In this document: in pieces, positions 1 to 52,030 of the stretch
How the letters are laid out: each line of letters starts with the position of its first letter
How positions within the stretch are numbered: position 1 is the stretch's first letter
Source of the DNA: Conidiobolus coronatus NRRL 28638
Lineage: Eukaryota; Entomophthoromycota; Entomophthoromycetes; Entomophthorales; Conidiobolaceae
Direction of reading: 5' to 3'
NCBI GenBank assembly: GCA_001566745.1
Contig: KQ964530.1
Coordinates: forward strand, 1-52,030
DNA: 52,030 nucleotides
Notes under the pieces: generated by a model
Databases searched by the model: none
Told to the model about the DNA's origin: nothing
The model's input: only the letters and a program-made list of their open reading frames with translations
Program-made: the position numbers and the translations under genes

Positions 1-2
1 AG

Positions 3-1238
3 TTATCAGCATTCAAAGTAAATGATGGCTCCAGTAAAAGTTCAGTACACGATAGCTGCCCTATTACAGATTACACCCCGCCACCTCTTCAACGCTGGTT
101 AAAATTTAACGAGTTAGAGCTCTGGTTAGTGCTTATTGTTGTAGCTTTGTCTATGCTCATTATGGTTCTGCAACCTAAGATTCCCGGCTCCGTTAAATTT
201 GGAAAACTTGTTATCAACTCATCCACCTTCCCCCCCACTCTAACTGCTATGATATTGACTACAATACTAGGAAACATTGTTTACAAGGCAGTTGGTCACC
301 CTATTAAACTTATTGGTGATATTGCACATTTCCCGGGAAACCTGCCCCAACCTCATATCCCAAAATGGAATCGCTTGGATATAGTGTTCCAGTACAGCTT
401 TATGCTTGCCTTAGTCGGTTTAATGGAAAGTGTTATGACTTGGCAGATGATGCAGAATATCTTAAAAAAGAATTTGAGTCCAGATGACAGTAAATGGGAA
501 GCTATTTCACAAGGAGTGGGTAATTTGTGGGCTACCATGTTTAACTCAGTAGGAGGGTGTGTAATGGTTGGTCAGTCATATATCAATTTGATGAATGGAG
601 CTAAAGGAAGATTATCAACTATAGTTGCTTCGTTTGGTATCCTTCTCATTGTGTCAGTTGCGGGGCCTGCAATTGAAATGATACCAGTTGCCACCCTTAC
701 GGGTATCATGTTTATTGTAGTAATTCGCTCATTCCAATGGAAAACATTTTCGTATATTGCAAAATTATCAATTCCCAAGTCTGATATAGCATGTATAATA
801 CTTGTTACAACATTGGCTGTGGCTACTAATTTAGCTATTGCTGTTATTGCGGGGATTGCTTGGAATTCAATCTTTTATGCTTGGAAATCGACACATCATA
901 TTAAAATTGAACACGTTCAAATTAATGAATCTACAGTTAAATTCATTATTCACGGATATATATTCTTTGGATCTTCTAATAAGCTTACACAATACTTTGG
1001 AAATAAGGAGATCTCCGATATTATCACTTCTAATAATACTATCGTAATAGACTTTGACAACTCTAGGATCTATGATTCATCAGCTATAGAATTCTTAAAA
1101 TCAATAGTTCATACGGGAAAGGAACTTATACTAATTAACTTTGACGAGTTCAGCTTATCCACAATAGAAATGTCCTATAAGCTTCGCAAGTGCGCTGACC
1201 AGTACTCTGTAGAAGAATCTAACGAAGTTTTAAAATAA
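3..1238 (+). CDS. SulP-family anion transporter, 5' end cut by window edge
   Basis: The frame is open from the first bases of the window, so only the last 411 residues are visible and the true start lies to the left. Several hydrophobic spans (for example VALSMLIMVL, TIVASFGILLIVSVAG and ATNLAIAVIAGIAW) form the later membrane segments of a SulP carrier. GGCVMVGQS followed by GAKGRLST matches the conserved loop of bacterial BicA/YbaR-like SulP proteins rather than the usual fungal Sul1/Sul2 permeases. The cytoplasmic tail is a STAS domain, with a strand-helix signature around DFDNSRIYDSSAIE. The family exchanges or co-transports sulfate, bicarbonate or other anions at a membrane; the substrate cannot be read from sequence. 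The bacterial-like loop suggests old lateral transfer or an early-fungal subfamily. The family call is firm, the substrate is unknown. Confidence 0.88.
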   Translation, partial: LSAFKVNDGSSKSSVHDSCPITDYTPPPLQRWLKFNELELWLVLIVVALSMLIMVLQPKIPGSVKFGKLVINSSTFPPTLTAMILTTILGNIVYKAVGHPIKLIGDIAHFPGNLPQPHIPKWNRLDIVFQYSFMLALVGLMESVMTWQMMQNILKKNLSPDDSKWEAISQGVGNLWATMFNSVGGCVMVGQSYINLMNGAKGRLSTIVASFGILLIVSVAGPAIEMIPVATLTGIMFIVVIRSFQWKTFSYIAKLSIPKSDIACIILVTTLAVATNLAIAVIAGIAWNSIFYAWKSTHHIKIEHVQINESTVKFIIHGYIFFGSSNKLTQYFGNKEISDIITSNNTIVIDFDNSRIYDSSAIEFLKSIVHTGKELILINFDEFSLSTIEMSYKLRKCADQYSVEESNEVLK

Positions 1239-1435
1239 TTCACACAGTTTTTATTTACATTTTTGGGATTCTAAAATTCTAGCCCTCCTAATCTATAAGG
1301 GAAGACGATGATCATTATGCTCGTTACTTTGTATGATCTCCTTTCGATAATTCGTGGTCTAACTTTGATTCCTTTAAATATATTTTTAATTGAAGCATTT
1401 TTATAAAATAACATTATGAAATAAAAGCCAGAACA

Positions 1436-3298
1436 ATGAAATACATAACCTTACCGTACCAATTAAATTTGCAATTCGAAGGAATTATTCACCCAAAGAG
1501 CATTGCTTTGGGAGATATCGACGATGATAAGCTAAATGAACTTGTAGTAGGTACAATTTATGGTGATTTACACATTTACAAAGGGTCGCAAATATCTAGC
1601 CAGCAAAATGAACTAACACCTTGGAAAACTTGTAGAATAAACGGAACTATCACTTCAGTAGTAATTGGCGACATAAGAAATATAGGTAGATCTTCACTCC
1701 TGGTGATTACTGCAGAAGGCAATCTTTATCTTTTTGACACACCTTTTATCAACGCAGCGGAGGAGAAACCGAGTCAAAATATAAAGTGCCCGGAATTTAA
1801 TAAAGTTAAATACGGAGGTGACACCAGTCGCTGGGACTCCATATCCCCATTAAAATTCTCCCCCCGGGTGTCTCACCGGGTCTTACACTCGCCGTTTTCG
1901 GAAGCAGTCGATATGGGAGCGGTGCAGAGCAGTATGCAAACGAGTGGTATCGGAGGTGCCCAGAAATTAATAAACTTAAATTCAGCAGGCCATTGCCAAG
2001 GCCATTGGGCAGCTCAATCGGAAAATGATTTTGATAAACAAAATCTACCAGAGTGTCCAGAAATTAATAAACTTAAATTCTCCGCCCCATTGGCAAGCCC
2101 AGCTGAGTGCCCAGAATTTAATAGTTTAAATTCTCCAGGCCCAGTCGTCTCAACTCTTCCAACTCCTTCCATTTCCATATCTTCGGCTCAACGCGTTTTC
2201 TCAAAAAAAAACCATAACATAGTCACCCCGTTACCCTCTCCAAATATTCAAGAGCATATTAACAATAGTGAAAAAATCAAGTTAATACAAAAACCTAATG
2301 AGCAGCCCAGCTATTCAAATGTCATCTTACCTAATTGGACTTCTTCTATTCCTACAAACACCGTTGCGGCAATAATAGAAGATATTGACGGAGATGGGCT
2401 TAACGAGCTTGTGTTAGGCAGATCAGATAGGCAAATACACGCATATCAATTAACTGAAGGCCGTGCAATCTCAAATCAAACCTTACCAAATACAAAGTCA
2501 AAAACCAGAGGGATGCAAGTGTTTATAGGCATGGTTAGATCTCTCGACTATAACTCACTCTTTTGGCTCAATAAGGCTATGTTTCATGTCAAGGAGCCTA
2601 TCAGCAGTTTGAAACTCGGCTTCGACCTCAAAAACGATCCTGTTCTTATAGTGGGCCAACTTGGGGGGAGGTACCTTGAAATAGACGTAAACGGCCAAAT
2701 CTGCTTATTCCCAAAGGAACTCCAGGGTATCGATGCAGGGGTGCCGACCCAGCTTACAAATGTTTTACTGCCTACTAATTCAGTTGGAGTACTGACTGCT
2801 ACTTCCCAAGGGCTAATCAACTCCTATCGCCTAACAACAGGGCATCAAATCCAACAAATATTGTTGCCCAGCAACATGCCCATCCTCGACATCATAACAT
2901 TGCCCCCATTACAGCCATTTACCCAGCATCCGCTTGTAGCTTGCTGTCTTACAGATGGAACAACCTACTTTGTCGACCACAACTACCAAGTAGCTAAATT
3001 TTCTTTCGACAAGAGTGTGCGCGGATTTATTGGGGGTAATTTTGGTTTTGAAAAGAACTCCCCTTGCTTGGTTTATGTTGAGCTAAACGGCAGTATCACT
3101 TTGATACACCATTTAAATGTCAACTGCTCTACCAACCTCAGACTGCCAGAAGTGACAGCTAGTGATTTAGAAAGCTTGTTAAGGGGCGGTAAATATAGGA
3201 ATATATTAGAGCAACTTAATTGTTCGTCAAAATGGCCCCGAGCAAAAAGAGTTGCACTTTATCGCCACATTGCCCTATATCACTTTCAATCCACATGA
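1436..3298 (+). CDS. ITFG2: ITFG2-like FG-GAP beta-propeller protein (KICSTOR subunit)
   Basis: A 620-residue protein starting at the first ATG. Near the N-terminus it has GDIDDDKLNELVVG, and near residue 320 EDIDGDGLNELVLG; these are FG-GAP calcium-loop-like blades. Their order and flanking sequence match animal ITFG2, a KICSTOR component that recruits GATOR1 to lysosomes and restrains TORC1 under nutrient stress. A role in amino-acid sensing at the vacuole is inferred from the family. Human ITFG2 is about 450 residues. The extra length is mostly one block at about residues 110-290 made of Pro/Ser-rich, repeat-containing sequence inserted between early propeller blades (see the repeat at 1786-2136). 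No intron is needed. No other KICSTOR or GATOR gene lies in the window. Confidence 0.82.
   Translation: MKYITLPYQLNLQFEGIIHPKSIALGDIDDDKLNELVVGTIYGDLHIYKGSQISSQQNELTPWKTCRINGTITSVVIGDIRNIGRSSLLVITAEGNLYLFDTPFINAAEEKPSQNIKCPEFNKVKYGGDTSRWDSISPLKFSPRVSHRVLHSPFSEAVDMGAVQSSMQTSGIGGAQKLINLNSAGHCQGHWAAQSENDFDKQNLPECPEINKLKFSAPLASPAECPEFNSLNSPGPVVSTLPTPSISISSAQRVFSKKNHNIVTPLPSPNIQEHINNSEKIKLIQKPNEQPSYSNVILPNWTSSIPTNTVAAIIEDIDGDGLNELVLGRSDRQIHAYQLTEGRAISNQTLPNTKSKTRGMQVFIGMVRSLDYNSLFWLNKAMFHVKEPISSLKLGFDLKNDPVLIVGQLGGRYLEIDVNGQICLFPKELQGIDAGVPTQLTNVLLPTNSVGVLTATSQGLINSYRLTTGHQIQQILLPSNMPILDIITLPPLQPFTQHPLVACCLTDGTTYFVDHNYQVAKFSFDKSVRGFIGGNFGFEKNSPCLVYVELNGSITLIHHLNVNCSTNLRLPEVTASDLESLLRGGKYRNILEQLNCSSKWPRAKRVALYRHIALYHFQST
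1786..2136 (+). repeat. In-frame dispersed palindromic repeat modules inside the ITFG2-like gene
   Basis: Four related units start at 1786, 1956, 2053 and 2107. Units 1956-1983 and 2053-2080 match at 27 of 28 bases. The core is an inverted repeat: at 2107 the arms 2113-2121 (AGAATTTAA) and 2126-2134 are perfect reverse complements around a 4-base loop. Relative to the gene's reading frame the units at 1786, 2053 and 2107 share one phase and encode variants of ECPEINKLKF, while the unit at 1956 is in another phase and encodes AQKLINLNS. Between the units lies 2015-2053, identical over 39 bases to 24481-24519 in the dynein gene. The block contains no stop codon. Confidence 0.85.
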
Positions 3299-3428
3299 AG
3301 ATCGAGGGTAGTACAAGCGATAACAACGCTCTGGCTTGATACAAATTTGGACTATACATCACATTGTAATAAATTGGAATAATTCTTAACCTAACTTGTT
3401 GAAAAATAGAATGTAAAATAGAGTAATT

Positions 3429-4775
3429 ATGGCAAATATTAACTGGAAATATCTTTTATTCTATCACGAAATTCAAGATTATTTAAGCCAGGCCGAATCT
3501 TTTAAACTGGCGTTAACTTGCAAGTATATAAACAAAAAAGTAAAGCCAAAAACTAATTACACATTCAACTTAAAAACCTTTTTATTAATAAGACGGTATA
3601 AAAGGTTTGAATGTAGGCACCATATAAATTCTATCACTGAGGATATTAAGCACCAACTTGCGCGTTTTCAGTTTTATTTGAATATGCGTAATTATCCGGT
3701 TAGTAAGTTGGTTATATCTAATTGTTCAGATAATTATTATAGCTACCGAATTCCAAATATATTCAATAATATTCATCATTTACAATTAGTTGATGCGTGC
3801 GTTTCTTTAGAGTTATTACAGTATTTGTTGACAAACCTTCGACTCGGCTCTGTAAGCTTGGATTGTTGCGAATTTTTTACTCAAGAAGCAAGACTTTCTG
3901 CTATTTTACCTGAATCGTTAGTAAGTTTACACTTTGGAGAATGCTCTTTACGGCTTATTAACTATGATGAGGCGCCCACTACTGAATCTATCGCTGTGGG
4001 AAATTTGAACTCCCATTTATTCAAACTCGAACCTCAAAATATTAACAATCTCGAATACTTCGCCTTTTCTGCCCAATCAATTGATAGGATTAGCAATGTC
4101 AATGAGTTTTTGGCTTATAATCCTCAACTAAAATCAGTCACAGGTTTGTATCGCTCTTTAGACTTAGTTAATTTGCCAGTAATCCATAATCTATTTAGGG
4201 TTGACCACTTAAAGATTAAAGAAAATATCACTAACACAGCTATAGATCAACATTTCACCGAGTTTGATAATTTAAAATCTTTGTCGATTAGTCAATCTGA
4301 AAATATTCAACATATCACTCAGCTACTTGAATCCTGTCCAAATATAAAATATCTTGAAATCAAGCATATCAACGAGTACGACTATTATACCACTTTATAT
4401 CAAATACTATCCACAATGAAATTAAAAAAAATAAGTATCTCCTTCCAAGAGTCAAGCTCAGCTTCATTTTCTATTGCGGCTCCCATAATTGGTGAGTTAG
4501 AAATCCTAGAGTTTAGTCGTTTACCGCCTTCAAAATTCGACTTTGATACACTAGATGGGCTGACAAAGTTAATTACGATCAAATTTATCAACTTGGACTA
4601 CAAATTCTGTTTAAAAACCCCTCCCCTTGTTGAAAATGAAAAATTCAAGTGTTTATGTTACCCAACAAGTGTAGTATACCATAAGTTTAGCAAACTTTTG
4701 AAACATTTATCAGAAAGAGACCAATGGTCGAACTCGGTTGAGAACTCGGTTGAGAACTCGGTGGTTGAAAATTGA
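3429..4775 (+). CDS. F-box-like, leucine-rich-repeat-like protein
   Basis: A 448-residue intronless frame with an ATG start. The first 40 residues (LLFYHEIQDYLSQ then FKLALTCKYINKK) look like a degenerate F-box helix set. The rest has irregular leucine-rich segments such as NLRLGSVSLDCCEFF, SLVSLHFGECSL and NLKSLSISQSENI at LRR-like spacing. Proteins of this layout are substrate adaptors of SCF ubiquitin ligases, with the LRR face binding the target; the target is unknown. The C-terminus ends in a three-unit 12-base repeat giving SVENSVENSVVEN. The stop codon lies 51 bases before the ATG of the PX gene, so the two are tightly packed in the same orientation. The F-box call is moderate because the motif is weak. 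Confidence 0.6.
   Translation: MANINWKYLLFYHEIQDYLSQAESFKLALTCKYINKKVKPKTNYTFNLKTFLLIRRYKRFECRHHINSITEDIKHQLARFQFYLNMRNYPVSKLVISNCSDNYYSYRIPNIFNNIHHLQLVDACVSLELLQYLLTNLRLGSVSLDCCEFFTQEARLSAILPESLVSLHFGECSLRLINYDEAPTTESIAVGNLNSHLFKLEPQNINNLEYFAFSAQSIDRISNVNEFLAYNPQLKSVTGLYRSLDLVNLPVIHNLFRVDHLKIKENITNTAIDQHFTEFDNLKSLSISQSENIQHITQLLESCPNIKYLEIKHINEYDYYTTLYQILSTMKLKKISISFQESSSASFSIAAPIIGELEILEFSRLPPSKFDFDTLDGLTKLITIKFINLDYKFCLKTPPLVENEKFKCLCYPTSVVYHKFSKLLKHLSERDQWSNSVENSVENSVVEN
4731..4763 (+). repeat. 12-base tandem repeat at the 3' end of the F-box gene
   Basis: The unit AACTCGGTTGAG occurs at 4731-4742 and 4743-4754, with a partial third copy at 4755-4763. It is in frame and lengthens the protein tail by NSVE units. 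Confidence 0.85.
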
Positions 4776-4825
4776 CTAAAAATATACATATTAATCAAAA
4801 ATCTTCCAATTTAATACCAAATATT

Positions 4826-7684
4826 ATGGCTTCTAATAATAAAAAGGTGGCTTCCCATTTGCAGAGTTTTTCCCCTAATTTTGAACTAGAAATTAAGGAA
4901 GCTCAGCAGCTTAGGAGAGATTTGATTACGAGATGCATCGAGGAAGAGTTAGACTACCTCCTTAAGGTCAACTTTGTCAGGGCGCTAAAGCCTCGAGAAT
5001 ATAAGGCTGTAGATGCTGACGACACTATAGACAGAACCACCCCTCTTCCCTTCATGCAACATTTCTTCAATAAATATTTCCTCTCCTTCCCGTTCCTCGT
5101 TATCGGCAATATTAAGGAGTTCTTAGACAAGCTTGAGGTTTTTTTGGACCACCTCCTAAAGGCTAAATTAAGCACAGAGAATGACAGGAGTGACGTTACC
5201 AAAAGGACTCTAGTAGTACTAAAATTGAAAAAATTACTCGTTTTAATCTACAATAACTCTATCAACCTAAAACTTGATAATTTGACAGCAACAACAAAGT
5301 TTATCCCTCCCGCTATGTCTAGAGAGGGCTGTGTAAATCTGGATAATACAGCCAAAGATTTAGGAAAAGCTAATTTAACACAAAGCGAGAGTAGTTCAAA
5401 ACTACAAGGCGTTTTGTTCACTATTGACGTTGTAGGGGTTCGTAATGTAATTAAAAGGGGAACATTCAGGGAAACTAGTTATGGGGAATTTATCATTTTC
5501 CTCCAAAGCAAGGGGGAGGAACAACAGAGCTATACGAATAAGAGGTTTGAGCAGTTTAGGCAGCTTTACAAGGCCTTGATAAAAGAATTTCCCTTAATCG
5601 AGCTGCCATCTCTCCCAGATAAGGTAAAGAATGCAAATGACACTTTGTATAGAGAGAGTGATAGGCTTAACTTGCGCAGTTTTTTGAGAAGATTGTTAGC
5701 ACTTCCACAAATTGCTTTGAGCGGCCTAATGTACAGATTTTTGACAGAAACCCAGATACGATTGACTGAAGAGGACAAATTGGACATTAGTCAAAGGGTG
5801 CTTTATCAGGCGAAGAGGGACAAAGAAATGAAGCAGTACATTCAATTTATCGCAAAAGAGTCCACAAGATATAAGCACCTTTGGGACATCTGTAAAAAGG
5901 AATTAGCTCAGCCCGATGGTTTAATGAAATTCGAGCAAACTTTAAGAACCACTTCCAAGCTTGAAGAGCTGCCTGAGCACTATAGAGCTGCACTGGAGTG
6001 GGGTAGATTAAACTTTGCAGCCACTCTTTATACCACGTACTGCACCACAGATAATAGCGTTAGATTTTACCAAGCTTTAGTCTCCACTCACAAACAGATA
6101 CCCTACAGAACACTGAGCGCTATCCTTAAGTATTCCAACCCTACCCTAATGATTAAAGGTGTCATGGATCTCTTGCTCGCCCAGCCATTTGGCACCGCTT
6201 CACTAATGCAGAGAATTCTTACAACGGGTGTTACCGAGCAGGTAAAACTAGCAAAGGACGAGATCCAAGACTTGGAAAAGCAAATTAACGACCCTCTGAT
6301 CTGCCAAAGAATCGCCAATTTTGTCTATAAACCTGAAGAGCGCTCAACCTTCGACATACCTACCAACTCTAGCGATTACGACCGCCTATTGATAATTATG
6401 AATGATCACGACATAGGCCCCGATTTAACTGTGGAGTCTATCAGAAAATTTTGGGACTCCAAGCAGTGGGTCGACCAGTACAACGATCCTAATACCCCCT
6501 CCCCTCCCATTTCGCTTAACCAGAACGGGGATCCCGCATATCCCGAGTTTCGGTTTTTGGAGAAGATGCAGCAGCTGTTCGTCTTACAGACTAGGAAGAG
6601 AGACTTGGAGCAGATGACGAGCCTCCTATTCGAGGGTATTACAGGGGACCTTATGAAGGATGTGCTAGCTATCTTCTACGGACCCTTAGCAGAAGTATAC
6701 CAAGCTGCCGATATCTCCAGCTTTATAACAAAGGTGAGTGATTTTATCGAAGAATTAATTAAAACTATAAATGTCGTGAACCATAGTAATACGGATAGCC
6801 CTGACGCCCCAGTTTATGAGAAAGAATCTAGCGGTGGCCCACTACAAGAATTCATTGAATTAAGCAAAAGACATGAGCCCGCCCTCTACGAATTCATCCA
6901 CAACCTCTACAAGCAGAGTAAGGATGGCCTCTTCCAAAATATGCTCAACTGGCTGAGCAAAATACTCGAAGATTTTAAAGTTGGAGTTAACAAGACCCCT
7001 CTCGATCTTTTAGAGATAATCAATTCTAAAGTACCGGAAGATAATTTTCCTACCTTAAAGAATGACCTCTTAGAGCTAAAAGCTTGGCACTGGAGAAGAA
7101 AGGTAAGGAGGGCTAGGAATCTACAGAAGAAGCTCCTGGACTCGTCCGGCAAAAATATCGACGAGGACGTAAAGTCCCACTTTCTCAACAATACTCGCCA
7201 ATCGCCCCCTTCACAGGAACGGTGTGTCATTACTAGCGATGCCGATGGTACGAAGGATGAAGAGGATATCGTGGGCATCAGACGCCGAAACTCGTTCTTC
7301 GACACCGGGTTCGGGATACTCGACGCTGAAGACTTGAGGGAGATGGAGGATATCGAGGAGATGTCACTCAGACAGGCTTATTCAAATCCATTCGCTGCAC
7401 AAAGTTTGGCGAATGCTGACCTCTCGCAACCTATGGAGGTCCGCCTCAACCCTTTCGGCACCGCGCCCTACAAACCTGAGCCAACTAACCAGACTATTTC
7501 CTCAGCCAGCATTGGCCTCAATGACTTCAGCAATAACTCTACTCCTGCAAAAATTAAAAAGTTTGTAGCCCCCAAAACCTTACCCCAAATCAGCCAAGAG
7601 CCCTACCCTCAGGACCAAATCATAGTTATTCCTAGCTTGTTGTCAAATTTTAGACTTTGGGTAAAGGATAATTTGGTTGTTTAG
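4826..7684 (+). CDS. PX-domain protein with PX-associated and DUF3818 regions (yeast Lec1/YPR097W type)
   Basis: I take the ATG at 4826 (MASNNKKV); upstream the frame stays open only through a TTG at 4772. The product is 952 residues. Domain order: a PX-associated region at about residues 15-150 (PFMQHFFNKYFLSFPFL, then KLKKLLVLIYN), a PX phosphoinositide-binding domain at about 190-320 (RFEQFRQLYKALIKEFP, LPSLPDK, LRSFLRRLLALP), then a long helical DUF3818 region (YCTTDNSVRFYQALVS, LMQRILTTGV). The acidic, NPF-containing tail (SNPFAAQ, LNPFGT) could bind EH domains. Fungal relatives act in lipid handling and endomembrane transport. The gene is intact, follows the F-box gene closely and shows no oddity beyond long runs of CTC/CTA leucine codons late in the gene. 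Confidence 0.85.
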   Translation: MASNNKKVASHLQSFSPNFELEIKEAQQLRRDLITRCIEEELDYLLKVNFVRALKPREYKAVDADDTIDRTTPLPFMQHFFNKYFLSFPFLVIGNIKEFLDKLEVFLDHLLKAKLSTENDRSDVTKRTLVVLKLKKLLVLIYNNSINLKLDNLTATTKFIPPAMSREGCVNLDNTAKDLGKANLTQSESSSKLQGVLFTIDVVGVRNVIKRGTFRETSYGEFIIFLQSKGEEQQSYTNKRFEQFRQLYKALIKEFPLIELPSLPDKVKNANDTLYRESDRLNLRSFLRRLLALPQIALSGLMYRFLTETQIRLTEEDKLDISQRVLYQAKRDKEMKQYIQFIAKESTRYKHLWDICKKELAQPDGLMKFEQTLRTTSKLEELPEHYRAALEWGRLNFAATLYTTYCTTDNSVRFYQALVSTHKQIPYRTLSAILKYSNPTLMIKGVMDLLLAQPFGTASLMQRILTTGVTEQVKLAKDEIQDLEKQINDPLICQRIANFVYKPEERSTFDIPTNSSDYDRLLIIMNDHDIGPDLTVESIRKFWDSKQWVDQYNDPNTPSPPISLNQNGDPAYPEFRFLEKMQQLFVLQTRKRDLEQMTSLLFEGITGDLMKDVLAIFYGPLAEVYQAADISSFITKVSDFIEELIKTINVVNHSNTDSPDAPVYEKESSGGPLQEFIELSKRHEPALYEFIHNLYKQSKDGLFQNMLNWLSKILEDFKVGVNKTPLDLLEIINSKVPEDNFPTLKNDLLELKAWHWRRKVRRARNLQKKLLDSSGKNIDEDVKSHFLNNTRQSPPSQERCVITSDADGTKDEEDIVGIRRRNSFFDTGFGILDAEDLREMEDIEEMSLRQAYSNPFAAQSLANADLSQPMEVRLNPFGTAPYKPEPTNQTISSASIGLNDFSNNSTPAKIKKFVAPKTLPQISQEPYPQDQIIVIPSLLSNFRLWVKDNLVV

Positions 7685-7753
7685 CAACACTCAATAATTA
7701 TTAATTAATTGTAATAAATTTAATATATAAATTTAACTTGATACTTAATTGAG

Positions 7754-8740
7754 ATGAAAATTTGGCTTACAGTAGATAATAATACGGATAAGCTAATCCC
7801 AATTGAAGTGTACCCCGATTGGGAAATTGGCACTGTTAAAGCAGTTATCGAGGCTGAAGTCCAAATCCCTGTTTCAAATCAACTCCTATTCTATTACGAC
7901 ACTCTCCTCTCAGATATCTCTAAAACTGTGCAACATGTAGGCATTGGCGATGGGGATACACTATCCGTCATTAGTAACAAAAAATGGACTCCCGCTGGGC
8001 TGGCCAAAGGGCTTGAAGATTTTAATACGTTAGAAAGTACTGAGCCTCTCTCACCAGAAAGTGCACCCTTTAATATAGAAGCGCAGAGAAAAATTGAAGA
8101 GCTAATTAACCGAGAGAATATTATAAAGAATATGTACGAAGCACTCGAGTATAACCCTGAATCTTTCGCACAAGTCACAATGTTATACATCGATATTTCG
8201 GTAAATGAGCACCCTATAAAAGCTTTCGTTGATTCTGGAGCTCAAGCCACTATTATGAGTATGGCCTTGGCTGAAAAATGTGGCTTAACAAGGCTCATCG
8301 ACAAACGTTTCAAGGGTACTGCACAAGGTGTAGGTATTTCTCAATTCGTCGGTAGAATCCACAACGTTGGAATGAGATTCTCAAACGACCTAGTCGTTCC
8401 ATGTTCCATCACTGTACTTGAAAGCTGTACTGTAGACTTTTTATTAGGGCTTGATATGTTAAAGAGGCATACTGCGTGTATTGACTTGAAACAAAACGGA
8501 TTGATACTCTACGAGAAATTAATACCATTCTTGCCAGAGCACCAAATTCCTAAAACTCAATTACACTCTACACCTTTATCAGAAATTGGGTCCGACTTGG
8601 CAAGCCTAAAAGCCCAATTTTGCTCCAATGAGTCTGTAGAAACTTTGAAGAACTTAGGGGCATCTGAAGAGCAAGCTGCTAAACTATTGATCCAAGCTAG
8701 AGGAAATGTAGAAATAGCAGCTAGTTTACTATTTCAATAG
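7754..8740 (+). CDS. DDI1: Ddi1-type ubiquitin shuttle and retroviral-like aspartic protease
   Basis: A 328-residue protein with all three Ddi1 modules: an N-terminal ubiquitin-like fold (about 1-75), a retropepsin-like domain with active-site DSGA (AFVDSGAQATIMS, about residue 158) and the second-lobe GLDMLKRH, and a C-terminal UBA domain (ETLKNLGASEEQAAKLLIQA). Ddi1 takes polyubiquitinated proteins to the proteasome and cleaves some substrates, including in relief of proteasome and DNA-protein-crosslink stress. The catalytic aspartate is present, so activity is expected. Length is slightly below yeast Ddi1 (about 428) because the linker is short. The start ATG is preceded by an AT-rich 69-base gap after the PX gene. 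Confidence 0.95.
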   Translation: MKIWLTVDNNTDKLIPIEVYPDWEIGTVKAVIEAEVQIPVSNQLLFYYDTLLSDISKTVQHVGIGDGDTLSVISNKKWTPAGLAKGLEDFNTLESTEPLSPESAPFNIEAQRKIEELINRENIIKNMYEALEYNPESFAQVTMLYIDISVNEHPIKAFVDSGAQATIMSMALAEKCGLTRLIDKRFKGTAQGVGISQFVGRIHNVGMRFSNDLVVPCSITVLESCTVDFLLGLDMLKRHTACIDLKQNGLILYEKLIPFLPEHQIPKTQLHSTPLSEIGSDLASLKAQFCSNESVETLKNLGASEEQAAKLLIQARGNVEIAASLLFQ

Positions 8741-9399
8741 TTCCCAACCCAAATAACATTTCTTTCGTTTACTTTGGATACTTTTTTATCAAAATATCTT
8801 TATTAGTAATTAATTTGTCCTTCAGTTTTTTAATATGCGGATATGTCATATGACTATTTAAACAAACAAGTGTCTACATCAACATTTGCCTTTGTATTTA
8901 GCTTTATGTTGGTTGCTGTACGATTTCCAAGATAGTACTCCAAGCCTGATATTTTGGTAGACTGTTTTAACAACAGTCATGGGCGAATCTTCATCTAATG
9001 TTTGGTAATTTCTTATTTTCCTGCCGCCCATCACCAAGCCCATTGGATTGAAAATATACTGTAGAAGGACATCAATTTTGGTATCAGTATTCAAGCAACA
9101 GAGCTTATTTGGCGTAACCATTGCAACAGTTGGCACAAGATATACAGCCTGATACATTATAACTTTTATGCTTCTCCCAGAATGATCTTGCATCGTCAAA
9201 TTTAAACATTTCTGCACCTATGGTCTTCTTTATCGTTTTACTGTCATAAATAGGGTTTAACCCAATTTCCATTATTCAATATTAATCCCACATTCTGAAC
9301 CCATCTCGTCTGCAGCATTTTTGACCTCTACGTTGTATGTGCCTGTATCTTGATTGATCATACTCGTTCAACATTGTGTGTATTAAGATTTTACAGAGT
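8741..9399. other. Decayed intergenic DNA, no intact gene
   Basis: The longest frame is a minus-strand run (about 8879-9217) lacking an ATG at its start; I recognise no family. A 29-codon minus-strand stretch at 9272-9358 is also open. The segment lies downstream, in minus-strand order, of the Ty3/gypsy relic and could be its eroded 3' part. Confidence 0.5.
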
Positions 9400-10440
9400 A
9401 AAATCATAAAGATTCTTCTATAGACAATTACAAGTGCCCCTAATTCTATAAGTTTGAGCGCATATCGAAAGCAACTGCATACCGTTTACCCGCAAATATT
9501 TAGCGGCGTATTCCTTATAAATTTTAAAGATGTCCACATAATACAATGTTCTCGCTCTATGACTCTCATGTTAGCGAGTAATTGAACAAGCTCTTCAACA
9601 TGAAGGACATTGGGCCACCCGGTTAATAAAGTTTACATTCGATGACTAGCACCTTTCTCTGTCTAATAATACTCCTACCATAATGTCGCTTTTTTCGCTA
9701 CCAACACATACTTCTTACCGCCAGACAATATCTTAGTTATCATCACCCTAGCCCATTTAAGTCTATTCCAGAATATAGTTTCCTTGGTAAAGAAGCTACT
9801 CGGTGGATTTTACCCATGTACCAGTGTGACCCGTACACGCTCTAAAGGGCTAACAAAGCATCGCTGGTGACGCTCTTGATAGTTCTATCTTTACGGTACA
9901 TTGTGTGCAAGATTCAAAGCTATATGTATTGACTATGACGCCATGTCGTGTTTTAATCTTCCAGACTACACATATGAAGGTCCCGAAGTCGCCAAACCTT
10001 TACCCTAACATTTTTGTTATCAAATCTTTTAGCCATTTGGCTAGCCATTTGGCTTGTAGAGAGCTGCATGCAATAAGAAGGTTAGAGATTTTAGCAGGTT
10101 CACTATGTTTATTCTCATTGGTGTAATTAACTATTGTATTTTAAATTTAGTAAATGGTCTACGGTTTCTTTGCTTTTATCACCATATTCTTTGGTTGAAA
10201 ATACTTTTGGTGGCGAAGTACTGTAAATTTTGGTGATCGGTTTCAATTATGATTGCCGCTAATAATTACTTGTCGCAAATCTCATAATTAATCTCTGTGA
10301 AAAAATAGGCTATCGGGTACGCCTCTTGGCTTAGCGTTGCCCCTGTGGCGTATAACATGCCTATAACTTCGAAATAATAGCGCAGCTAATGTTCATAGTT
10401 GCCTTTCATTAGGGGAAGTAGCATTAAAATTATCTGTTTT
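9400..10440 (-). mobile_element. Ty3/gypsy retrotransposon relic (RNase H, possible integrase)
   Basis: Reverse translation of about 10385-10182 gives one frame with a single stop: GATLSQEAYPIAYF, NYEICDK, stop, LLAAI, then ETDHQNLQYF and FNQRIW. These are successive motifs of the Ty3/gypsy RNase H domain that follows reverse transcriptase, with about a dozen codons missing between LLAAI and ETDHQNL. Further along the minus strand, frames around 9690-9460 (LLTGWPNVLHVEELVQLLA, then KYLRVNGMQLLSICAQT in another frame) vaguely resemble integrase core motifs. No LTRs or gag were found. The RNase H call is fairly strong, the integrase part weak. Confidence 0.65.
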
Positions 10441-11360
10441 TGTAATCACTCTCGCACTTTACTAGTTTCTAACTTATACCCGCGCTCATAAAAATTATAT
10501 AGAACGAGCGATATTTGAGTGTAAGCCTTGTCAATATAAAGCCTTGGCCTTGGCTATTGCCTTGGATATTAACAAAATAATTAAATAGATATTAGCAAAT
10601 AGCTCCATGAATACCGAATATAGATCTTAGGTTATCTAAACACTTGAGAATGGTAAAAAGGATCCCCTATTAAGGATAAATGTGGTGCTGCTCTGTCATC
10701 TGCTATTACTTTGTTCAAGGAGAGTTTGTGTCTTTTGAGTATTCATCTTAACAACCCATACTGCCTAGGTATTGGTGAGCTTGAAAGCCTGCTTGTGGCT
10801 ATGGTAGAACCCACGGACTTCCTCATAAAGATTCCACCTCTTAAATTTAATGGGGCGATTAGTGTGCAAATAATAGATAATAAGCGATACCAAAATTTGT
10901 CCCTATTCGAATTCGCGGTTGGAATAAATAGCTTAAATAGCCAGTTATTAAAACCCTTAGACTAGAAAGGTCTGAACTAACAATAACAAATTCTTTGAGC
11001 ACTTAATATTTTTACTACTTTTTATTTATCAAATTTAACCCGTCTTCCGGGAATAGGTGAATAACTACTGAATTTTCAGTAGGTAAACCACTGTTTAATT
11101 CTTCTAGATAACCTCTACTACACATCATACTAGCAAAATAAAGTTTATCTTCTTGTACCACGCCTACATTCTCTATCGCCAATAGCTGCAAAATGATACT
11201 CTCCAATTTGTAATTGTAATTGACAAACTTAAGAATAATTCTTTACAATCATTAAACCCGGCAACATTTAATAACTCGCTCATTAACACATCAACATATT
11301 TTTCACAATTAAGTATGTTCATCAACTTGAATTTTATTTTGGGGTTTTAATAAAAGTGAA
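10441..11360. other. Gene-free stretch with short orphan frames
   Basis: A plus-strand run at 10711-10965 (TTG start only) and a minus-strand run at 11015-11206 are open but match nothing I know. I see no promoter, RNA gene or repeat that can be defended. Confidence 0.4.
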
Positions 11361-11400
11361 TTATTACTACATAATTAAAATTATTACTATATAATTAAAA
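11361..11400 (+). repeat. 20-base tandem duplication upstream of the Ofd1/Tpa1 gene
   Basis: TTATTACTACATAATTAAAA (11361-11380) is followed directly by a copy with one C-to-T change (11381-11400). It ends 12 bases before the ATG at 11413, so it lies in the leader or core promoter. Confidence 0.85.
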
Positions 11401-11412
11401 AAGCCTAAAATT

Positions 11413-12807
11413 ATGACAACTCCTAAAAGACCCAAAATTGAGAGTAATATCTTAGACAGCCTATTAAATTCATCGTATAGAACCGATTCTAATTTTTTTA
11501 AGTTGTTGAAGACGCACATTAGCCACAATGAGCCTTTTAATGGCATATTTGCAACAGAACCATTTAAACATTTTATTTTAGATGATTTATTTGATAGGGA
11601 TTTTTTAATAAAAGTTAAAGCTGAAATAAATGAAAATGTGCAATATATGCTTAAATCCAACGATTTGTATACTTTTCATCAAAGTGGTGATTTAACAGGC
11701 ATCAATTTACCTTTGCTTAATTTATTAAAATCTAGTTTATACTCTAAGGAGTTCGTTGAGTTTTTAGGCGGCTTGTTAAATATTTCACTATTTCAGGATA
11801 AACTGGATATTTCTATAAGTAGGTATGATAAGGGCGATTACCTACTCTGTCACGATGATCACGTCACTACGTCTACTACTGGACGCCGCGTTGCATTTAT
11901 TTTATATCTAGTTGACGAAGGCTGGGATGAGAGTTGTGGCGGGGAGTTGAGTTTATTCGATGTGAAGCTTCCAGGGATGCACCCTAACAATAAAATTGTA
12001 AAACTCGTACCCAAGTGGAATCATCTTATATTCTTCGAGATTGGAAACTATTCGTACCACCAAGTTGAGGAAGTCCTTTCTGCCACAAAGTCTAGGCTTT
12101 CGATTGTGGGTTGGTTCCATGGACCCTTGCCTACAAAGCTGCCTAATATTATAACCTACACCCCCTTAGATTTTAAAGTAATCGGAGATGATATCAGTGG
12201 TGAGCTTTTTCTAAATAAATTCATCAACCCAGCCTACCTTAAAGCTGAAAACTTGACTCAAATGCAGAACAGATTCGTGGAGGAGAGCTGTATTGAATTA
12301 GATGATTTTTTGCTTAAAGACGTATATGATCAGATTGTGGCTAGTTTGCCTTCCGTTAATAAAAGGTGGAGTGCTTTTGTAGGGCCCGCCCATTTGCGTC
12401 GATACAAAGTACTAATCCCAAATATTGGGTCAGAAGTCGTACAAACGCAATTAGATAAGTTAACTTGTTTTATCAAATCTACCCTTTTTAGAGATTATTT
12501 AGCACAGCTTACTTCACTAATATTTACAAAGTTACTGTTAGAAACTCGAAAGTTTTCGGCTGATTGTTATACAATGGTGGTGGACGACGCTATAGAACCC
12601 TTCGGTTTAGATGTTATTCTAACACTTTGCGAGGGTGGGGTCATTCACTACGTTGCAGACGAGGAAACGCTATTGACGCTAAACGGTAGGCCAAACTGCT
12701 TACAACTTGTACTAAGGGATGAAGGGACACTGAGGTTTTTGAAGAAACTGCCCAGAGATTTTGAGGGGTGTAGGGTAGATTTGAGCATGACTGCTCTTGA
12801 ACTATGA
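11413..12807 (+). CDS. OFD1: Ofd1/Tpa1-type prolyl 2-oxoglutarate dioxygenase
   Basis: A 464-residue protein of the Tpa1/Ofd1/OGFOD1 family, which hydroxylates a proline of ribosomal protein uS12 (Rps23) using Fe(II), O2 and 2-oxoglutarate; in fission yeast the C-terminal half also controls turnover of Sre1 according to oxygen. The catalytic N-terminal double-stranded beta-helix shows the iron triad H147, D149 (LLCHDDH) and H216 (YSYHQVEE), with R228 (KSRLSI) for 2-oxoglutarate; spacing matches Tpa1. A second, non-catalytic domain of the same fold covers about 260-460 (AHLRRYKV, CYTMVVDD). The gene runs toward GPALPP1 and their stop codons are 11 bases apart. Intact, single exon. Confidence 0.92.
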   Translation: MTTPKRPKIESNILDSLLNSSYRTDSNFFKLLKTHISHNEPFNGIFATEPFKHFILDDLFDRDFLIKVKAEINENVQYMLKSNDLYTFHQSGDLTGINLPLLNLLKSSLYSKEFVEFLGGLLNISLFQDKLDISISRYDKGDYLLCHDDHVTTSTTGRRVAFILYLVDEGWDESCGGELSLFDVKLPGMHPNNKIVKLVPKWNHLIFFEIGNYSYHQVEEVLSATKSRLSIVGWFHGPLPTKLPNIITYTPLDFKVIGDDISGELFLNKFINPAYLKAENLTQMQNRFVEESCIELDDFLLKDVYDQIVASLPSVNKRWSAFVGPAHLRRYKVLIPNIGSEVVQTQLDKLTCFIKSTLFRDYLAQLTSLIFTKLLLETRKFSADCYTMVVDDAIEPFGLDVILTLCEGGVIHYVADEETLLTLNGRPNCLQLVLRDEGTLRFLKKLPRDFEGCRVDLSMTALEL

Positions 12808-12818
12808 GCGAAGTGCTT

Positions 12819-13595
12819 TTACATGTATTTTCCACTGCTAGAAGCTTTAAATCTACTAGCAAGCCCACCCATATCATTTAATGTCCTTAATATGTCGCCC
12901 TCTCTATTTCCGTCGGCTTTAAACTTTAAATTATCCGGGGGCTTATTTTGGCTACTTGGCCCCCTTTTGCTTACATATTCATCCATTAAACTTTTACCCC
13001 TGTACTCTTTATTATAACTAACTACAAACTGCTCCAAATTTTGCTGGCGCCGTTTCTCGACTTTGGAAATGCTTTCCTTTGTCTCTTCTTCAGCCTGCTC
13101 TTCAGCCTGCTCTTCAGCCTGCTCTTCAGCTTTCTTATCCTCAGATTTACCGCGCACTATACGGTTATACTTTTGTTGAGGTGTTTCTGTCCACAGGCTG
13201 TTGTCCAAATCTTTATTACCAAGGACCCTTGAAGATTGGTTAAACTGTCTATTTTTCAAATTTAAGGGATCTACTTTTAATTGAGAGGTTGGTGGGACTA
13301 CCATCCATTCTTCTCGCTTTGGTTTGTCACCATTTTTATTTAATTTGCCTTGGTGTCGCTGCTCGATTATGGGGAGTGCGTTGTTTAAAGCACCCGCAGA
13401 TGATGCTTTGTCCGGAAAAGAGGGGCCAATAAAGTCTTCGGCCGGAAGTGCGCCTTTGCGCTTTGATACCACGTGCTCACTTTCATATAAACTTTCTGGC
13501 AAGGCGGGCCCGCTTACTGGTCGTTTTTTGGAGGGTTTAGGTGGGGGTGGTTTGGGCTCAATAGAAGGAAACTCCCTCTTTTCATCCTTTTTCAT
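12819..13595 (-). CDS. GPALPP1-like DUF3752 protein
   Basis: The ATG is at 13595 (MKKDEKREFP); the longer frame begins with TTG. The product is 258 residues, mostly charged and probably disordered. It has the diagnostic motif SGPALPE near residue 30, a second related motif FIGPSFPD, and the C-terminal DUF3752 block (EEWMVVPP through LWTETPQQKYNRIV and later YNKEYRGKSLMDEY). The family is nuclear and of unclear function, with proposed links to RNA processing. An internal 12-base tandem repeat encodes AEEQ units. It overlaps nothing and converges on the Ofd1 gene. Confidence 0.82.
   Translation of the reverse strand: MKKDEKREFPSIEPKPPPPKPSKKRPVSGPALPESLYESEHVVSKRKGALPAEDFIGPSFPDKASSAGALNNALPIIEQRHQGKLNKNGDKPKREEWMVVPPTSQLKVDPLNLKNRQFNQSSRVLGNKDLDNSLWTETPQQKYNRIVRGKSEDKKAEEQAEEQAEEQAEEETKESISKVEKRRQQNLEQFVVSYNKEYRGKSLMDEYVSKRGPSSQNKPPDNLKFKADGNREGDILRTLNDMGGLASRFKASSSGKYM
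13089..13130 (-). repeat. 12-base tandem repeat encoding AEEQ units in GPALPP1
   Basis: On the plus strand TTCAGCCTGCTC recurs at 13089, 13101 and 13113 with a half copy at 13125. On the coding strand it reads AEEQ three to four times. Confidence 0.88.
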
Positions 13596-13719
13596 AATCA
13601 AATATTTCGGCTGATTTTTGTTTTATTCCTTTGGTTAAAAACTCAATTATTTTAATTCAAGAATAAATTAATTACGTTTTTGTTTGGATATTATATTAAT
13701 TATATACATATTGGACATT

Positions 13720-15042
13720 ATGACAATTCGATTACCTATAGCTAACAAAAGAGCATTCCACAGAATTTACCAGAAATATTTATCGTCTAAAACTCTCAAC
13801 TTTCAAAGTGAAAATAGTACAAGAGTAGTTAGTTTTTATGATGAGAAAATTGATAACTTTGCAAATCAACCTATTAGGCCTGTCACGTTGGAAAAACTAC
13901 TTCAATTTGGTACCCCCCCCTTAACACAATCTCAGTTATTGAGCTCTGCGCGCTATACACAAACTGAACTACCCCAAAGACTCGCTAGAAGAGTTCAACA
14001 ATTCCAAAAATTACCCTATATAGTCGGGATTAACCCACACTTAAGCTCTGTTTACCACTTATATTACAACTCTTTTGAAGCGATTTCTAGTTTCCCTAGG
14101 ATTGAAACAGAAAATCAGCTAAATGATTTTAGGGAAATGATCGATAATCTAGTTAAAAGTCACGCTGGCGTAATCCCCTCGCTTGCTCAAGGGTTTTTGG
14201 AATGTCAGAAGTACATATCTGAAGATTCTATAGCCAGCTTCTTAGACGACATGATCCGTAGTAGAATTGGTATTCGACTCATTGCAGAACAACACCTTGC
14301 CCTTCATATGGAACAGCCTAACTGGGTAGGCGTTATTCAAAAGAACCTATGCCCAAAGACACTGTTTACAACCACTGCGAAAACGGTTGATCAAATTTGT
14401 CAAATTAACTACGGAGCTACACCATCTATTATATTCAACGGGTATGATGACTGCACATTTCACTATGTCCCAGTCCACCTCGAATATATAGCGTGTGAAT
14501 TGTTAAAAAACGCATATCGAGCAACTGTTGAGTTTGCAAACAAACATAAGATAGAAAACTACCCACCTATCGAGTTGACTATTTCTGCAGATTCCGGGCT
14601 ACTAGGAATTCGTATCCGTGATAGAGGCGGGGGTATGCCCTCCTCAAATTTAAAGGATATCTTCAAGTATTCATACACGACTGTTCCATCTATCGGAGAT
14701 ATCGGCAGCGGAATGCCTCAGGATTTATTAAACTTAAATTCTACGGCCAGCGCTCAGAATTTCAAGGAAACTCAAAAAAGTAACCACGGCTGCAAACCAT
14801 TTGTGCAACGGAGTTGCAGTTCCGATACCATGGGCTCTATTTTCGATCTCCAAGCAATACTGAACATGCAAGCTTGTATCGGTGGGCCAATGGCTGGCTT
14901 GGGGTATGGACTTCCAATGACAAAATTGTATGTGGAATATTTTGGGGGGCAATTCCACCTGCAAACAATCGACGGCTATGGTACAGACGCATTTTTGGTT
15001 TTAAAGAGTATTGACGAGCAGGCATACCAAACCCAAATTTAA
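13720..15042 (+). CDS. Mitochondrial PDK/BCKDK-family protein kinase
   Basis: I choose the ATG at 13720 (MTIRLPIANKRAF), which gives a basic, serine-bearing presequence suited to mitochondrial import; upstream codons start only from TTG. The 440-residue product has the PDK family core: LPYIVGINPHLSSVY, the region around SRIGIRLIAEQHLALH, the N box ELLKNAYRATVEF, the G1 box DRGGGMPSS and the G2 box GLGYGLPMTK, a GHKL-type ATP site. Such kinases phosphorylate and switch off the pyruvate (or branched-chain ketoacid) dehydrogenase E1 in the matrix; fungal Pkp1/Pkp2 are the likely equivalents. The ATP lid between G1 and G2 carries an unusual insert of about 60 residues that includes one of the dispersed repeat modules. 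Confidence 0.9.
   Translation: MTIRLPIANKRAFHRIYQKYLSSKTLNFQSENSTRVVSFYDEKIDNFANQPIRPVTLEKLLQFGTPPLTQSQLLSSARYTQTELPQRLARRVQQFQKLPYIVGINPHLSSVYHLYYNSFEAISSFPRIETENQLNDFREMIDNLVKSHAGVIPSLAQGFLECQKYISEDSIASFLDDMIRSRIGIRLIAEQHLALHMEQPNWVGVIQKNLCPKTLFTTTAKTVDQICQINYGATPSIIFNGYDDCTFHYVPVHLEYIACELLKNAYRATVEFANKHKIENYPPIELTISADSGLLGIRIRDRGGGMPSSNLKDIFKYSYTTVPSIGDIGSGMPQDLLNLNSTASAQNFKETQKSNHGCKPFVQRSCSSDTMGSIFDLQAILNMQACIGGPMAGLGYGLPMTKLYVEYFGGQFHLQTIDGYGTDAFLVLKSIDEQAYQTQI
14705..14870 (+). repeat. Repeat-derived insert in the PDK ATP lid
   Basis: The segment lies between SYTTVPSIGD and GPMAGLGYGLP, where PDK proteins usually have a short lid. At about 14715-14742 it resembles the ITFG2-gene repeat: 14728-14742 (TTAAACTTAAATTCT) matches the right half of that unit exactly, apart from what follows. 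It is read in the same frame as the off-phase ITFG2 unit (DLLNLNS against KLINLNS). The flanking part (SNHGCKPFVQRSCSSDTMG) is GC-richer than the gene. Confidence 0.6.
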
Positions 15043-15225
15043 AGGCGTAATAGTCAGAATTTCAACTCTAGAGTTGTATAGTCTCAAGATATACGGTCTT
15101 TCTTTCTCATTTTGATCTTCTTAGGAATCATCTATTCCAGAGTATTGAGGGGCCATTAAGCTTATTAACTATAAAAATCGTACCTGGGGCTGAGACATGA
15201 TGGAGGGATAAATTCTTTAATGTCT

Positions 15226-16923
15226 TTACAATTCATTTTGAATTAATTTACTTTTAATTTGAATTTGATTTGTTAATCGCTTGATAATATATTCAAATTG
15301 ACTACTCTCATCCTCTAAAATTAAATAGGGTAATAGTTTAGGGTGAATAAATTTGAGGAAGATTGCCTTTATCCCCTCTATTAAATTGGTCGCATCAGAT
15401 AATAAATGAACTTTAATTTTCTTTTCGATTTCCAACTTATTTTGCTTATGATTTCTGATGCAAGATTCTAGCCAATAGTCATATCTTCTAATAGTTTGCA
15501 AACTGAGCTTCCAGAACGAATTGGTTATTAGGTTGATATAGGCTTCGGACGACCAGTTGTTACCAACGCCCCAGAGTGTTAAATAGCCTGGGGCGTAGTT
15601 GAACTTTTTGTCGACTAGTAACCCAAAAGACTTTTTATAATCAGAAGATATGCTAAATTGTGGATTATTTAGTTCATTAAAATTGGAAGGAAAACAACCG
15701 TCGAGTTGAATAACTAAGTTTTTGAACATAATTTTTCTATAGCGATCGAACTTGAAATTATTTAAAAATTGATCGTAGATGGAACTCTGCCTAAATTTAA
15801 TTACTACGTCCAAGTTAGGTAGCAATACTTCGAAGTCTTCGAGGAATTTGAGCGTTAAATTGAAATTGACTTGGAATACTTTGGGATTGATTATACTCGT
15901 GCCCAGTAGTGGATAGTTGGTATTGCGCCCAAAGTGCTGTAGCATGGTTTGGTTGAGTGAAGTAAACACACTATCTATCCATAGGTCGCCTTCATTCATG
16001 TTTTTACTTGCAGCTAAATACAAAATTCTGCGGAGGGTAGTTTGATAGAATTCAAGAATGTCGGCATAAAACTTATCCAAGTTAAAGTTATTTAATAAAA
16101 AATTGTTGACAATTTTAATATATTTTGGCTCTAAAAACTGTTTAACGAATATTTGCTCCAATTCATGGTTGCTTTGTGTCAGGTTGAACATTCTACAACA
16201 ATATTTAAAACTTAGTAGACCCCTATCGAAATTTAAAATTTCCCCTCCAAAGTTAGCAGGCTGCGAATCGAAATACGATAAGCAACCATTAATAAATCTA
16301 GACTTTAAACTATCTAAAACCCATTGGTAAGAAATATGAAATCTGGCTTGGAGTTCTTTAATAATAGCCAATTCAGAGTTAGACTGAGATAATGAGAGAT
16401 ACGAGTTAATTTCTATACACACCCGCTCCAACTGTTTATCGTTGCAGTAGAATGCAGCATTTGTATAAAAAGTCGATTTTACTTGTGTTAAGTTTTCTAA
16501 CTTTATAATAAGTTGAAATAGGTTAAGTTGGCTTTTTAAAGTATTCTTTTTAGCCCTGTGGGTTTGTCTATCATTCAAAATTGAGTTTAAGCTCTCCTTT
16601 TCCAAATTAATTTCCTCTAAACTATATTTTGAATATAAACTTAGCTTCTTTAACAAATTATCAATAGTTTCTAAGATATTACTATCTTCGAACAAGTTTA
16701 ACTTCTTTAATAGTTTTAATAGATTCATATAATCGCTCCGGATTAGATTGGTTAATTCAAGCTCATAATTCTCTTTTAACTTTACCAACTCAATCTCCAG
16801 GTCTTCTAAACTCGATCCTGGTCTAGCTGTTAAAAATAGACTTGGGTTAAAGTTTTTAGCATCGTAGGTGCTGCCTTCCGATACTAGGGTGGCCCGGTTT
16901 AAAGAAAAAGCTATACGTGTCAT
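15226..16923 (-). CDS. COG2: Conserved oligomeric Golgi complex subunit 2
   Basis: A 565-residue protein with an ATG start at 16923. The N-terminus follows the COG2 pattern: FNPSLFLTARPGSSLEDLE, then a long heptad-rich helix (LKENYELELTNLIRSDYMN) and the ISR-like run KNTLKSQLNLFQLIIKLE. COG2 is in lobe A of the COG tether, a CATCHR-family complex that captures retrograde vesicles at the Golgi. The C-terminal half is helical with LTLWGVGNNWSSEAYINLI matching the family's conserved end region. It is shorter than animal COG2 (about 740). It is divergently placed to ALKBH1, with 106 bases between starts, so a shared promoter is likely. Confidence 0.82.
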   Translation of the reverse strand: MTRIAFSLNRATLVSEGSTYDAKNFNPSLFLTARPGSSLEDLEIELVKLKENYELELTNLIRSDYMNLLKLLKKLNLFEDSNILETIDNLLKKLSLYSKYSLEEINLEKESLNSILNDRQTHRAKKNTLKSQLNLFQLIIKLENLTQVKSTFYTNAAFYCNDKQLERVCIEINSYLSLSQSNSELAIIKELQARFHISYQWVLDSLKSRFINGCLSYFDSQPANFGGEILNFDRGLLSFKYCCRMFNLTQSNHELEQIFVKQFLEPKYIKIVNNFLLNNFNLDKFYADILEFYQTTLRRILYLAASKNMNEGDLWIDSVFTSLNQTMLQHFGRNTNYPLLGTSIINPKVFQVNFNLTLKFLEDFEVLLPNLDVVIKFRQSSIYDQFLNNFKFDRYRKIMFKNLVIQLDGCFPSNFNELNNPQFSISSDYKKSFGLLVDKKFNYAPGYLTLWGVGNNWSSEAYINLITNSFWKLSLQTIRRYDYWLESCIRNHKQNKLEIEKKIKVHLLSDATNLIEGIKAIFLKFIHPKLLPYLILEDESSQFEYIIKRLTNQIQIKSKLIQNEL

Positions 16924-17029
16924 AATCAGGTTAGATTTGTTATTGGTTAGATTTTTACTTGAAATATAATTTTAATCAAAATTTAATTAAAAAAAAATAA
17001 GAGATATAATATACTTAATAATAAATTAA

Positions 17030-18262
17030 ATGGTTGAATTGAGCAATAGACAGAAAAAATTGCTTAAACACCAATCTACTTTTAGAGACCCTGCAACTTT
17101 TAATAATCAAACAGCTTTTCGCTCTGCTGAACGTAGATATAAAAATCGGTTTGATAACCCAGATTATTCGGCCTGTTACGATTTTAAATATTTAGATAAA
17201 AACCTACCACATATTAGAGAGCAAATAGTAGAACTTGATTTAGGTTGCAATATCGCTAGTTTGTGTGAGTATTTTGGGTCTTATAAACCAGAAGTTACAA
17301 AAGCTTATGTTATCGGTACCATACCAGGGCTTATTGTCATACCCAACCCATTTTCAAATAGAGCTCAACGAGGTTTAATATCCGCGTGCACCCGGGTATA
17401 TAGTAAGCCTCCCTATGTATCAAATTTGGATACGCACTTCACCGTTCCAGCTAATGGCGTATGGGATGTTTATGAAAGAGGGCATCTTATGCAAATTACC
17501 ACCGATGATCCAGATTACTACATCCCTCTAAAGCTCGACCCTTCAAAAGTAAACGACACTATAAAAAGCGGCAGTGGTTTAAAAAACATTGAAACTAGCA
17601 CGGCTACCGAAGGGTTTAAATATAACGGCTTGAACGACCGCAATGTACTAATCAAACATAGTAATCTGAAGCTACTTCCCCCTGATCAAATTATCCGTCG
17701 TCTAAGGTGGATTACATTTGGTTACCAGTATCATTGGCCTTCTAAGGAATATATATGCGATGAGAACCATAAGGTTCCTGTTGAATTTTCCAATCTTTGC
17801 GACGCAGTCGTAAAATCTGTATATCAGGTCTGCAACCCCATTAGTGGCGAGTATATTAGTAATTATAACCCTTGCGATTTTAAATCCGAAGGTGGTGTTA
17901 TTAACTACTACCAGCTAAAAGATTCTCTCATGGGTCATGTTGACAAATCCGAGCCTAATACAACAGCACCTCTAATTTCCTTTAGCTTGGGTCAGAGTGC
18001 GGTATTCTTAATAGGTGGCCCTACAAAAGACACTGAGCCAATTCCACTTATATTGAGAAGCGGCGACATACTAATAATGGGTGAACAGTGCAGAAGAAAT
18101 TACCACGGTGTGCCCCGGATTATAGAAAACACCCTCCCCGAATACTTAACCAGCTCCAAAACGAATCCCAGCCTTGAAGAGGATGAGTTAAATTACTGGG
18201 ATGTTATTGCAGACTATCTTCAAACTACCAGGGTAAACATTAATGTTAGACAAGTTTTCTAG
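17030..18262 (+). CDS. ALKBH1: ALKBH1-type Fe(II)/2-oxoglutarate dioxygenase
   Basis: A 410-residue AlkB homologue. The iron-binding residues are H303 and D305 (MGHVDKSEP) and H359 (NYHGVPR), with R363 fitting the 2-oxoglutarate site; INYYQLKDS just upstream is the conserved lead-in strand, and FGYQYHWPSKEY is typical of the ALKBH1 branch. Family members demethylate tRNA m1A and modify wobble cytosines, acting in cytosol and mitochondria; DNA roles are disputed. The product is intact and close in length to human ALKBH1 (389). It shares a short intergenic region with COG2. What follows on the right is a 2.6-kb decayed island. Confidence 0.93.
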   Translation: MVELSNRQKKLLKHQSTFRDPATFNNQTAFRSAERRYKNRFDNPDYSACYDFKYLDKNLPHIREQIVELDLGCNIASLCEYFGSYKPEVTKAYVIGTIPGLIVIPNPFSNRAQRGLISACTRVYSKPPYVSNLDTHFTVPANGVWDVYERGHLMQITTDDPDYYIPLKLDPSKVNDTIKSGSGLKNIETSTATEGFKYNGLNDRNVLIKHSNLKLLPPDQIIRRLRWITFGYQYHWPSKEYICDENHKVPVEFSNLCDAVVKSVYQVCNPISGEYISNYNPCDFKSEGGVINYYQLKDSLMGHVDKSEPNTTAPLISFSLGQSAVFLIGGPTKDTEPIPLILRSGDILIMGEQCRRNYHGVPRIIENTLPEYLTSSKTNPSLEEDELNYWDVIADYLQTTRVNINVRQVF

Positions 18263-19795
18263 TGAGTTGTCTCTTTATTGTAAGTAATGAAAAATTACCA
18301 CTATTACACAAATTAATCAAATCGAATATGTCAAAATTTTATACCTAATAATAGCATTAAAGCAAGCAGAGAATTTTATCCAAATCCTATCGCATCATGA
18401 CAACCAGGCGAACCCTGACTTTAGTTATCGCGCTTCAAGTTAGACAAGATAATCTATTGAGAATACAAGCCTTATACCTACAAGGGCTCACTTTTTTTGA
18501 AGTTGTCCATGATTAGCTTCTACAGTCTTGGTAAATTTTACAGACAAGCATCTAATATTGTTGTAACTTCAATCTTTATACTTTGGTACTTGGAATAGAA
18601 AATCGTTAATAAGTATCTTTGCGGTACAACTTGTAAGTACGTAATGTATATGCTTATTATCAATACTAGTATTTACAAGTAAGACACTAGTTCTTCTTCT
18701 CCCGTCACTAGACCTGGCACGGATCTAGCATTTCTGTCACTATTAATGTAGTAGACACTCTCTTTACTAACTTTTCACCAACAATAATCCAACGGGTTCA
18801 ATTTATAAATGAGATTTATGCTATTGATTAGCTATTTAGACATCAAGAGTCTCAAGCATGCGTCTATATAATAATTAATAACAGTACCTTTAATTCATTT
18901 CAAAGTAGATAAAAATATGTTAGACTCGGTGCTAAATCGAATCTGGTCATCTTTAAACGCAAAGTTATTAACCTTATACACAATATAACATCCATAATTT
19001 AGATATTTCTATTCAACAATAAAAATAAGGTAACAAGCCATTATATTTAGCTTTTGCCCCTAATGATATGGGGGATAGTAAGATGGGTGTAAGAATTTTA
19101 CCTATAGATAGAAAATTAAAGACATTAGTACTTGGAGTACTTTGTTAATTTGCATAGCAAAACATATATGCAGCTGATTGCTCTAGCAATCATTTGAGAT
19201 TTTGTTAAACTCCTCCGGAGATTGCCTACGATATCTACAGTTATAACCACGACTCAAGAAGGAGGATTCTAAGGGAATTGAAGACTCTTTTTAACGAAGA
19301 TTAAGCTTGTTTTCTTTGTAAATACCCTGCTTTATTCAACGGTCTTGCTTAACATCCTTCCAAATGATTTCCAATGAATGCGGAACCGCTTCTGATCTCT
19401 TTATTTTGCCAGAGCTTTTCTTAGGAGCTTGCGACTATCCGGCTCCTTGTATTCCTTCTTTGCAAGTAACAGTTTATTACTTTTGATGAAAGCACTGATA
19501 ATTTCTTCTGTAGCCATGGATATTACTGTAGCAATGGCATAATATTTGACAGAGTTTGAGGAAAATAGTTCACAGTTTAGACGTGGCTGTCCTTTATTTT
19601 TTGTTTAGTAATAGCAATAAGTTTTGGAGTTATAATATAAGACCACTTGTACTATTACCTCGATCCGTTCCTGCAAACTGGCCTGGTCAGCTTCAACCTA
19701 TGAATGTCCCTAATAATACAGTACCGGTAAATTCATATCCAATGCAAAAGTATAAGTATGCTTTTTAAATTAATTGGTCAGATTATTAGGTAAAG
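18263..19795. other. Gene-free stretch, decayed
   Basis: Frames on both strands are broken every few dozen codons. A minus-strand run around 19520-19390 (MATEEIISAFIKSNKLLLA, then KEYKEPDSRKLLRKALAK, then a stop) looks coding-like but matches nothing I know. A plus-strand proline/asparagine-rich run lies at 19556-19768. I see no RNA gene or terminal repeats. Confidence 0.45.
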
Positions 19796-20090
19796 ATGAA
19801 AATTAAAACTATACACACTATTAGTATCAATTTTTTCTTCCATAAATGAAGCATACTCCAATATACTAGAATCTGAGAACGTAGAAAATATAGAATTCCC
19901 TGTATTTGATACAACTTATCATGAATATTGGGATAAAATATATAGATTTGAAGAAAAAGTTAACAACTATTTTTTTGAACTAAGGTTGCAGACGGATCCC
20001 CGTTATGGTGTTAATTATATAAGCAATGGTGTCATAATCTGGGTAGTCTCCACACTGCATACAAAATTTTTAAATGTTCAGAAATTTTAA
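19796..20090 (+). pseudogene. Relic of a small secreted protein, frameshifted after its ATG
   Basis: From 19800 a frame of 96 codons is open to a stop at 20088. It begins KLKLYTLLVSIFSSINEAYS, a good signal-peptide shape, and continues FPVFDTTYHEYWDKIYRFEE. The ATG at 19796 is one base out of register in an A-run, so one extra A would explain the break. The TYHEYWDKI stretch is faintly like the start of a secreted M14 metallocarboxypeptidase, but no catalytic motif is present. It overlaps the nuclease-like relic on the other strand. Confidence 0.35.
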
Positions 20091-20655
20091 CTTTATAAAA
20101 GGTAGGATAAGTATCGTCCATTGTTACACATGGGAAGAAGTATTCTGTCAGAGGTTTCCCGCACTTCTTTCTAATTTCATTATTATGTCGGAAAGCAGCT
20201 ACACACTCTGCAATTATTTGGAGCTCAGGCTCGAGTTGGCCTTTTTCAATAAAGAAGTAAAAGTATATTATATCTTTGATTTTGAATTTAGTAGAAGTAC
20301 AAAGTTTAGAGCAAAAGAGGAACTGGCTAGTTTCATTAAACATAAGTCGAATAGATATAACTGGTCTAATCGCCTCCCTTAATTTCAGATGCCTTGCGCT
20401 TTGTAAGCATTTCACTTCATTCATGGCTTTGTACTTTTTACCCATCTTCTTACGGACTCTGTAAGTTGTTGTCATCAAAGGATATGAAAAGTTATCTTTA
20501 GTGTACTCTTGCCAACGAGGAGGAGTAAGCGCTACCTTTAAATATTTCGCATGAGGAGGCGATGGCCAAAGCTCTTTGAAAATTTGGTTAGAAACTTCTG
20601 AATTTTTGAAATGTATTTTGGGTTTTGGACATAAGTCATACCATAATATGCGCAA
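20032..20655 (-). pseudogene. Broken PD-(D/E)XK-like family member
   Basis: The informative part lies about 100 residues into the frame: FFIEKGQLEPELQ, then IIAECVAAFRHNNEIRKK, then FFPCVTMDDTYPTFYKVKI. It aligns by eye with the intact gene at 47649-48392 (DVEAQVIAEAIAAYQYN, FPCIVMFGAYPMFYLI). Where that gene has the catalytic EDK, this copy has only EK, so the acidic centre is damaged. The N-terminal half (KYKAMNEVKCLQSARHL) does not look like the family and the C-terminal end is missing. Probably a dead copy. Its closeness to basidiomycete-like family sequences (EPELQ, NNEIRKK) is recalled, not checked. Confidence 0.55.
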
Positions 20656-20919
20656 AAAATGTTGGCTTAAAAACTTAGAGCATAAATTTGTTACCTATTT
20701 GGGCGACATCCTTATTCACAGTGATTTTTTTGACATTCATTTGCAACAAAATTCCTACTGCTTGTGAGCCAACATGAAAACCTAAGCCCATTGCGATTTA
20801 CTTCTTCGTTGACCCTTGTCTTGTTAGTCTGGCCTGCTGCCAAGAATGGTTGTGCAAATACTTTACCTTGCCAAAGTAGACTCTTGGGTTTTCAGGTTCC
20901 AATTCCCAATAATAGTTAG

Positions 20920-22998
20920 TTAAGACCACCATGATTGAATATCATCTTTAATTAATTGATCTGTTAATAAAACTGGAGCTCTTAGTTCAATTAAGATCCA
21001 AACATACATTTTCCAAAAGTCGTAATTAGAATCGATTTGTATATATTGAATACTTAAGGTAGGCAAAGGCTTATTATTTTGGGGGTTACAAGCTTTGGAT
21101 ATCTGCTGAACTTTCACCATTAATTCATCGGCGGTCATTAATTGTGAGTCAATTTCAGACAATTTAGATTGATAATAGGACACAACTGCAAGTAGATTCT
21201 CCACAATTGGGGAAATTAAGGGGTGTGACTGAAGTTGCAGTAGTTTGTCATTTCGCAGCAACAAACCGTAAACAAACTGAGAGCTACTTGGCAAACCCTT
21301 GGCTACAATAGTGTTAATAGTTATTAGTACTATATAGATAATTTCTTCAAATATTTTAATCCCTTCCAACTTATCACCCCTGTCTCTATTCGGCTGTCCA
21401 TATTTTAACAAATTCTTATACCCAATATCTACCAAACTAATAATTTTTTGAACTAATAAGGGGTGAATATTATGTAATTGCTTACCTAAGCTAGCTATGC
21501 AGGATAAGCTTAAACTATGTATGAATTGGTTTTTAATCCCTACTAAGTTAATATTAAAGACTTTTATTACGACAAGCATAATTAATTCGCACAGTGGGAT
21601 TGATCTAAATAATCTTTCTTGAAACCAAGCTTGCTTATGAACCATTGTTTTTTGTAAACTTTCAATGTATAAAGAGTCATTACAAAAAGCTAATAGGGTA
21701 GGTAATAGAATATGGCAGTGTGCTAGTTTATTGTTTTGAATAGCTGATTCGTATATTAATTTGATGATAGGGATTATTAATTTATCCGGTTCAGCCACAG
21801 AGCAACAGTAGTTTAGAAATTCGGTGTTTTTTATAGAAAATAGATAAAATAAGACGCTAGTTTCTTCTATATGGAGGTTGGGTGTCAAAATATAATAAAC
21901 TTGACTGATATCCAGCCTAAAAAAATCTGTACCTTCAACACCGCTACCACCTCCCGATATCGGCTCGAAATAATCTTCAAACACTTTTATAAAAGGGTTT
22001 TTATTATCTATTGTGTTAGTGAAGCATAGGAGCGAAATTAGATGAACAGCTAAATAAGAAAGTGTGTTGGGGTAATGGGCCGACTTTAATCGAAAATCTA
22101 AGCGGTTTTGCTGCTTGGCTGCTACTCCAATACCGTCGAATAGGCAGCTGTATGCATAGCTAAACATACCTGTCAGGCTATAACCTTCAAGTGTTTTAGG
22201 GACAAAATAAAGGGATAAACACCTATTAATGATAATATTCGCATTGTGCCCGTGATTGATTAGAATATAATTTAATACGTAAGCGTCGTCTAAAGAGTAA
22301 GAATCGTGAGATGCCAGTGTTAGTAGCGTGACTAATGCTTGATGGTAGAAGTTTATAGATACTATAGATTCAAGCTCTAAGCTTATAACTACTTCGATTA
22401 GCCAATCGATAAATACAAAGTATTGGGGTTTATCTTTTTTACTATCTAGAAAATTAAATTCTTTTGGAATATTTATTTCTTTAGCTGGCCCATCAATTTG
22501 AGCTACTAATTGATTAAAATAAAGCGAATTTAGCATTAACTTAATCAGTTTTTGAGTAAAAAATAGAGCATTTGACACACTATTGCTAATTTGGGGTTTA
22601 ACCTTAATACTGCTTCTAACTGGGCAAGATGAAATAATAAATTTGACTATTCTATTAATTTTATTACAATTATGATCAAATATTAACTCTGGGCTGTATT
22701 TGTTAATAGTTCGAATTATTATGTCTTCCTCTTCTCTGTTTAAAGTTAAACAAAACGCGTCTGCAGAAAATATATTTTCCAAAGAGGTTATATCTGATAA
22801 CTCGGTTATTTTGGACAAAATAGCCTGAATTTCGTATAGTGATGTTGGGTGTGAGTATGCTCCAGCGATAGGCTGATTTGTCTTTCTTTTGTTAACAAAA
22901 GAATCTGGTAGTTTGTCCTCACGCGTAATGTCCATTAAAGGGTCAGTTGAACCCTTTGGAAATCGTAATGGGTTTGTCATTTCGAAGATAAAAATCAT
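20920..22998 (-). CDS. DYM: Dymeclin
   Basis: A 692-residue all-helical protein with an ATG at 22998; MTNPLRF six codons in is an alternative start. The C-terminal half follows dymeclin closely: FEEIIYIVLITINTIV, FVYGLLLRNDKLLQLQ, HPLISPIVENLLAVVSYYQ, and the ending YDFWKMYVWILIELRAPVLL. The middle has INFYHQALVTLLTLASHD. Dymeclin is a peripheral Golgi protein, lost in human Dyggve-Melchior-Clausen dysplasia and absent from budding yeast, with a role in Golgi organisation and traffic. A small glycine-rich loop (SGGGSGVEG) at about residue 350 is extra. Full length compared with human (669). Confidence 0.85.
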   Translation of the reverse strand: MIFIFEMTNPLRFPKGSTDPLMDITREDKLPDSFVNKRKTNQPIAGAYSHPTSLYEIQAILSKITELSDITSLENIFSADAFCLTLNREEEDIIIRTINKYSPELIFDHNCNKINRIVKFIISSCPVRSSIKVKPQISNSVSNALFFTQKLIKLMLNSLYFNQLVAQIDGPAKEINIPKEFNFLDSKKDKPQYFVFIDWLIEVVISLELESIVSINFYHQALVTLLTLASHDSYSLDDAYVLNYILINHGHNANIIINRCLSLYFVPKTLEGYSLTGMFSYAYSCLFDGIGVAAKQQNRLDFRLKSAHYPNTLSYLAVHLISLLCFTNTIDNKNPFIKVFEDYFEPISGGGSGVEGTDFFRLDISQVYYILTPNLHIEETSVLFYLFSIKNTEFLNYCCSVAEPDKLIIPIIKLIYESAIQNNKLAHCHILLPTLLAFCNDSLYIESLQKTMVHKQAWFQERLFRSIPLCELIMLVVIKVFNINLVGIKNQFIHSLSLSCIASLGKQLHNIHPLLVQKIISLVDIGYKNLLKYGQPNRDRGDKLEGIKIFEEIIYIVLITINTIVAKGLPSSSQFVYGLLLRNDKLLQLQSHPLISPIVENLLAVVSYYQSKLSEIDSQLMTADELMVKVQQISKACNPQNNKPLPTLSIQYIQIDSNYDFWKMYVWILIELRAPVLLTDQLIKDDIQSWWS

Positions 22999-23136
22999 TT
23001 CACATATGACAGCTAATTTTAATTTAAAGAAAAATAACTAAAAGTAAGAATAAGTAAAAATAAGAATTAGTATGAAAATTAAAAATAAAATAATATATAA
23101 ACTTTATTTGGTAGTTTCCTCGATAAACTTTATTTG

Positions 23137-23859
23137 ATGGATTCATTGATTTATATTTTAATCTTTAGCACTGGAATATGCTACGGCCAAACTTTCGAGA
23201 TAATTCTATTATGTTTCTTTGGGTCTTATGGGCAAATAAATAGGGATTTGCTATTACTTATTATTATACAACTTTCTAACTGTATCCCAATATTAACTTT
23301 ATATTTATTTCAGCAGACCAAGAAGCAGTATATTATTGTAATATTAAATACATTGAATGGAGTGTTTGCTACTGTAGCCTTTTGTGGTTATTGTATTCTT
23401 GTTATGAATTTGTCAAAGTATTTACTTAATAATATGTGGATGAGGTATTTTAAGTTTCACACCTTAGTAATATTTATAACTATGTGTATACTCACAGTGA
23501 GTGAAATTATTATTCCATTTAACAAAAAATGGGACTTTACTTACCACTTAACAGCTGCGTTGTTTGAGTCTCTCAATTATGCGTTTGAAATTATTTTTCA
23601 TATGTATTTTCTTATCAACTTTGGTAAGTATTTGGTTAATAATCCTGAAGTTAGAATATTGTATTGGAAGTATGTATCCATTGCTGTATTGACTGCTGCT
23701 ATAGACACTTTATCTTTAGTTTTAATTTTCAGTTCCTTTCCTTACGCAGGATATTCTTTGATACATGTTTCTATCTGTATTAAATCTAAGATAGAATATG
23801 TTTGTCTCGGAAGAATCAGACAGTGCATATTTCACACCATCCAAACCTCGAATGTATGA
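23137..23859 (+). CDS. Multi-pass membrane protein of unknown function (about seven helices)
   Basis: A 240-residue protein starting at ATG 23137. Hydrophobic spans are evenly spaced: LIYILIFSTGICYG, LLLLIIIQLSNCIPILTLYL, VFATVAFCGYCILVM, FHTLVIFITMCILTVSEIII, ALFESLNYAFEIIFHMYFLI, YVSIAVLTAAIDTLSLVLIF and a shorter one near the end. This gives six or seven helices with short loops, like the orphan seven-helix families that are multicopy in some fungi. There are no rhodopsin lysine or GPCR signature motifs I can point to. The gene is flanked by AT-rich DNA and is intact. Function not recognised; a receptor-like role is only a guess. Confidence 0.6.
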   Translation: MDSLIYILIFSTGICYGQTFEIILLCFFGSYGQINRDLLLLIIIQLSNCIPILTLYLFQQTKKQYIIVILNTLNGVFATVAFCGYCILVMNLSKYLLNNMWMRYFKFHTLVIFITMCILTVSEIIIPFNKKWDFTYHLTAALFESLNYAFEIIFHMYFLINFGKYLVNNPEVRILYWKYVSIAVLTAAIDTLSLVLIFSSFPYAGYSLIHVSICIKSKIEYVCLGRIRQCIFHTIQTSNV

Positions 23860-24255
23860 AGGTCGCTTTCCCGCTTTATTTGAGAATTAAAAAAAAATAT
23901 TGGTAATAAATTTAAACCGCGATCAAGTTGTCTAGGTTCATAATAATACATGGGTTTCATTTTGGAGCATTAGTGATAGAATTATGTAGCAGATTTTACA
24001 GTGTAAAAATATATATGCAGCATAAGTGATTTTCTCTGAAAATCAAGTGATTGTAGCCCATAAGTATTTTCAGTTTCTGTTCCCTATAAGCTCTAGCTTT
24101 AAGCTATAGGAAAGTTTGGTGGATTTGAAGGTCCTTGAACATTTTGTTGGGAATTGTGAATGCTAGCCCTTGTACTAAAAACTAAATTTATTGTTAACTT
24201 ATTGACTGTTATATAATAATATTGAGCCATCTCAAACAATCTATAAAAAATAAAA
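23860..24255. other. AT-rich intergenic region
   Basis: No open frame of note. It presumably holds the membrane-protein gene's 3' end and the dynein-chain promoter, but no specific element can be assigned. Confidence 0.5.
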
Positions 24256-25863
24256 ATGGCAAAAATAGAGGAGCAACCCAGAGAAATATGGTTAAATATA
24301 TTAAACAGCGTAGCTAACTCAAAAGCAACAGCTACTAAAAATATCCTGCTACTAGGTGAACCTAATAGTGGTAAAACTAGTTTAATTAACTATTTTAAAA
24401 TTGATAATATTTTGAAAGAGGTTGAAAATAGTGAAGATTTTGACTCCAAACTGGGCGGCACGCCACTGCCGATACTGCACCAATCGGAAAATGATTTTGA
24501 TAAACAAAATCTACCAGAGCGGGGTGCCACGGAATGCGGTTCGGCCAGCATCGGAGCCGATGGAAGCCTTCTTAGACAAAACCAATCGGGGGGTCGCACA
24601 GCCCCTTTATTGGAGGAAACAAAAAGCATCCAAAATAATTTGGGGTTGACCTACGAGTTTGTTGATTTAAAGGATGAGTTAGAAGAAATTATTGGCAGGT
24701 TAAACTTTTTTGAATTAAGCGATACAAATGCAGAATTCCATAAATTATTAGATTTAGCTTTAAATTTAAATAATTTCCAATCTACTTTAGTTTGTATATT
24801 TTTAGACTGGTCAAACCCTTGGAGTTTTGTTAGAATATTACAAAAATGGCTAACTTGTTTGGAGGTTGCTATTTATAATATCCAAGAAAGGGGTGGGCAC
24901 CCAACAGAAGAAAACTTAAACGGTATCAAAGTAGATAGCAATGGATCAGCCAATAGATCTTCAGAGCATTCTGATTTATTACCCCCCGGAAATGGCTGTT
25001 TAACAATGAATTTGGGTATACCTATTATTGTTATCTGCTCTAAGTCCGACCAGATGAAAGTTATCGAAAGGGAAGGTAACTACAAAGAAGAAGAATTTGA
25101 CTTTATTCAACAAACCTTACGTACTACTTGTTTACATTATGGAGCCTCTCTCTTTTACACCTCTAACCAATCTAAAGCAAGCCTCATCTTATTAAAGAAC
25201 TACATCTTGAGCAAATCTTTTCCCACAGTCGATAATATCTCGATCCTACCCAACCATATTTTGAATTTTAACTTCAAGGCCCAAGTAGTTGATAGGGAAA
25301 AAGTATTTGTACCAGCTGGTTGGGACAGTTGGAATAAGATTAGGGTATTGCGCGATTCTTTTAACTGCGAGGGGGTTTTACAGGGAATGGAGTTTGATTT
25401 GAGTCATGAAAGATCCAAGTATTTACCCTATGTAGAAGCTGAGCTGAATCACGACACCGATGAAATTATGAGCATTAATGAGTACTACTATTCAATTGTT
25501 AAAATTCCATTCTCTAAAGACCAAAGGTCTCAAAATGGCGAAGCGCCTATTGAAGCCTATTCCGAGCAAAAATTCTTGGAAGAACAATTCAATACAATAC
25601 TGAATACTACAGACTCTTCTAATACTAAAGTTAATGGTAACTTGGGCTATGTAGGCACTTTGGGTAAACTTCACACTCCATCATTGAACCAAACAACTCG
25701 AAATAATAACAATGCTACCAATAACAAGCTATCTATTTCTACCACCGAACCAGTGCTTCCGATAGCCGCAGAATCAGCAAGCCAAACGCCTGTAGAACCT
25801 CAAAATGCAGAAAGGTTGAGTAATTTTTTCGGCGACTTTTTGAAGAAGGGTGTTAAAAACTAA
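24256..25863 (+). CDS. Dynein light intermediate chain
   Basis: A 535-residue protein. The Ras-like domain opens with IWLNILNSVANSKA and the P-loop GEPNSGKT (residues 34-41); later strands include VCIFLDWSNPWSFVRILQKW and GIPIIVICSKSDQMK, and FVPAGWDSWNKI is the hallmark LIC motif. At the C-terminus, ERLSNFFGDFLKKG corresponds to LIC helix 1, which in animals binds cargo adaptors such as Hook and BICD proteins. The chain holds cytoplasmic dynein heavy chain and links it to adaptors. Between the P-loop and the next strand (LTYEFVDLKDEL), about residues 60-125 are a GC-rich insert carrying the repeat shared with the ITFG2-like gene. Single exon, otherwise intact. Confidence 0.9.
   Translation: MAKIEEQPREIWLNILNSVANSKATATKNILLLGEPNSGKTSLINYFKIDNILKEVENSEDFDSKLGGTPLPILHQSENDFDKQNLPERGATECGSASIGADGSLLRQNQSGGRTAPLLEETKSIQNNLGLTYEFVDLKDELEEIIGRLNFFELSDTNAEFHKLLDLALNLNNFQSTLVCIFLDWSNPWSFVRILQKWLTCLEVAIYNIQERGGHPTEENLNGIKVDSNGSANRSSEHSDLLPPGNGCLTMNLGIPIIVICSKSDQMKVIEREGNYKEEEFDFIQQTLRTTCLHYGASLFYTSNQSKASLILLKNYILSKSFPTVDNISILPNHILNFNFKAQVVDREKVFVPAGWDSWNKIRVLRDSFNCEGVLQGMEFDLSHERSKYLPYVEAELNHDTDEIMSINEYYYSIVKIPFSKDQRSQNGEAPIEAYSEQKFLEEQFNTILNTTDSSNTKVNGNLGYVGTLGKLHTPSLNQTTRNNNNATNNKLSISTTEPVLPIAAESASQTPVEPQNAERLSNFFGDFLKKGVKN
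24457..24620 (+). repeat. GC-rich in-frame insert in the dynein chain, with a 39-base segment shared with ITFG2
   Basis: Positions 24481-24519 are identical to 2015-2053 and encode the same 13 residues, QSENDFDKQNLPE, in the same frame. The match stops abruptly at both ends. The sequence that follows is strikingly GC-rich: by hand count 49 of 80 bases at 24521-24600 are G or C, in a gene that is otherwise AT-rich. Confidence 0.9.
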
Positions 25864-25922
25864 TAATTAATTTTATTTTGAAAAAAGTAAAGCTATTTGA
25901 AAAAATAATTTTGAAAAGCCAA

Positions 25923-27416
25923 ATGATTATCAGAATAATTCAACGTATAAGATTTGCAAACGATTCAACAGTTTCGCTTAAAAACTCAACTACCGCTAAT
26001 TATACAACTCAACGCTTATTTACTAAACAGCCTGACTCGTTTACAACCATTTCGCCTATAAATCAGGCACGGATTATCAGCAAATCATTTAATACTATCA
26101 ATGAGTTTAATGAGTCAATTCAAAAAGCAAAAGCAAGCTTTCGAAGTTGGAAGTTTACAAAACTTCAGCAAAGGATAGAAATCTTAAAAAGGTTTTCTGG
26201 GCTTTGTCAAATTAAAAGAGGGCTTTGGGCTAGAGAATTGGTTTTACAAATTGGAAGACCTATCTCCCAGACTGAGGGGGAATTAGATTATATTAATAGC
26301 CAGGTAGATTTTTTAAGCGATTTGGTTTTGAAAAAAATGGACCCTATTCAATTAAACAAGAACAATGCCAGCCTTCGCAGAATTAAAAGAGAGCCTTTGG
26401 GGGTGGGACTGCTTATATCTCCTTGGAACTATCCGTACAATACTACTCTGTCTTGCCTAATTCCGAGTATATTGGCCGGAAATACAGTTCTTTTAAAACC
26501 AAGCCCTCAAAGTCCACTAGTAGCAGATAACATAGTTAACACCCTCAAAGAAGCCGGGTTGCCTGAAAATGTAGTTCAAATACTTCACTTAGATGAAGAA
26601 GGCTTTAAGCATGCTGTAGCACACCCTCAGATTGACTATATTAACTTTACTGGCTCTCTAGCGAATGGGTGCTTGATTCAAAATCTTAACCGACTTGATA
26701 AATTTATCAACTTAAATTTGGAACTGGGAGGGAAAGATGGTTTCTATTTTTCCGAAGATGCTGATTTAGAAACTTACACACCCGTAGCCATTCGAGGTGC
26801 CATGGACGCTAACGGTCAAAGCTGCTCGAGTGTTGAAAGAATCTATGTCCACGAATCAGTCTACGATAAATTTCTTTGTATTGCAAAGAATACTATCAAA
26901 TCTTTAAAGTTGGGCAACCCTAACTTACCTGAAACGGATGTAGGTCCAGTCATTTCATTAACATCAGCTGATTATATAAAAAGGCAGATTGATGATGCTA
27001 TCGATAAGGGCGCCCAGCATCTTGTTGACCCTAATTATTTTACTCAAAGTATTCAAGGACCCAACTATATCCCACCACAAGTTTTAATCAACTGCTCCCA
27101 CAATATGTCCATAATGACCAAGGAAACTTTTGGTCCTGTTGTTGGCGTGATGAAGGTTAAAAGCGACGATCAAGCAGTCTGTTTGATTAACGATAGCGAG
27201 TACGGATTAACTGGCGGGATATTTACTCAAAATAAGGAACGAGCTGAAAACTTTTTATCTAAGCTTGAAGTTGGAACAGCGTTATGTAATACATGCAATG
27301 ACACCGAGTACTACCTTCCTTGGACTGGGACAAAAAAGAGTGGCAATGGTGTTTCTATGTCTGAATTTGCTTTCGATAGGGTGACACGGTTAAAAGCTTA
27401 CATGCTTAATTTCTGA
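25923..27416 (+). CDS. Aldehyde dehydrogenase (NAD(P)-dependent ALDH superfamily)
   Basis: I place the start at the ATG at 25923 (MIIRIIQRIRFAND), since the frame upstream begins only at TTG. The 497-residue product is a complete ALDH: cofactor site SPWNYPYNTTLSCLIPS and LLKPSPQSPL, FTGSLANG, the general base glutamate in LELGGKDG, the catalytic cysteine in GQSCSSVERIYVHES, and KETFGPVVGV near the end. The arginine/isoleucine-rich first 25 residues and the following S/T-rich stretch could be a mitochondrial presequence. The GQSC-x-x-VERIYVHE form is closer to bacterial-style and Msc7-like ALDHs than to the cytosolic ALD family. Substrate unknown. It follows the dynein gene by 59 bases. Confidence 0.92.
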   Translation: MIIRIIQRIRFANDSTVSLKNSTTANYTTQRLFTKQPDSFTTISPINQARIISKSFNTINEFNESIQKAKASFRSWKFTKLQQRIEILKRFSGLCQIKRGLWARELVLQIGRPISQTEGELDYINSQVDFLSDLVLKKMDPIQLNKNNASLRRIKREPLGVGLLISPWNYPYNTTLSCLIPSILAGNTVLLKPSPQSPLVADNIVNTLKEAGLPENVVQILHLDEEGFKHAVAHPQIDYINFTGSLANGCLIQNLNRLDKFINLNLELGGKDGFYFSEDADLETYTPVAIRGAMDANGQSCSSVERIYVHESVYDKFLCIAKNTIKSLKLGNPNLPETDVGPVISLTSADYIKRQIDDAIDKGAQHLVDPNYFTQSIQGPNYIPPQVLINCSHNMSIMTKETFGPVVGVMKVKSDDQAVCLINDSEYGLTGGIFTQNKERAENFLSKLEVGTALCNTCNDTEYYLPWTGTKKSGNGVSMSEFAFDRVTRLKAYMLNF

Positions 27417-27488
27417 TTATATTAGCTGTTAATTAAATTTTTATACCAATAAAATATATTAGGAATTTACCCTCTTCTTTAATAAATA

Positions 27489-28679
27489 ATGAATGCTATT
27501 GAAAATTGGTTGAATCAAGTTCTCCCGGGCATCTATTCTAACTATAACAGGGTATTCAACGATGTATCTGCTGTTATTTCCAAACACAAAACCTTATCTT
27601 TAAAAACCGAAATCTTCGCACTTAGTCCTACGCTAAATGATAGAAATTGTCCCAAATTCTCTTCTGATCTGCAGCATTCTACTGCTCAGGTGACTTTGTA
27701 TAACAAGGTCGATTTCCAAGGAAATCATTTCGACATGCGAAATCAACTACCTCTTCCATCTTTAATGCTTAATATTTATGGTACTCTGCCTATAACCTAC
27801 TTACAGCAACAGTATCAAATTCCTGTTTCAATTCACCTTCCGCCCAATTATCCTTTACAATCACCAATAGCTAAAGTAACTCCGACGGAATATATGCTGA
27901 TAAAGCCAACGAGGTGTGTTAATTACGCCGGTAGATTTTTCCACCCTCTATTAAACGGATGGGTTGCGGATAATCAAGAATATTATAATTTGGCCCAATT
28001 AATACATTTCATGATTGTTTCATTCAACCAAGAGCCTCCTGTATTTTCTAGAGGAGTACCCAATAGTTCAACCCCCCCTGAGTATAATAGGGCCAACGGG
28101 GCTATATCATTACTAGACTCCGAACAACCTATCGGCGATGTTCATCAGTTAAAATCAAGTTTAAAGGCTAAAATTTCGAAAAGATTTCAGCAATTCAACA
28201 CTGAAACTCAACAAACGATTAACCAGCTACTACATTTAAATAGGAAATTGAACAGAAACTCTGAAAAGTTAGATTTTTCTTTTAGACAGCTTACAGGTCT
28301 TAAGGGCAGATTGAGTTTAAACTTCAAATTCATCGAGCAGTCCCAAAAGCAGCTAGATGAAAACATCGGAACACTGGAAAGTTTACGCAAACCGAGTGTA
28401 GGGGATCTCCACTTTAATTTGAATCCAAATTCTGTAAAATTGCTCGATTTGATAGCAGAAGAGAGCACGATAGAAGATGCGATATATTACCTCAGTCAAG
28501 CTTTACAAGATGAAATAATAGACTTGAATTCTTACTTAAAGAGTGTTAGAAGTTTGGGAAGGAAGCAATTTTTATTGAGAGCCCATATGATAAAAATTTA
28601 CAACACAACAAAGGGGGCGGAAAGCGATCAGCACACAATGGCACATGCAATGCTATTCAGTTATATGGAGAGATTCTAA
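27489..28679 (+). CDS. VPS23: Tsg101/Vps23, ESCRT-I subunit
   Basis: A 396-residue protein with an N-terminal UEV domain (about 1-155): TLPITYLQQQYQIPVSIHLP, NYPLQSPIAKVTPT and the family end-motif FNQEPPVFSRG. There is no catalytic cysteine at the E2 site, as expected for UEV. A coiled-coil region (about 215-310) follows, then the steadiness box TIEDAIYYLSQALQDE and RKQFLLRAHMIKI. As part of ESCRT-I it binds ubiquitinated cargo on endosomes and passes it toward multivesicular bodies. The proline-rich linker is short. Its 3' end overlaps by 4 bases a small minus-strand frame. Confidence 0.93.
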   Translation: MNAIENWLNQVLPGIYSNYNRVFNDVSAVISKHKTLSLKTEIFALSPTLNDRNCPKFSSDLQHSTAQVTLYNKVDFQGNHFDMRNQLPLPSLMLNIYGTLPITYLQQQYQIPVSIHLPPNYPLQSPIAKVTPTEYMLIKPTRCVNYAGRFFHPLLNGWVADNQEYYNLAQLIHFMIVSFNQEPPVFSRGVPNSSTPPEYNRANGAISLLDSEQPIGDVHQLKSSLKAKISKRFQQFNTETQQTINQLLHLNRKLNRNSEKLDFSFRQLTGLKGRLSLNFKFIEQSQKQLDENIGTLESLRKPSVGDLHFNLNPNSVKLLDLIAEESTIEDAIYYLSQALQDEIIDLNSYLKSVRSLGRKQFLLRAHMIKIYNTTKGAESDQHTMAHAMLFSYMERF

Positions 28680-28831
28680 ACCAAAACTTTATTAGGGCTT
28701 TGGTCTCTCTTCTCGTAACTTAAGGTAATCAGTGGAGGCGCCACCATTTTAGACTTGTAATGTCGCATTTGTTCAATAATTTCACCCTTAACCCTTCTAT
28801 AATACACCTTCCCATCGCACCTTGTTATCAT
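28676..28831 (-). CDS. Possible 51-residue small protein, overlapping the Trl1 stop
   Basis: An ATG-started frame (MITRCDGKVYYRRVKGE) fills the whole gap between the stop codons of Trl1 and Vps23. Its ATG overlaps the Trl1 stop as ATGA, and its last codons overlap the Vps23 stop on the other strand. The sequence is basic and hydrophilic and matches no family I know. It could be a real small gene or a chance open frame; nothing but openness and placement supports it. Confidence 0.3.
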   Translation of the reverse strand: MITRCDGKVYYRRVKGEIIEQMRHYKSKMVAPPLITLSYEKRDQSPNKVLV

Positions 28832-31314
28832 TTAAATGCTGTTACTCTCCCTAGTAGCGACAACGGAGGGGTCAAATCAATCGAATGAACAGTATATTCA
28901 GCATCAGATTTTAAAATAAAATCTCCATCTCTAAGCTTAATCTCACCCAAACTTTCCACTAAGTGCTCAATATTGCCGCTTAATGAATCGTGTTTAATAG
29001 AATTTCCGCAACTGCAGCGAGACTGCTTATGTGATAGAATTTGGATCAAATTTTCTGGTGACTTTGCTACAAAGTCTGTTTGCATTTTGCGATCAGTGGT
29101 ACACAAAATCTGCTGCTGAATTCTTGATTTTTTATACTCTGAAATGATCTCATTGCTGAAGACTGGTTTAACTTTTGCACGATTACAACCCATTGTAATA
29201 TGTAAGTCGGGTCTGGACGTTGGGAGCTGTTTCGTTATCTCTCTACCGTTGCTATCTTTAATGCGACTAACACATAACGTGACAATAATTCCTTTTACAA
29301 ATAGTATTTTATCCGCTTCAATAATGACAGGGGTTCCCAAAATATTATGCTGATTAGACTCATAGTAATTCCAGTTAGAATTTAAATTCTGAGCATCTGG
29401 CCCAGTGTTTTCATTGGAGTGAATCAGTGTGACATGATAAGCTAATGCTGTTTTAGGCGTAAACAATTCATCAAGAGTAACCACTAGAGGATGGTCATCG
29501 TTGAGTTTCAATTTCGAAACAACCAAATCATAAATTGGTGCCAGCAAAGCAATACCGTAATATTGAGCTTTTTTAAGCATTTCTTGCTTGTTATATTCAG
29601 TGGCTGAATATTTGAGAGCTTCTTGAATAACAGCTTTTAACTTTTCATCATCGATTGCTAACTTTCCAATATTATCGCATTTTTCGCTTTGTAACTCAAA
29701 CAGTGTTTTGTCGATGTTTTCTTCAAGTTTTCCATTAATTTTTAATTCAATAATATGATCGTATAAATGGCTGTCATTTCCCAAAGGTTCAAATGAGCTA
29801 TAAAATTCTTGCATAATCTTTTCCAAATTCCAATTGGACTGGGGTGTCAAGTTAGGGTGGTTTTTGCCCCTCTTAAGAACTCTAGAATAAATCGTATTGA
29901 TTGTATCTTGTACAGGTGAGGAAAAAAGGTCCCAATGGAGAGCTATAAACTTGGTAGATGGATAAACTTTTAACACAGAATCCATTAAAGTATTTCTAAG
30001 TATAGATAGGTGGTGATTTTTTTCTGCAATAACTACGTTGTGGCTATTTAGCGATAACAAAGTTTGTTTAATAAAAGATTTTCCAGTCTTGCAAGCATCG
30101 CTCTGCACATGCCCCCAGGTAGGAAAAAGTTGACCTAGAGATTTAGTAAGGGAAGATTTGCCACACCCTATTGTCCCTACAGTCATTATAACATATTTTA
30201 CTTTAACAACAGATTTAGATACGTAATTTTCAGCTTTAGTGCAATCAATGTCTAGTTTTGACTCTTCATAAAACACTTCCCTACATTTTACAACGCCATG
30301 ATTACGACCAATCCCTTCGAAAAGCTCTGGTTCGTCCTTGGCTTTCTTTTTCAGCCAAGTTAAGTAATTCTGAGATTGTGTATAGCGTAACTTCATTTTG
30401 AATTCTTTAGGGTTAGTTAGGTAATTCTTAGTTAATTCTCTAAACTCCCTAAATAACAAATACGGCTCATCCATTTTGTATTTAAAGAAAAAATCACTAG
30501 TGGCAGCATCAAGTAAACAGCGTACAACAACACCTTCAATAGCCCTATTGTTATAATACCCTTGATCTATTTCTAGCTGCTGGAATAATTTGAATACATC
30601 TTCAAAGGTAGAATATGTTTTATAGCTCACGCTTAAAAACCCAAATCTCTCTGCCACTTGGGCAACCCTATCCATTGGCCATGTTTCAAATATAGGTTTA
30701 TTGTAGTTAACCCCATGTATATGAAGACCTGTGTGTTGTGGTGAGTAAGGCAAAATATGCTCTTCAAAACTATCATCACAAAGCTCAAAGCATAAAGTTA
30801 CCTGGTTTTCTTCCAAAAACTGTATTAAGTCATTTTCGGTAGCATTTACCAGGTTTAAATGCTTTTGTAGCCAATATTTACCACGCTTAGCATGATCACT
30901 AGTAAGTGAATGCTTGCTGGCTACAAGCAATTGATTCTGAAAGCTTGAAACGAAAATAATGCATCCATTTTCCTTAATAGTAACAATAAAAGGGCCTTTT
31001 GCATGTTTAACAAGGTAATCCTTCTTAGTGGTTGCAGCTTCATTTAGGTTAAAAAACTTATCATACCCTCGAATAGCAATCTTGGGTTTAGGGTCATCTA
31101 CAGTAAATAGTCCCCTAGCCATTGTGGGTAACGAGTTGGTAGCTTTTTTATACATAAACTCGTTCATTCTCCAGCTAGTAAAGCTGGCGTCACCAACGGA
31201 TTGCTTTGTGCAAGTCACAGGTCTGGAAAACTTCTTTGATTCATCAGAGCTTTCCACCAGACTCTTCAGTTGATCGATCAAATTAGCGGTCTGATTTAAG
31301 TTTGACTTATTCAT
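28828..31314 (-). CDS. TRL1: Fungal-type tRNA ligase (ligase, kinase, cyclic phosphodiesterase)
   Basis: An 828-residue protein with the three Trl1 modules in order. The adenylyltransferase has nucleophile lysine K114 in VTIKENGCIIF and a downstream RAIEGVVVR motif. The polynucleotide kinase has the P-loop GTIGCGKSS at 380-388. The cyclic phosphodiesterase has its two HxT motifs at H627 (YHVTL) and H705 (LHITM). Trl1 joins tRNA exon halves after splicing and, in many fungi, ligates HAC1-type mRNA in the unfolded protein response. All catalytic motifs are intact. Following the second HxT motif is a short cysteine/histidine-bearing run (CSCGNSIKHD) of unclear meaning. Its presence argues for a fungal genome. 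Confidence 0.95.
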   Translation of the reverse strand: MNKSNLNQTANLIDQLKSLVESSDESKKFSRPVTCTKQSVGDASFTSWRMNEFMYKKATNSLPTMARGLFTVDDPKPKIAIRGYDKFFNLNEAATTKKDYLVKHAKGPFIVTIKENGCIIFVSSFQNQLLVASKHSLTSDHAKRGKYWLQKHLNLVNATENDLIQFLEENQVTLCFELCDDSFEEHILPYSPQHTGLHIHGVNYNKPIFETWPMDRVAQVAERFGFLSVSYKTYSTFEDVFKLFQQLEIDQGYYNNRAIEGVVVRCLLDAATSDFFFKYKMDEPYLLFREFRELTKNYLTNPKEFKMKLRYTQSQNYLTWLKKKAKDEPELFEGIGRNHGVVKCREVFYEESKLDIDCTKAENYVSKSVVKVKYVIMTVGTIGCGKSSLTKSLGQLFPTWGHVQSDACKTGKSFIKQTLLSLNSHNVVIAEKNHHLSILRNTLMDSVLKVYPSTKFIALHWDLFSSPVQDTINTIYSRVLKRGKNHPNLTPQSNWNLEKIMQEFYSSFEPLGNDSHLYDHIIELKINGKLEENIDKTLFELQSEKCDNIGKLAIDDEKLKAVIQEALKYSATEYNKQEMLKKAQYYGIALLAPIYDLVVSKLKLNDDHPLVVTLDELFTPKTALAYHVTLIHSNENTGPDAQNLNSNWNYYESNQHNILGTPVIIEADKILFVKGIIVTLCVSRIKDSNGREITKQLPTSRPDLHITMGCNRAKVKPVFSNEIISEYKKSRIQQQILCTTDRKMQTDFVAKSPENLIQILSHKQSRCSCGNSIKHDSLSGNIEHLVESLGEIKLRDGDFILKSDAEYTVHSIDLTPPLSLLGRVTAFK

Positions 31315-31577
31315 TTACTGAATATAAACAAAGTTAATTAAACTTTAATCTGTAATCATACCTAATGAAGCTAATCTTGTGTTGAGGTATGCAAGAGGTA
31401 GGAATTTTAGATTCACCAACATAGCTTTCCATTGATAGCATGATCTAGTAACTATCTCGTGAATACTGTAATTCTCAGCATTGTGTCTTCAGAGCTAAAG
31501 GTTTTCATTCGGTTAGTTTTTGTTATCTATATTAAATAAATTAAATCTTTTTATTCCGTTATAAATAATAGCTAACT

Positions 31578-32162
31578 ATGGTGTATTCCAATGACCTAAT
31601 TTTAAACTGTTTATCTGATTTCAGAGCTTTTTGTGACAATTTCAAGCTTGTTGTAGTAGAATATAACTTTATATTAAGTGATGTGGTGATAAACATATGC
31701 GAAAATTACGGCATTATGTTCTACATAGGAACTTGTGGAGAGCATTTCCACATAGATTTTGTAGGAAACTATAAAAGTATCAAAAATAGAGAAAATATGA
31801 ATTTATTGATACCTATTGATGTATTATTAAATTATTTCGTAATATACGAATATGGTGAAGGATTATATAGATATGGGACCAAGTTTGAATTAAAGAAAGA
31901 TGCAAATATAAATGCAGGTTTTTGTAAATGTAAATGCTCAAAACTTAACAAGAGGATTGGTAATTGTAAAAATATAATAAATATAGATTTAAAAGATGCT
32001 GAGCACTCAATTATTAGTATAAAAATAATTGATGGGGGGTACTGGTATAGGGATAAAGAAATAAAAAAAGAATTATTCAGATGTAAAGCAAGCAACAACC
32101 AAAAATTCAAATGGTTCAAATACCTGCCCAAACTTCAGCAAACAACATCTACATTGCATTAA
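31578..32162 (+). CDS. Orphan protein, 194 residues
   Basis: An ATG-started frame with strong A/T codon bias. It has a small cysteine cluster (CKCKCSKLNKRIGNCKN) near residue 115, preceded by alternating hydrophobic strands (LVVVEYNFILSDVVINIC, YGIMFYIGTCGEHFHIDF). No signal peptide or membrane span is seen. It is the first frame right of the housekeeping cluster and is followed by broken coding-like sequence. I recognise no family; it may be lineage-specific, or the intact front half of a broken gene. Confidence 0.4.
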   Translation: MVYSNDLILNCLSDFRAFCDNFKLVVVEYNFILSDVVINICENYGIMFYIGTCGEHFHIDFVGNYKSIKNRENMNLLIPIDVLLNYFVIYEYGEGLYRYGTKFELKKDANINAGFCKCKCSKLNKRIGNCKNIINIDLKDAEHSIISIKIIDGGYWYRDKEIKKELFRCKASNNQKFKWFKYLPKLQQTTSTLH

Positions 32163-32512
32163 ATTCGCAAGAATGGCTAGAAAATGGAAGAATTGTGAAA
32201 GACGCATTCGAATTGACAGGTTAAAACAGCCAAAATAAAGAATTACAAAACATTCTTAATCTAACAACAGAGCTTAAAGATACCAAAGTCCCAAAATACG
32301 CAAATGTAGAAGGTTTTCCTTGAACTTTCTCCGCAAGTACACGCTGAATTTATTTGCCAAGTAAAACCTAAGCAATTTGAAAGTTATTTAGCTGAGGATA
32401 ATTTAGATAAAGAAGGAATCAGAATTGAGAATAAATACCTTTCGCAAAACTTGCTTGTTTTGGGTAAAGAGTTTGAAGTTGTGCAGATACAAACTCTATA
32501 TTATGATTTGGG
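32163..32512 (+). pseudogene. Coding-like remnant of unknown origin
   Basis: Two neighbouring frames read like a continuous protein broken by one stop and one shift: NSQEWLENGRIVKDAFELTG, stop, NSQNKELQNILNLTTEL, then a shift into ELSPQVHAEFICQVKPKQF and NKYLSQNLLVLGKEFEVVQ. I recognise no family. It could be the tail of the preceding orphan or an unrelated fragment. Confidence 0.35.
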
Positions 32513-32968
32513 ATTATCGAGACCAGAGCTTTCATGGTTGTAACCTTTGACTATACTTCTGGGATTCCAGCTTGTAGACTTGACACAGTACCAGCTGTCC
32601 ACTTCGCTGTATGTTGAATCGCCAGCAGGACCACTGTTCTGATCAATGCTTGCATACAAACTCCAGCCGTGCAACTCAAGTAACTCCACCAATTTCAAAA
32701 TCAACATTCTTGTCTTCATAGTCTCTTCTCCGGTAGCTGACCATGGATATCCATAAAGTTTAAATTCATAGGAAACCGAATATGAACGTTCTTCTTGGAT
32801 ACCTTTGGCCCAGAAACGTTGTATGGTGGTTCTAATCACATTGATATCTTCTTCTGAGAATTGAACAAATCGAATCCTATCGCTCATATGGAGAGAAACC
32901 AACCCAAAGGCAGTCCTGAAGAAAGAGGAGTTGTACGCTGGTGGAGTGAGGCCTTTCACAGTTGACAT
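32501..32968 (-). CDS. Conserved fungal protein of unknown function (155 residues)
   Basis: An ATG-started intact frame. It resembles a short protein family recalled from many fungi: ALHMSDRIRF-like opening (here SLHMSDRIRFVQFS), then FWAKGIQEERSYS, YEFKLYGYPWSATGEE, and LLELHGWSLYASIDQN. The usual C-terminal part after the D of the last motif is replaced here by an unrelated serine/asparagine-rich end, so the copy may be altered. There is no known activity. It sits among broken genes yet keeps its frame. Family membership is from memory and needs a database search. Confidence 0.5.
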   Translation of the reverse strand: MSTVKGLTPPAYNSSFFRTAFGLVSLHMSDRIRFVQFSEEDINVIRTTIQRFWAKGIQEERSYSVSYEFKLYGYPWSATGEETMKTRMLILKLVELLELHGWSLYASIDQNSGPAGDSTYSEVDSWYCVKSTSWNPRSIVKGYNHESSGLDNPKS

Positions 32969-33358
32969 TCTATTATTCCTTTTATAACCTGCTTGGTCGG
33001 TCTTGACCTTTGGCTCAACTTTCTTATGTTGCTTATAGTTGGATTACCTAAGTAAAACTCAAGGTTCAAAACTCTTATTGCCGAAAACAATCTTAGAGGA
33101 AGAATCACAATCACAAGGTGGAATTGTCATCCGCTGGGATCGAAACTTAAATCGAAAAAGAGCTGCTTTGTTCGTATTCCCAAAAAATTCACTACCCAAA
33201 CATGCCTCCCTTGAATTCTTCTCAAATTGCAGCTGTTAAAAGCGTTTCACAAAGCCTATATTAGGAGGATTGCGCAATGAATTTGTCCTTTCTAGAATCG
33301 TTAAATCTCAACTTAACTCCAATGACCCCCAAGATTAAATATTTCGATATTCTTCCTC

Positions 33359-33580
33359 TTGCAAAGAAATTCTCAATTGTTAACTTTACGCCTAGTATTC
33401 ATAGAAGTTACTGATTCTGGACTTAGTTTCAGCTCTGAACAATGCCCACTAGGTATTGTAGCCATTGCGGATAACACTTTGAGTATTGTCTCCGTTGAAC
33501 AACTAGTCAGAGCGATTAACCAAGCTTCAGTCCCATTAAAATATACTGTCAATAACAATCTAAAAGACCAAATCATCTAA
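33359..33580 (+). pseudogene. SF3B3/Rse1 fragment
   Basis: The frame holds FSSEQCPLGIVAIADNTLSI, SVEQLVRAINQ and VPLKYT. This order is a signature of splicing factor SF3B3/Rse1, a beta-propeller subunit of U2 snRNP SF3b. Only about 60 residues of a roughly 1,200-residue protein can be recognised; flanking frames are broken and do not continue the protein. It is therefore a fragment, presumably of a gene whose functional copy lies elsewhere. Confidence 0.55.
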
Positions 33581-33628
33581 AAATATATACTCGAAGAAAC
33601 GTTTAGTTTTCTAAACATCAAAATATTT

Positions 33629-34318
33629 CTATCCTTCATCTTGCTCCCAATTAAATCTGTATTTTTTTATCATAAAATATTCTAATTCTTTATCTTCTTC
33701 GCAAGAGCTTATGTCGTTTGTTATCGGTGTAATGCAAGGAATTATCTTTTCATCCCCACGGTTGTAACCAACTACTATTTTGTACGTACCATCCAATTTT
33801 CTTATTGAAAAGTGTGGAGGTTCCCAAGATTTACTCACTGGTCTTATTAAATTGTTGCGTACAAGGGTTATAAATTCATCTTCAGACTAGCTATTCTTAT
33901 TAAACAGATGTTTGAGACGATTAGCTGTCATATTAACTTTGGCTTCATAACTAAGTAAAAACTTGAATAGTTGTTCTTTCCACGCACCGACGTGAAACAC
34001 ATTATCCTTGATTTTCAAATGTTCGCTTTGAATATATGTCTGATACTTTAGTGACACTAAACCGTAAGACAGAAAGGGTTCTTCAGTGTAACATGCTTTT
34101 TCTATCTTTACAATATAGTAAAAGAGATTAAAACTTTCCTCTTTGGTATCACTAAAAATATTTTTACCTTCTATGAATAAGGCGCAATGATTTTCATTAA
34201 ACGCAATGAAGTTATCAGATAACTTATTTCCGCTTAAGACTATATCAAGATCCAATATAGTTTTTAACATAAGAAGACAGTCCTTTACTAAGACACCACT
34301 ATTTTGTTCTGAAAACAC
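33629..34318 (-). mobile_element. Degraded Ty3/gypsy-like reverse transcriptase start
   Basis: Two minus-strand frames join across a short break near 33840-33890. At the join the sequence reads FITLVRNNLIRPVSKSW, EPPHFSIRKLDGTYKIVV, GYNRGDEKIIPCITPI. This fits the opening of the Ty3/gypsy reverse transcriptase domain (a residue run like GIIRPS-S-W, then KKDG, then DYR). The part before it, 140 residues to 34318, is helical and unrecognised. The polymerase YxDD region is missing. The link to retroelements is by motif order only. Confidence 0.45.
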
Positions 34319-34804
34319 TGCTAATCTGCTATTGAGTAAATAAAGTAGTTTTGAAAGGAACGAGCAACACTGGAAGCAGGGTGAATCTTGCCATTGCTAG
34401 TATTTACGATATGTGAGTAGGATGCTGCGCTCCCTTTGTAAACTGAGGTTGTGAGGTAAATTTGTTGCTTTTATATATCTTTATGCTAAAATTGGTTTGA
34501 AACTGTATGGTTCATAAAATTTATATTACACTTTAATTTTTTAACTACACTATAATTAAGTATTTCAATAGCTTTACTGTTACATAAAAATAAGCAAATC
34601 AAATTAAAGATTTTATAACGGAATTTGAAGTATTCGTGTGATACGTTTTGTGCGTTTTGTGCAGCCTTGGCCGTAGAAGTGCTTGAGTAGGTAGAGTGCA
34701 AGGGGCTAAGATACGTTAGAGTAACATTTACTATGTCATTTTAGGATTTGGTATTCAAATATTAGCCTGATTCAATTGATTGAAGTAACTTGAACGCTTC
34801 TTCT
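34319..34804. other. Gene-free AT-rich stretch
   Basis: A minus-strand open run at 34486-34701 has no recognisable content. Nothing else can be supported here. Confidence 0.4.
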
Positions 34805-35218
34805 GTTCCATGAGGTAAATTGGATCTTCCCAAATAAAATACCGTTTCTATACACAGTGAGAGATCTTTCAACAGGTTCATTGCTTACGATTGCTTGGCT
34901 AGATTGTGATATTGAGGATAGTTCAGGAGCTGAAGGAGCATCTAGGCGATAACCTATAAAACATTTATTAAATATTTACTTTTCGGTAGCTTACTTTAAA
35001 TTTGAGTCCAATAAAATTCCAGCCTCAGGGTTAAAATCTGGTGGAAGGTTAACCATAGTTCCTCTAATATAGCTTTTTGACCAATTTGATCTAAAGAGTA
35101 ATAAATTAGACTTACGATTTTTCGCCACCTGTATAAACGTTTTGGCCCTTTTCTTTTTTCTCCATTCTCATTGTTTAAATCTGCTAACTTTCTGAAGCGA
35201 CTAGAAGGTCTAAAACAT
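34805..35218 (-). pseudogene. p47/Shp1 (SEP domain) relic with an intron-like remnant
   Basis: On the minus strand the sequence reads SSRFRKLADLNNENGEKR, shifts frame into GQNVYTGGEKS, and after an interval gives GYRLDAPSAPE and VERSLTVYRNG. These are the spaced landmarks of the Cdc48/p97 cofactor p47/Shp1 before and at the start of its SEP domain. Between the third and fourth landmarks is a 41-base stretch, 34994-34954, starting GTAAGC and ending TATAG, consistent with a small intron. The SEP end and UBX domain are absent. Probably a decayed DNA-level copy rather than a retrocopy, since the intron is kept. Confidence 0.55.
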
Positions 35219-35426
35219 GTTAATATTAAACTAATGTGAAGATGAATTAGTTAATGAAATAAATTGAGCGATTAATTCTGAATGGTCATCTATATTGTAT
35301 AATTATTATCAAAGGGTAAAAACAATCATTTAAAAGATATTACTTCTAAATTCGTTAGTAAACACTTTAAAGATGACTCTAGCGCCAATAGCCAATTGTC
35401 AAAATGATCGATAGATGCTATTCTGT

Positions 35427-37106
35427 TCAGCTTTTAGAGACTTTAAAATCTTTAGATTTCTTACACTTGTTAGATATTGCTTGATCTGTAGATATAATAG
35501 GAACATCGCCCAAGTCTTTAAGTATAATTAGTAATAGATCATCTGTTTTAGCAACTAAAAAGTCTTTGTTATCTGCTATTAACCTGTGTAAAGAATAAAT
35601 TACTTGTGGTGATATATAAATCACAGGTTTGTTAGTATTGGCCAAATCTAGGAACTCATCAATGTTGAAAAAGTGCTCTGGATCAGGAACTTCAGTAACA
35701 GCTTGAATATATCTTGCAAACTTTTCTGAAGTATAAGCAACATAATTGTTCAATGGCTGTAAGAAAAGGTTATCATCAGTAAAAAGCTTGCCCGTGGATA
35801 CTTGATTAAGCATTTTTGCAACCTCTGCTAAGCATCGTCTATAATATGGTGTAACTTCTCTCTCAGTTACGTCAAAGGACTCTGGAGCTACAATTGCTGG
35901 GGTTATATAACGGTAATAGTCCAAATGCCCAACAATTTTAATTATAACACCTTCATGCTCCAGGATTTTTTCTCATTAAAGAGTTCTTCAATTCTTTGGC
36001 AATATACCTAATTCCGTAAGGCATATTATCGAGTGATTGGTAAAACCTATCTATGAATTGATCAGTAATTGACCTCAGCTGCTGAAGATGTTGAATTAGA
36101 ACAGTTCGAGTTTCTGCATCACTTAATGCTGTTTCTGGAGTAACATTGCAAGGCCTTGCGCTACGTATACCACTTCTCATCTCTTCTTGCTTAATCAGCT
36201 GTCTATAGATTAGCAATGGGTTCGTTTGTAGAACTATTTCAGGTTCGTCAAGGATCTCATTTATAATAGCTTGTAACAGATCTCGTAAATATTGGCGCTC
36301 TTTAGCTCCTCTAAGGAACTCGAGAATTGCATACAGTTTCTTGTGGATTAGGCTGATTTGCAGGAGCAACAGAGTGAATGACTTCTTCCAAAGTAATCAT
36401 GTTGCGGGTCAACAAGGCAATTTTAATATCTAAGTCATTTAGAGCTGATCCAGACAGGCAAATTTCTCTGATCTTTTTGGAATTTTACTATGTGCTCATA
36501 ATGACTCTCAGGGAAGGGGTAGCACAACGAAGATGATGGAGTGGCAAATTCTAACTGAGGTATGAAACTTTCTCTATAATATTGTCTTATGATATATCCT
36601 ATACACATACCCTGAAGCTGTTCGATCTCCTTACTGGCCACAACCGAATTTAAAAAAGAAAACACTATTCATCCAATTAGGTACAGGAATACCTTTTGCC
36701 GGTAACCAGGTCAAATATGCCAGCTTGTTATTATTAGTATCTTTTTCGTATTGCAGCGAATTACGACTCACCAACCTTTTATCTCGGAAGATTTTAGAAG
36801 TATTAAAGATCCTTGATTAAGGTCTATCCTTAAATTTGCTAATTTATGAACGTTATGTAAGTGCCCAATTATAGTCTTCCAAGCGACTTGGTAGTAAACC
36901 TCCAGGGAATGAGGGGTTGAATCGAGCTCTTCCTGAGAGTATCTAACTACTGCTTTCATAACCTGATAGGTTAAAATACATGTTGAAGTACTCCGGGTAA
37001 TTTTCTTAGCTATAAGAATGGTATGAGAATCTTTTTCATTAATATAGGCTTCTAAGCTTGGGACTGATAAAGTTAAAAAACTAACTCTAAGCGCGTTGAA
37101 GATCAT
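35427..37106 (-). pseudogene. IQGAP-type RasGAP relic, several frameshifts
   Basis: Pieces lie in order along the minus strand. 37106-36768 gives SEIKGW, followed in a shifted frame by LVSRNSLQYEKDTNNNKLAY. Then come ALNDLDIKIALLTRN and MITLEEVIHS, next FLRGAKERQYLRDLL, then YGIRYIAKELKNSL at 35953, and after another shift GVIIKIVGHLDYYRYITPA and PESFDV near 35900. This is the IQGAP/RasGAP-related order, ending with LLLIILKDLGDVP. At least four frame changes occur, so no full product is possible. IQGAP proteins scaffold actin and the cytokinetic ring. It is either a dead gene or, less likely, one split by unrecognised short introns. Confidence 0.75.
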
Positions 37107-37145
37107 ATAGATGAATGTATCGATATTGCTCCAAGTATTTTCAGT

Positions 37146-37532
37146 ATGTTAATGAAAACAATTACAACAGTAACCGCTGAAACTAAAAAGATTGCTTTGG
37201 AAGACACACAACGATTTATTCTAAGGTACTTCAAGAGTCATTATGGCTTAGTTGCTTCTGGAGCTCAAGATACTAATATTATCACCCACAATCTCAACAA
37301 TATTGAGTCTGGTTTGACATCGGATTTCATTAACCCCATTATGACATTAACAGAACACCCTAGCCTAATTTCTAATTTATATTTCAATCAAACTACCTTA
37401 GTATCAGTGTGTGAATATTGTACTATAGTCAGTAGTAGTTTGGACAATAGTATATGCGTTTGGGATATTAGAATAGGCAAGGTAGTTGATAAAAAATATA
37501 GGGTAAATAATATGAAAGAAGAAAATCAGTAA
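37146..37532 (+). pseudogene. WD40-repeat fragment
   Basis: The 128-codon frame has two WD-like blades: GLVASGAQDTNI with HNLNN, and IVSSSLDNSICVWDIRIGKV. The middle (LTEHPSLISNLYFNQTTLVS) fits the inter-blade pattern. Only about one and a half blades remain, so it cannot form a propeller alone. The ATG lies 40 bases from the N-terminal end of the IQGAP relic on the other strand. I cannot name the parent protein. Confidence 0.5.
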
Positions 37533-38247
37533 ATTTGTAGTAAAAACAGAGAGATCTAAATACGCTTATTAACGCTTCAATAATTAGTATTAACATATAT
37601 AGCAATACTCTCAATTCCCCCTCTAGCCATCCAAAAATTTTCCATCTTTAATACTATCTTCTATATCATATCTATCCCTAGCTTCATTGGCTCTCACCCG
37701 ATAGTTACAGGGGGTAGTATAAGCAATTCACTCGTTATTTTCGTCTTATTAACTGCTTTACTTGTTATTATTTGTCCTTAAAACAAATGATATACAGAAG
37801 TCGGTCCTTAGAGCCACCACTGACTAACCCTCAAGTCTCACACCTCCGTTCAGACTTCGTTTCTTTGCAAAATCTTTCGGATTCTAGCCGTATAGCTGAC
37901 GAAAATCAATACCAATTTACCTTGGTATGTCGAACTTGAACACCGCTCAAACACCACAAATATCTCCTTCCAAAAGACTTAATAAATTATATCCTAATTT
38001 AAAGCTTCACAATTAGAATATCAACGTGTAGTACATGGAGCTAAAGGCCCACATTCATCTTTAGGTTCAGATCGGAATTTGTCAGAATTGTATACATCAC
38101 TTTAAATTCAATAAAAGCATTTGGTCGCTCTACAGATTTTACAAAACTTACTTCTTTAACGGCAAAAGCCCCAGATAATCCGTGGCCTAAGCAGAGATTC
38201 TTGATGGTTTGAGTTATTAGAAGAAGCAAAGCTTCTTTACCTCCAAT
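37533..38247. other. No intact gene; one serine-rich coding-like run
   Basis: Around 37790-37935 a plus-strand frame reads MIYRSRSLEPPLTNPQ and continues QNLSDSSRIADENQYQ to a stop; another run follows near 37955. These look like disordered regulatory protein sequence but match nothing known. A minus-strand open run at 38041-38229 is also unrecognised. Confidence 0.35.
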
Positions 38248-38730
38248 TTAAACAAGCTGATTGGTATTATTGATTATAGCATCACCCCAAGACTCCCAAT
38301 TGGCTATTTCATCAATTTTAATAGGATGTACACCTAACACATTCATCCTAACTCCATTAAGAACCTGTTCTAATTGATGTCCAGCTTTAGAGCCGCCTTT
38401 GCTTCCATAACAAACAATGATTGCTGGTTTACTAACCCATTCATGATATAAATGGTCTATACTGTTTTTAATTACAGCGCTATAACCCCAATTATATTGG
38501 GGGGTGAGAAAGATGAACATGTCATGAGATTTTATTTCATTGCTCCATCTGATTATACGTTCACTATTGTATACACCATCTCTAGGCATATAGCTTTCAG
38601 CAAACATGGGTAAATCCCATTCCTTTAAGTCGATTATCACGCTATCGTGTATCTTTGATTTTATAAGATTAGCTAGATCTAAACATACTCTATTGCTTCT
38701 TATGCTGCCGACGATTATACCTACTCTCAT
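38248..38730 (-). CDS. NADPH-dependent FMN reductase-like flavoprotein
   Basis: A 160-residue ATG-started frame with the whole flavodoxin-like fold. VGIIVGSIRSNRVC is the FMN phosphate loop with the GSxRxxR motif; LTPQYNWGYSAVIKNSIDHL is the second flavin loop and helix; IVCYGSKGGSKAG is the third. Members reduce FMN, quinones or chromate with NADPH in the cytosol. Length is a little under the usual 170-190, but nothing essential is missing. It is intact in a region otherwise full of dead genes, which suggests either recent arrival or selection. Similar enzymes are common in bacteria and fungi, so the origin is open. Confidence 0.82.
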   Translation of the reverse strand: MRVGIIVGSIRSNRVCLDLANLIKSKIHDSVIIDLKEWDLPMFAESYMPRDGVYNSERIIRWSNEIKSHDMFIFLTPQYNWGYSAVIKNSIDHLYHEWVSKPAIIVCYGSKGGSKAGHQLEQVLNGVRMNVLGVHPIKIDEIANWESWGDAIINNTNQLV

Positions 38731-39644
38731 TTGAATTATAAAACAAGGATATAAAGTATGTATCTTATATTTTAATAAATATTCAATTAATTACTTGGGG
38801 GCTGTTATGTTTCTGACAAGACTAATACCAAGTTCATTATTAATTGTTTACAATTTTTAGTATAAAGAGTCTGCCGGCTTTCATCATTGTAGTTAGTGCC
38901 AATATTATTTGCTACAGTAACTTTAATATTTCTAAGTCTAACTTTAAAGAAATTCTTTGAATAGAGGGATAGGCTTATTTTACCTATTTCAATTTAATAC
39001 TGCAATATAAATTATAATATTAATAGCTTGTTATTTGTTGTTATCAAAACCAAGTATTGTTATTGCATCTTTTGTAAAGAACTGTTCTCGTCTAACCAAA
39101 AACTTGATAAAAACTACTAAATCTATATTCTTAATTTTTATTAGTGATTCAAAATTTGTAAAATTTTTAAGTAAGTATTAAATATGGCAGGTTGTCTTGA
39201 CCGAAGAGAACTTCAAGGTTATACTATACTACTTCTTACGCATTTCCATACATAGCAAATAACATTTGGAGATCTTGTACTTAATACTTACGGTTTACTT
39301 GCTAAAATTAGAAACCTATTAGCAATGCATATAGTCCAGATACTAATTTGAGAAATGGTGTATGTACAGTTACCTCATATGCAAATGGTACACAACGTAA
39401 TAAACCAACGTATTTTATTAGTTTGAGGCTAACCGAAGGTTTACAGCTGTGGGTTTAGATTTTGTGTTTCCAACAGGTAGGAGAAGTTATGGCTTCATGG
39501 GGAATAAGTAGAGTTAACAGGTGTTAGGATGATGGAGTAGAGAGGTGTAAAGAAACTTTTATATATTTTACTTTTAGGTCAAACACTTGTAACATACCGG
39601 CGTAGTTGTCGTTGAGAATTGCTGCTGGCTGTTTAGCCATATTA
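38731..39644. other. Gene-free AT-rich stretch
   Basis: Frames on both strands are short and broken. No repeats, RNA genes or conserved motifs could be seen. Confidence 0.45.
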
Positions 39645-40045
39645 ATAATTATAGGCGATAAGTGCTAGTAGTTCTTGATCTTGGGCTGTATAGTTGTGTT
39701 CCGTGCTTGACAATTTTCCAATTTTATAGATAGGCTATTTCCTTGAATAAATTTAACATGTAGGTCATGGCAAATATGGTACATAAGTCTTGTGAATGTT
39801 GCTGTCGCCCGCGCAAGCCAAACGGTAGCACCTTAAATTCAGAATGACAATATCTAGTATTAAAAGCTGTTAAGGTTATATACGTTTCCTCGACCTGGAT
39901 ATTATAATATTCTTCTTTCATGTCTACTTTGGTGAAGAAGTTTGCGTTTCTTGGTCTGTCAGGTAGTTCATAGAGGTTTGGAATGGGCGGTCTTATCCTT
40001 AACTGTCACTAAGTTGAGTGCTCTGTAATCAATACAAAACCTTAT
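39645..40045 (-). mobile_element. Ty3/gypsy retrotransposon relic (RT and RNase H joined by deletion)
   Basis: Minus-strand order: RFCIDYRALNLVTVKDK, a frame change, PIPNLYELPDRP, VDMKEEYYNIQVEE, LTAFNTRYCHSEFKVLPFGL, and then directly SSTEHNYTAQDQELLALI. The first four are reverse transcriptase blocks, the last the start of RNase H. About 200 residues containing the YxDD active site are missing between them. No LTRs could be found. The internal deletion and frame changes mark it as dead. Confidence 0.8.
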
Positions 40046-41572
40046 TAATGATGATAGTGACAATTACGAAATTAATGGTCTCGAAATATCTGTTATTAAG
40101 ACCCATTTGTATTACCACCTGCACAGGATTGAGTGAGTAGATAACTAGTTTAAGGATATACCTAATAACTACATTAAATACACAGACTTCACTTTGTTTA
40201 CTGCTAATTACTAAAGATCAACGTTATGCTGTTACGTGTAAACAAGGGTATGAGGGGAACAAAGTATATATATTTAATGAATATGTAGACAAACTGTTCA
40301 AGCTCCGAGGCACGCTCCATCCAAACATGTCTAGTTAAATAAGCCCTTACAAATTCTTTAGTCTTTAATTAATTCACTAATGACTCTTTATCGCCATTCA
40401 AAGAAGCCAAATCCTTTTCAAGGGATTCCAACTTGGATTGCAATTTATTTTTACTAGACTCGGTGTTTGTTAACTTGCAAATATATCCTCTTTTTCAGAA
40501 GTCAAAGCCCTATTCTGTTGATTTGCATCTAATGCTTGTCCTTGGGTGTTGAGATGATTATTTTTAAACCCCCTAATCATATTAAACAAAACTGGATGAG
40601 TTATTTCCACCAAAAATAATCATCTTTAAGCTACGATTACAAAATGATGATGGTAGATAAGAACATACGCTTTTTGCAGGTAGGTGCTTCAAAGCCTGTA
40701 GTTTTTAAAAGTTTCGGGTTACCACGTTACGATTGGGTTTAAGAAACGATAAAAGGCTGTGGTTGCACTATGGGGTTCGAGATGTGATCCTTGATGAACA
40801 ACTTTACAATTGTAAGGATTGCCCTTTAACTAACTATTTAAGCACATTAGATACAATTTCTCGTCTTTCTTTTAAATGATCAGCTTTCGAAACAACACTC
40901 TCTAAAGAGAAATTCGTTTGATCTTGAGATCTTCCAATAATAATAGGATCTTTGGAATAGCTACGGAAGGAACTATTTTTTATTTTTTTTACAGGCTAAA
41001 ATATAACAAAGATTATATAGAGCAGGTTGCTAGTGGTTTACCCAAATCAGATATCAACACTTTTATGGCTAACGACATTGATTTGACTCTTGATGGTAAC
41101 TTTTTGTATAATCAAGTATGAGTGATCAAAATATTAAGATAGTTATTAATAATGTTTCAGATAGACCTAGAGCCTCATTTATTGAACAGGGTCAAATTTC
41201 AGTCAATCCAGCTGTAACTTTTTCTAGGATAATTGGGAGAGGAAAACTAGCAGGTAACACTAAACCAGAAAAAAGGGAGATTAACACAAATGTCACGGCT
41301 TGCCCGTTGCCAGGCTAGTTTTAGTTTTCATGTAAGTAGCATCTTTTGTCGTATGAATCTGGGCCCACTACAACAAAACAAAACAAGAAATGTTGGCAAA
41401 AGTAAAACCCGCAAGAAGATCAAAGAGCCTACAACCTTCTGGATTGCTTACTATATTACACCCGCAAATAACTGGGTAAAAATGAGCCCAATGTACCAGA
41501 AGTCCACTAGAACGCTTAAATAAGACTTTTGCTATGAATTTTCTTGGTACACCAGTTTGGTGAGTAAAGGTA
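40046..41572. other. Broken coding-like DNA of unclear origin
   Basis: On the minus strand at about 40660-40370 there is KMIIFGGNNSSSF followed in other frames by helix-rich NTESSKNKLQSKLESLEKD, reminiscent of kelch plus coiled-coil proteins. On the plus strand, 40918-41121 and 41118-41318 are open but unrecognised. The right part may belong to the N-terminal end of the SKI2 relic that follows. Confidence 0.3.
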
Positions 41573-43545
41573 GTGAAAAGTAACTCTAAAGTTAGCAGTA
41601 CCCATTCAAATTTAACGGTCGAGACTACTACATCAGGCAGTTCTAGATCATTAACCAAGCTCAAAAATATATCGATATTGATACCGATATTGTTGACCAA
41701 AAAGTTAATTAGAGTTTACTACCCGCCAGATTATGAAAATCCTATAGGTCTTGAAATATTTAAAGAAATAGCTAGAAGTGCTGCATTAAGTGAGAAAACT
41801 GACCAATTATTCCGTGAAGCCAAACCTCCTAGATTACCTCTTGACTTTAGGCTTGAAATCTTTCAAAAAACTTAAACTTGCCCCTTCCCACTTATAATAT
41901 AACAAGTGTATTACACGAAGTTGAGGAGCTGTCCCTCAAAGCCAGCCAAAAATTTGATAAAAGTAACTTACAAAAGTATCAAAGGGTTGTACCTATTAAG
42001 GAAACCCCTAGAATACACCATTTGACACTTGGTTTGGATGTTTAAGAGTTTGATAGCAGATTGGGAGTGGAATTTGAGTGCGATATTATAAGTAATAAGG
42101 TGGTTAGCTTTAAACAAAACTTAAAAACCCTCGATACCCCTAACAACTCAGCTATAACCAATCGTTTCAACGTCCAATTGGCAAAAACTATATTAGAGGC
42201 TCCTCCAACCAAGTGCCATTCTTACCGGGTGGTATTGATAACTTATTACCTAATAATCCTGAGCTGTTTAGCTTACCCTCCGCACCAACTCCAAAAACTA
42301 GAACGGGCTTAAAAGAGTGGGCACATATGCTAGACTTAACCACTTTACCCCCTGATTATGACCAAATAGTCCAAGAACTAGCTCATCCCTTCCCCTTTGA
42401 ATTAGACATATTTCAAAAGCAAGCAATTTACCACCTCATATTACTATTATTTTATTATCTGCAACTGTACCAAATACAAAAGAATTCGCTGATCAACTGC
42501 CTAACTCCGATTTAACAACTTCCACAGAGAAATCAGAATTTCCCTTATTTCTACGTAAAACCCTAATCCGTTTAAAGGGCGAGGATAGGCTATGCCTAGG
42601 CTACACCCCAAATCCTAAAAGTTAGCGAATGGATAAGTCGACGGATAGCTGAGCATCACGGTGGATTGCTGCCTATTGTAAAGGAAATAGTAGAAATTTT
42701 ATTTAGTAGAGGGTTAGACGCTACCGGTATGGTAATAATAGTAACTCAAGTGGTGGAAGGGCCCTATACAGTTACCCTTGCAAAATGATCTTAGGCCCCA
42801 GCACACAATTAGAGTCCCAATTCCGACCCATTTACTCTATGAGTTGGTCTTACAAAGTTCAATTAGTTCGAAAGCTTTTAGCGCAGGGACGGTTGTTATT
42901 ATTAATAACAGTATATTTAGAAGCTGCTTAACAATAATACTAAAATCAGCTGGTAATTTGAATTGAATACCAATGTACAACCATTACCCATTTATAAAAC
43001 CCTTCTAACCCAGGCTATAAACTTTTACGTATACCGTAAGAGATTTTATATTAATTAGAGATGTTAATTTCCAAGTTAACTCTGACGCTATAGTAGATAA
43101 AAATATGAATTAGAAAGCTTGCAACAATTACAGAACCTCATCAACCTATTTGTTCAATTGCATTAAGTGCCCCGACCACCTTCCCCACTTCCGATTAATT
43201 AGCGAGGAGGAAACCCTGAGAGATCAACTAAACCATCTTTACCACGTATTAACCGACCAAAACCTAGATGAATTTTTAACAGTTTTACTAAAGGGGAGAG
43301 TGGCTTGTGAAATAAAAACCGCCGATGAACTCCTCTTGACAGAGTTAATATTAAGTAACTTTTGACTCTTACACCCCTGAGGGGTGTGTAGCCTTACTAA
43401 GTTGCTTTATACTCCAAGAAAGACTCGCTTCTGAGCCTAACCTAACCGAAAACTTACTCCAAGGACAAAACGATATCTTAGCACTTGCCCAAACCGTAGG
43501 TAATATTCAAGTCTCCAAACTCTTTGGGAAGCTGACTGCCCTCAG
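41573..43545 (+). pseudogene. SKI2: SKI2 RNA-helicase pseudogene with internal deletions
   Basis: In order along the plus strand: [123 protein letters not shown]; and NDILALAQTVGNIQ. These are landmarks of Ski2, the DExH helicase that threads mRNA into the cytoplasmic exosome. Between IYHL and SATVPN the P-loop and DEVH motifs are gone, and between FSRGL and DATG motifs V-VI are gone. Several frameshifts and stops occur. The region before 42200 (for example NITSVLHEVEELSLKASQ) may be its N-terminal part. Confidence 0.8.
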
Positions 43546-44647
43546 CTTTGTGTCAAGGATATTTCTCAATGTCCAGAAGCCTGGAGACGGCGAATGTCAC
43601 GACTCTTGTGATGGTATTGTTTCCGCTTGTAGATGTGGCGGGGAATCTAAGTATCTCCATTGTACCTTGGGTGAAGGCTACCGTATATGGTTTAGCACCA
43701 GCCAACAGAACCCAAATGGTCGAAGCATCATATGTAAATGAATTTAAGCCAGAGTGATGGATAGTGTGAAAGTTATTCCTGTTGAATAGAAATGCAGTGG
43801 CGGACATTGGTGAAGGAGGTTGGAAGCTCCTTTGTTTTAATAGGTGTTGAGTAGAGCGGTAACTATACATTGAGGCATGACTGAGATTTTGATAGCGGTG
43901 AGGATTTTTTGTTGAGGATCCAGTGTATCGGAAAAGTCTATCTATGCTGTTTCGTTTACTATTAGGGGAGCTGTCGGGATATAAACTGGCTAAAATAATA
44001 AAATTAGTACATGAAGGGAAAATATAGTCATTATAAAAATTACCACTATCAACGCAGATTATATCGAGCAATAATTAAAGAAAAGTTTCAAAGTGTAAAC
44101 TTGATTGGCTGACTCCCTAATCTCTTGTCAGTTATTAGAAATCAAAAGGGGATTCTCTTATACAATCTGTCGTTAAGCGAAGAACAACCCAATCCATACT
44201 ATATATCCCATGAGATAGCGTGGTCCCTTTTGTTTGAAATCTTCCTTCTCAGAATATCTGACCGGTATAGCAATATAAAATTTGTGTTCACTGGAAACCC
44301 CTATATCAAGCGACAGATTCGAGACCCTTGTCTCTTTTGTAGTTTTAGAAGAATCCACCATTATAGATTCAAAGCCTTCTCAGATAGATTACTCAATGAC
44401 CAGATCTAAATTGGATTGAGTATCACAGGGCATCTATCAGCTTTATCAGTAGTATTTATCTTTCTGCAGTAATCATTTCTAACTATCCAAGTTTAGGCTT
44501 ACTGAAGTCAATATTATTTTATCTAAGTCTATTATTGAGATGGAGTTGTGGAAAAGCTCTAAGCTGATTTAATTGCTTAATATGTTTTCCAACTTTGTTA
44601 AATAGATAAAATTGATTATAATTGTTTATATAATTTATAGACATAAA
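43546..44647. other. No recognisable gene
   Basis: A minus-strand open run at 43553-44071 (TTG first codon) is rich in Ser, Thr and aromatic residues in its first half (SKRNSIDRLFRYTGSSTKN). A plus-strand run at 44125-44409 also starts with TTG. Neither has a family I know, and both look like remnants. Confidence 0.35.
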
Positions 44648-45475
44648 ATGTTAAATAAAAAACAACGCAAACAAATTAATTATGAAGAGTACGAACCTCT
44701 TTTGCCTAATGAATTCCATAAGACTAGCGAATGGAATAAAGAAGTTGTCAATAAAATGAAAATAGAGGTTACTAATAATAACATTTTTGAGTTAGAATAT
44801 AATTATACTGACCCTATTAATATAATGGACAATGAATGGAAAGATACTATAAGTATCAAAGACCTACCATTATCTCCAGAGTATAAAACCCTTGTACTTG
44901 AATTGAAAAGAGTTTATGATTCAGAGAACACGCTAGCAGAACATTATATAGATACATATGTTGATACTTTATTGCATATACTAAAATTTCACTATTATCC
45001 ACTAACCATTAATCTTAAACATAAATTCGAAATAAAAATAGATAAAGAAGTATGTGTGACTAGTATACCAGATTTTGTTATAATGTCGGAATATTCTAAA
45101 TTGCTGATTATAGTTGAAGATAAGAACATTAAGAATGCTACTAACTTCAACCAATGGAAAGAAAGTCAGATTATGGGTGAAATATTTACTGCTATTCATG
45201 CATTAAAGATTGAACAAGATATAAATTTGTATGGTGTAAGAATTATAGGCACATTGTTCACTTTTTATAAAGCAATGATTACTTTGGACTATATATTAGA
45301 CACAGTAGGCCCTAAAATACCTACTAAACATAGTATGACTGTTTATAGATATCCAGATCCAGGTAATAAACCTTATAGCATAAATGCGTTAAATTTTTGT
45401 AAAACTAAAGATCGAAAAATTATACTGGAATACCTTGATCTAATTAAAAAAGATGTTTTATTAGCAGATAGATAA
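44648..45475 (+). CDS. Divergent PD-(D/E)XK nuclease-like protein
   Basis: I start at the ATG at 44648 (MLNKKQRKQINYEE); upstream is only a TTG. The 275-residue product has the pattern PD at 141-142 (TSIPDFVIMSEYS), then E157-D158-K159 (LLIIVEDKN), then Q174 and E178 (KESQIMGEIF), and after that IIGTLFTFYKAMIT. The PD...ExK layout is that of the restriction-endonuclease-like fold, and the spacing from K to Q is 15 residues, the same as in the gene at 47649-48392. Activity (DNA cleavage, effector or other) is not known. Codons are strongly A/T biased. It is intact among relics and its C-terminus (DRKIILEYLDLIKK) matches the fragment at 46511. Confidence 0.6.
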   Translation: MLNKKQRKQINYEEYEPLLPNEFHKTSEWNKEVVNKMKIEVTNNNIFELEYNYTDPINIMDNEWKDTISIKDLPLSPEYKTLVLELKRVYDSENTLAEHYIDTYVDTLLHILKFHYYPLTINLKHKFEIKIDKEVCVTSIPDFVIMSEYSKLLIIVEDKNIKNATNFNQWKESQIMGEIFTAIHALKIEQDINLYGVRIIGTLFTFYKAMITLDYILDTVGPKIPTKHSMTVYRYPDPGNKPYSINALNFCKTKDRKIILEYLDLIKKDVLLADR

Positions 45476-46510
45476 ATTAAATACATTGTTTTAAAGATCA
45501 TTTAACAAGAGTACATCACCCAAATATTTCCACGGGTAGAACTTTTTACTGGCCCAAGCTAAATCTTTCTACAATGTCCAATTGGAACAAAGAATTTATG
45601 CTGGTATCTCTTGGGAAATATACCACGGTCAAAACTAAAGCCTAGTAGCTTGGTCGGAAGACTTAGGCAAAGTTGAGGGTGTAGAGAATCATTATACAAA
45701 TAATAATTAAGTAATTTAGGTTCTTTAAAAATATGAGAAATATATTACTACTGGATGAATTAATTTAATAAAAATGGGTTTATTTTTTGAATAATCCACT
45801 AAAACCTTTTGATGGCTTTGATTAAGACTCGAATCAGATAATTATTAAAAAGCGTCAAATTCTTTTTTATATCGTATCTTAATGTAAACCGAGTGGCTTA
45901 CAAGCGGTAGTAAGCGATATTCAGTGTAACCTGTAAACAGATAATCTATTAACTTAGTTTTAAAAATATTTTATAGTTTTATCAAAAACATTTGGAAAGC
46001 CTCAACAGGTTGAATAGCCATAATTACCGAGAGCATATGACTTGCAAGGTTGACCACTATTATTCTTATTGCTGCTACACTTACTTAGGCTTAGCCATTT
46101 TTGTCTGCACAATTCATCAGTATACCAAATGTTATATCTTCCCTACTATGAGTTACTTCAAAAAATAGCCAATATATCGCATATACCCTCTAAGACGGAT
46201 ATTTCAAAATATATAAATCTGCCCCACTGACCAATAGAAACAAAAATCAACAGCAATACCACCAGCAACTTAACATTTTGTGGAAGCCGTTTTCTTAATT
46301 ATCTCATCAAGTTTGTTTTCTGTCATGATAAGGCATCATATATCTAGGTGTAAAGGATAAATTAACAGATGCTGAAAAAGCGCTTACAATTATTCTGACG
46401 GAAAAGATACTGAGCAATATCAAAGACAAGCATGAACTTTCATTGCGTGAAAAATTGCACGGTTGTTTATGGATATCCTAATCCTGGGATAGTATTTACA
46501 AAAATAGAAG
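45476..46510. other. Gene-free AT-rich stretch
   Basis: One short plus-strand run near 46350-46480 (KLTDAEKALTIILTEKIL) is coding-like but unrecognised. I see nothing else that can be defended. Confidence 0.4.
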
Positions 46511-46849
46511 TTATTGGTTATATAAAGCTTTTTCTCTCATAATGGATAAGTACTTCATAATTATTTTACGATCACTGGGGTGGCTGAAGGATAAACTTTC
46601 TAGCTTATACATCAGACATTCATTATGTAAGGGAAGTTCTCCCCTATATATCTCTTCTAGGTAGTTTTGTTTCAGAGTCATAGAGCAGAAGTTAATATTG
46701 TGAGCAACTAACTTAAGACCTATTACTTTTAGAGGGTATACTTTTTCTTTAACATCTCCATGCTTATAAGTACTACTCGTTCTGTGCTTGTCTTCTAAGA
46801 TTAACCACACTAAGTCTGTTCCCTTTCTATTTTCTTGATCTGCGAGCAC
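46511..46849 (-). pseudogene. C-terminal fragment of a PD-(D/E)XK-like paralogue
   Basis: The frame (first codon GTG) begins just before the second half of the catalytic site, LVWLILEDKHR, and continues to an ending DRKIIMKYLSIMREKAL. That ending lines up with DRKIILEYLDLIKKDVL of the gene at 44648-45475, and KVIGLKLVAHNINF lines up with its RIIGTLFTFYKAM. The N-terminal half, with the PD motif, is absent, so this is a truncated copy on the opposite strand, 1 kb away. Confidence 0.5.
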
Positions 46850-47648
46850 TTTACACTACGTAGATATTTGCGTGATGATGACTCGTTAATAGTACCATTT
46901 GACATCATAGGACAGATACTTATACATTGTAGTATAGCCTATAAAGGACAGCATTTATTGACTGGATCCAAAGCAATAAACCACTTGTCTTAAAGCGAAC
47001 ACAAGTGGCAAACACAGCAGAATTCATCTTGTAACTATAGTAAACATTTCACGGGCTTATTATCTACACTGGCCTATCAGAGCGAATCAGCATAGCTGGA
47101 ATGGGGTTTCGACCTTTGCCCGAGTACAGCTGTAATTGGCTTACAGTGGCATCGATTGTAGTTTTGGAGGGCATATGGGCTAATGGTAGTTTTGTTAAGA
47201 CATCTCAGATATATCAAGGCAGCCAGGTATTAAGTACATACTTCGATCCTAAGTTTATTGAAGTTCCACCAAAGTCGATAAATTTAATAATTTCCTATAA
47301 TTAAATATTTCTGTTTTATATGATAATGTATTACAAATAGTGTCTGGGTCAGTACCAATGACTTTTTATAAAATGAACCCAATCAATAGTAATTTTGGAT
47401 AGGATCCACAGAAGTTTGCCCTGGGAGTGCTCCACGAACAACAGAAACACTATCAATGATAGCAACAGTGAGCTTGAAAAAGCTTTGTTTGTTTTTTAAT
47501 AGTTCACCGTGTACCGGGGAAGAATGTGTGCGAGATGGGTAAGTTACAGCTAGAGTAGTTACTTGGGCGGAATAGAGCACTTTGAATTATACTTGAAAGT
47601 TTTGTGTAAGAGATCGATAGGTGTCATTAAGAGCCCCCAATTGTTCTT
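46850..47648. other. No intact gene
   Basis: A plus-strand frame at 47101-47304 (FVKTSQIYQGSQVLSTYF) and a minus-strand one at 47383-47580 are open but unrecognised and lack convincing starts. Confidence 0.35.
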
Positions 47649-48392
47649 TTACAAGAAGCGTTTAAATGCGATATATGCTTGCATAATACGGAGTCTTTTT
47701 TCCCTGTCGTACAACGTGTCGCCAATTATACCCTCTATGGGTGGAATACTAAACTTTTTAACTTCTGTTGGCACACTTGGCTTAGAGCCCGAAGCAACGG
47801 CTTGAGACAGCATATTAGTCACTGTGATAAGATAGAACATTGGGTAAGCTCCAAACATGACAATGCAAGGAAACTGCTGCTCGAGTACTTCAGGCCTGTG
47901 GGCGAGCATATCTTTGTTGCGGTTGTACTGATAAGCAGCAATAGCTTCTGCAATAACTTGGGCTTCGACGTCCCTAATCTTTGTGCTGCGAGTTCGCCAA
48001 TTCTTATCTTCTTGTACCAGCAGAACAATTCCATCATTGTCTGTATGCACATAGGCATCAGGTTTCGCATATTTTATTTTTCCAGTCATAAGCAAATCAA
48101 TCTCAGGTCTAGTGCCAACAGTCCGACCCCCGTCGTCATGCTCACACAGCTCCAGAACTTTGACTGCAAAATCGTTGACACTGCTTTCCGCGTTGATATT
48201 CAAACGTGTTGCTGCGTAAAGTTGCCTGACACAGCGCTTGAGGTCGATATTTACAAACGTTCTCACAGTTTCCGGTAATTCTGCTGGTTCAATGCCAAAG
48301 AAATTTCTGAATCGATCAACATTGCTGACCACGATATTAAAATAATCGAGCTCATTAGCAGTCCATTTACTTCCCGACTTCGCTTTTATCAT
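47649..48392 (-). CDS. PD-(D/E)XK nuclease-like family protein, intact copy
   Basis: A 247-residue ATG-started protein. Catalytic-type residues: PD at 111-112 (YAKPDAYVHTD), E128-D129-K130 (VLLVQEDKNW), then Q145 and E149 (DVEAQVIAEAIAAYQYN), followed by FPCIVMFGAYPMFYLITVT and the tail KRLRIMQAYIAFKRF. This is the layout of a fungal multicopy family in which VQEDK...AQ-IAEAIAAF is the signature; I recall such proteins in agaricomycetes. A restriction-endonuclease-like fold is inferred, and activity and target are unknown. The gene is visibly GC-richer than its relative at 44648, suggesting a separate origin or later arrival. The neighbouring DNA is decayed. Confidence 0.65.
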   Translation of the reverse strand: MIKAKSGSKWTANELDYFNIVVSNVDRFRNFFGIEPAELPETVRTFVNIDLKRCVRQLYAATRLNINAESSVNDFAVKVLELCEHDDGGRTVGTRPEIDLLMTGKIKYAKPDAYVHTDNDGIVLLVQEDKNWRTRSTKIRDVEAQVIAEAIAAYQYNRNKDMLAHRPEVLEQQFPCIVMFGAYPMFYLITVTNMLSQAVASGSKPSVPTEVKKFSIPPIEGIIGDTLYDREKRLRIMQAYIAFKRFL

Positions 48393-48528
48393 TGTAATAT
48401 TTTTGTCAAAGTATTATTTAAACTTGAAAACTATATATTGATAAATACATTTGAAAAACTCAACTTTTTATAAGAATACTTGAATCGAGTTATCCTTTTC
48501 TTTTAAAGTAATTTTTATTGAATTTCTC

Positions 48529-48975
48529 TTATTTTTTGTTGTAATTGTTTAAAATGTTGAATTTACCGCGTTTGCGTTTGGAATTTATATTTTCCAATGA
48601 GCTATTATCATACAAATCTTCATATATTTCTATCAAATCCCACAACTTGTTTCCTGTTCTATTCTCCTTCAATATTTTGGTGTCTTTCTTGATGTTGATC
48701 AACACTCCAATTTCAAGGTGCTGAGTTCCACTAAAATCCTTTCCTGTGAATATACACTTTTTATCAAAATCAACCACAGTTATATGATCTTTGAGGTTTA
48801 TAACTCTAAGAGCCTTGTAAATCAATTCAAAGCAGCATTCTCTTACACTCTCAACTGGAGGCGTTTTGCTTTTGTAGTACTCGATTTCCTCTTCATCAAA
48901 CATTAGCTCAATATCATCGCCGTAACTCATATAAAACTGAGGTCCAGATTCCCAACCCTTTGTATCTGACAGCAT
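48529..48975 (-). CDS. Orphan acidic/basic protein, 148 residues
   Basis: An ATG-started frame. The N-terminal part is acidic (GDDIELMFDEEEIEYYKSK), the middle has beta-like strands (HITVVDFDKKCIFTGKDF, LEIGVLINIKKDTKIL), and the tail is basic and could be nuclear-targeting (SKRKRGKF). I recognise no family. It lies 136 bases upstream, in its own direction, of the PD-(D/E)XK gene on the same strand, so the two could be linked, but nothing proves it. Confidence 0.4.
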   Translation of the reverse strand: MLSDTKGWESGPQFYMSYGDDIELMFDEEEIEYYKSKTPPVESVRECCFELIYKALRVINLKDHITVVDFDKKCIFTGKDFSGTQHLEIGVLINIKKDTKILKENRTGNKLWDLIEIYEDLYDNSSLENINSKRKRGKFNILNNYNKK

Positions 48976-50590
48976 TGTTAGGTTTAAAAAAGATCATATC
49001 CTCACTATTTTCCTTTAAAAATGAAAGGAAACATCAACCCCCTTGTCATGCAAAGTTTTATTGTATTCTTGTAAGAGAGCCATTTCCTTTTAATTTAGTT
49101 TTTAATCCACACTCACAAACAATTTTAAAAAATTAAGAAATTTTAAGCTTTAAATATATTTAAAAATGTTGTTATTAGGTTTTTCTCGTCAAGCTATACT
49201 TTGCATTACCTGATAGAAACGAAAAAAGTGGAGTATTAAAGATATGGACAATAATTTCTCAAGATCGGGGAATTACGAGACAATAAAATTAGATAAAACT
49301 AATGGAGGTATAAAAGTAACTTAGAATTTTGATTTGAATAGATTTTGTAGAGTTATTGTTTGGCAATTTCTTACAGGACTAATTTTCAGTGCTATCAAAC
49401 AATGAATTGCGCTCTGTAAGATTGAAAATAGTAGCAGCAGCTTTTCTAGCTTTGTAAATACTTGGAATGTAAGCAAAAACTGCTGATGTGGTTCGTGGTG
49501 TTGCTGGCTAGAACCTGACATAGTGCATTTTTATTACTTTTTATAATGTTCGATATCAAAGCTCAAAGCAACAGTTTCCTCAATTGGTCTTAATTATTGC
49601 TATTTCTGTTGTTATCGCAGCTATACTGTTAACTAATATATTTTTTATTTTAAAACATAGTAGGAGGAAACATAGCAAGTCTAATTTGAACATTCGTATT
49701 AAGGAATAAGATGCTGTCGCTCTACTTTAGTTAAGTTCTGCCAATTCATACAAGTTTATACGGGGTTGTCCCATTTCAGCATGAGTTAGTTACTAGCGAT
49801 GACGAATTTGATACTTATGCAGTTCTATGGCACACAAAACTGATGTTACTATTTAATAAACAAATAATTTTCTACACTTGATGAAGTATTCTTTGAAGTT
49901 CCTAAGTGATATTATGATGAAAATAACGATAAAATAATTCCTGCTGTTTATTGTCATTTTTGTGCTAAGTCATTAAAAAACAAATCGAAATAGGGCAAAA
50001 TCCATCCACCATAAGAAGAATTTGGAGAGAATGATAGAATCAAAAGATGCAGGTTTTAAATGCAAAAAAATGTCTTGATGATTAGCTACAACTCCTTGGA
50101 GTAAGCAAATGTTTTCTGTGAAGCACATTGCTTGAAGCTCTGTAAGTTCACAATATTTTTTGAGTAATTAGCCTATTAGATTCAATTATAGGCTTGGGCG
50201 ATTTTTCTGTGTGGCCAATGCGGTGCACTCCACTGGCTCGAACACTCTTTAACTCATGCGCAATCAAATGAAATTCAAGAAGATTGGAAATGTAGCACAA
50301 AAAGCAAAAGTTCTCGAATCATTTGCTACTAGGCTAAATGAGATCTTATTTTTTCTCCGCGGAATCCTAAACATCAGTAAAGAAACTACAACCTTTAGAG
50401 TTCTCTATATATAAAAACTTTCCTTCTAATATCTCAAGAAATACCATATGAACTTTGACGTTGGATTCAAATTGCCTTTGGCTGCATTTTAGTAAGCTGA
50501 GTAATATTACATTTTTATTAGTATAATTAAAAAATAAGGTGGATAATCTTATAAAAATCTAAGTTCAAAATCTATGCGGTATTCTATAGT
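48976..50590. other. Mostly gene-free; one transmembrane tail-like frame
   Basis: Around 49532-49709 on the plus strand an ATG-less frame contains LVLIIAISVVIAAILL followed by a basic stretch HSRRKHSKSN, the shape of a single membrane span with a cytoplasmic tail. The minus-strand run at 49321-49521 is unrecognised. The rest is broken AT-rich DNA. Confidence 0.35.
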
Positions 50591-50821
50591 TTGTATAAGA
50601 CTACAAAAAATATTGACCCTTTTACAAATCTCGGTAGTAACGGACTGGTGGCGGTTAATCGTAATAAGGACCCCGATTTATTTACTAATGAAGTTAGCCT
50701 TCAGCCACACATTTATGATATAGCTACTAAAGCCTACTTCCTTATGAGAAGACTAGGGTCTGATGAAAGTATTATTTTTTGTGGACCTGGAAACTCAGGA
50801 AAATCATTCTCTTATAGATAG
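50591..50821 (+). pseudogene. Fragment of a myosin-motor chitin synthase (class V/VII type)
   Basis: The frame gives DPFTNLGSNGLVAVNRNKD, then LQPHIYDIATKAYFLMRRLG, DESIIFCGPGNSGKS and a stop. The order is that of the myosin-like head of class V/VII chitin synthases. There the last motif is normally a GESGSGKS/GETGSGKS P-loop; here two residues differ (GPGNSGKS), so even the ATP site is altered. The rest of the motor and the whole chitin synthase are missing. Frames at 51054-51420 may be further remnants but cannot be placed. Confidence 0.65.
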
Positions 50822-51721
50822 TGGATGGTTGACCGGGCCAGAGTAGATGGCTTCAAGGTAACCAGGCGTGAGAGATCAGAAGCACAGAATCTCCGAGAGA
50901 GGTTCCATAGGATATGGATAGCGTGAGCAGCGAGCGTTGCTTGGATCAGGGAAGGGGGGTAGGGGTGTTAATTATGGCTATATCTATTTTACAAGAGAGT
51001 ATCTATAATATTACTCTGCTTAAGATACACTTCCTTTACTGTTCTTTGCCTTTTTGGTGAATTTAAGCTTAAAGAAGAGAACGGAAAGTTTTATTATTAA
51101 CTGTAAAAAGGGTTTAGTTTATAGTTTGGATACAGGGTGCCAAGAGGGAGTTGTTAATTATTTGTTAGAGCTGTTGCTTAGCCCTATTAACATGATTGTT
51201 AAGAAAGTTGGGAGTAATTTAAATAGTCATATGGCTGGTGAGAATAATGATTTTTCAAATCAAAAGTTTCATGCTTGAAGAATTTACATACGGAATAGAG
51301 CATTTTAGTAGTGGGTTTCGGTTAAAAAAACTTACTTATCGTCAAATTACTCTCAGGTCTATTAGCCATGCATGCCTGGCATCTCCTGACGTAGATTTTT
51401 TTCAAAATATTAAGCAACAATAATTATAATTAAAGCTGTTTAGTGCCAGCTACCCTATTGAGATGCGGTGGCCGAGGCCCTTTTATCTAGTTATAGTTGT
51501 AGACGACCTTTCCCCGATATAACCAAGTGGACAGCAAATTATCAATTGATTAGAAATTCTTTAAATTTGTGGTGTTGGAAACCTTCCCTCGGCCTTGGAT
51601 GTTAGGACAACACTTTCCGCATGACTCTGGTGGAACTTAACAGTAGCTATTATGACATGGTATGGATATAATGTAGAGGATGCACTAGTTATATCTACAT
51701 GTCTGTTTTCCATATTGATAC
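50822..51721. other. Broken sequence downstream of the chitin synthase fragment
   Basis: Two overlapping plus-strand runs (51054-51278, 51238-51423) are open but not clearly related to chitin synthase. No other feature is defensible. Confidence 0.35.
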
Positions 51722-52030
51722 ATGTGGAGAATTAGTATTAAAGAAAAGTGTGTTAATCAACAAGTTGGTCAAATAGTATGTTGTAACGCAGGTAGTGCTG
51801 CTGAAGAAGGTGATCCAAACAAACCATATATTACTTCTAATTATATTGAAAGGTTTAACTACAAGGCTACTACTAGCTTTGGTTGGATTATGCCTAGAAC
51901 AAAACTTGTTGTCATACCTATCAGGTCCTACGATATGTATTCGCCAGTATTTGTCAAGAACCTTTTGTCGTCGAAGTATCTGGGAGATTTCTTTACTTTT
52001 CATTCTTTAGTATTCTTCATCTCCTCGATC
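51722..52030 (+). CDS. Orphan frame open to the right edge (partial)
   Basis: From the ATG at 51722 (MWRISIKEKCVNQQ) 103 codons run to the end of the window without a stop. A cysteine pair in QVGQIVCCNAGSAAEEG and the later FNYKATTSFGW give a faint look of a secreted carbohydrate-binding protein, but no signal peptide is seen in this frame. A stop lies just upstream, so this may be the remains of a gene broken at its 5' end. Family unknown. Confidence 0.3.
   Translation, partial: MWRISIKEKCVNQQVGQIVCCNAGSAAEEGDPNKPYITSNYIERFNYKATTSFGWIMPRTKLVVIPIRSYDMYSPVFVKNLLSSKYLGDFFTFHSLVFFISSI

Follow-up and report, generated by a model that had tools for sequence, protein, structure and literature searches.

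Hairpin-capable repeats that lie in frame within residue-tolerant segments of unrelated conserved genes have been described as the Rickettsia palindromic elements (RPEs) and as the coding palindromes of Wolbachia and Methanocaldococcus (PMC10969869, PMC2996958; statements on published systems here and below follow the excerpts of the papers cited). RPEs are units of ∼150 bp in ten families, with 44 insertions in one bacterial genome (PMC10969869). PARCEL repeats, found in eukaryotic microbes too, are palindromic coding repeats spread between genes, and consist of 25-residue motifs in tandem, in ORFs to which no function is assigned (PMC2996958). The coding palindromes of Nematomorpha are inverted repeats in eukaryotic protein-coding genes that are long, perfect, mitochondrial and reported to be actively maintained (PMC6649704). 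Short copies from distant sources, in both orientations and with local inversions, also arise as templated insertions at double-strand DNA breaks, through Pol θ or through Pol δ foldback and distant templating (PMC7454005, PMC11724301). POLQ insertions in mouse B cells measure 2–35 bp (PMC7454005), and breaks in yeast gain local foldback insertions, mostly of ∼5–34 bp, in addition to distant templated insertions (PMC11724301).

The segments analyzed here come from a 52,030-nucleotide stretch of the Conidiobolus coronatus NRRL 28638 genome (the window) and share some properties with each of these systems. Like RPEs they are in frame in unrelated conserved genes, but their core is ∼31 nt, the shared stretches measure 35–49 nt with varying ends, there are 10 clear copies, the setting is a fungal nucleus and mobility is putative. 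They differ from PARCELs in being short modules in conserved genes, read in several frames, and from the Nematomorpha palindromes in having arms of 7–8 bp, often broken, in nuclear DNA shared between genes. Compared with templated break insertions, they reach 49 nt, are kept in coding loops and include one module at several loci. Among the matches listed by searches of the open-access literature, there was no such fungal nuclear case. In this early-branching fungus, the loop insertions of several unrelated conserved genes appear to contain short DNA stretches copied from one to another.

An identical segment within longer inserts

The genes and inserts of the window that bear on this comparison are as follows.

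1436..3298, + strand: ITFG2-like gene, 620 aa, open frame (Pfam PF15907)
1775..2149, + strand: patchwork insert of ITFG2, residues 114–238, mostly absent from 3 aligned homologues; bounds approximate
2015..2053, + strand: first copy of the 39-mer, within the ITFG2 insert, with the hairpin-capable core GATTTTG-ATAAA-CAAAATC (2027–2045)
13720..15042, + strand: branched-chain ketoacid dehydrogenase kinase (BCKDK) gene
14689..14874, + strand: BCKDK insert, flanked by the HATPase_c match and by the conserved GPM-G-GYGLP stretch
24256..25863, + strand: dynein light intermediate chain (DLIC) gene, 535 aa, open frame (Pfam PF05783)
24451..24606, + strand: DLIC insert, residues 66–117, GC 56%; bounds approximate
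24481..24519, + strand: second copy of the 39-mer, within the DLIC insert

Positions 2015–2053 and 24481–24519 of the window are identical at 39 of 39 bases, whereas their flanks are unrelated and differ at once on both sides. Both copies coincide with whole codons of open frames and are read in the same frame, as the peptide QSENDFDKQNLPE. Direct comparison confirms the identity, the common 13 residues and the abrupt divergence reported by a first-pass annotation of this DNA. Chance is excluded by the BLAST score of the pair in the genome (E 2.2e-12). A pattern search of the 17.5-Mb genome at ≤3 mismatches, in which counts are lower bounds, found two copies, and a genome search with the 23-base core likewise returned just those in ITFG2 and DLIC. 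We therefore rejected the 39-mer as a dispersed repeat: the whole-genome search that the annotation had proposed yields two copies and not many. Its notion of a mobile or copied module holds insofar as DNA has been copied into the coding regions of unrelated genes with the frame kept, but the 39-mer itself is not dispersed.

Two features go beyond that annotation: the 39-mer sits in longer inserts of raised GC, and the ITFG2 insert has four copies of a different module that is also found in other genes. Most of the DLIC insert is missing from 10 of 11 aligned homologues, the eleventh of which starts later. The BCKDK insert region spans ∼62 residues, compared with ∼20 in the two solved BCKDK chains shown. 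Similar inserts occur in SEC8, an EXS/XPR1 protein (EXS) and POL3, making six genes in which insertion is in frame, with a raised insert GC of 44%–56%. The POL3 insert is absent from six of the seven other POL3 proteins aligned, and in distant homologues all or most of the insert is missing for POL3, BCKDK, DLIC and ITFG2. We chose the insert bounds; those of SEC8 and EXS are inferred, and the absence of these two inserts from homologues is putative. The fetched sequence has 18 GC peaks: four correspond to the ITFG2, DLIC, SEC8 and EXS inserts, and the other 14 resemble, by eye, ordinary coding or unclear sequence.

The 405 codons of the six inserts contain no in-frame stop, compared with 23 and 27 stops in the other two frames, and none of 2000 shuffles was stop-free. 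A sister protein that is 98% identical, from the one close relative that was found, also has the POL3 insert, diverged but at the same length: 5 of 28 insert residues differ, compared with 14 of 1020 elsewhere. Sequence comparison shows that the POL3 insert predates this close sister split. Three of the five changes fall where the C. coronatus POL3 and EXS DNAs are identical, so that the POL3/EXS likeness is younger than the split or has been homogenized. The POL3 insert also contains a 9-base repeat, GTCTCCCGC.

Sharing between inserts and the M3 module

Across the inserts of the six genes, 25 segments covering 487 of 1215 bases are shared between genes; the remaining 728 bases have no partner in another gene's insert. 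Twenty control draws taken from the remaining parts of these six genes gave no shared segment in 19 cases and two in one, and under a dinucleotide-shuffle control the real inserts yielded 42 segments, whereas the six shuffles gave none or one apiece. The ends of sharing are abrupt in the ITFG2/DLIC pair (39 nt at 100%), the EXS/POL3 pair (49 nt at 96%, in opposite orientation relative to the genes), ITFG2/SEC8 (49 nt at 88%; ITFG2 positions 1790–1838) and ITFG2 with C23_51k (35 nt at 97%). Genome searches with the ITFG2, DLIC, SEC8 and EXS inserts gave no matches beyond this insert family. Some 260 kb of the 17.5 Mb were fetched (7211 bases of L023 being N), and genome-wide statements rest on pattern and BLAST searches and are lower bounds.

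Other short shared stretches exist. Sixteen of 21 self-comparison pairs of the fetched sequence are other repeats or paralogs, and for one of them, outside the family (L019/L031, 62 bp, 82% identical), one of the two sides falls within a long open frame. We took a 52-bp repeat with a palindromic core (C23:93820 and C23:117039) to be unrelated to the insert family; the core has a third exact copy on C115, and one frame reads DFESQNLIVLPWAADR, presumably resembling a DDE transposase.

The recurring module, M3, is ∼31 nt long with a palindromic core, and at least 10 clear copies at 6 loci were found by genome pattern and BLAST searches. It is in frame in five conserved genes, and the C23_51k copy (35 nt) lies outside any recognized gene. 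The copies within the window are the following.

1784..1823, + strand: M3 copy 1 in ITFG2, read CPEFNKVKY
1954..1995, + strand: M3 copy 2 in ITFG2, read AQKLINLNS, in another frame
2052..2090, + strand: M3 copy 3 in ITFG2, read CPEINKLKF
2106..2143, + strand: M3 copy 4 in ITFG2, core 1 nt shorter; the 35 nt at 97% are common with C23:51749–51783
14715..14749, + strand: M3 copy in BCKDK, read QDLLNLNS

The copy list is our selection, and this window supplied the seeds of the family; a weak eleventh candidate in SEC8 (model E 6.7) was left out of the count. Copies are read in two forward frames as well as in reverse, as illustrated by CPEFNKVKY and RNLIKLNT for frame and by AQNLLNLKS and the reverse ETLSLINSG for orientation. 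Because M3 is read in different frames and in both orientations, copying acts on DNA rather than on protein, and it is recurrent. The left flank of the module, GTGCCCAGAATTTAWTAAACTTAAATTC, is fairly constant, while the shared lengths and the ends vary. Hairpin arms of 7–8 bp are often broken: among the pairs in the 10 copies, four never vary, three are broken in two copies each and one in four, leaving 87.5% of cells paired. A strong fold was obtained for one of four modules tested, copy 4 of ITFG2. The exact M3 core had no match in viral contigs. The M3 family and the 39-mer are confined to 3 of 186 contigs in these lower-bound searches, which suggests short-range copying, a rough argument given that the seeds came from this window.

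Explanations for the shared segments

We favor templated copying of the repair type, from one insert loop to another, over a self-mobile element of the Rickettsia type, and put at roughly even odds (∼0.5) the reading that such copying took place repeatedly at the DNA level and left the 39-mer as one of its traces. Residue-tolerant loops would gain patchwork inserts of raised GC, and segments of 20–50 nt, such as M3 and the 39-mer, would pass from insert to insert by break repair or template switching, that is, by microhomology-mediated templated insertion. Foldback may generate the palindromic cores, and selection would then keep outcomes that are stop-free, in frame and located in loops. As expected of templated insertions, 487 of the 1215 bases have a partner in the insert of another gene, and the orientation may be reversed, as the EXS/POL3 pair illustrates. 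Several observations count against this reading: the insert bases without a partner; shared lengths of 35–49 nt, at or above the 2–35 bp and, for local foldback, ∼5–34 bp given in the excerpts of the break-repair studies; the recurrence of M3 with its steady left flank, which looks element-like rather than like random filler; a junction microhomology of at most 3 nt (GAG, at one end) in the single 39-mer case viewed by eye; and the existence of short shared stretches outside the M3/39-mer family.

A special case of templated copying, in which the 39-mer is native to DLIC and reached ITFG2, at a distance of 22 kb, in a single copying event, is a real possibility that we nevertheless consider doubtful. 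Its peptide SENDFDK resembles SEEDFFK/SEEEFFK at the same place in Neoconidiobolus and Massospora DLIC (shuffle P 0.005 over 7 residues, 0/1500 over 8 and 0.016 over 9), and the GC of the 39-mer (31%) is nearer to that of the genome than its flanks are. However, the native motif may instead be NSEDFDSK, which lies just upstream and outscores the 39-mer peptide when 12 residues are compared (P 0.058). Two adjoining M3 units of ITFG2 may, by eye, show a site with and without the 39-mer, but MAFFT sets the 39-mer core against an M3 core and gives no empty-site alignment of the ITFG2 units. This internal empty site was rejected, as it was not reproduced by MAFFT, nor after adding EXS. It is somewhat less likely that M3, and perhaps the 39-mer, are selfish hairpin units of the RPE kind, inserted in genes and read through, and we think it unlikely that they form a nuclear eukaryotic counterpart of RPEs, a small hairpin-cored family moving between genes and fixed in the loops of conserved proteins. 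The common core with 8-bp arms at six loci, the several open frames, the in-frame positions in five conserved genes and, for the 39-mer, in DLIC, the copy outside recognized genes and the folding of ITFG2 copy 4 (z −4.85) and of the 39-mer (z −1.85, relative to shuffles) would fit such units. Against them, ends and lengths vary where RPEs, in the excerpts cited, are ∼150-bp units; the copies are few and lie on 3 contigs rather than being many and dispersed; none of the 10 M3 copies carries a compensatory pair change; and the POL3 module (z 0.29) and the DLIC, BCKDK, EXS and POL3 inserts (z −0.66 to 1.34) fold no better than shuffles. No clear target-site duplication was seen by eye, the 9-base repeat of the POL3 insert being at most a candidate, and a search with the M3 model does not match the 39-mer. 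The Rickettsia-type class proposed by the first-pass annotation thus agrees with the in-frame placement in unrelated conserved genes but not with the variable ends and few copies.

The inserts could also be filler at breaks, made of fragments from a DNA source that the assembly lacks (GC clusters of the mitochondrion, for example, or a different extrachromosomal molecule), which we regard as improbable. Most sequence of the four searched inserts has no donor in the nuclear assembly, which has no cox1 match, so the mitochondrial contig seems to be missing, and exchange of fragments between mitochondrion and nucleus is reported for Conidiobolus (excerpts of PMC8632527). The mitogenomes described there, however, have a GC of 26.6%–27.9%, compared with the 44%–56% of the inserts, and no Rfam match at gathering thresholds was found in the window, L037, L046 or L028. 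Removal of the segments from mRNA, as introns or introner-like elements, would suit lineage-specific inserts in conserved genes and is very improbable: the stop-free 405 codons disfavor splicing, we rejected an intron identity on this coding constraint, and the sister POL3 insert keeps its length despite its five changes. An assembly or contamination artifact deserves equally little credence. The genome is a draft of 186 contigs, but the other pairs are 88%–97% rather than fully identical and lie on different contigs, and the POL3 insert was found in a protein from another source.

A possible origin of lineage-specific protein inserts

The shared patches hint that new protein segments may be built through the copying of DNA. 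In that event, a nuclear eukaryote would offer an example of new protein segments in conserved genes being assembled from DNA patches copied between unrelated genes, and the emergence of lineage-specific protein inserts could be connected, in a testable way, with break repair (or a tiny mobile element).

The 39-base segment and the inserts that carry it

The first-pass annotation had claimed that 39 bases are identical between an ITFG2-like gene and the gene for the dynein light intermediate chain (DLIC), in the same frame in both, and that the copies diverge on either side. The identity and the shared frame are borne out, as is the divergence, with the flanking sequence of the two copies being unrelated.

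Genes carrying the 39-base segment (window positions)
1436-3298: ITFG2-like gene, open frame, PF15907; segment at 2015-2053
24256-25863: DLIC gene, open frame, PF05783; segment at 24481-24519

When up to 3 mismatches are allowed, the 39-mer has two hits in the assembly (17,500,425 bases, 186 contigs; the window is C98:1-52030) and its reversed control has none, while the 23-base core is likewise found twice; counts from our genome-wide searches are lower bounds. The best named homologues of DLIC and ITFG2 are from Neoconidiobolus, Basidiobolus, Massospora and Entomophthora, and their protein identity is low.

Both copies of the 39-mer belong to something larger, an insert of raised GC in each gene. 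Similar inserts are found in BCKDK, SEC8, an EXS-domain protein related to SLC53A1/XPR1, and POL3; across all six genes, insert GC is 44-56% vs 35-41% in the remainder of the same genes. In alignments, the ITFG2 insert (approximately residues 114-238) is mostly absent from Entomophthora, Massospora and Gilbertella homologues, and that of DLIC (approximately residues 66-117) is mostly absent in 10 of 11 homologues, the eleventh beginning later. In POL3, the insert separates two CxxC pairs of the C4-type zinc-finger region (PF14260); the closest two solved chains of Pol delta have a 23-residue gap at this position, and the insert is lacking in six of the seven other aligned POL3 proteins, the seventh being a close sister. 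In BCKDK the insert comes after the HATPase_c match, and in SEC8 it separates the Sec8_N match from the Sec8_C match. We infer the bounds in SEC8 and EXS, because the solved-structure alignments of SEC8 do not span the insert and EXS has 56 residues between the matched stretches flanking it, compared with 33 in the SLC53A1 chain. The 405 insert codons contain no in-frame stop, whereas one of the remaining forward frames has 23 stops and the other 27; shuffled inserts contain a mean of 20, and 0 of 2000 shuffles are stop-free. Judged from sequence, the inserts look coding and their removal by splicing is unlikely.

The M3 module

A genome search using the ITFG2 insert gave additional matches on contig C23, and tracing these led to M3, a recurring module of ∼31 nt with a consensus near GTGCCCAGAATTTAWTAAACTTAAATTCTCC, the core of which is an imperfect palindrome. 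Pattern searches of the genome located the main form at 8 places (again 8 in a second search) and a form one base shorter at 2, with 0 in the control for each. A sequence model built from 10 copies and scanned against 260,030 bases from 22 sources recovers all 10 at E ≤6e-8, the next match having E 0.05.

M3 copies by locus (six loci)
ITFG2: 4
BCKDK: 1
SEC8: 2
EXS-domain protein: 1
POL3: 1
C23:51749-51783: 1

DLIC is without any M3 match and, carrying the 39-mer, constitutes a seventh locus. The C23:51749-51783 copy, with no recognised gene around it, is possibly the sole one outside a conserved gene. This copy (L028 1749-1783) is 35 nt, a length not divisible by 3, and lies in a short ORF without a Pfam match, whose flanks share one frame if the copy is removed. 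Within the SEC8 insert, CTTTGTTAAACAAAATCAACTACC (C23, about 204858-204884, minus strand) is similar to the 39-mer core (13-point match) and may be its diverged relative.

Sharing at the DNA level

The varied translations of shared stretches indicate that copying acts on DNA. The same DNA encodes CPEFNKVKY in ITFG2 and RNLIKLNT in SEC8; inside ITFG2, CPEINKLKF and AQKLINLNS; and AQNLLNLKS in POL3 and, on the opposite strand, ETLSLINSG in EXS. Likeness between shared pairs ends abruptly, and its reach past the core varies by pair.

Pairwise sharing
ITFG2/DLIC: 39 nt, 100%
EXS/POL3: 49 nt, 96%
ITFG2/SEC8: 49 nt, 88%
ITFG2/C23:51749-51783: 35 nt, 97%

Comparison between the six inserts gives 25 shared segments (score ≥13), covering 487 of 1215 bases, whereas 19 of 20 draws of equal-length pieces from the remainder of these genes yielded no shared segment and one draw yielded 2. 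In a separate comparison comprising seven sequences, including C23:51749-51783, with slightly wider bounds, the threshold that gave 42 observed segments gave 0 or 1 per dinucleotide shuffle (n = 6). Self-comparison of the fetched sequence (E 1e-3) yields 21 pairs, 5 from the M3/insert family and 16 from other repeats or paralogues. Short shared stretches are not wholly limited to the insert family, because a 62-bp match at 82% (L019 2633-2694/L031 9110-9171, two fetched pieces) joins a place without a long frame to a 408-residue open frame; a link to the M3 family was not seen for this match.

Other repeats are also present. A 52-bp repeat (C23:93820-93871 and C23:117039-117090; L032, L034; 96%) has a palindromic core, GATTTTGAGTCTCAAAATC, found again at C115:15671-15697, and in one frame presumably resembles a DDE transposase fragment. 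A ∼100-bp repeat (C98:61322-61419, L018; C98:92467-92567, L022; 77%), with GC-rich core GTGCRGGGGGCACGGYGCCY and no long open frame, is perhaps another short element. At 13075-13134 of the window, a 12-bp tandem repeat, TCTTCAGCCTGC, encodes AEEQ repeats within a minus-strand ORF (12819-13595). In C23:1-10000 (L023), 7211 of 10000 bases read as N (a gap or withheld sequence).

Origin and age of the shared segments

Our preferred explanation is templated copying in the course of repair or replication, which would move segments from one tolerant loop to another, selection afterwards retaining open-frame outcomes. Variable segment lengths and ends, both orientations, patchwork make-up and tandem repetition within ITFG2 are in keeping with this, as is the finding of family members so far on contigs C98, C23 and C85 alone. 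In a simple model, seven loci fell on three or fewer of 186 contigs in 0 of 200,000 draws, a figure that is indicative only, as the model treats contigs as equal although they differ in size, and some of the loci lie next to each other. The palindromic cores agree with foldback synthesis as presented in PMC11724301. However, no donor match was found for most of the sequence in the four inserts used as genome queries, 728 of the 1215 insert bases are without a partner, and the segments are at or above the insertion lengths of 2-35 bp in PMC7454005 and ∼5-34 bp for local foldback insertions in PMC11724301. A Rickettsia-type mobile hairpin element, as outlined in PMC10969869, accounts better for the recurring module, but neither its constant length nor its copy number is matched here, and constancy of structure is unsupported. 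In the parts of the literature cited, coding palindromes are already known from bacteria, archaea, algae and mitochondria, and repair insertions from laboratory systems; among the matches listed in the open-access literature, there was no nuclear fungal case of such coding insert sharing.

For templated copying of the 39-mer, DLIC may be the donor, because its SENDFDK is similar to SEEDFFK at the same place in relatives (shuffle P 0.005 over 7 residues, 0/1500 over 8 and 0.016 over 9) and the GC of the 39-mer, 31%, is unlike that of the flanks. NSEDFDSK is a competing candidate for the native DLIC motif, outscoring the 39-mer peptide over 12 residues (P 0.058). When the ITFG2 units are aligned, no empty site for the 39-mer is seen.

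Within the protein collection, the closest POL3 is a 98% identical sister protein from a JGI source (P0079). Its insert is equally long but differs at 5 of 28 residues, vs 14 of 1020 outside the insert (Fisher P 8e-5), so the POL3 insert predates the split from this sister and evolves fast. Of the five changes, three are located in a stretch where our POL3 and EXS DNA are identical; from the sister protein we therefore infer that the POL3/EXS likeness is younger than the split or has been homogenised since.
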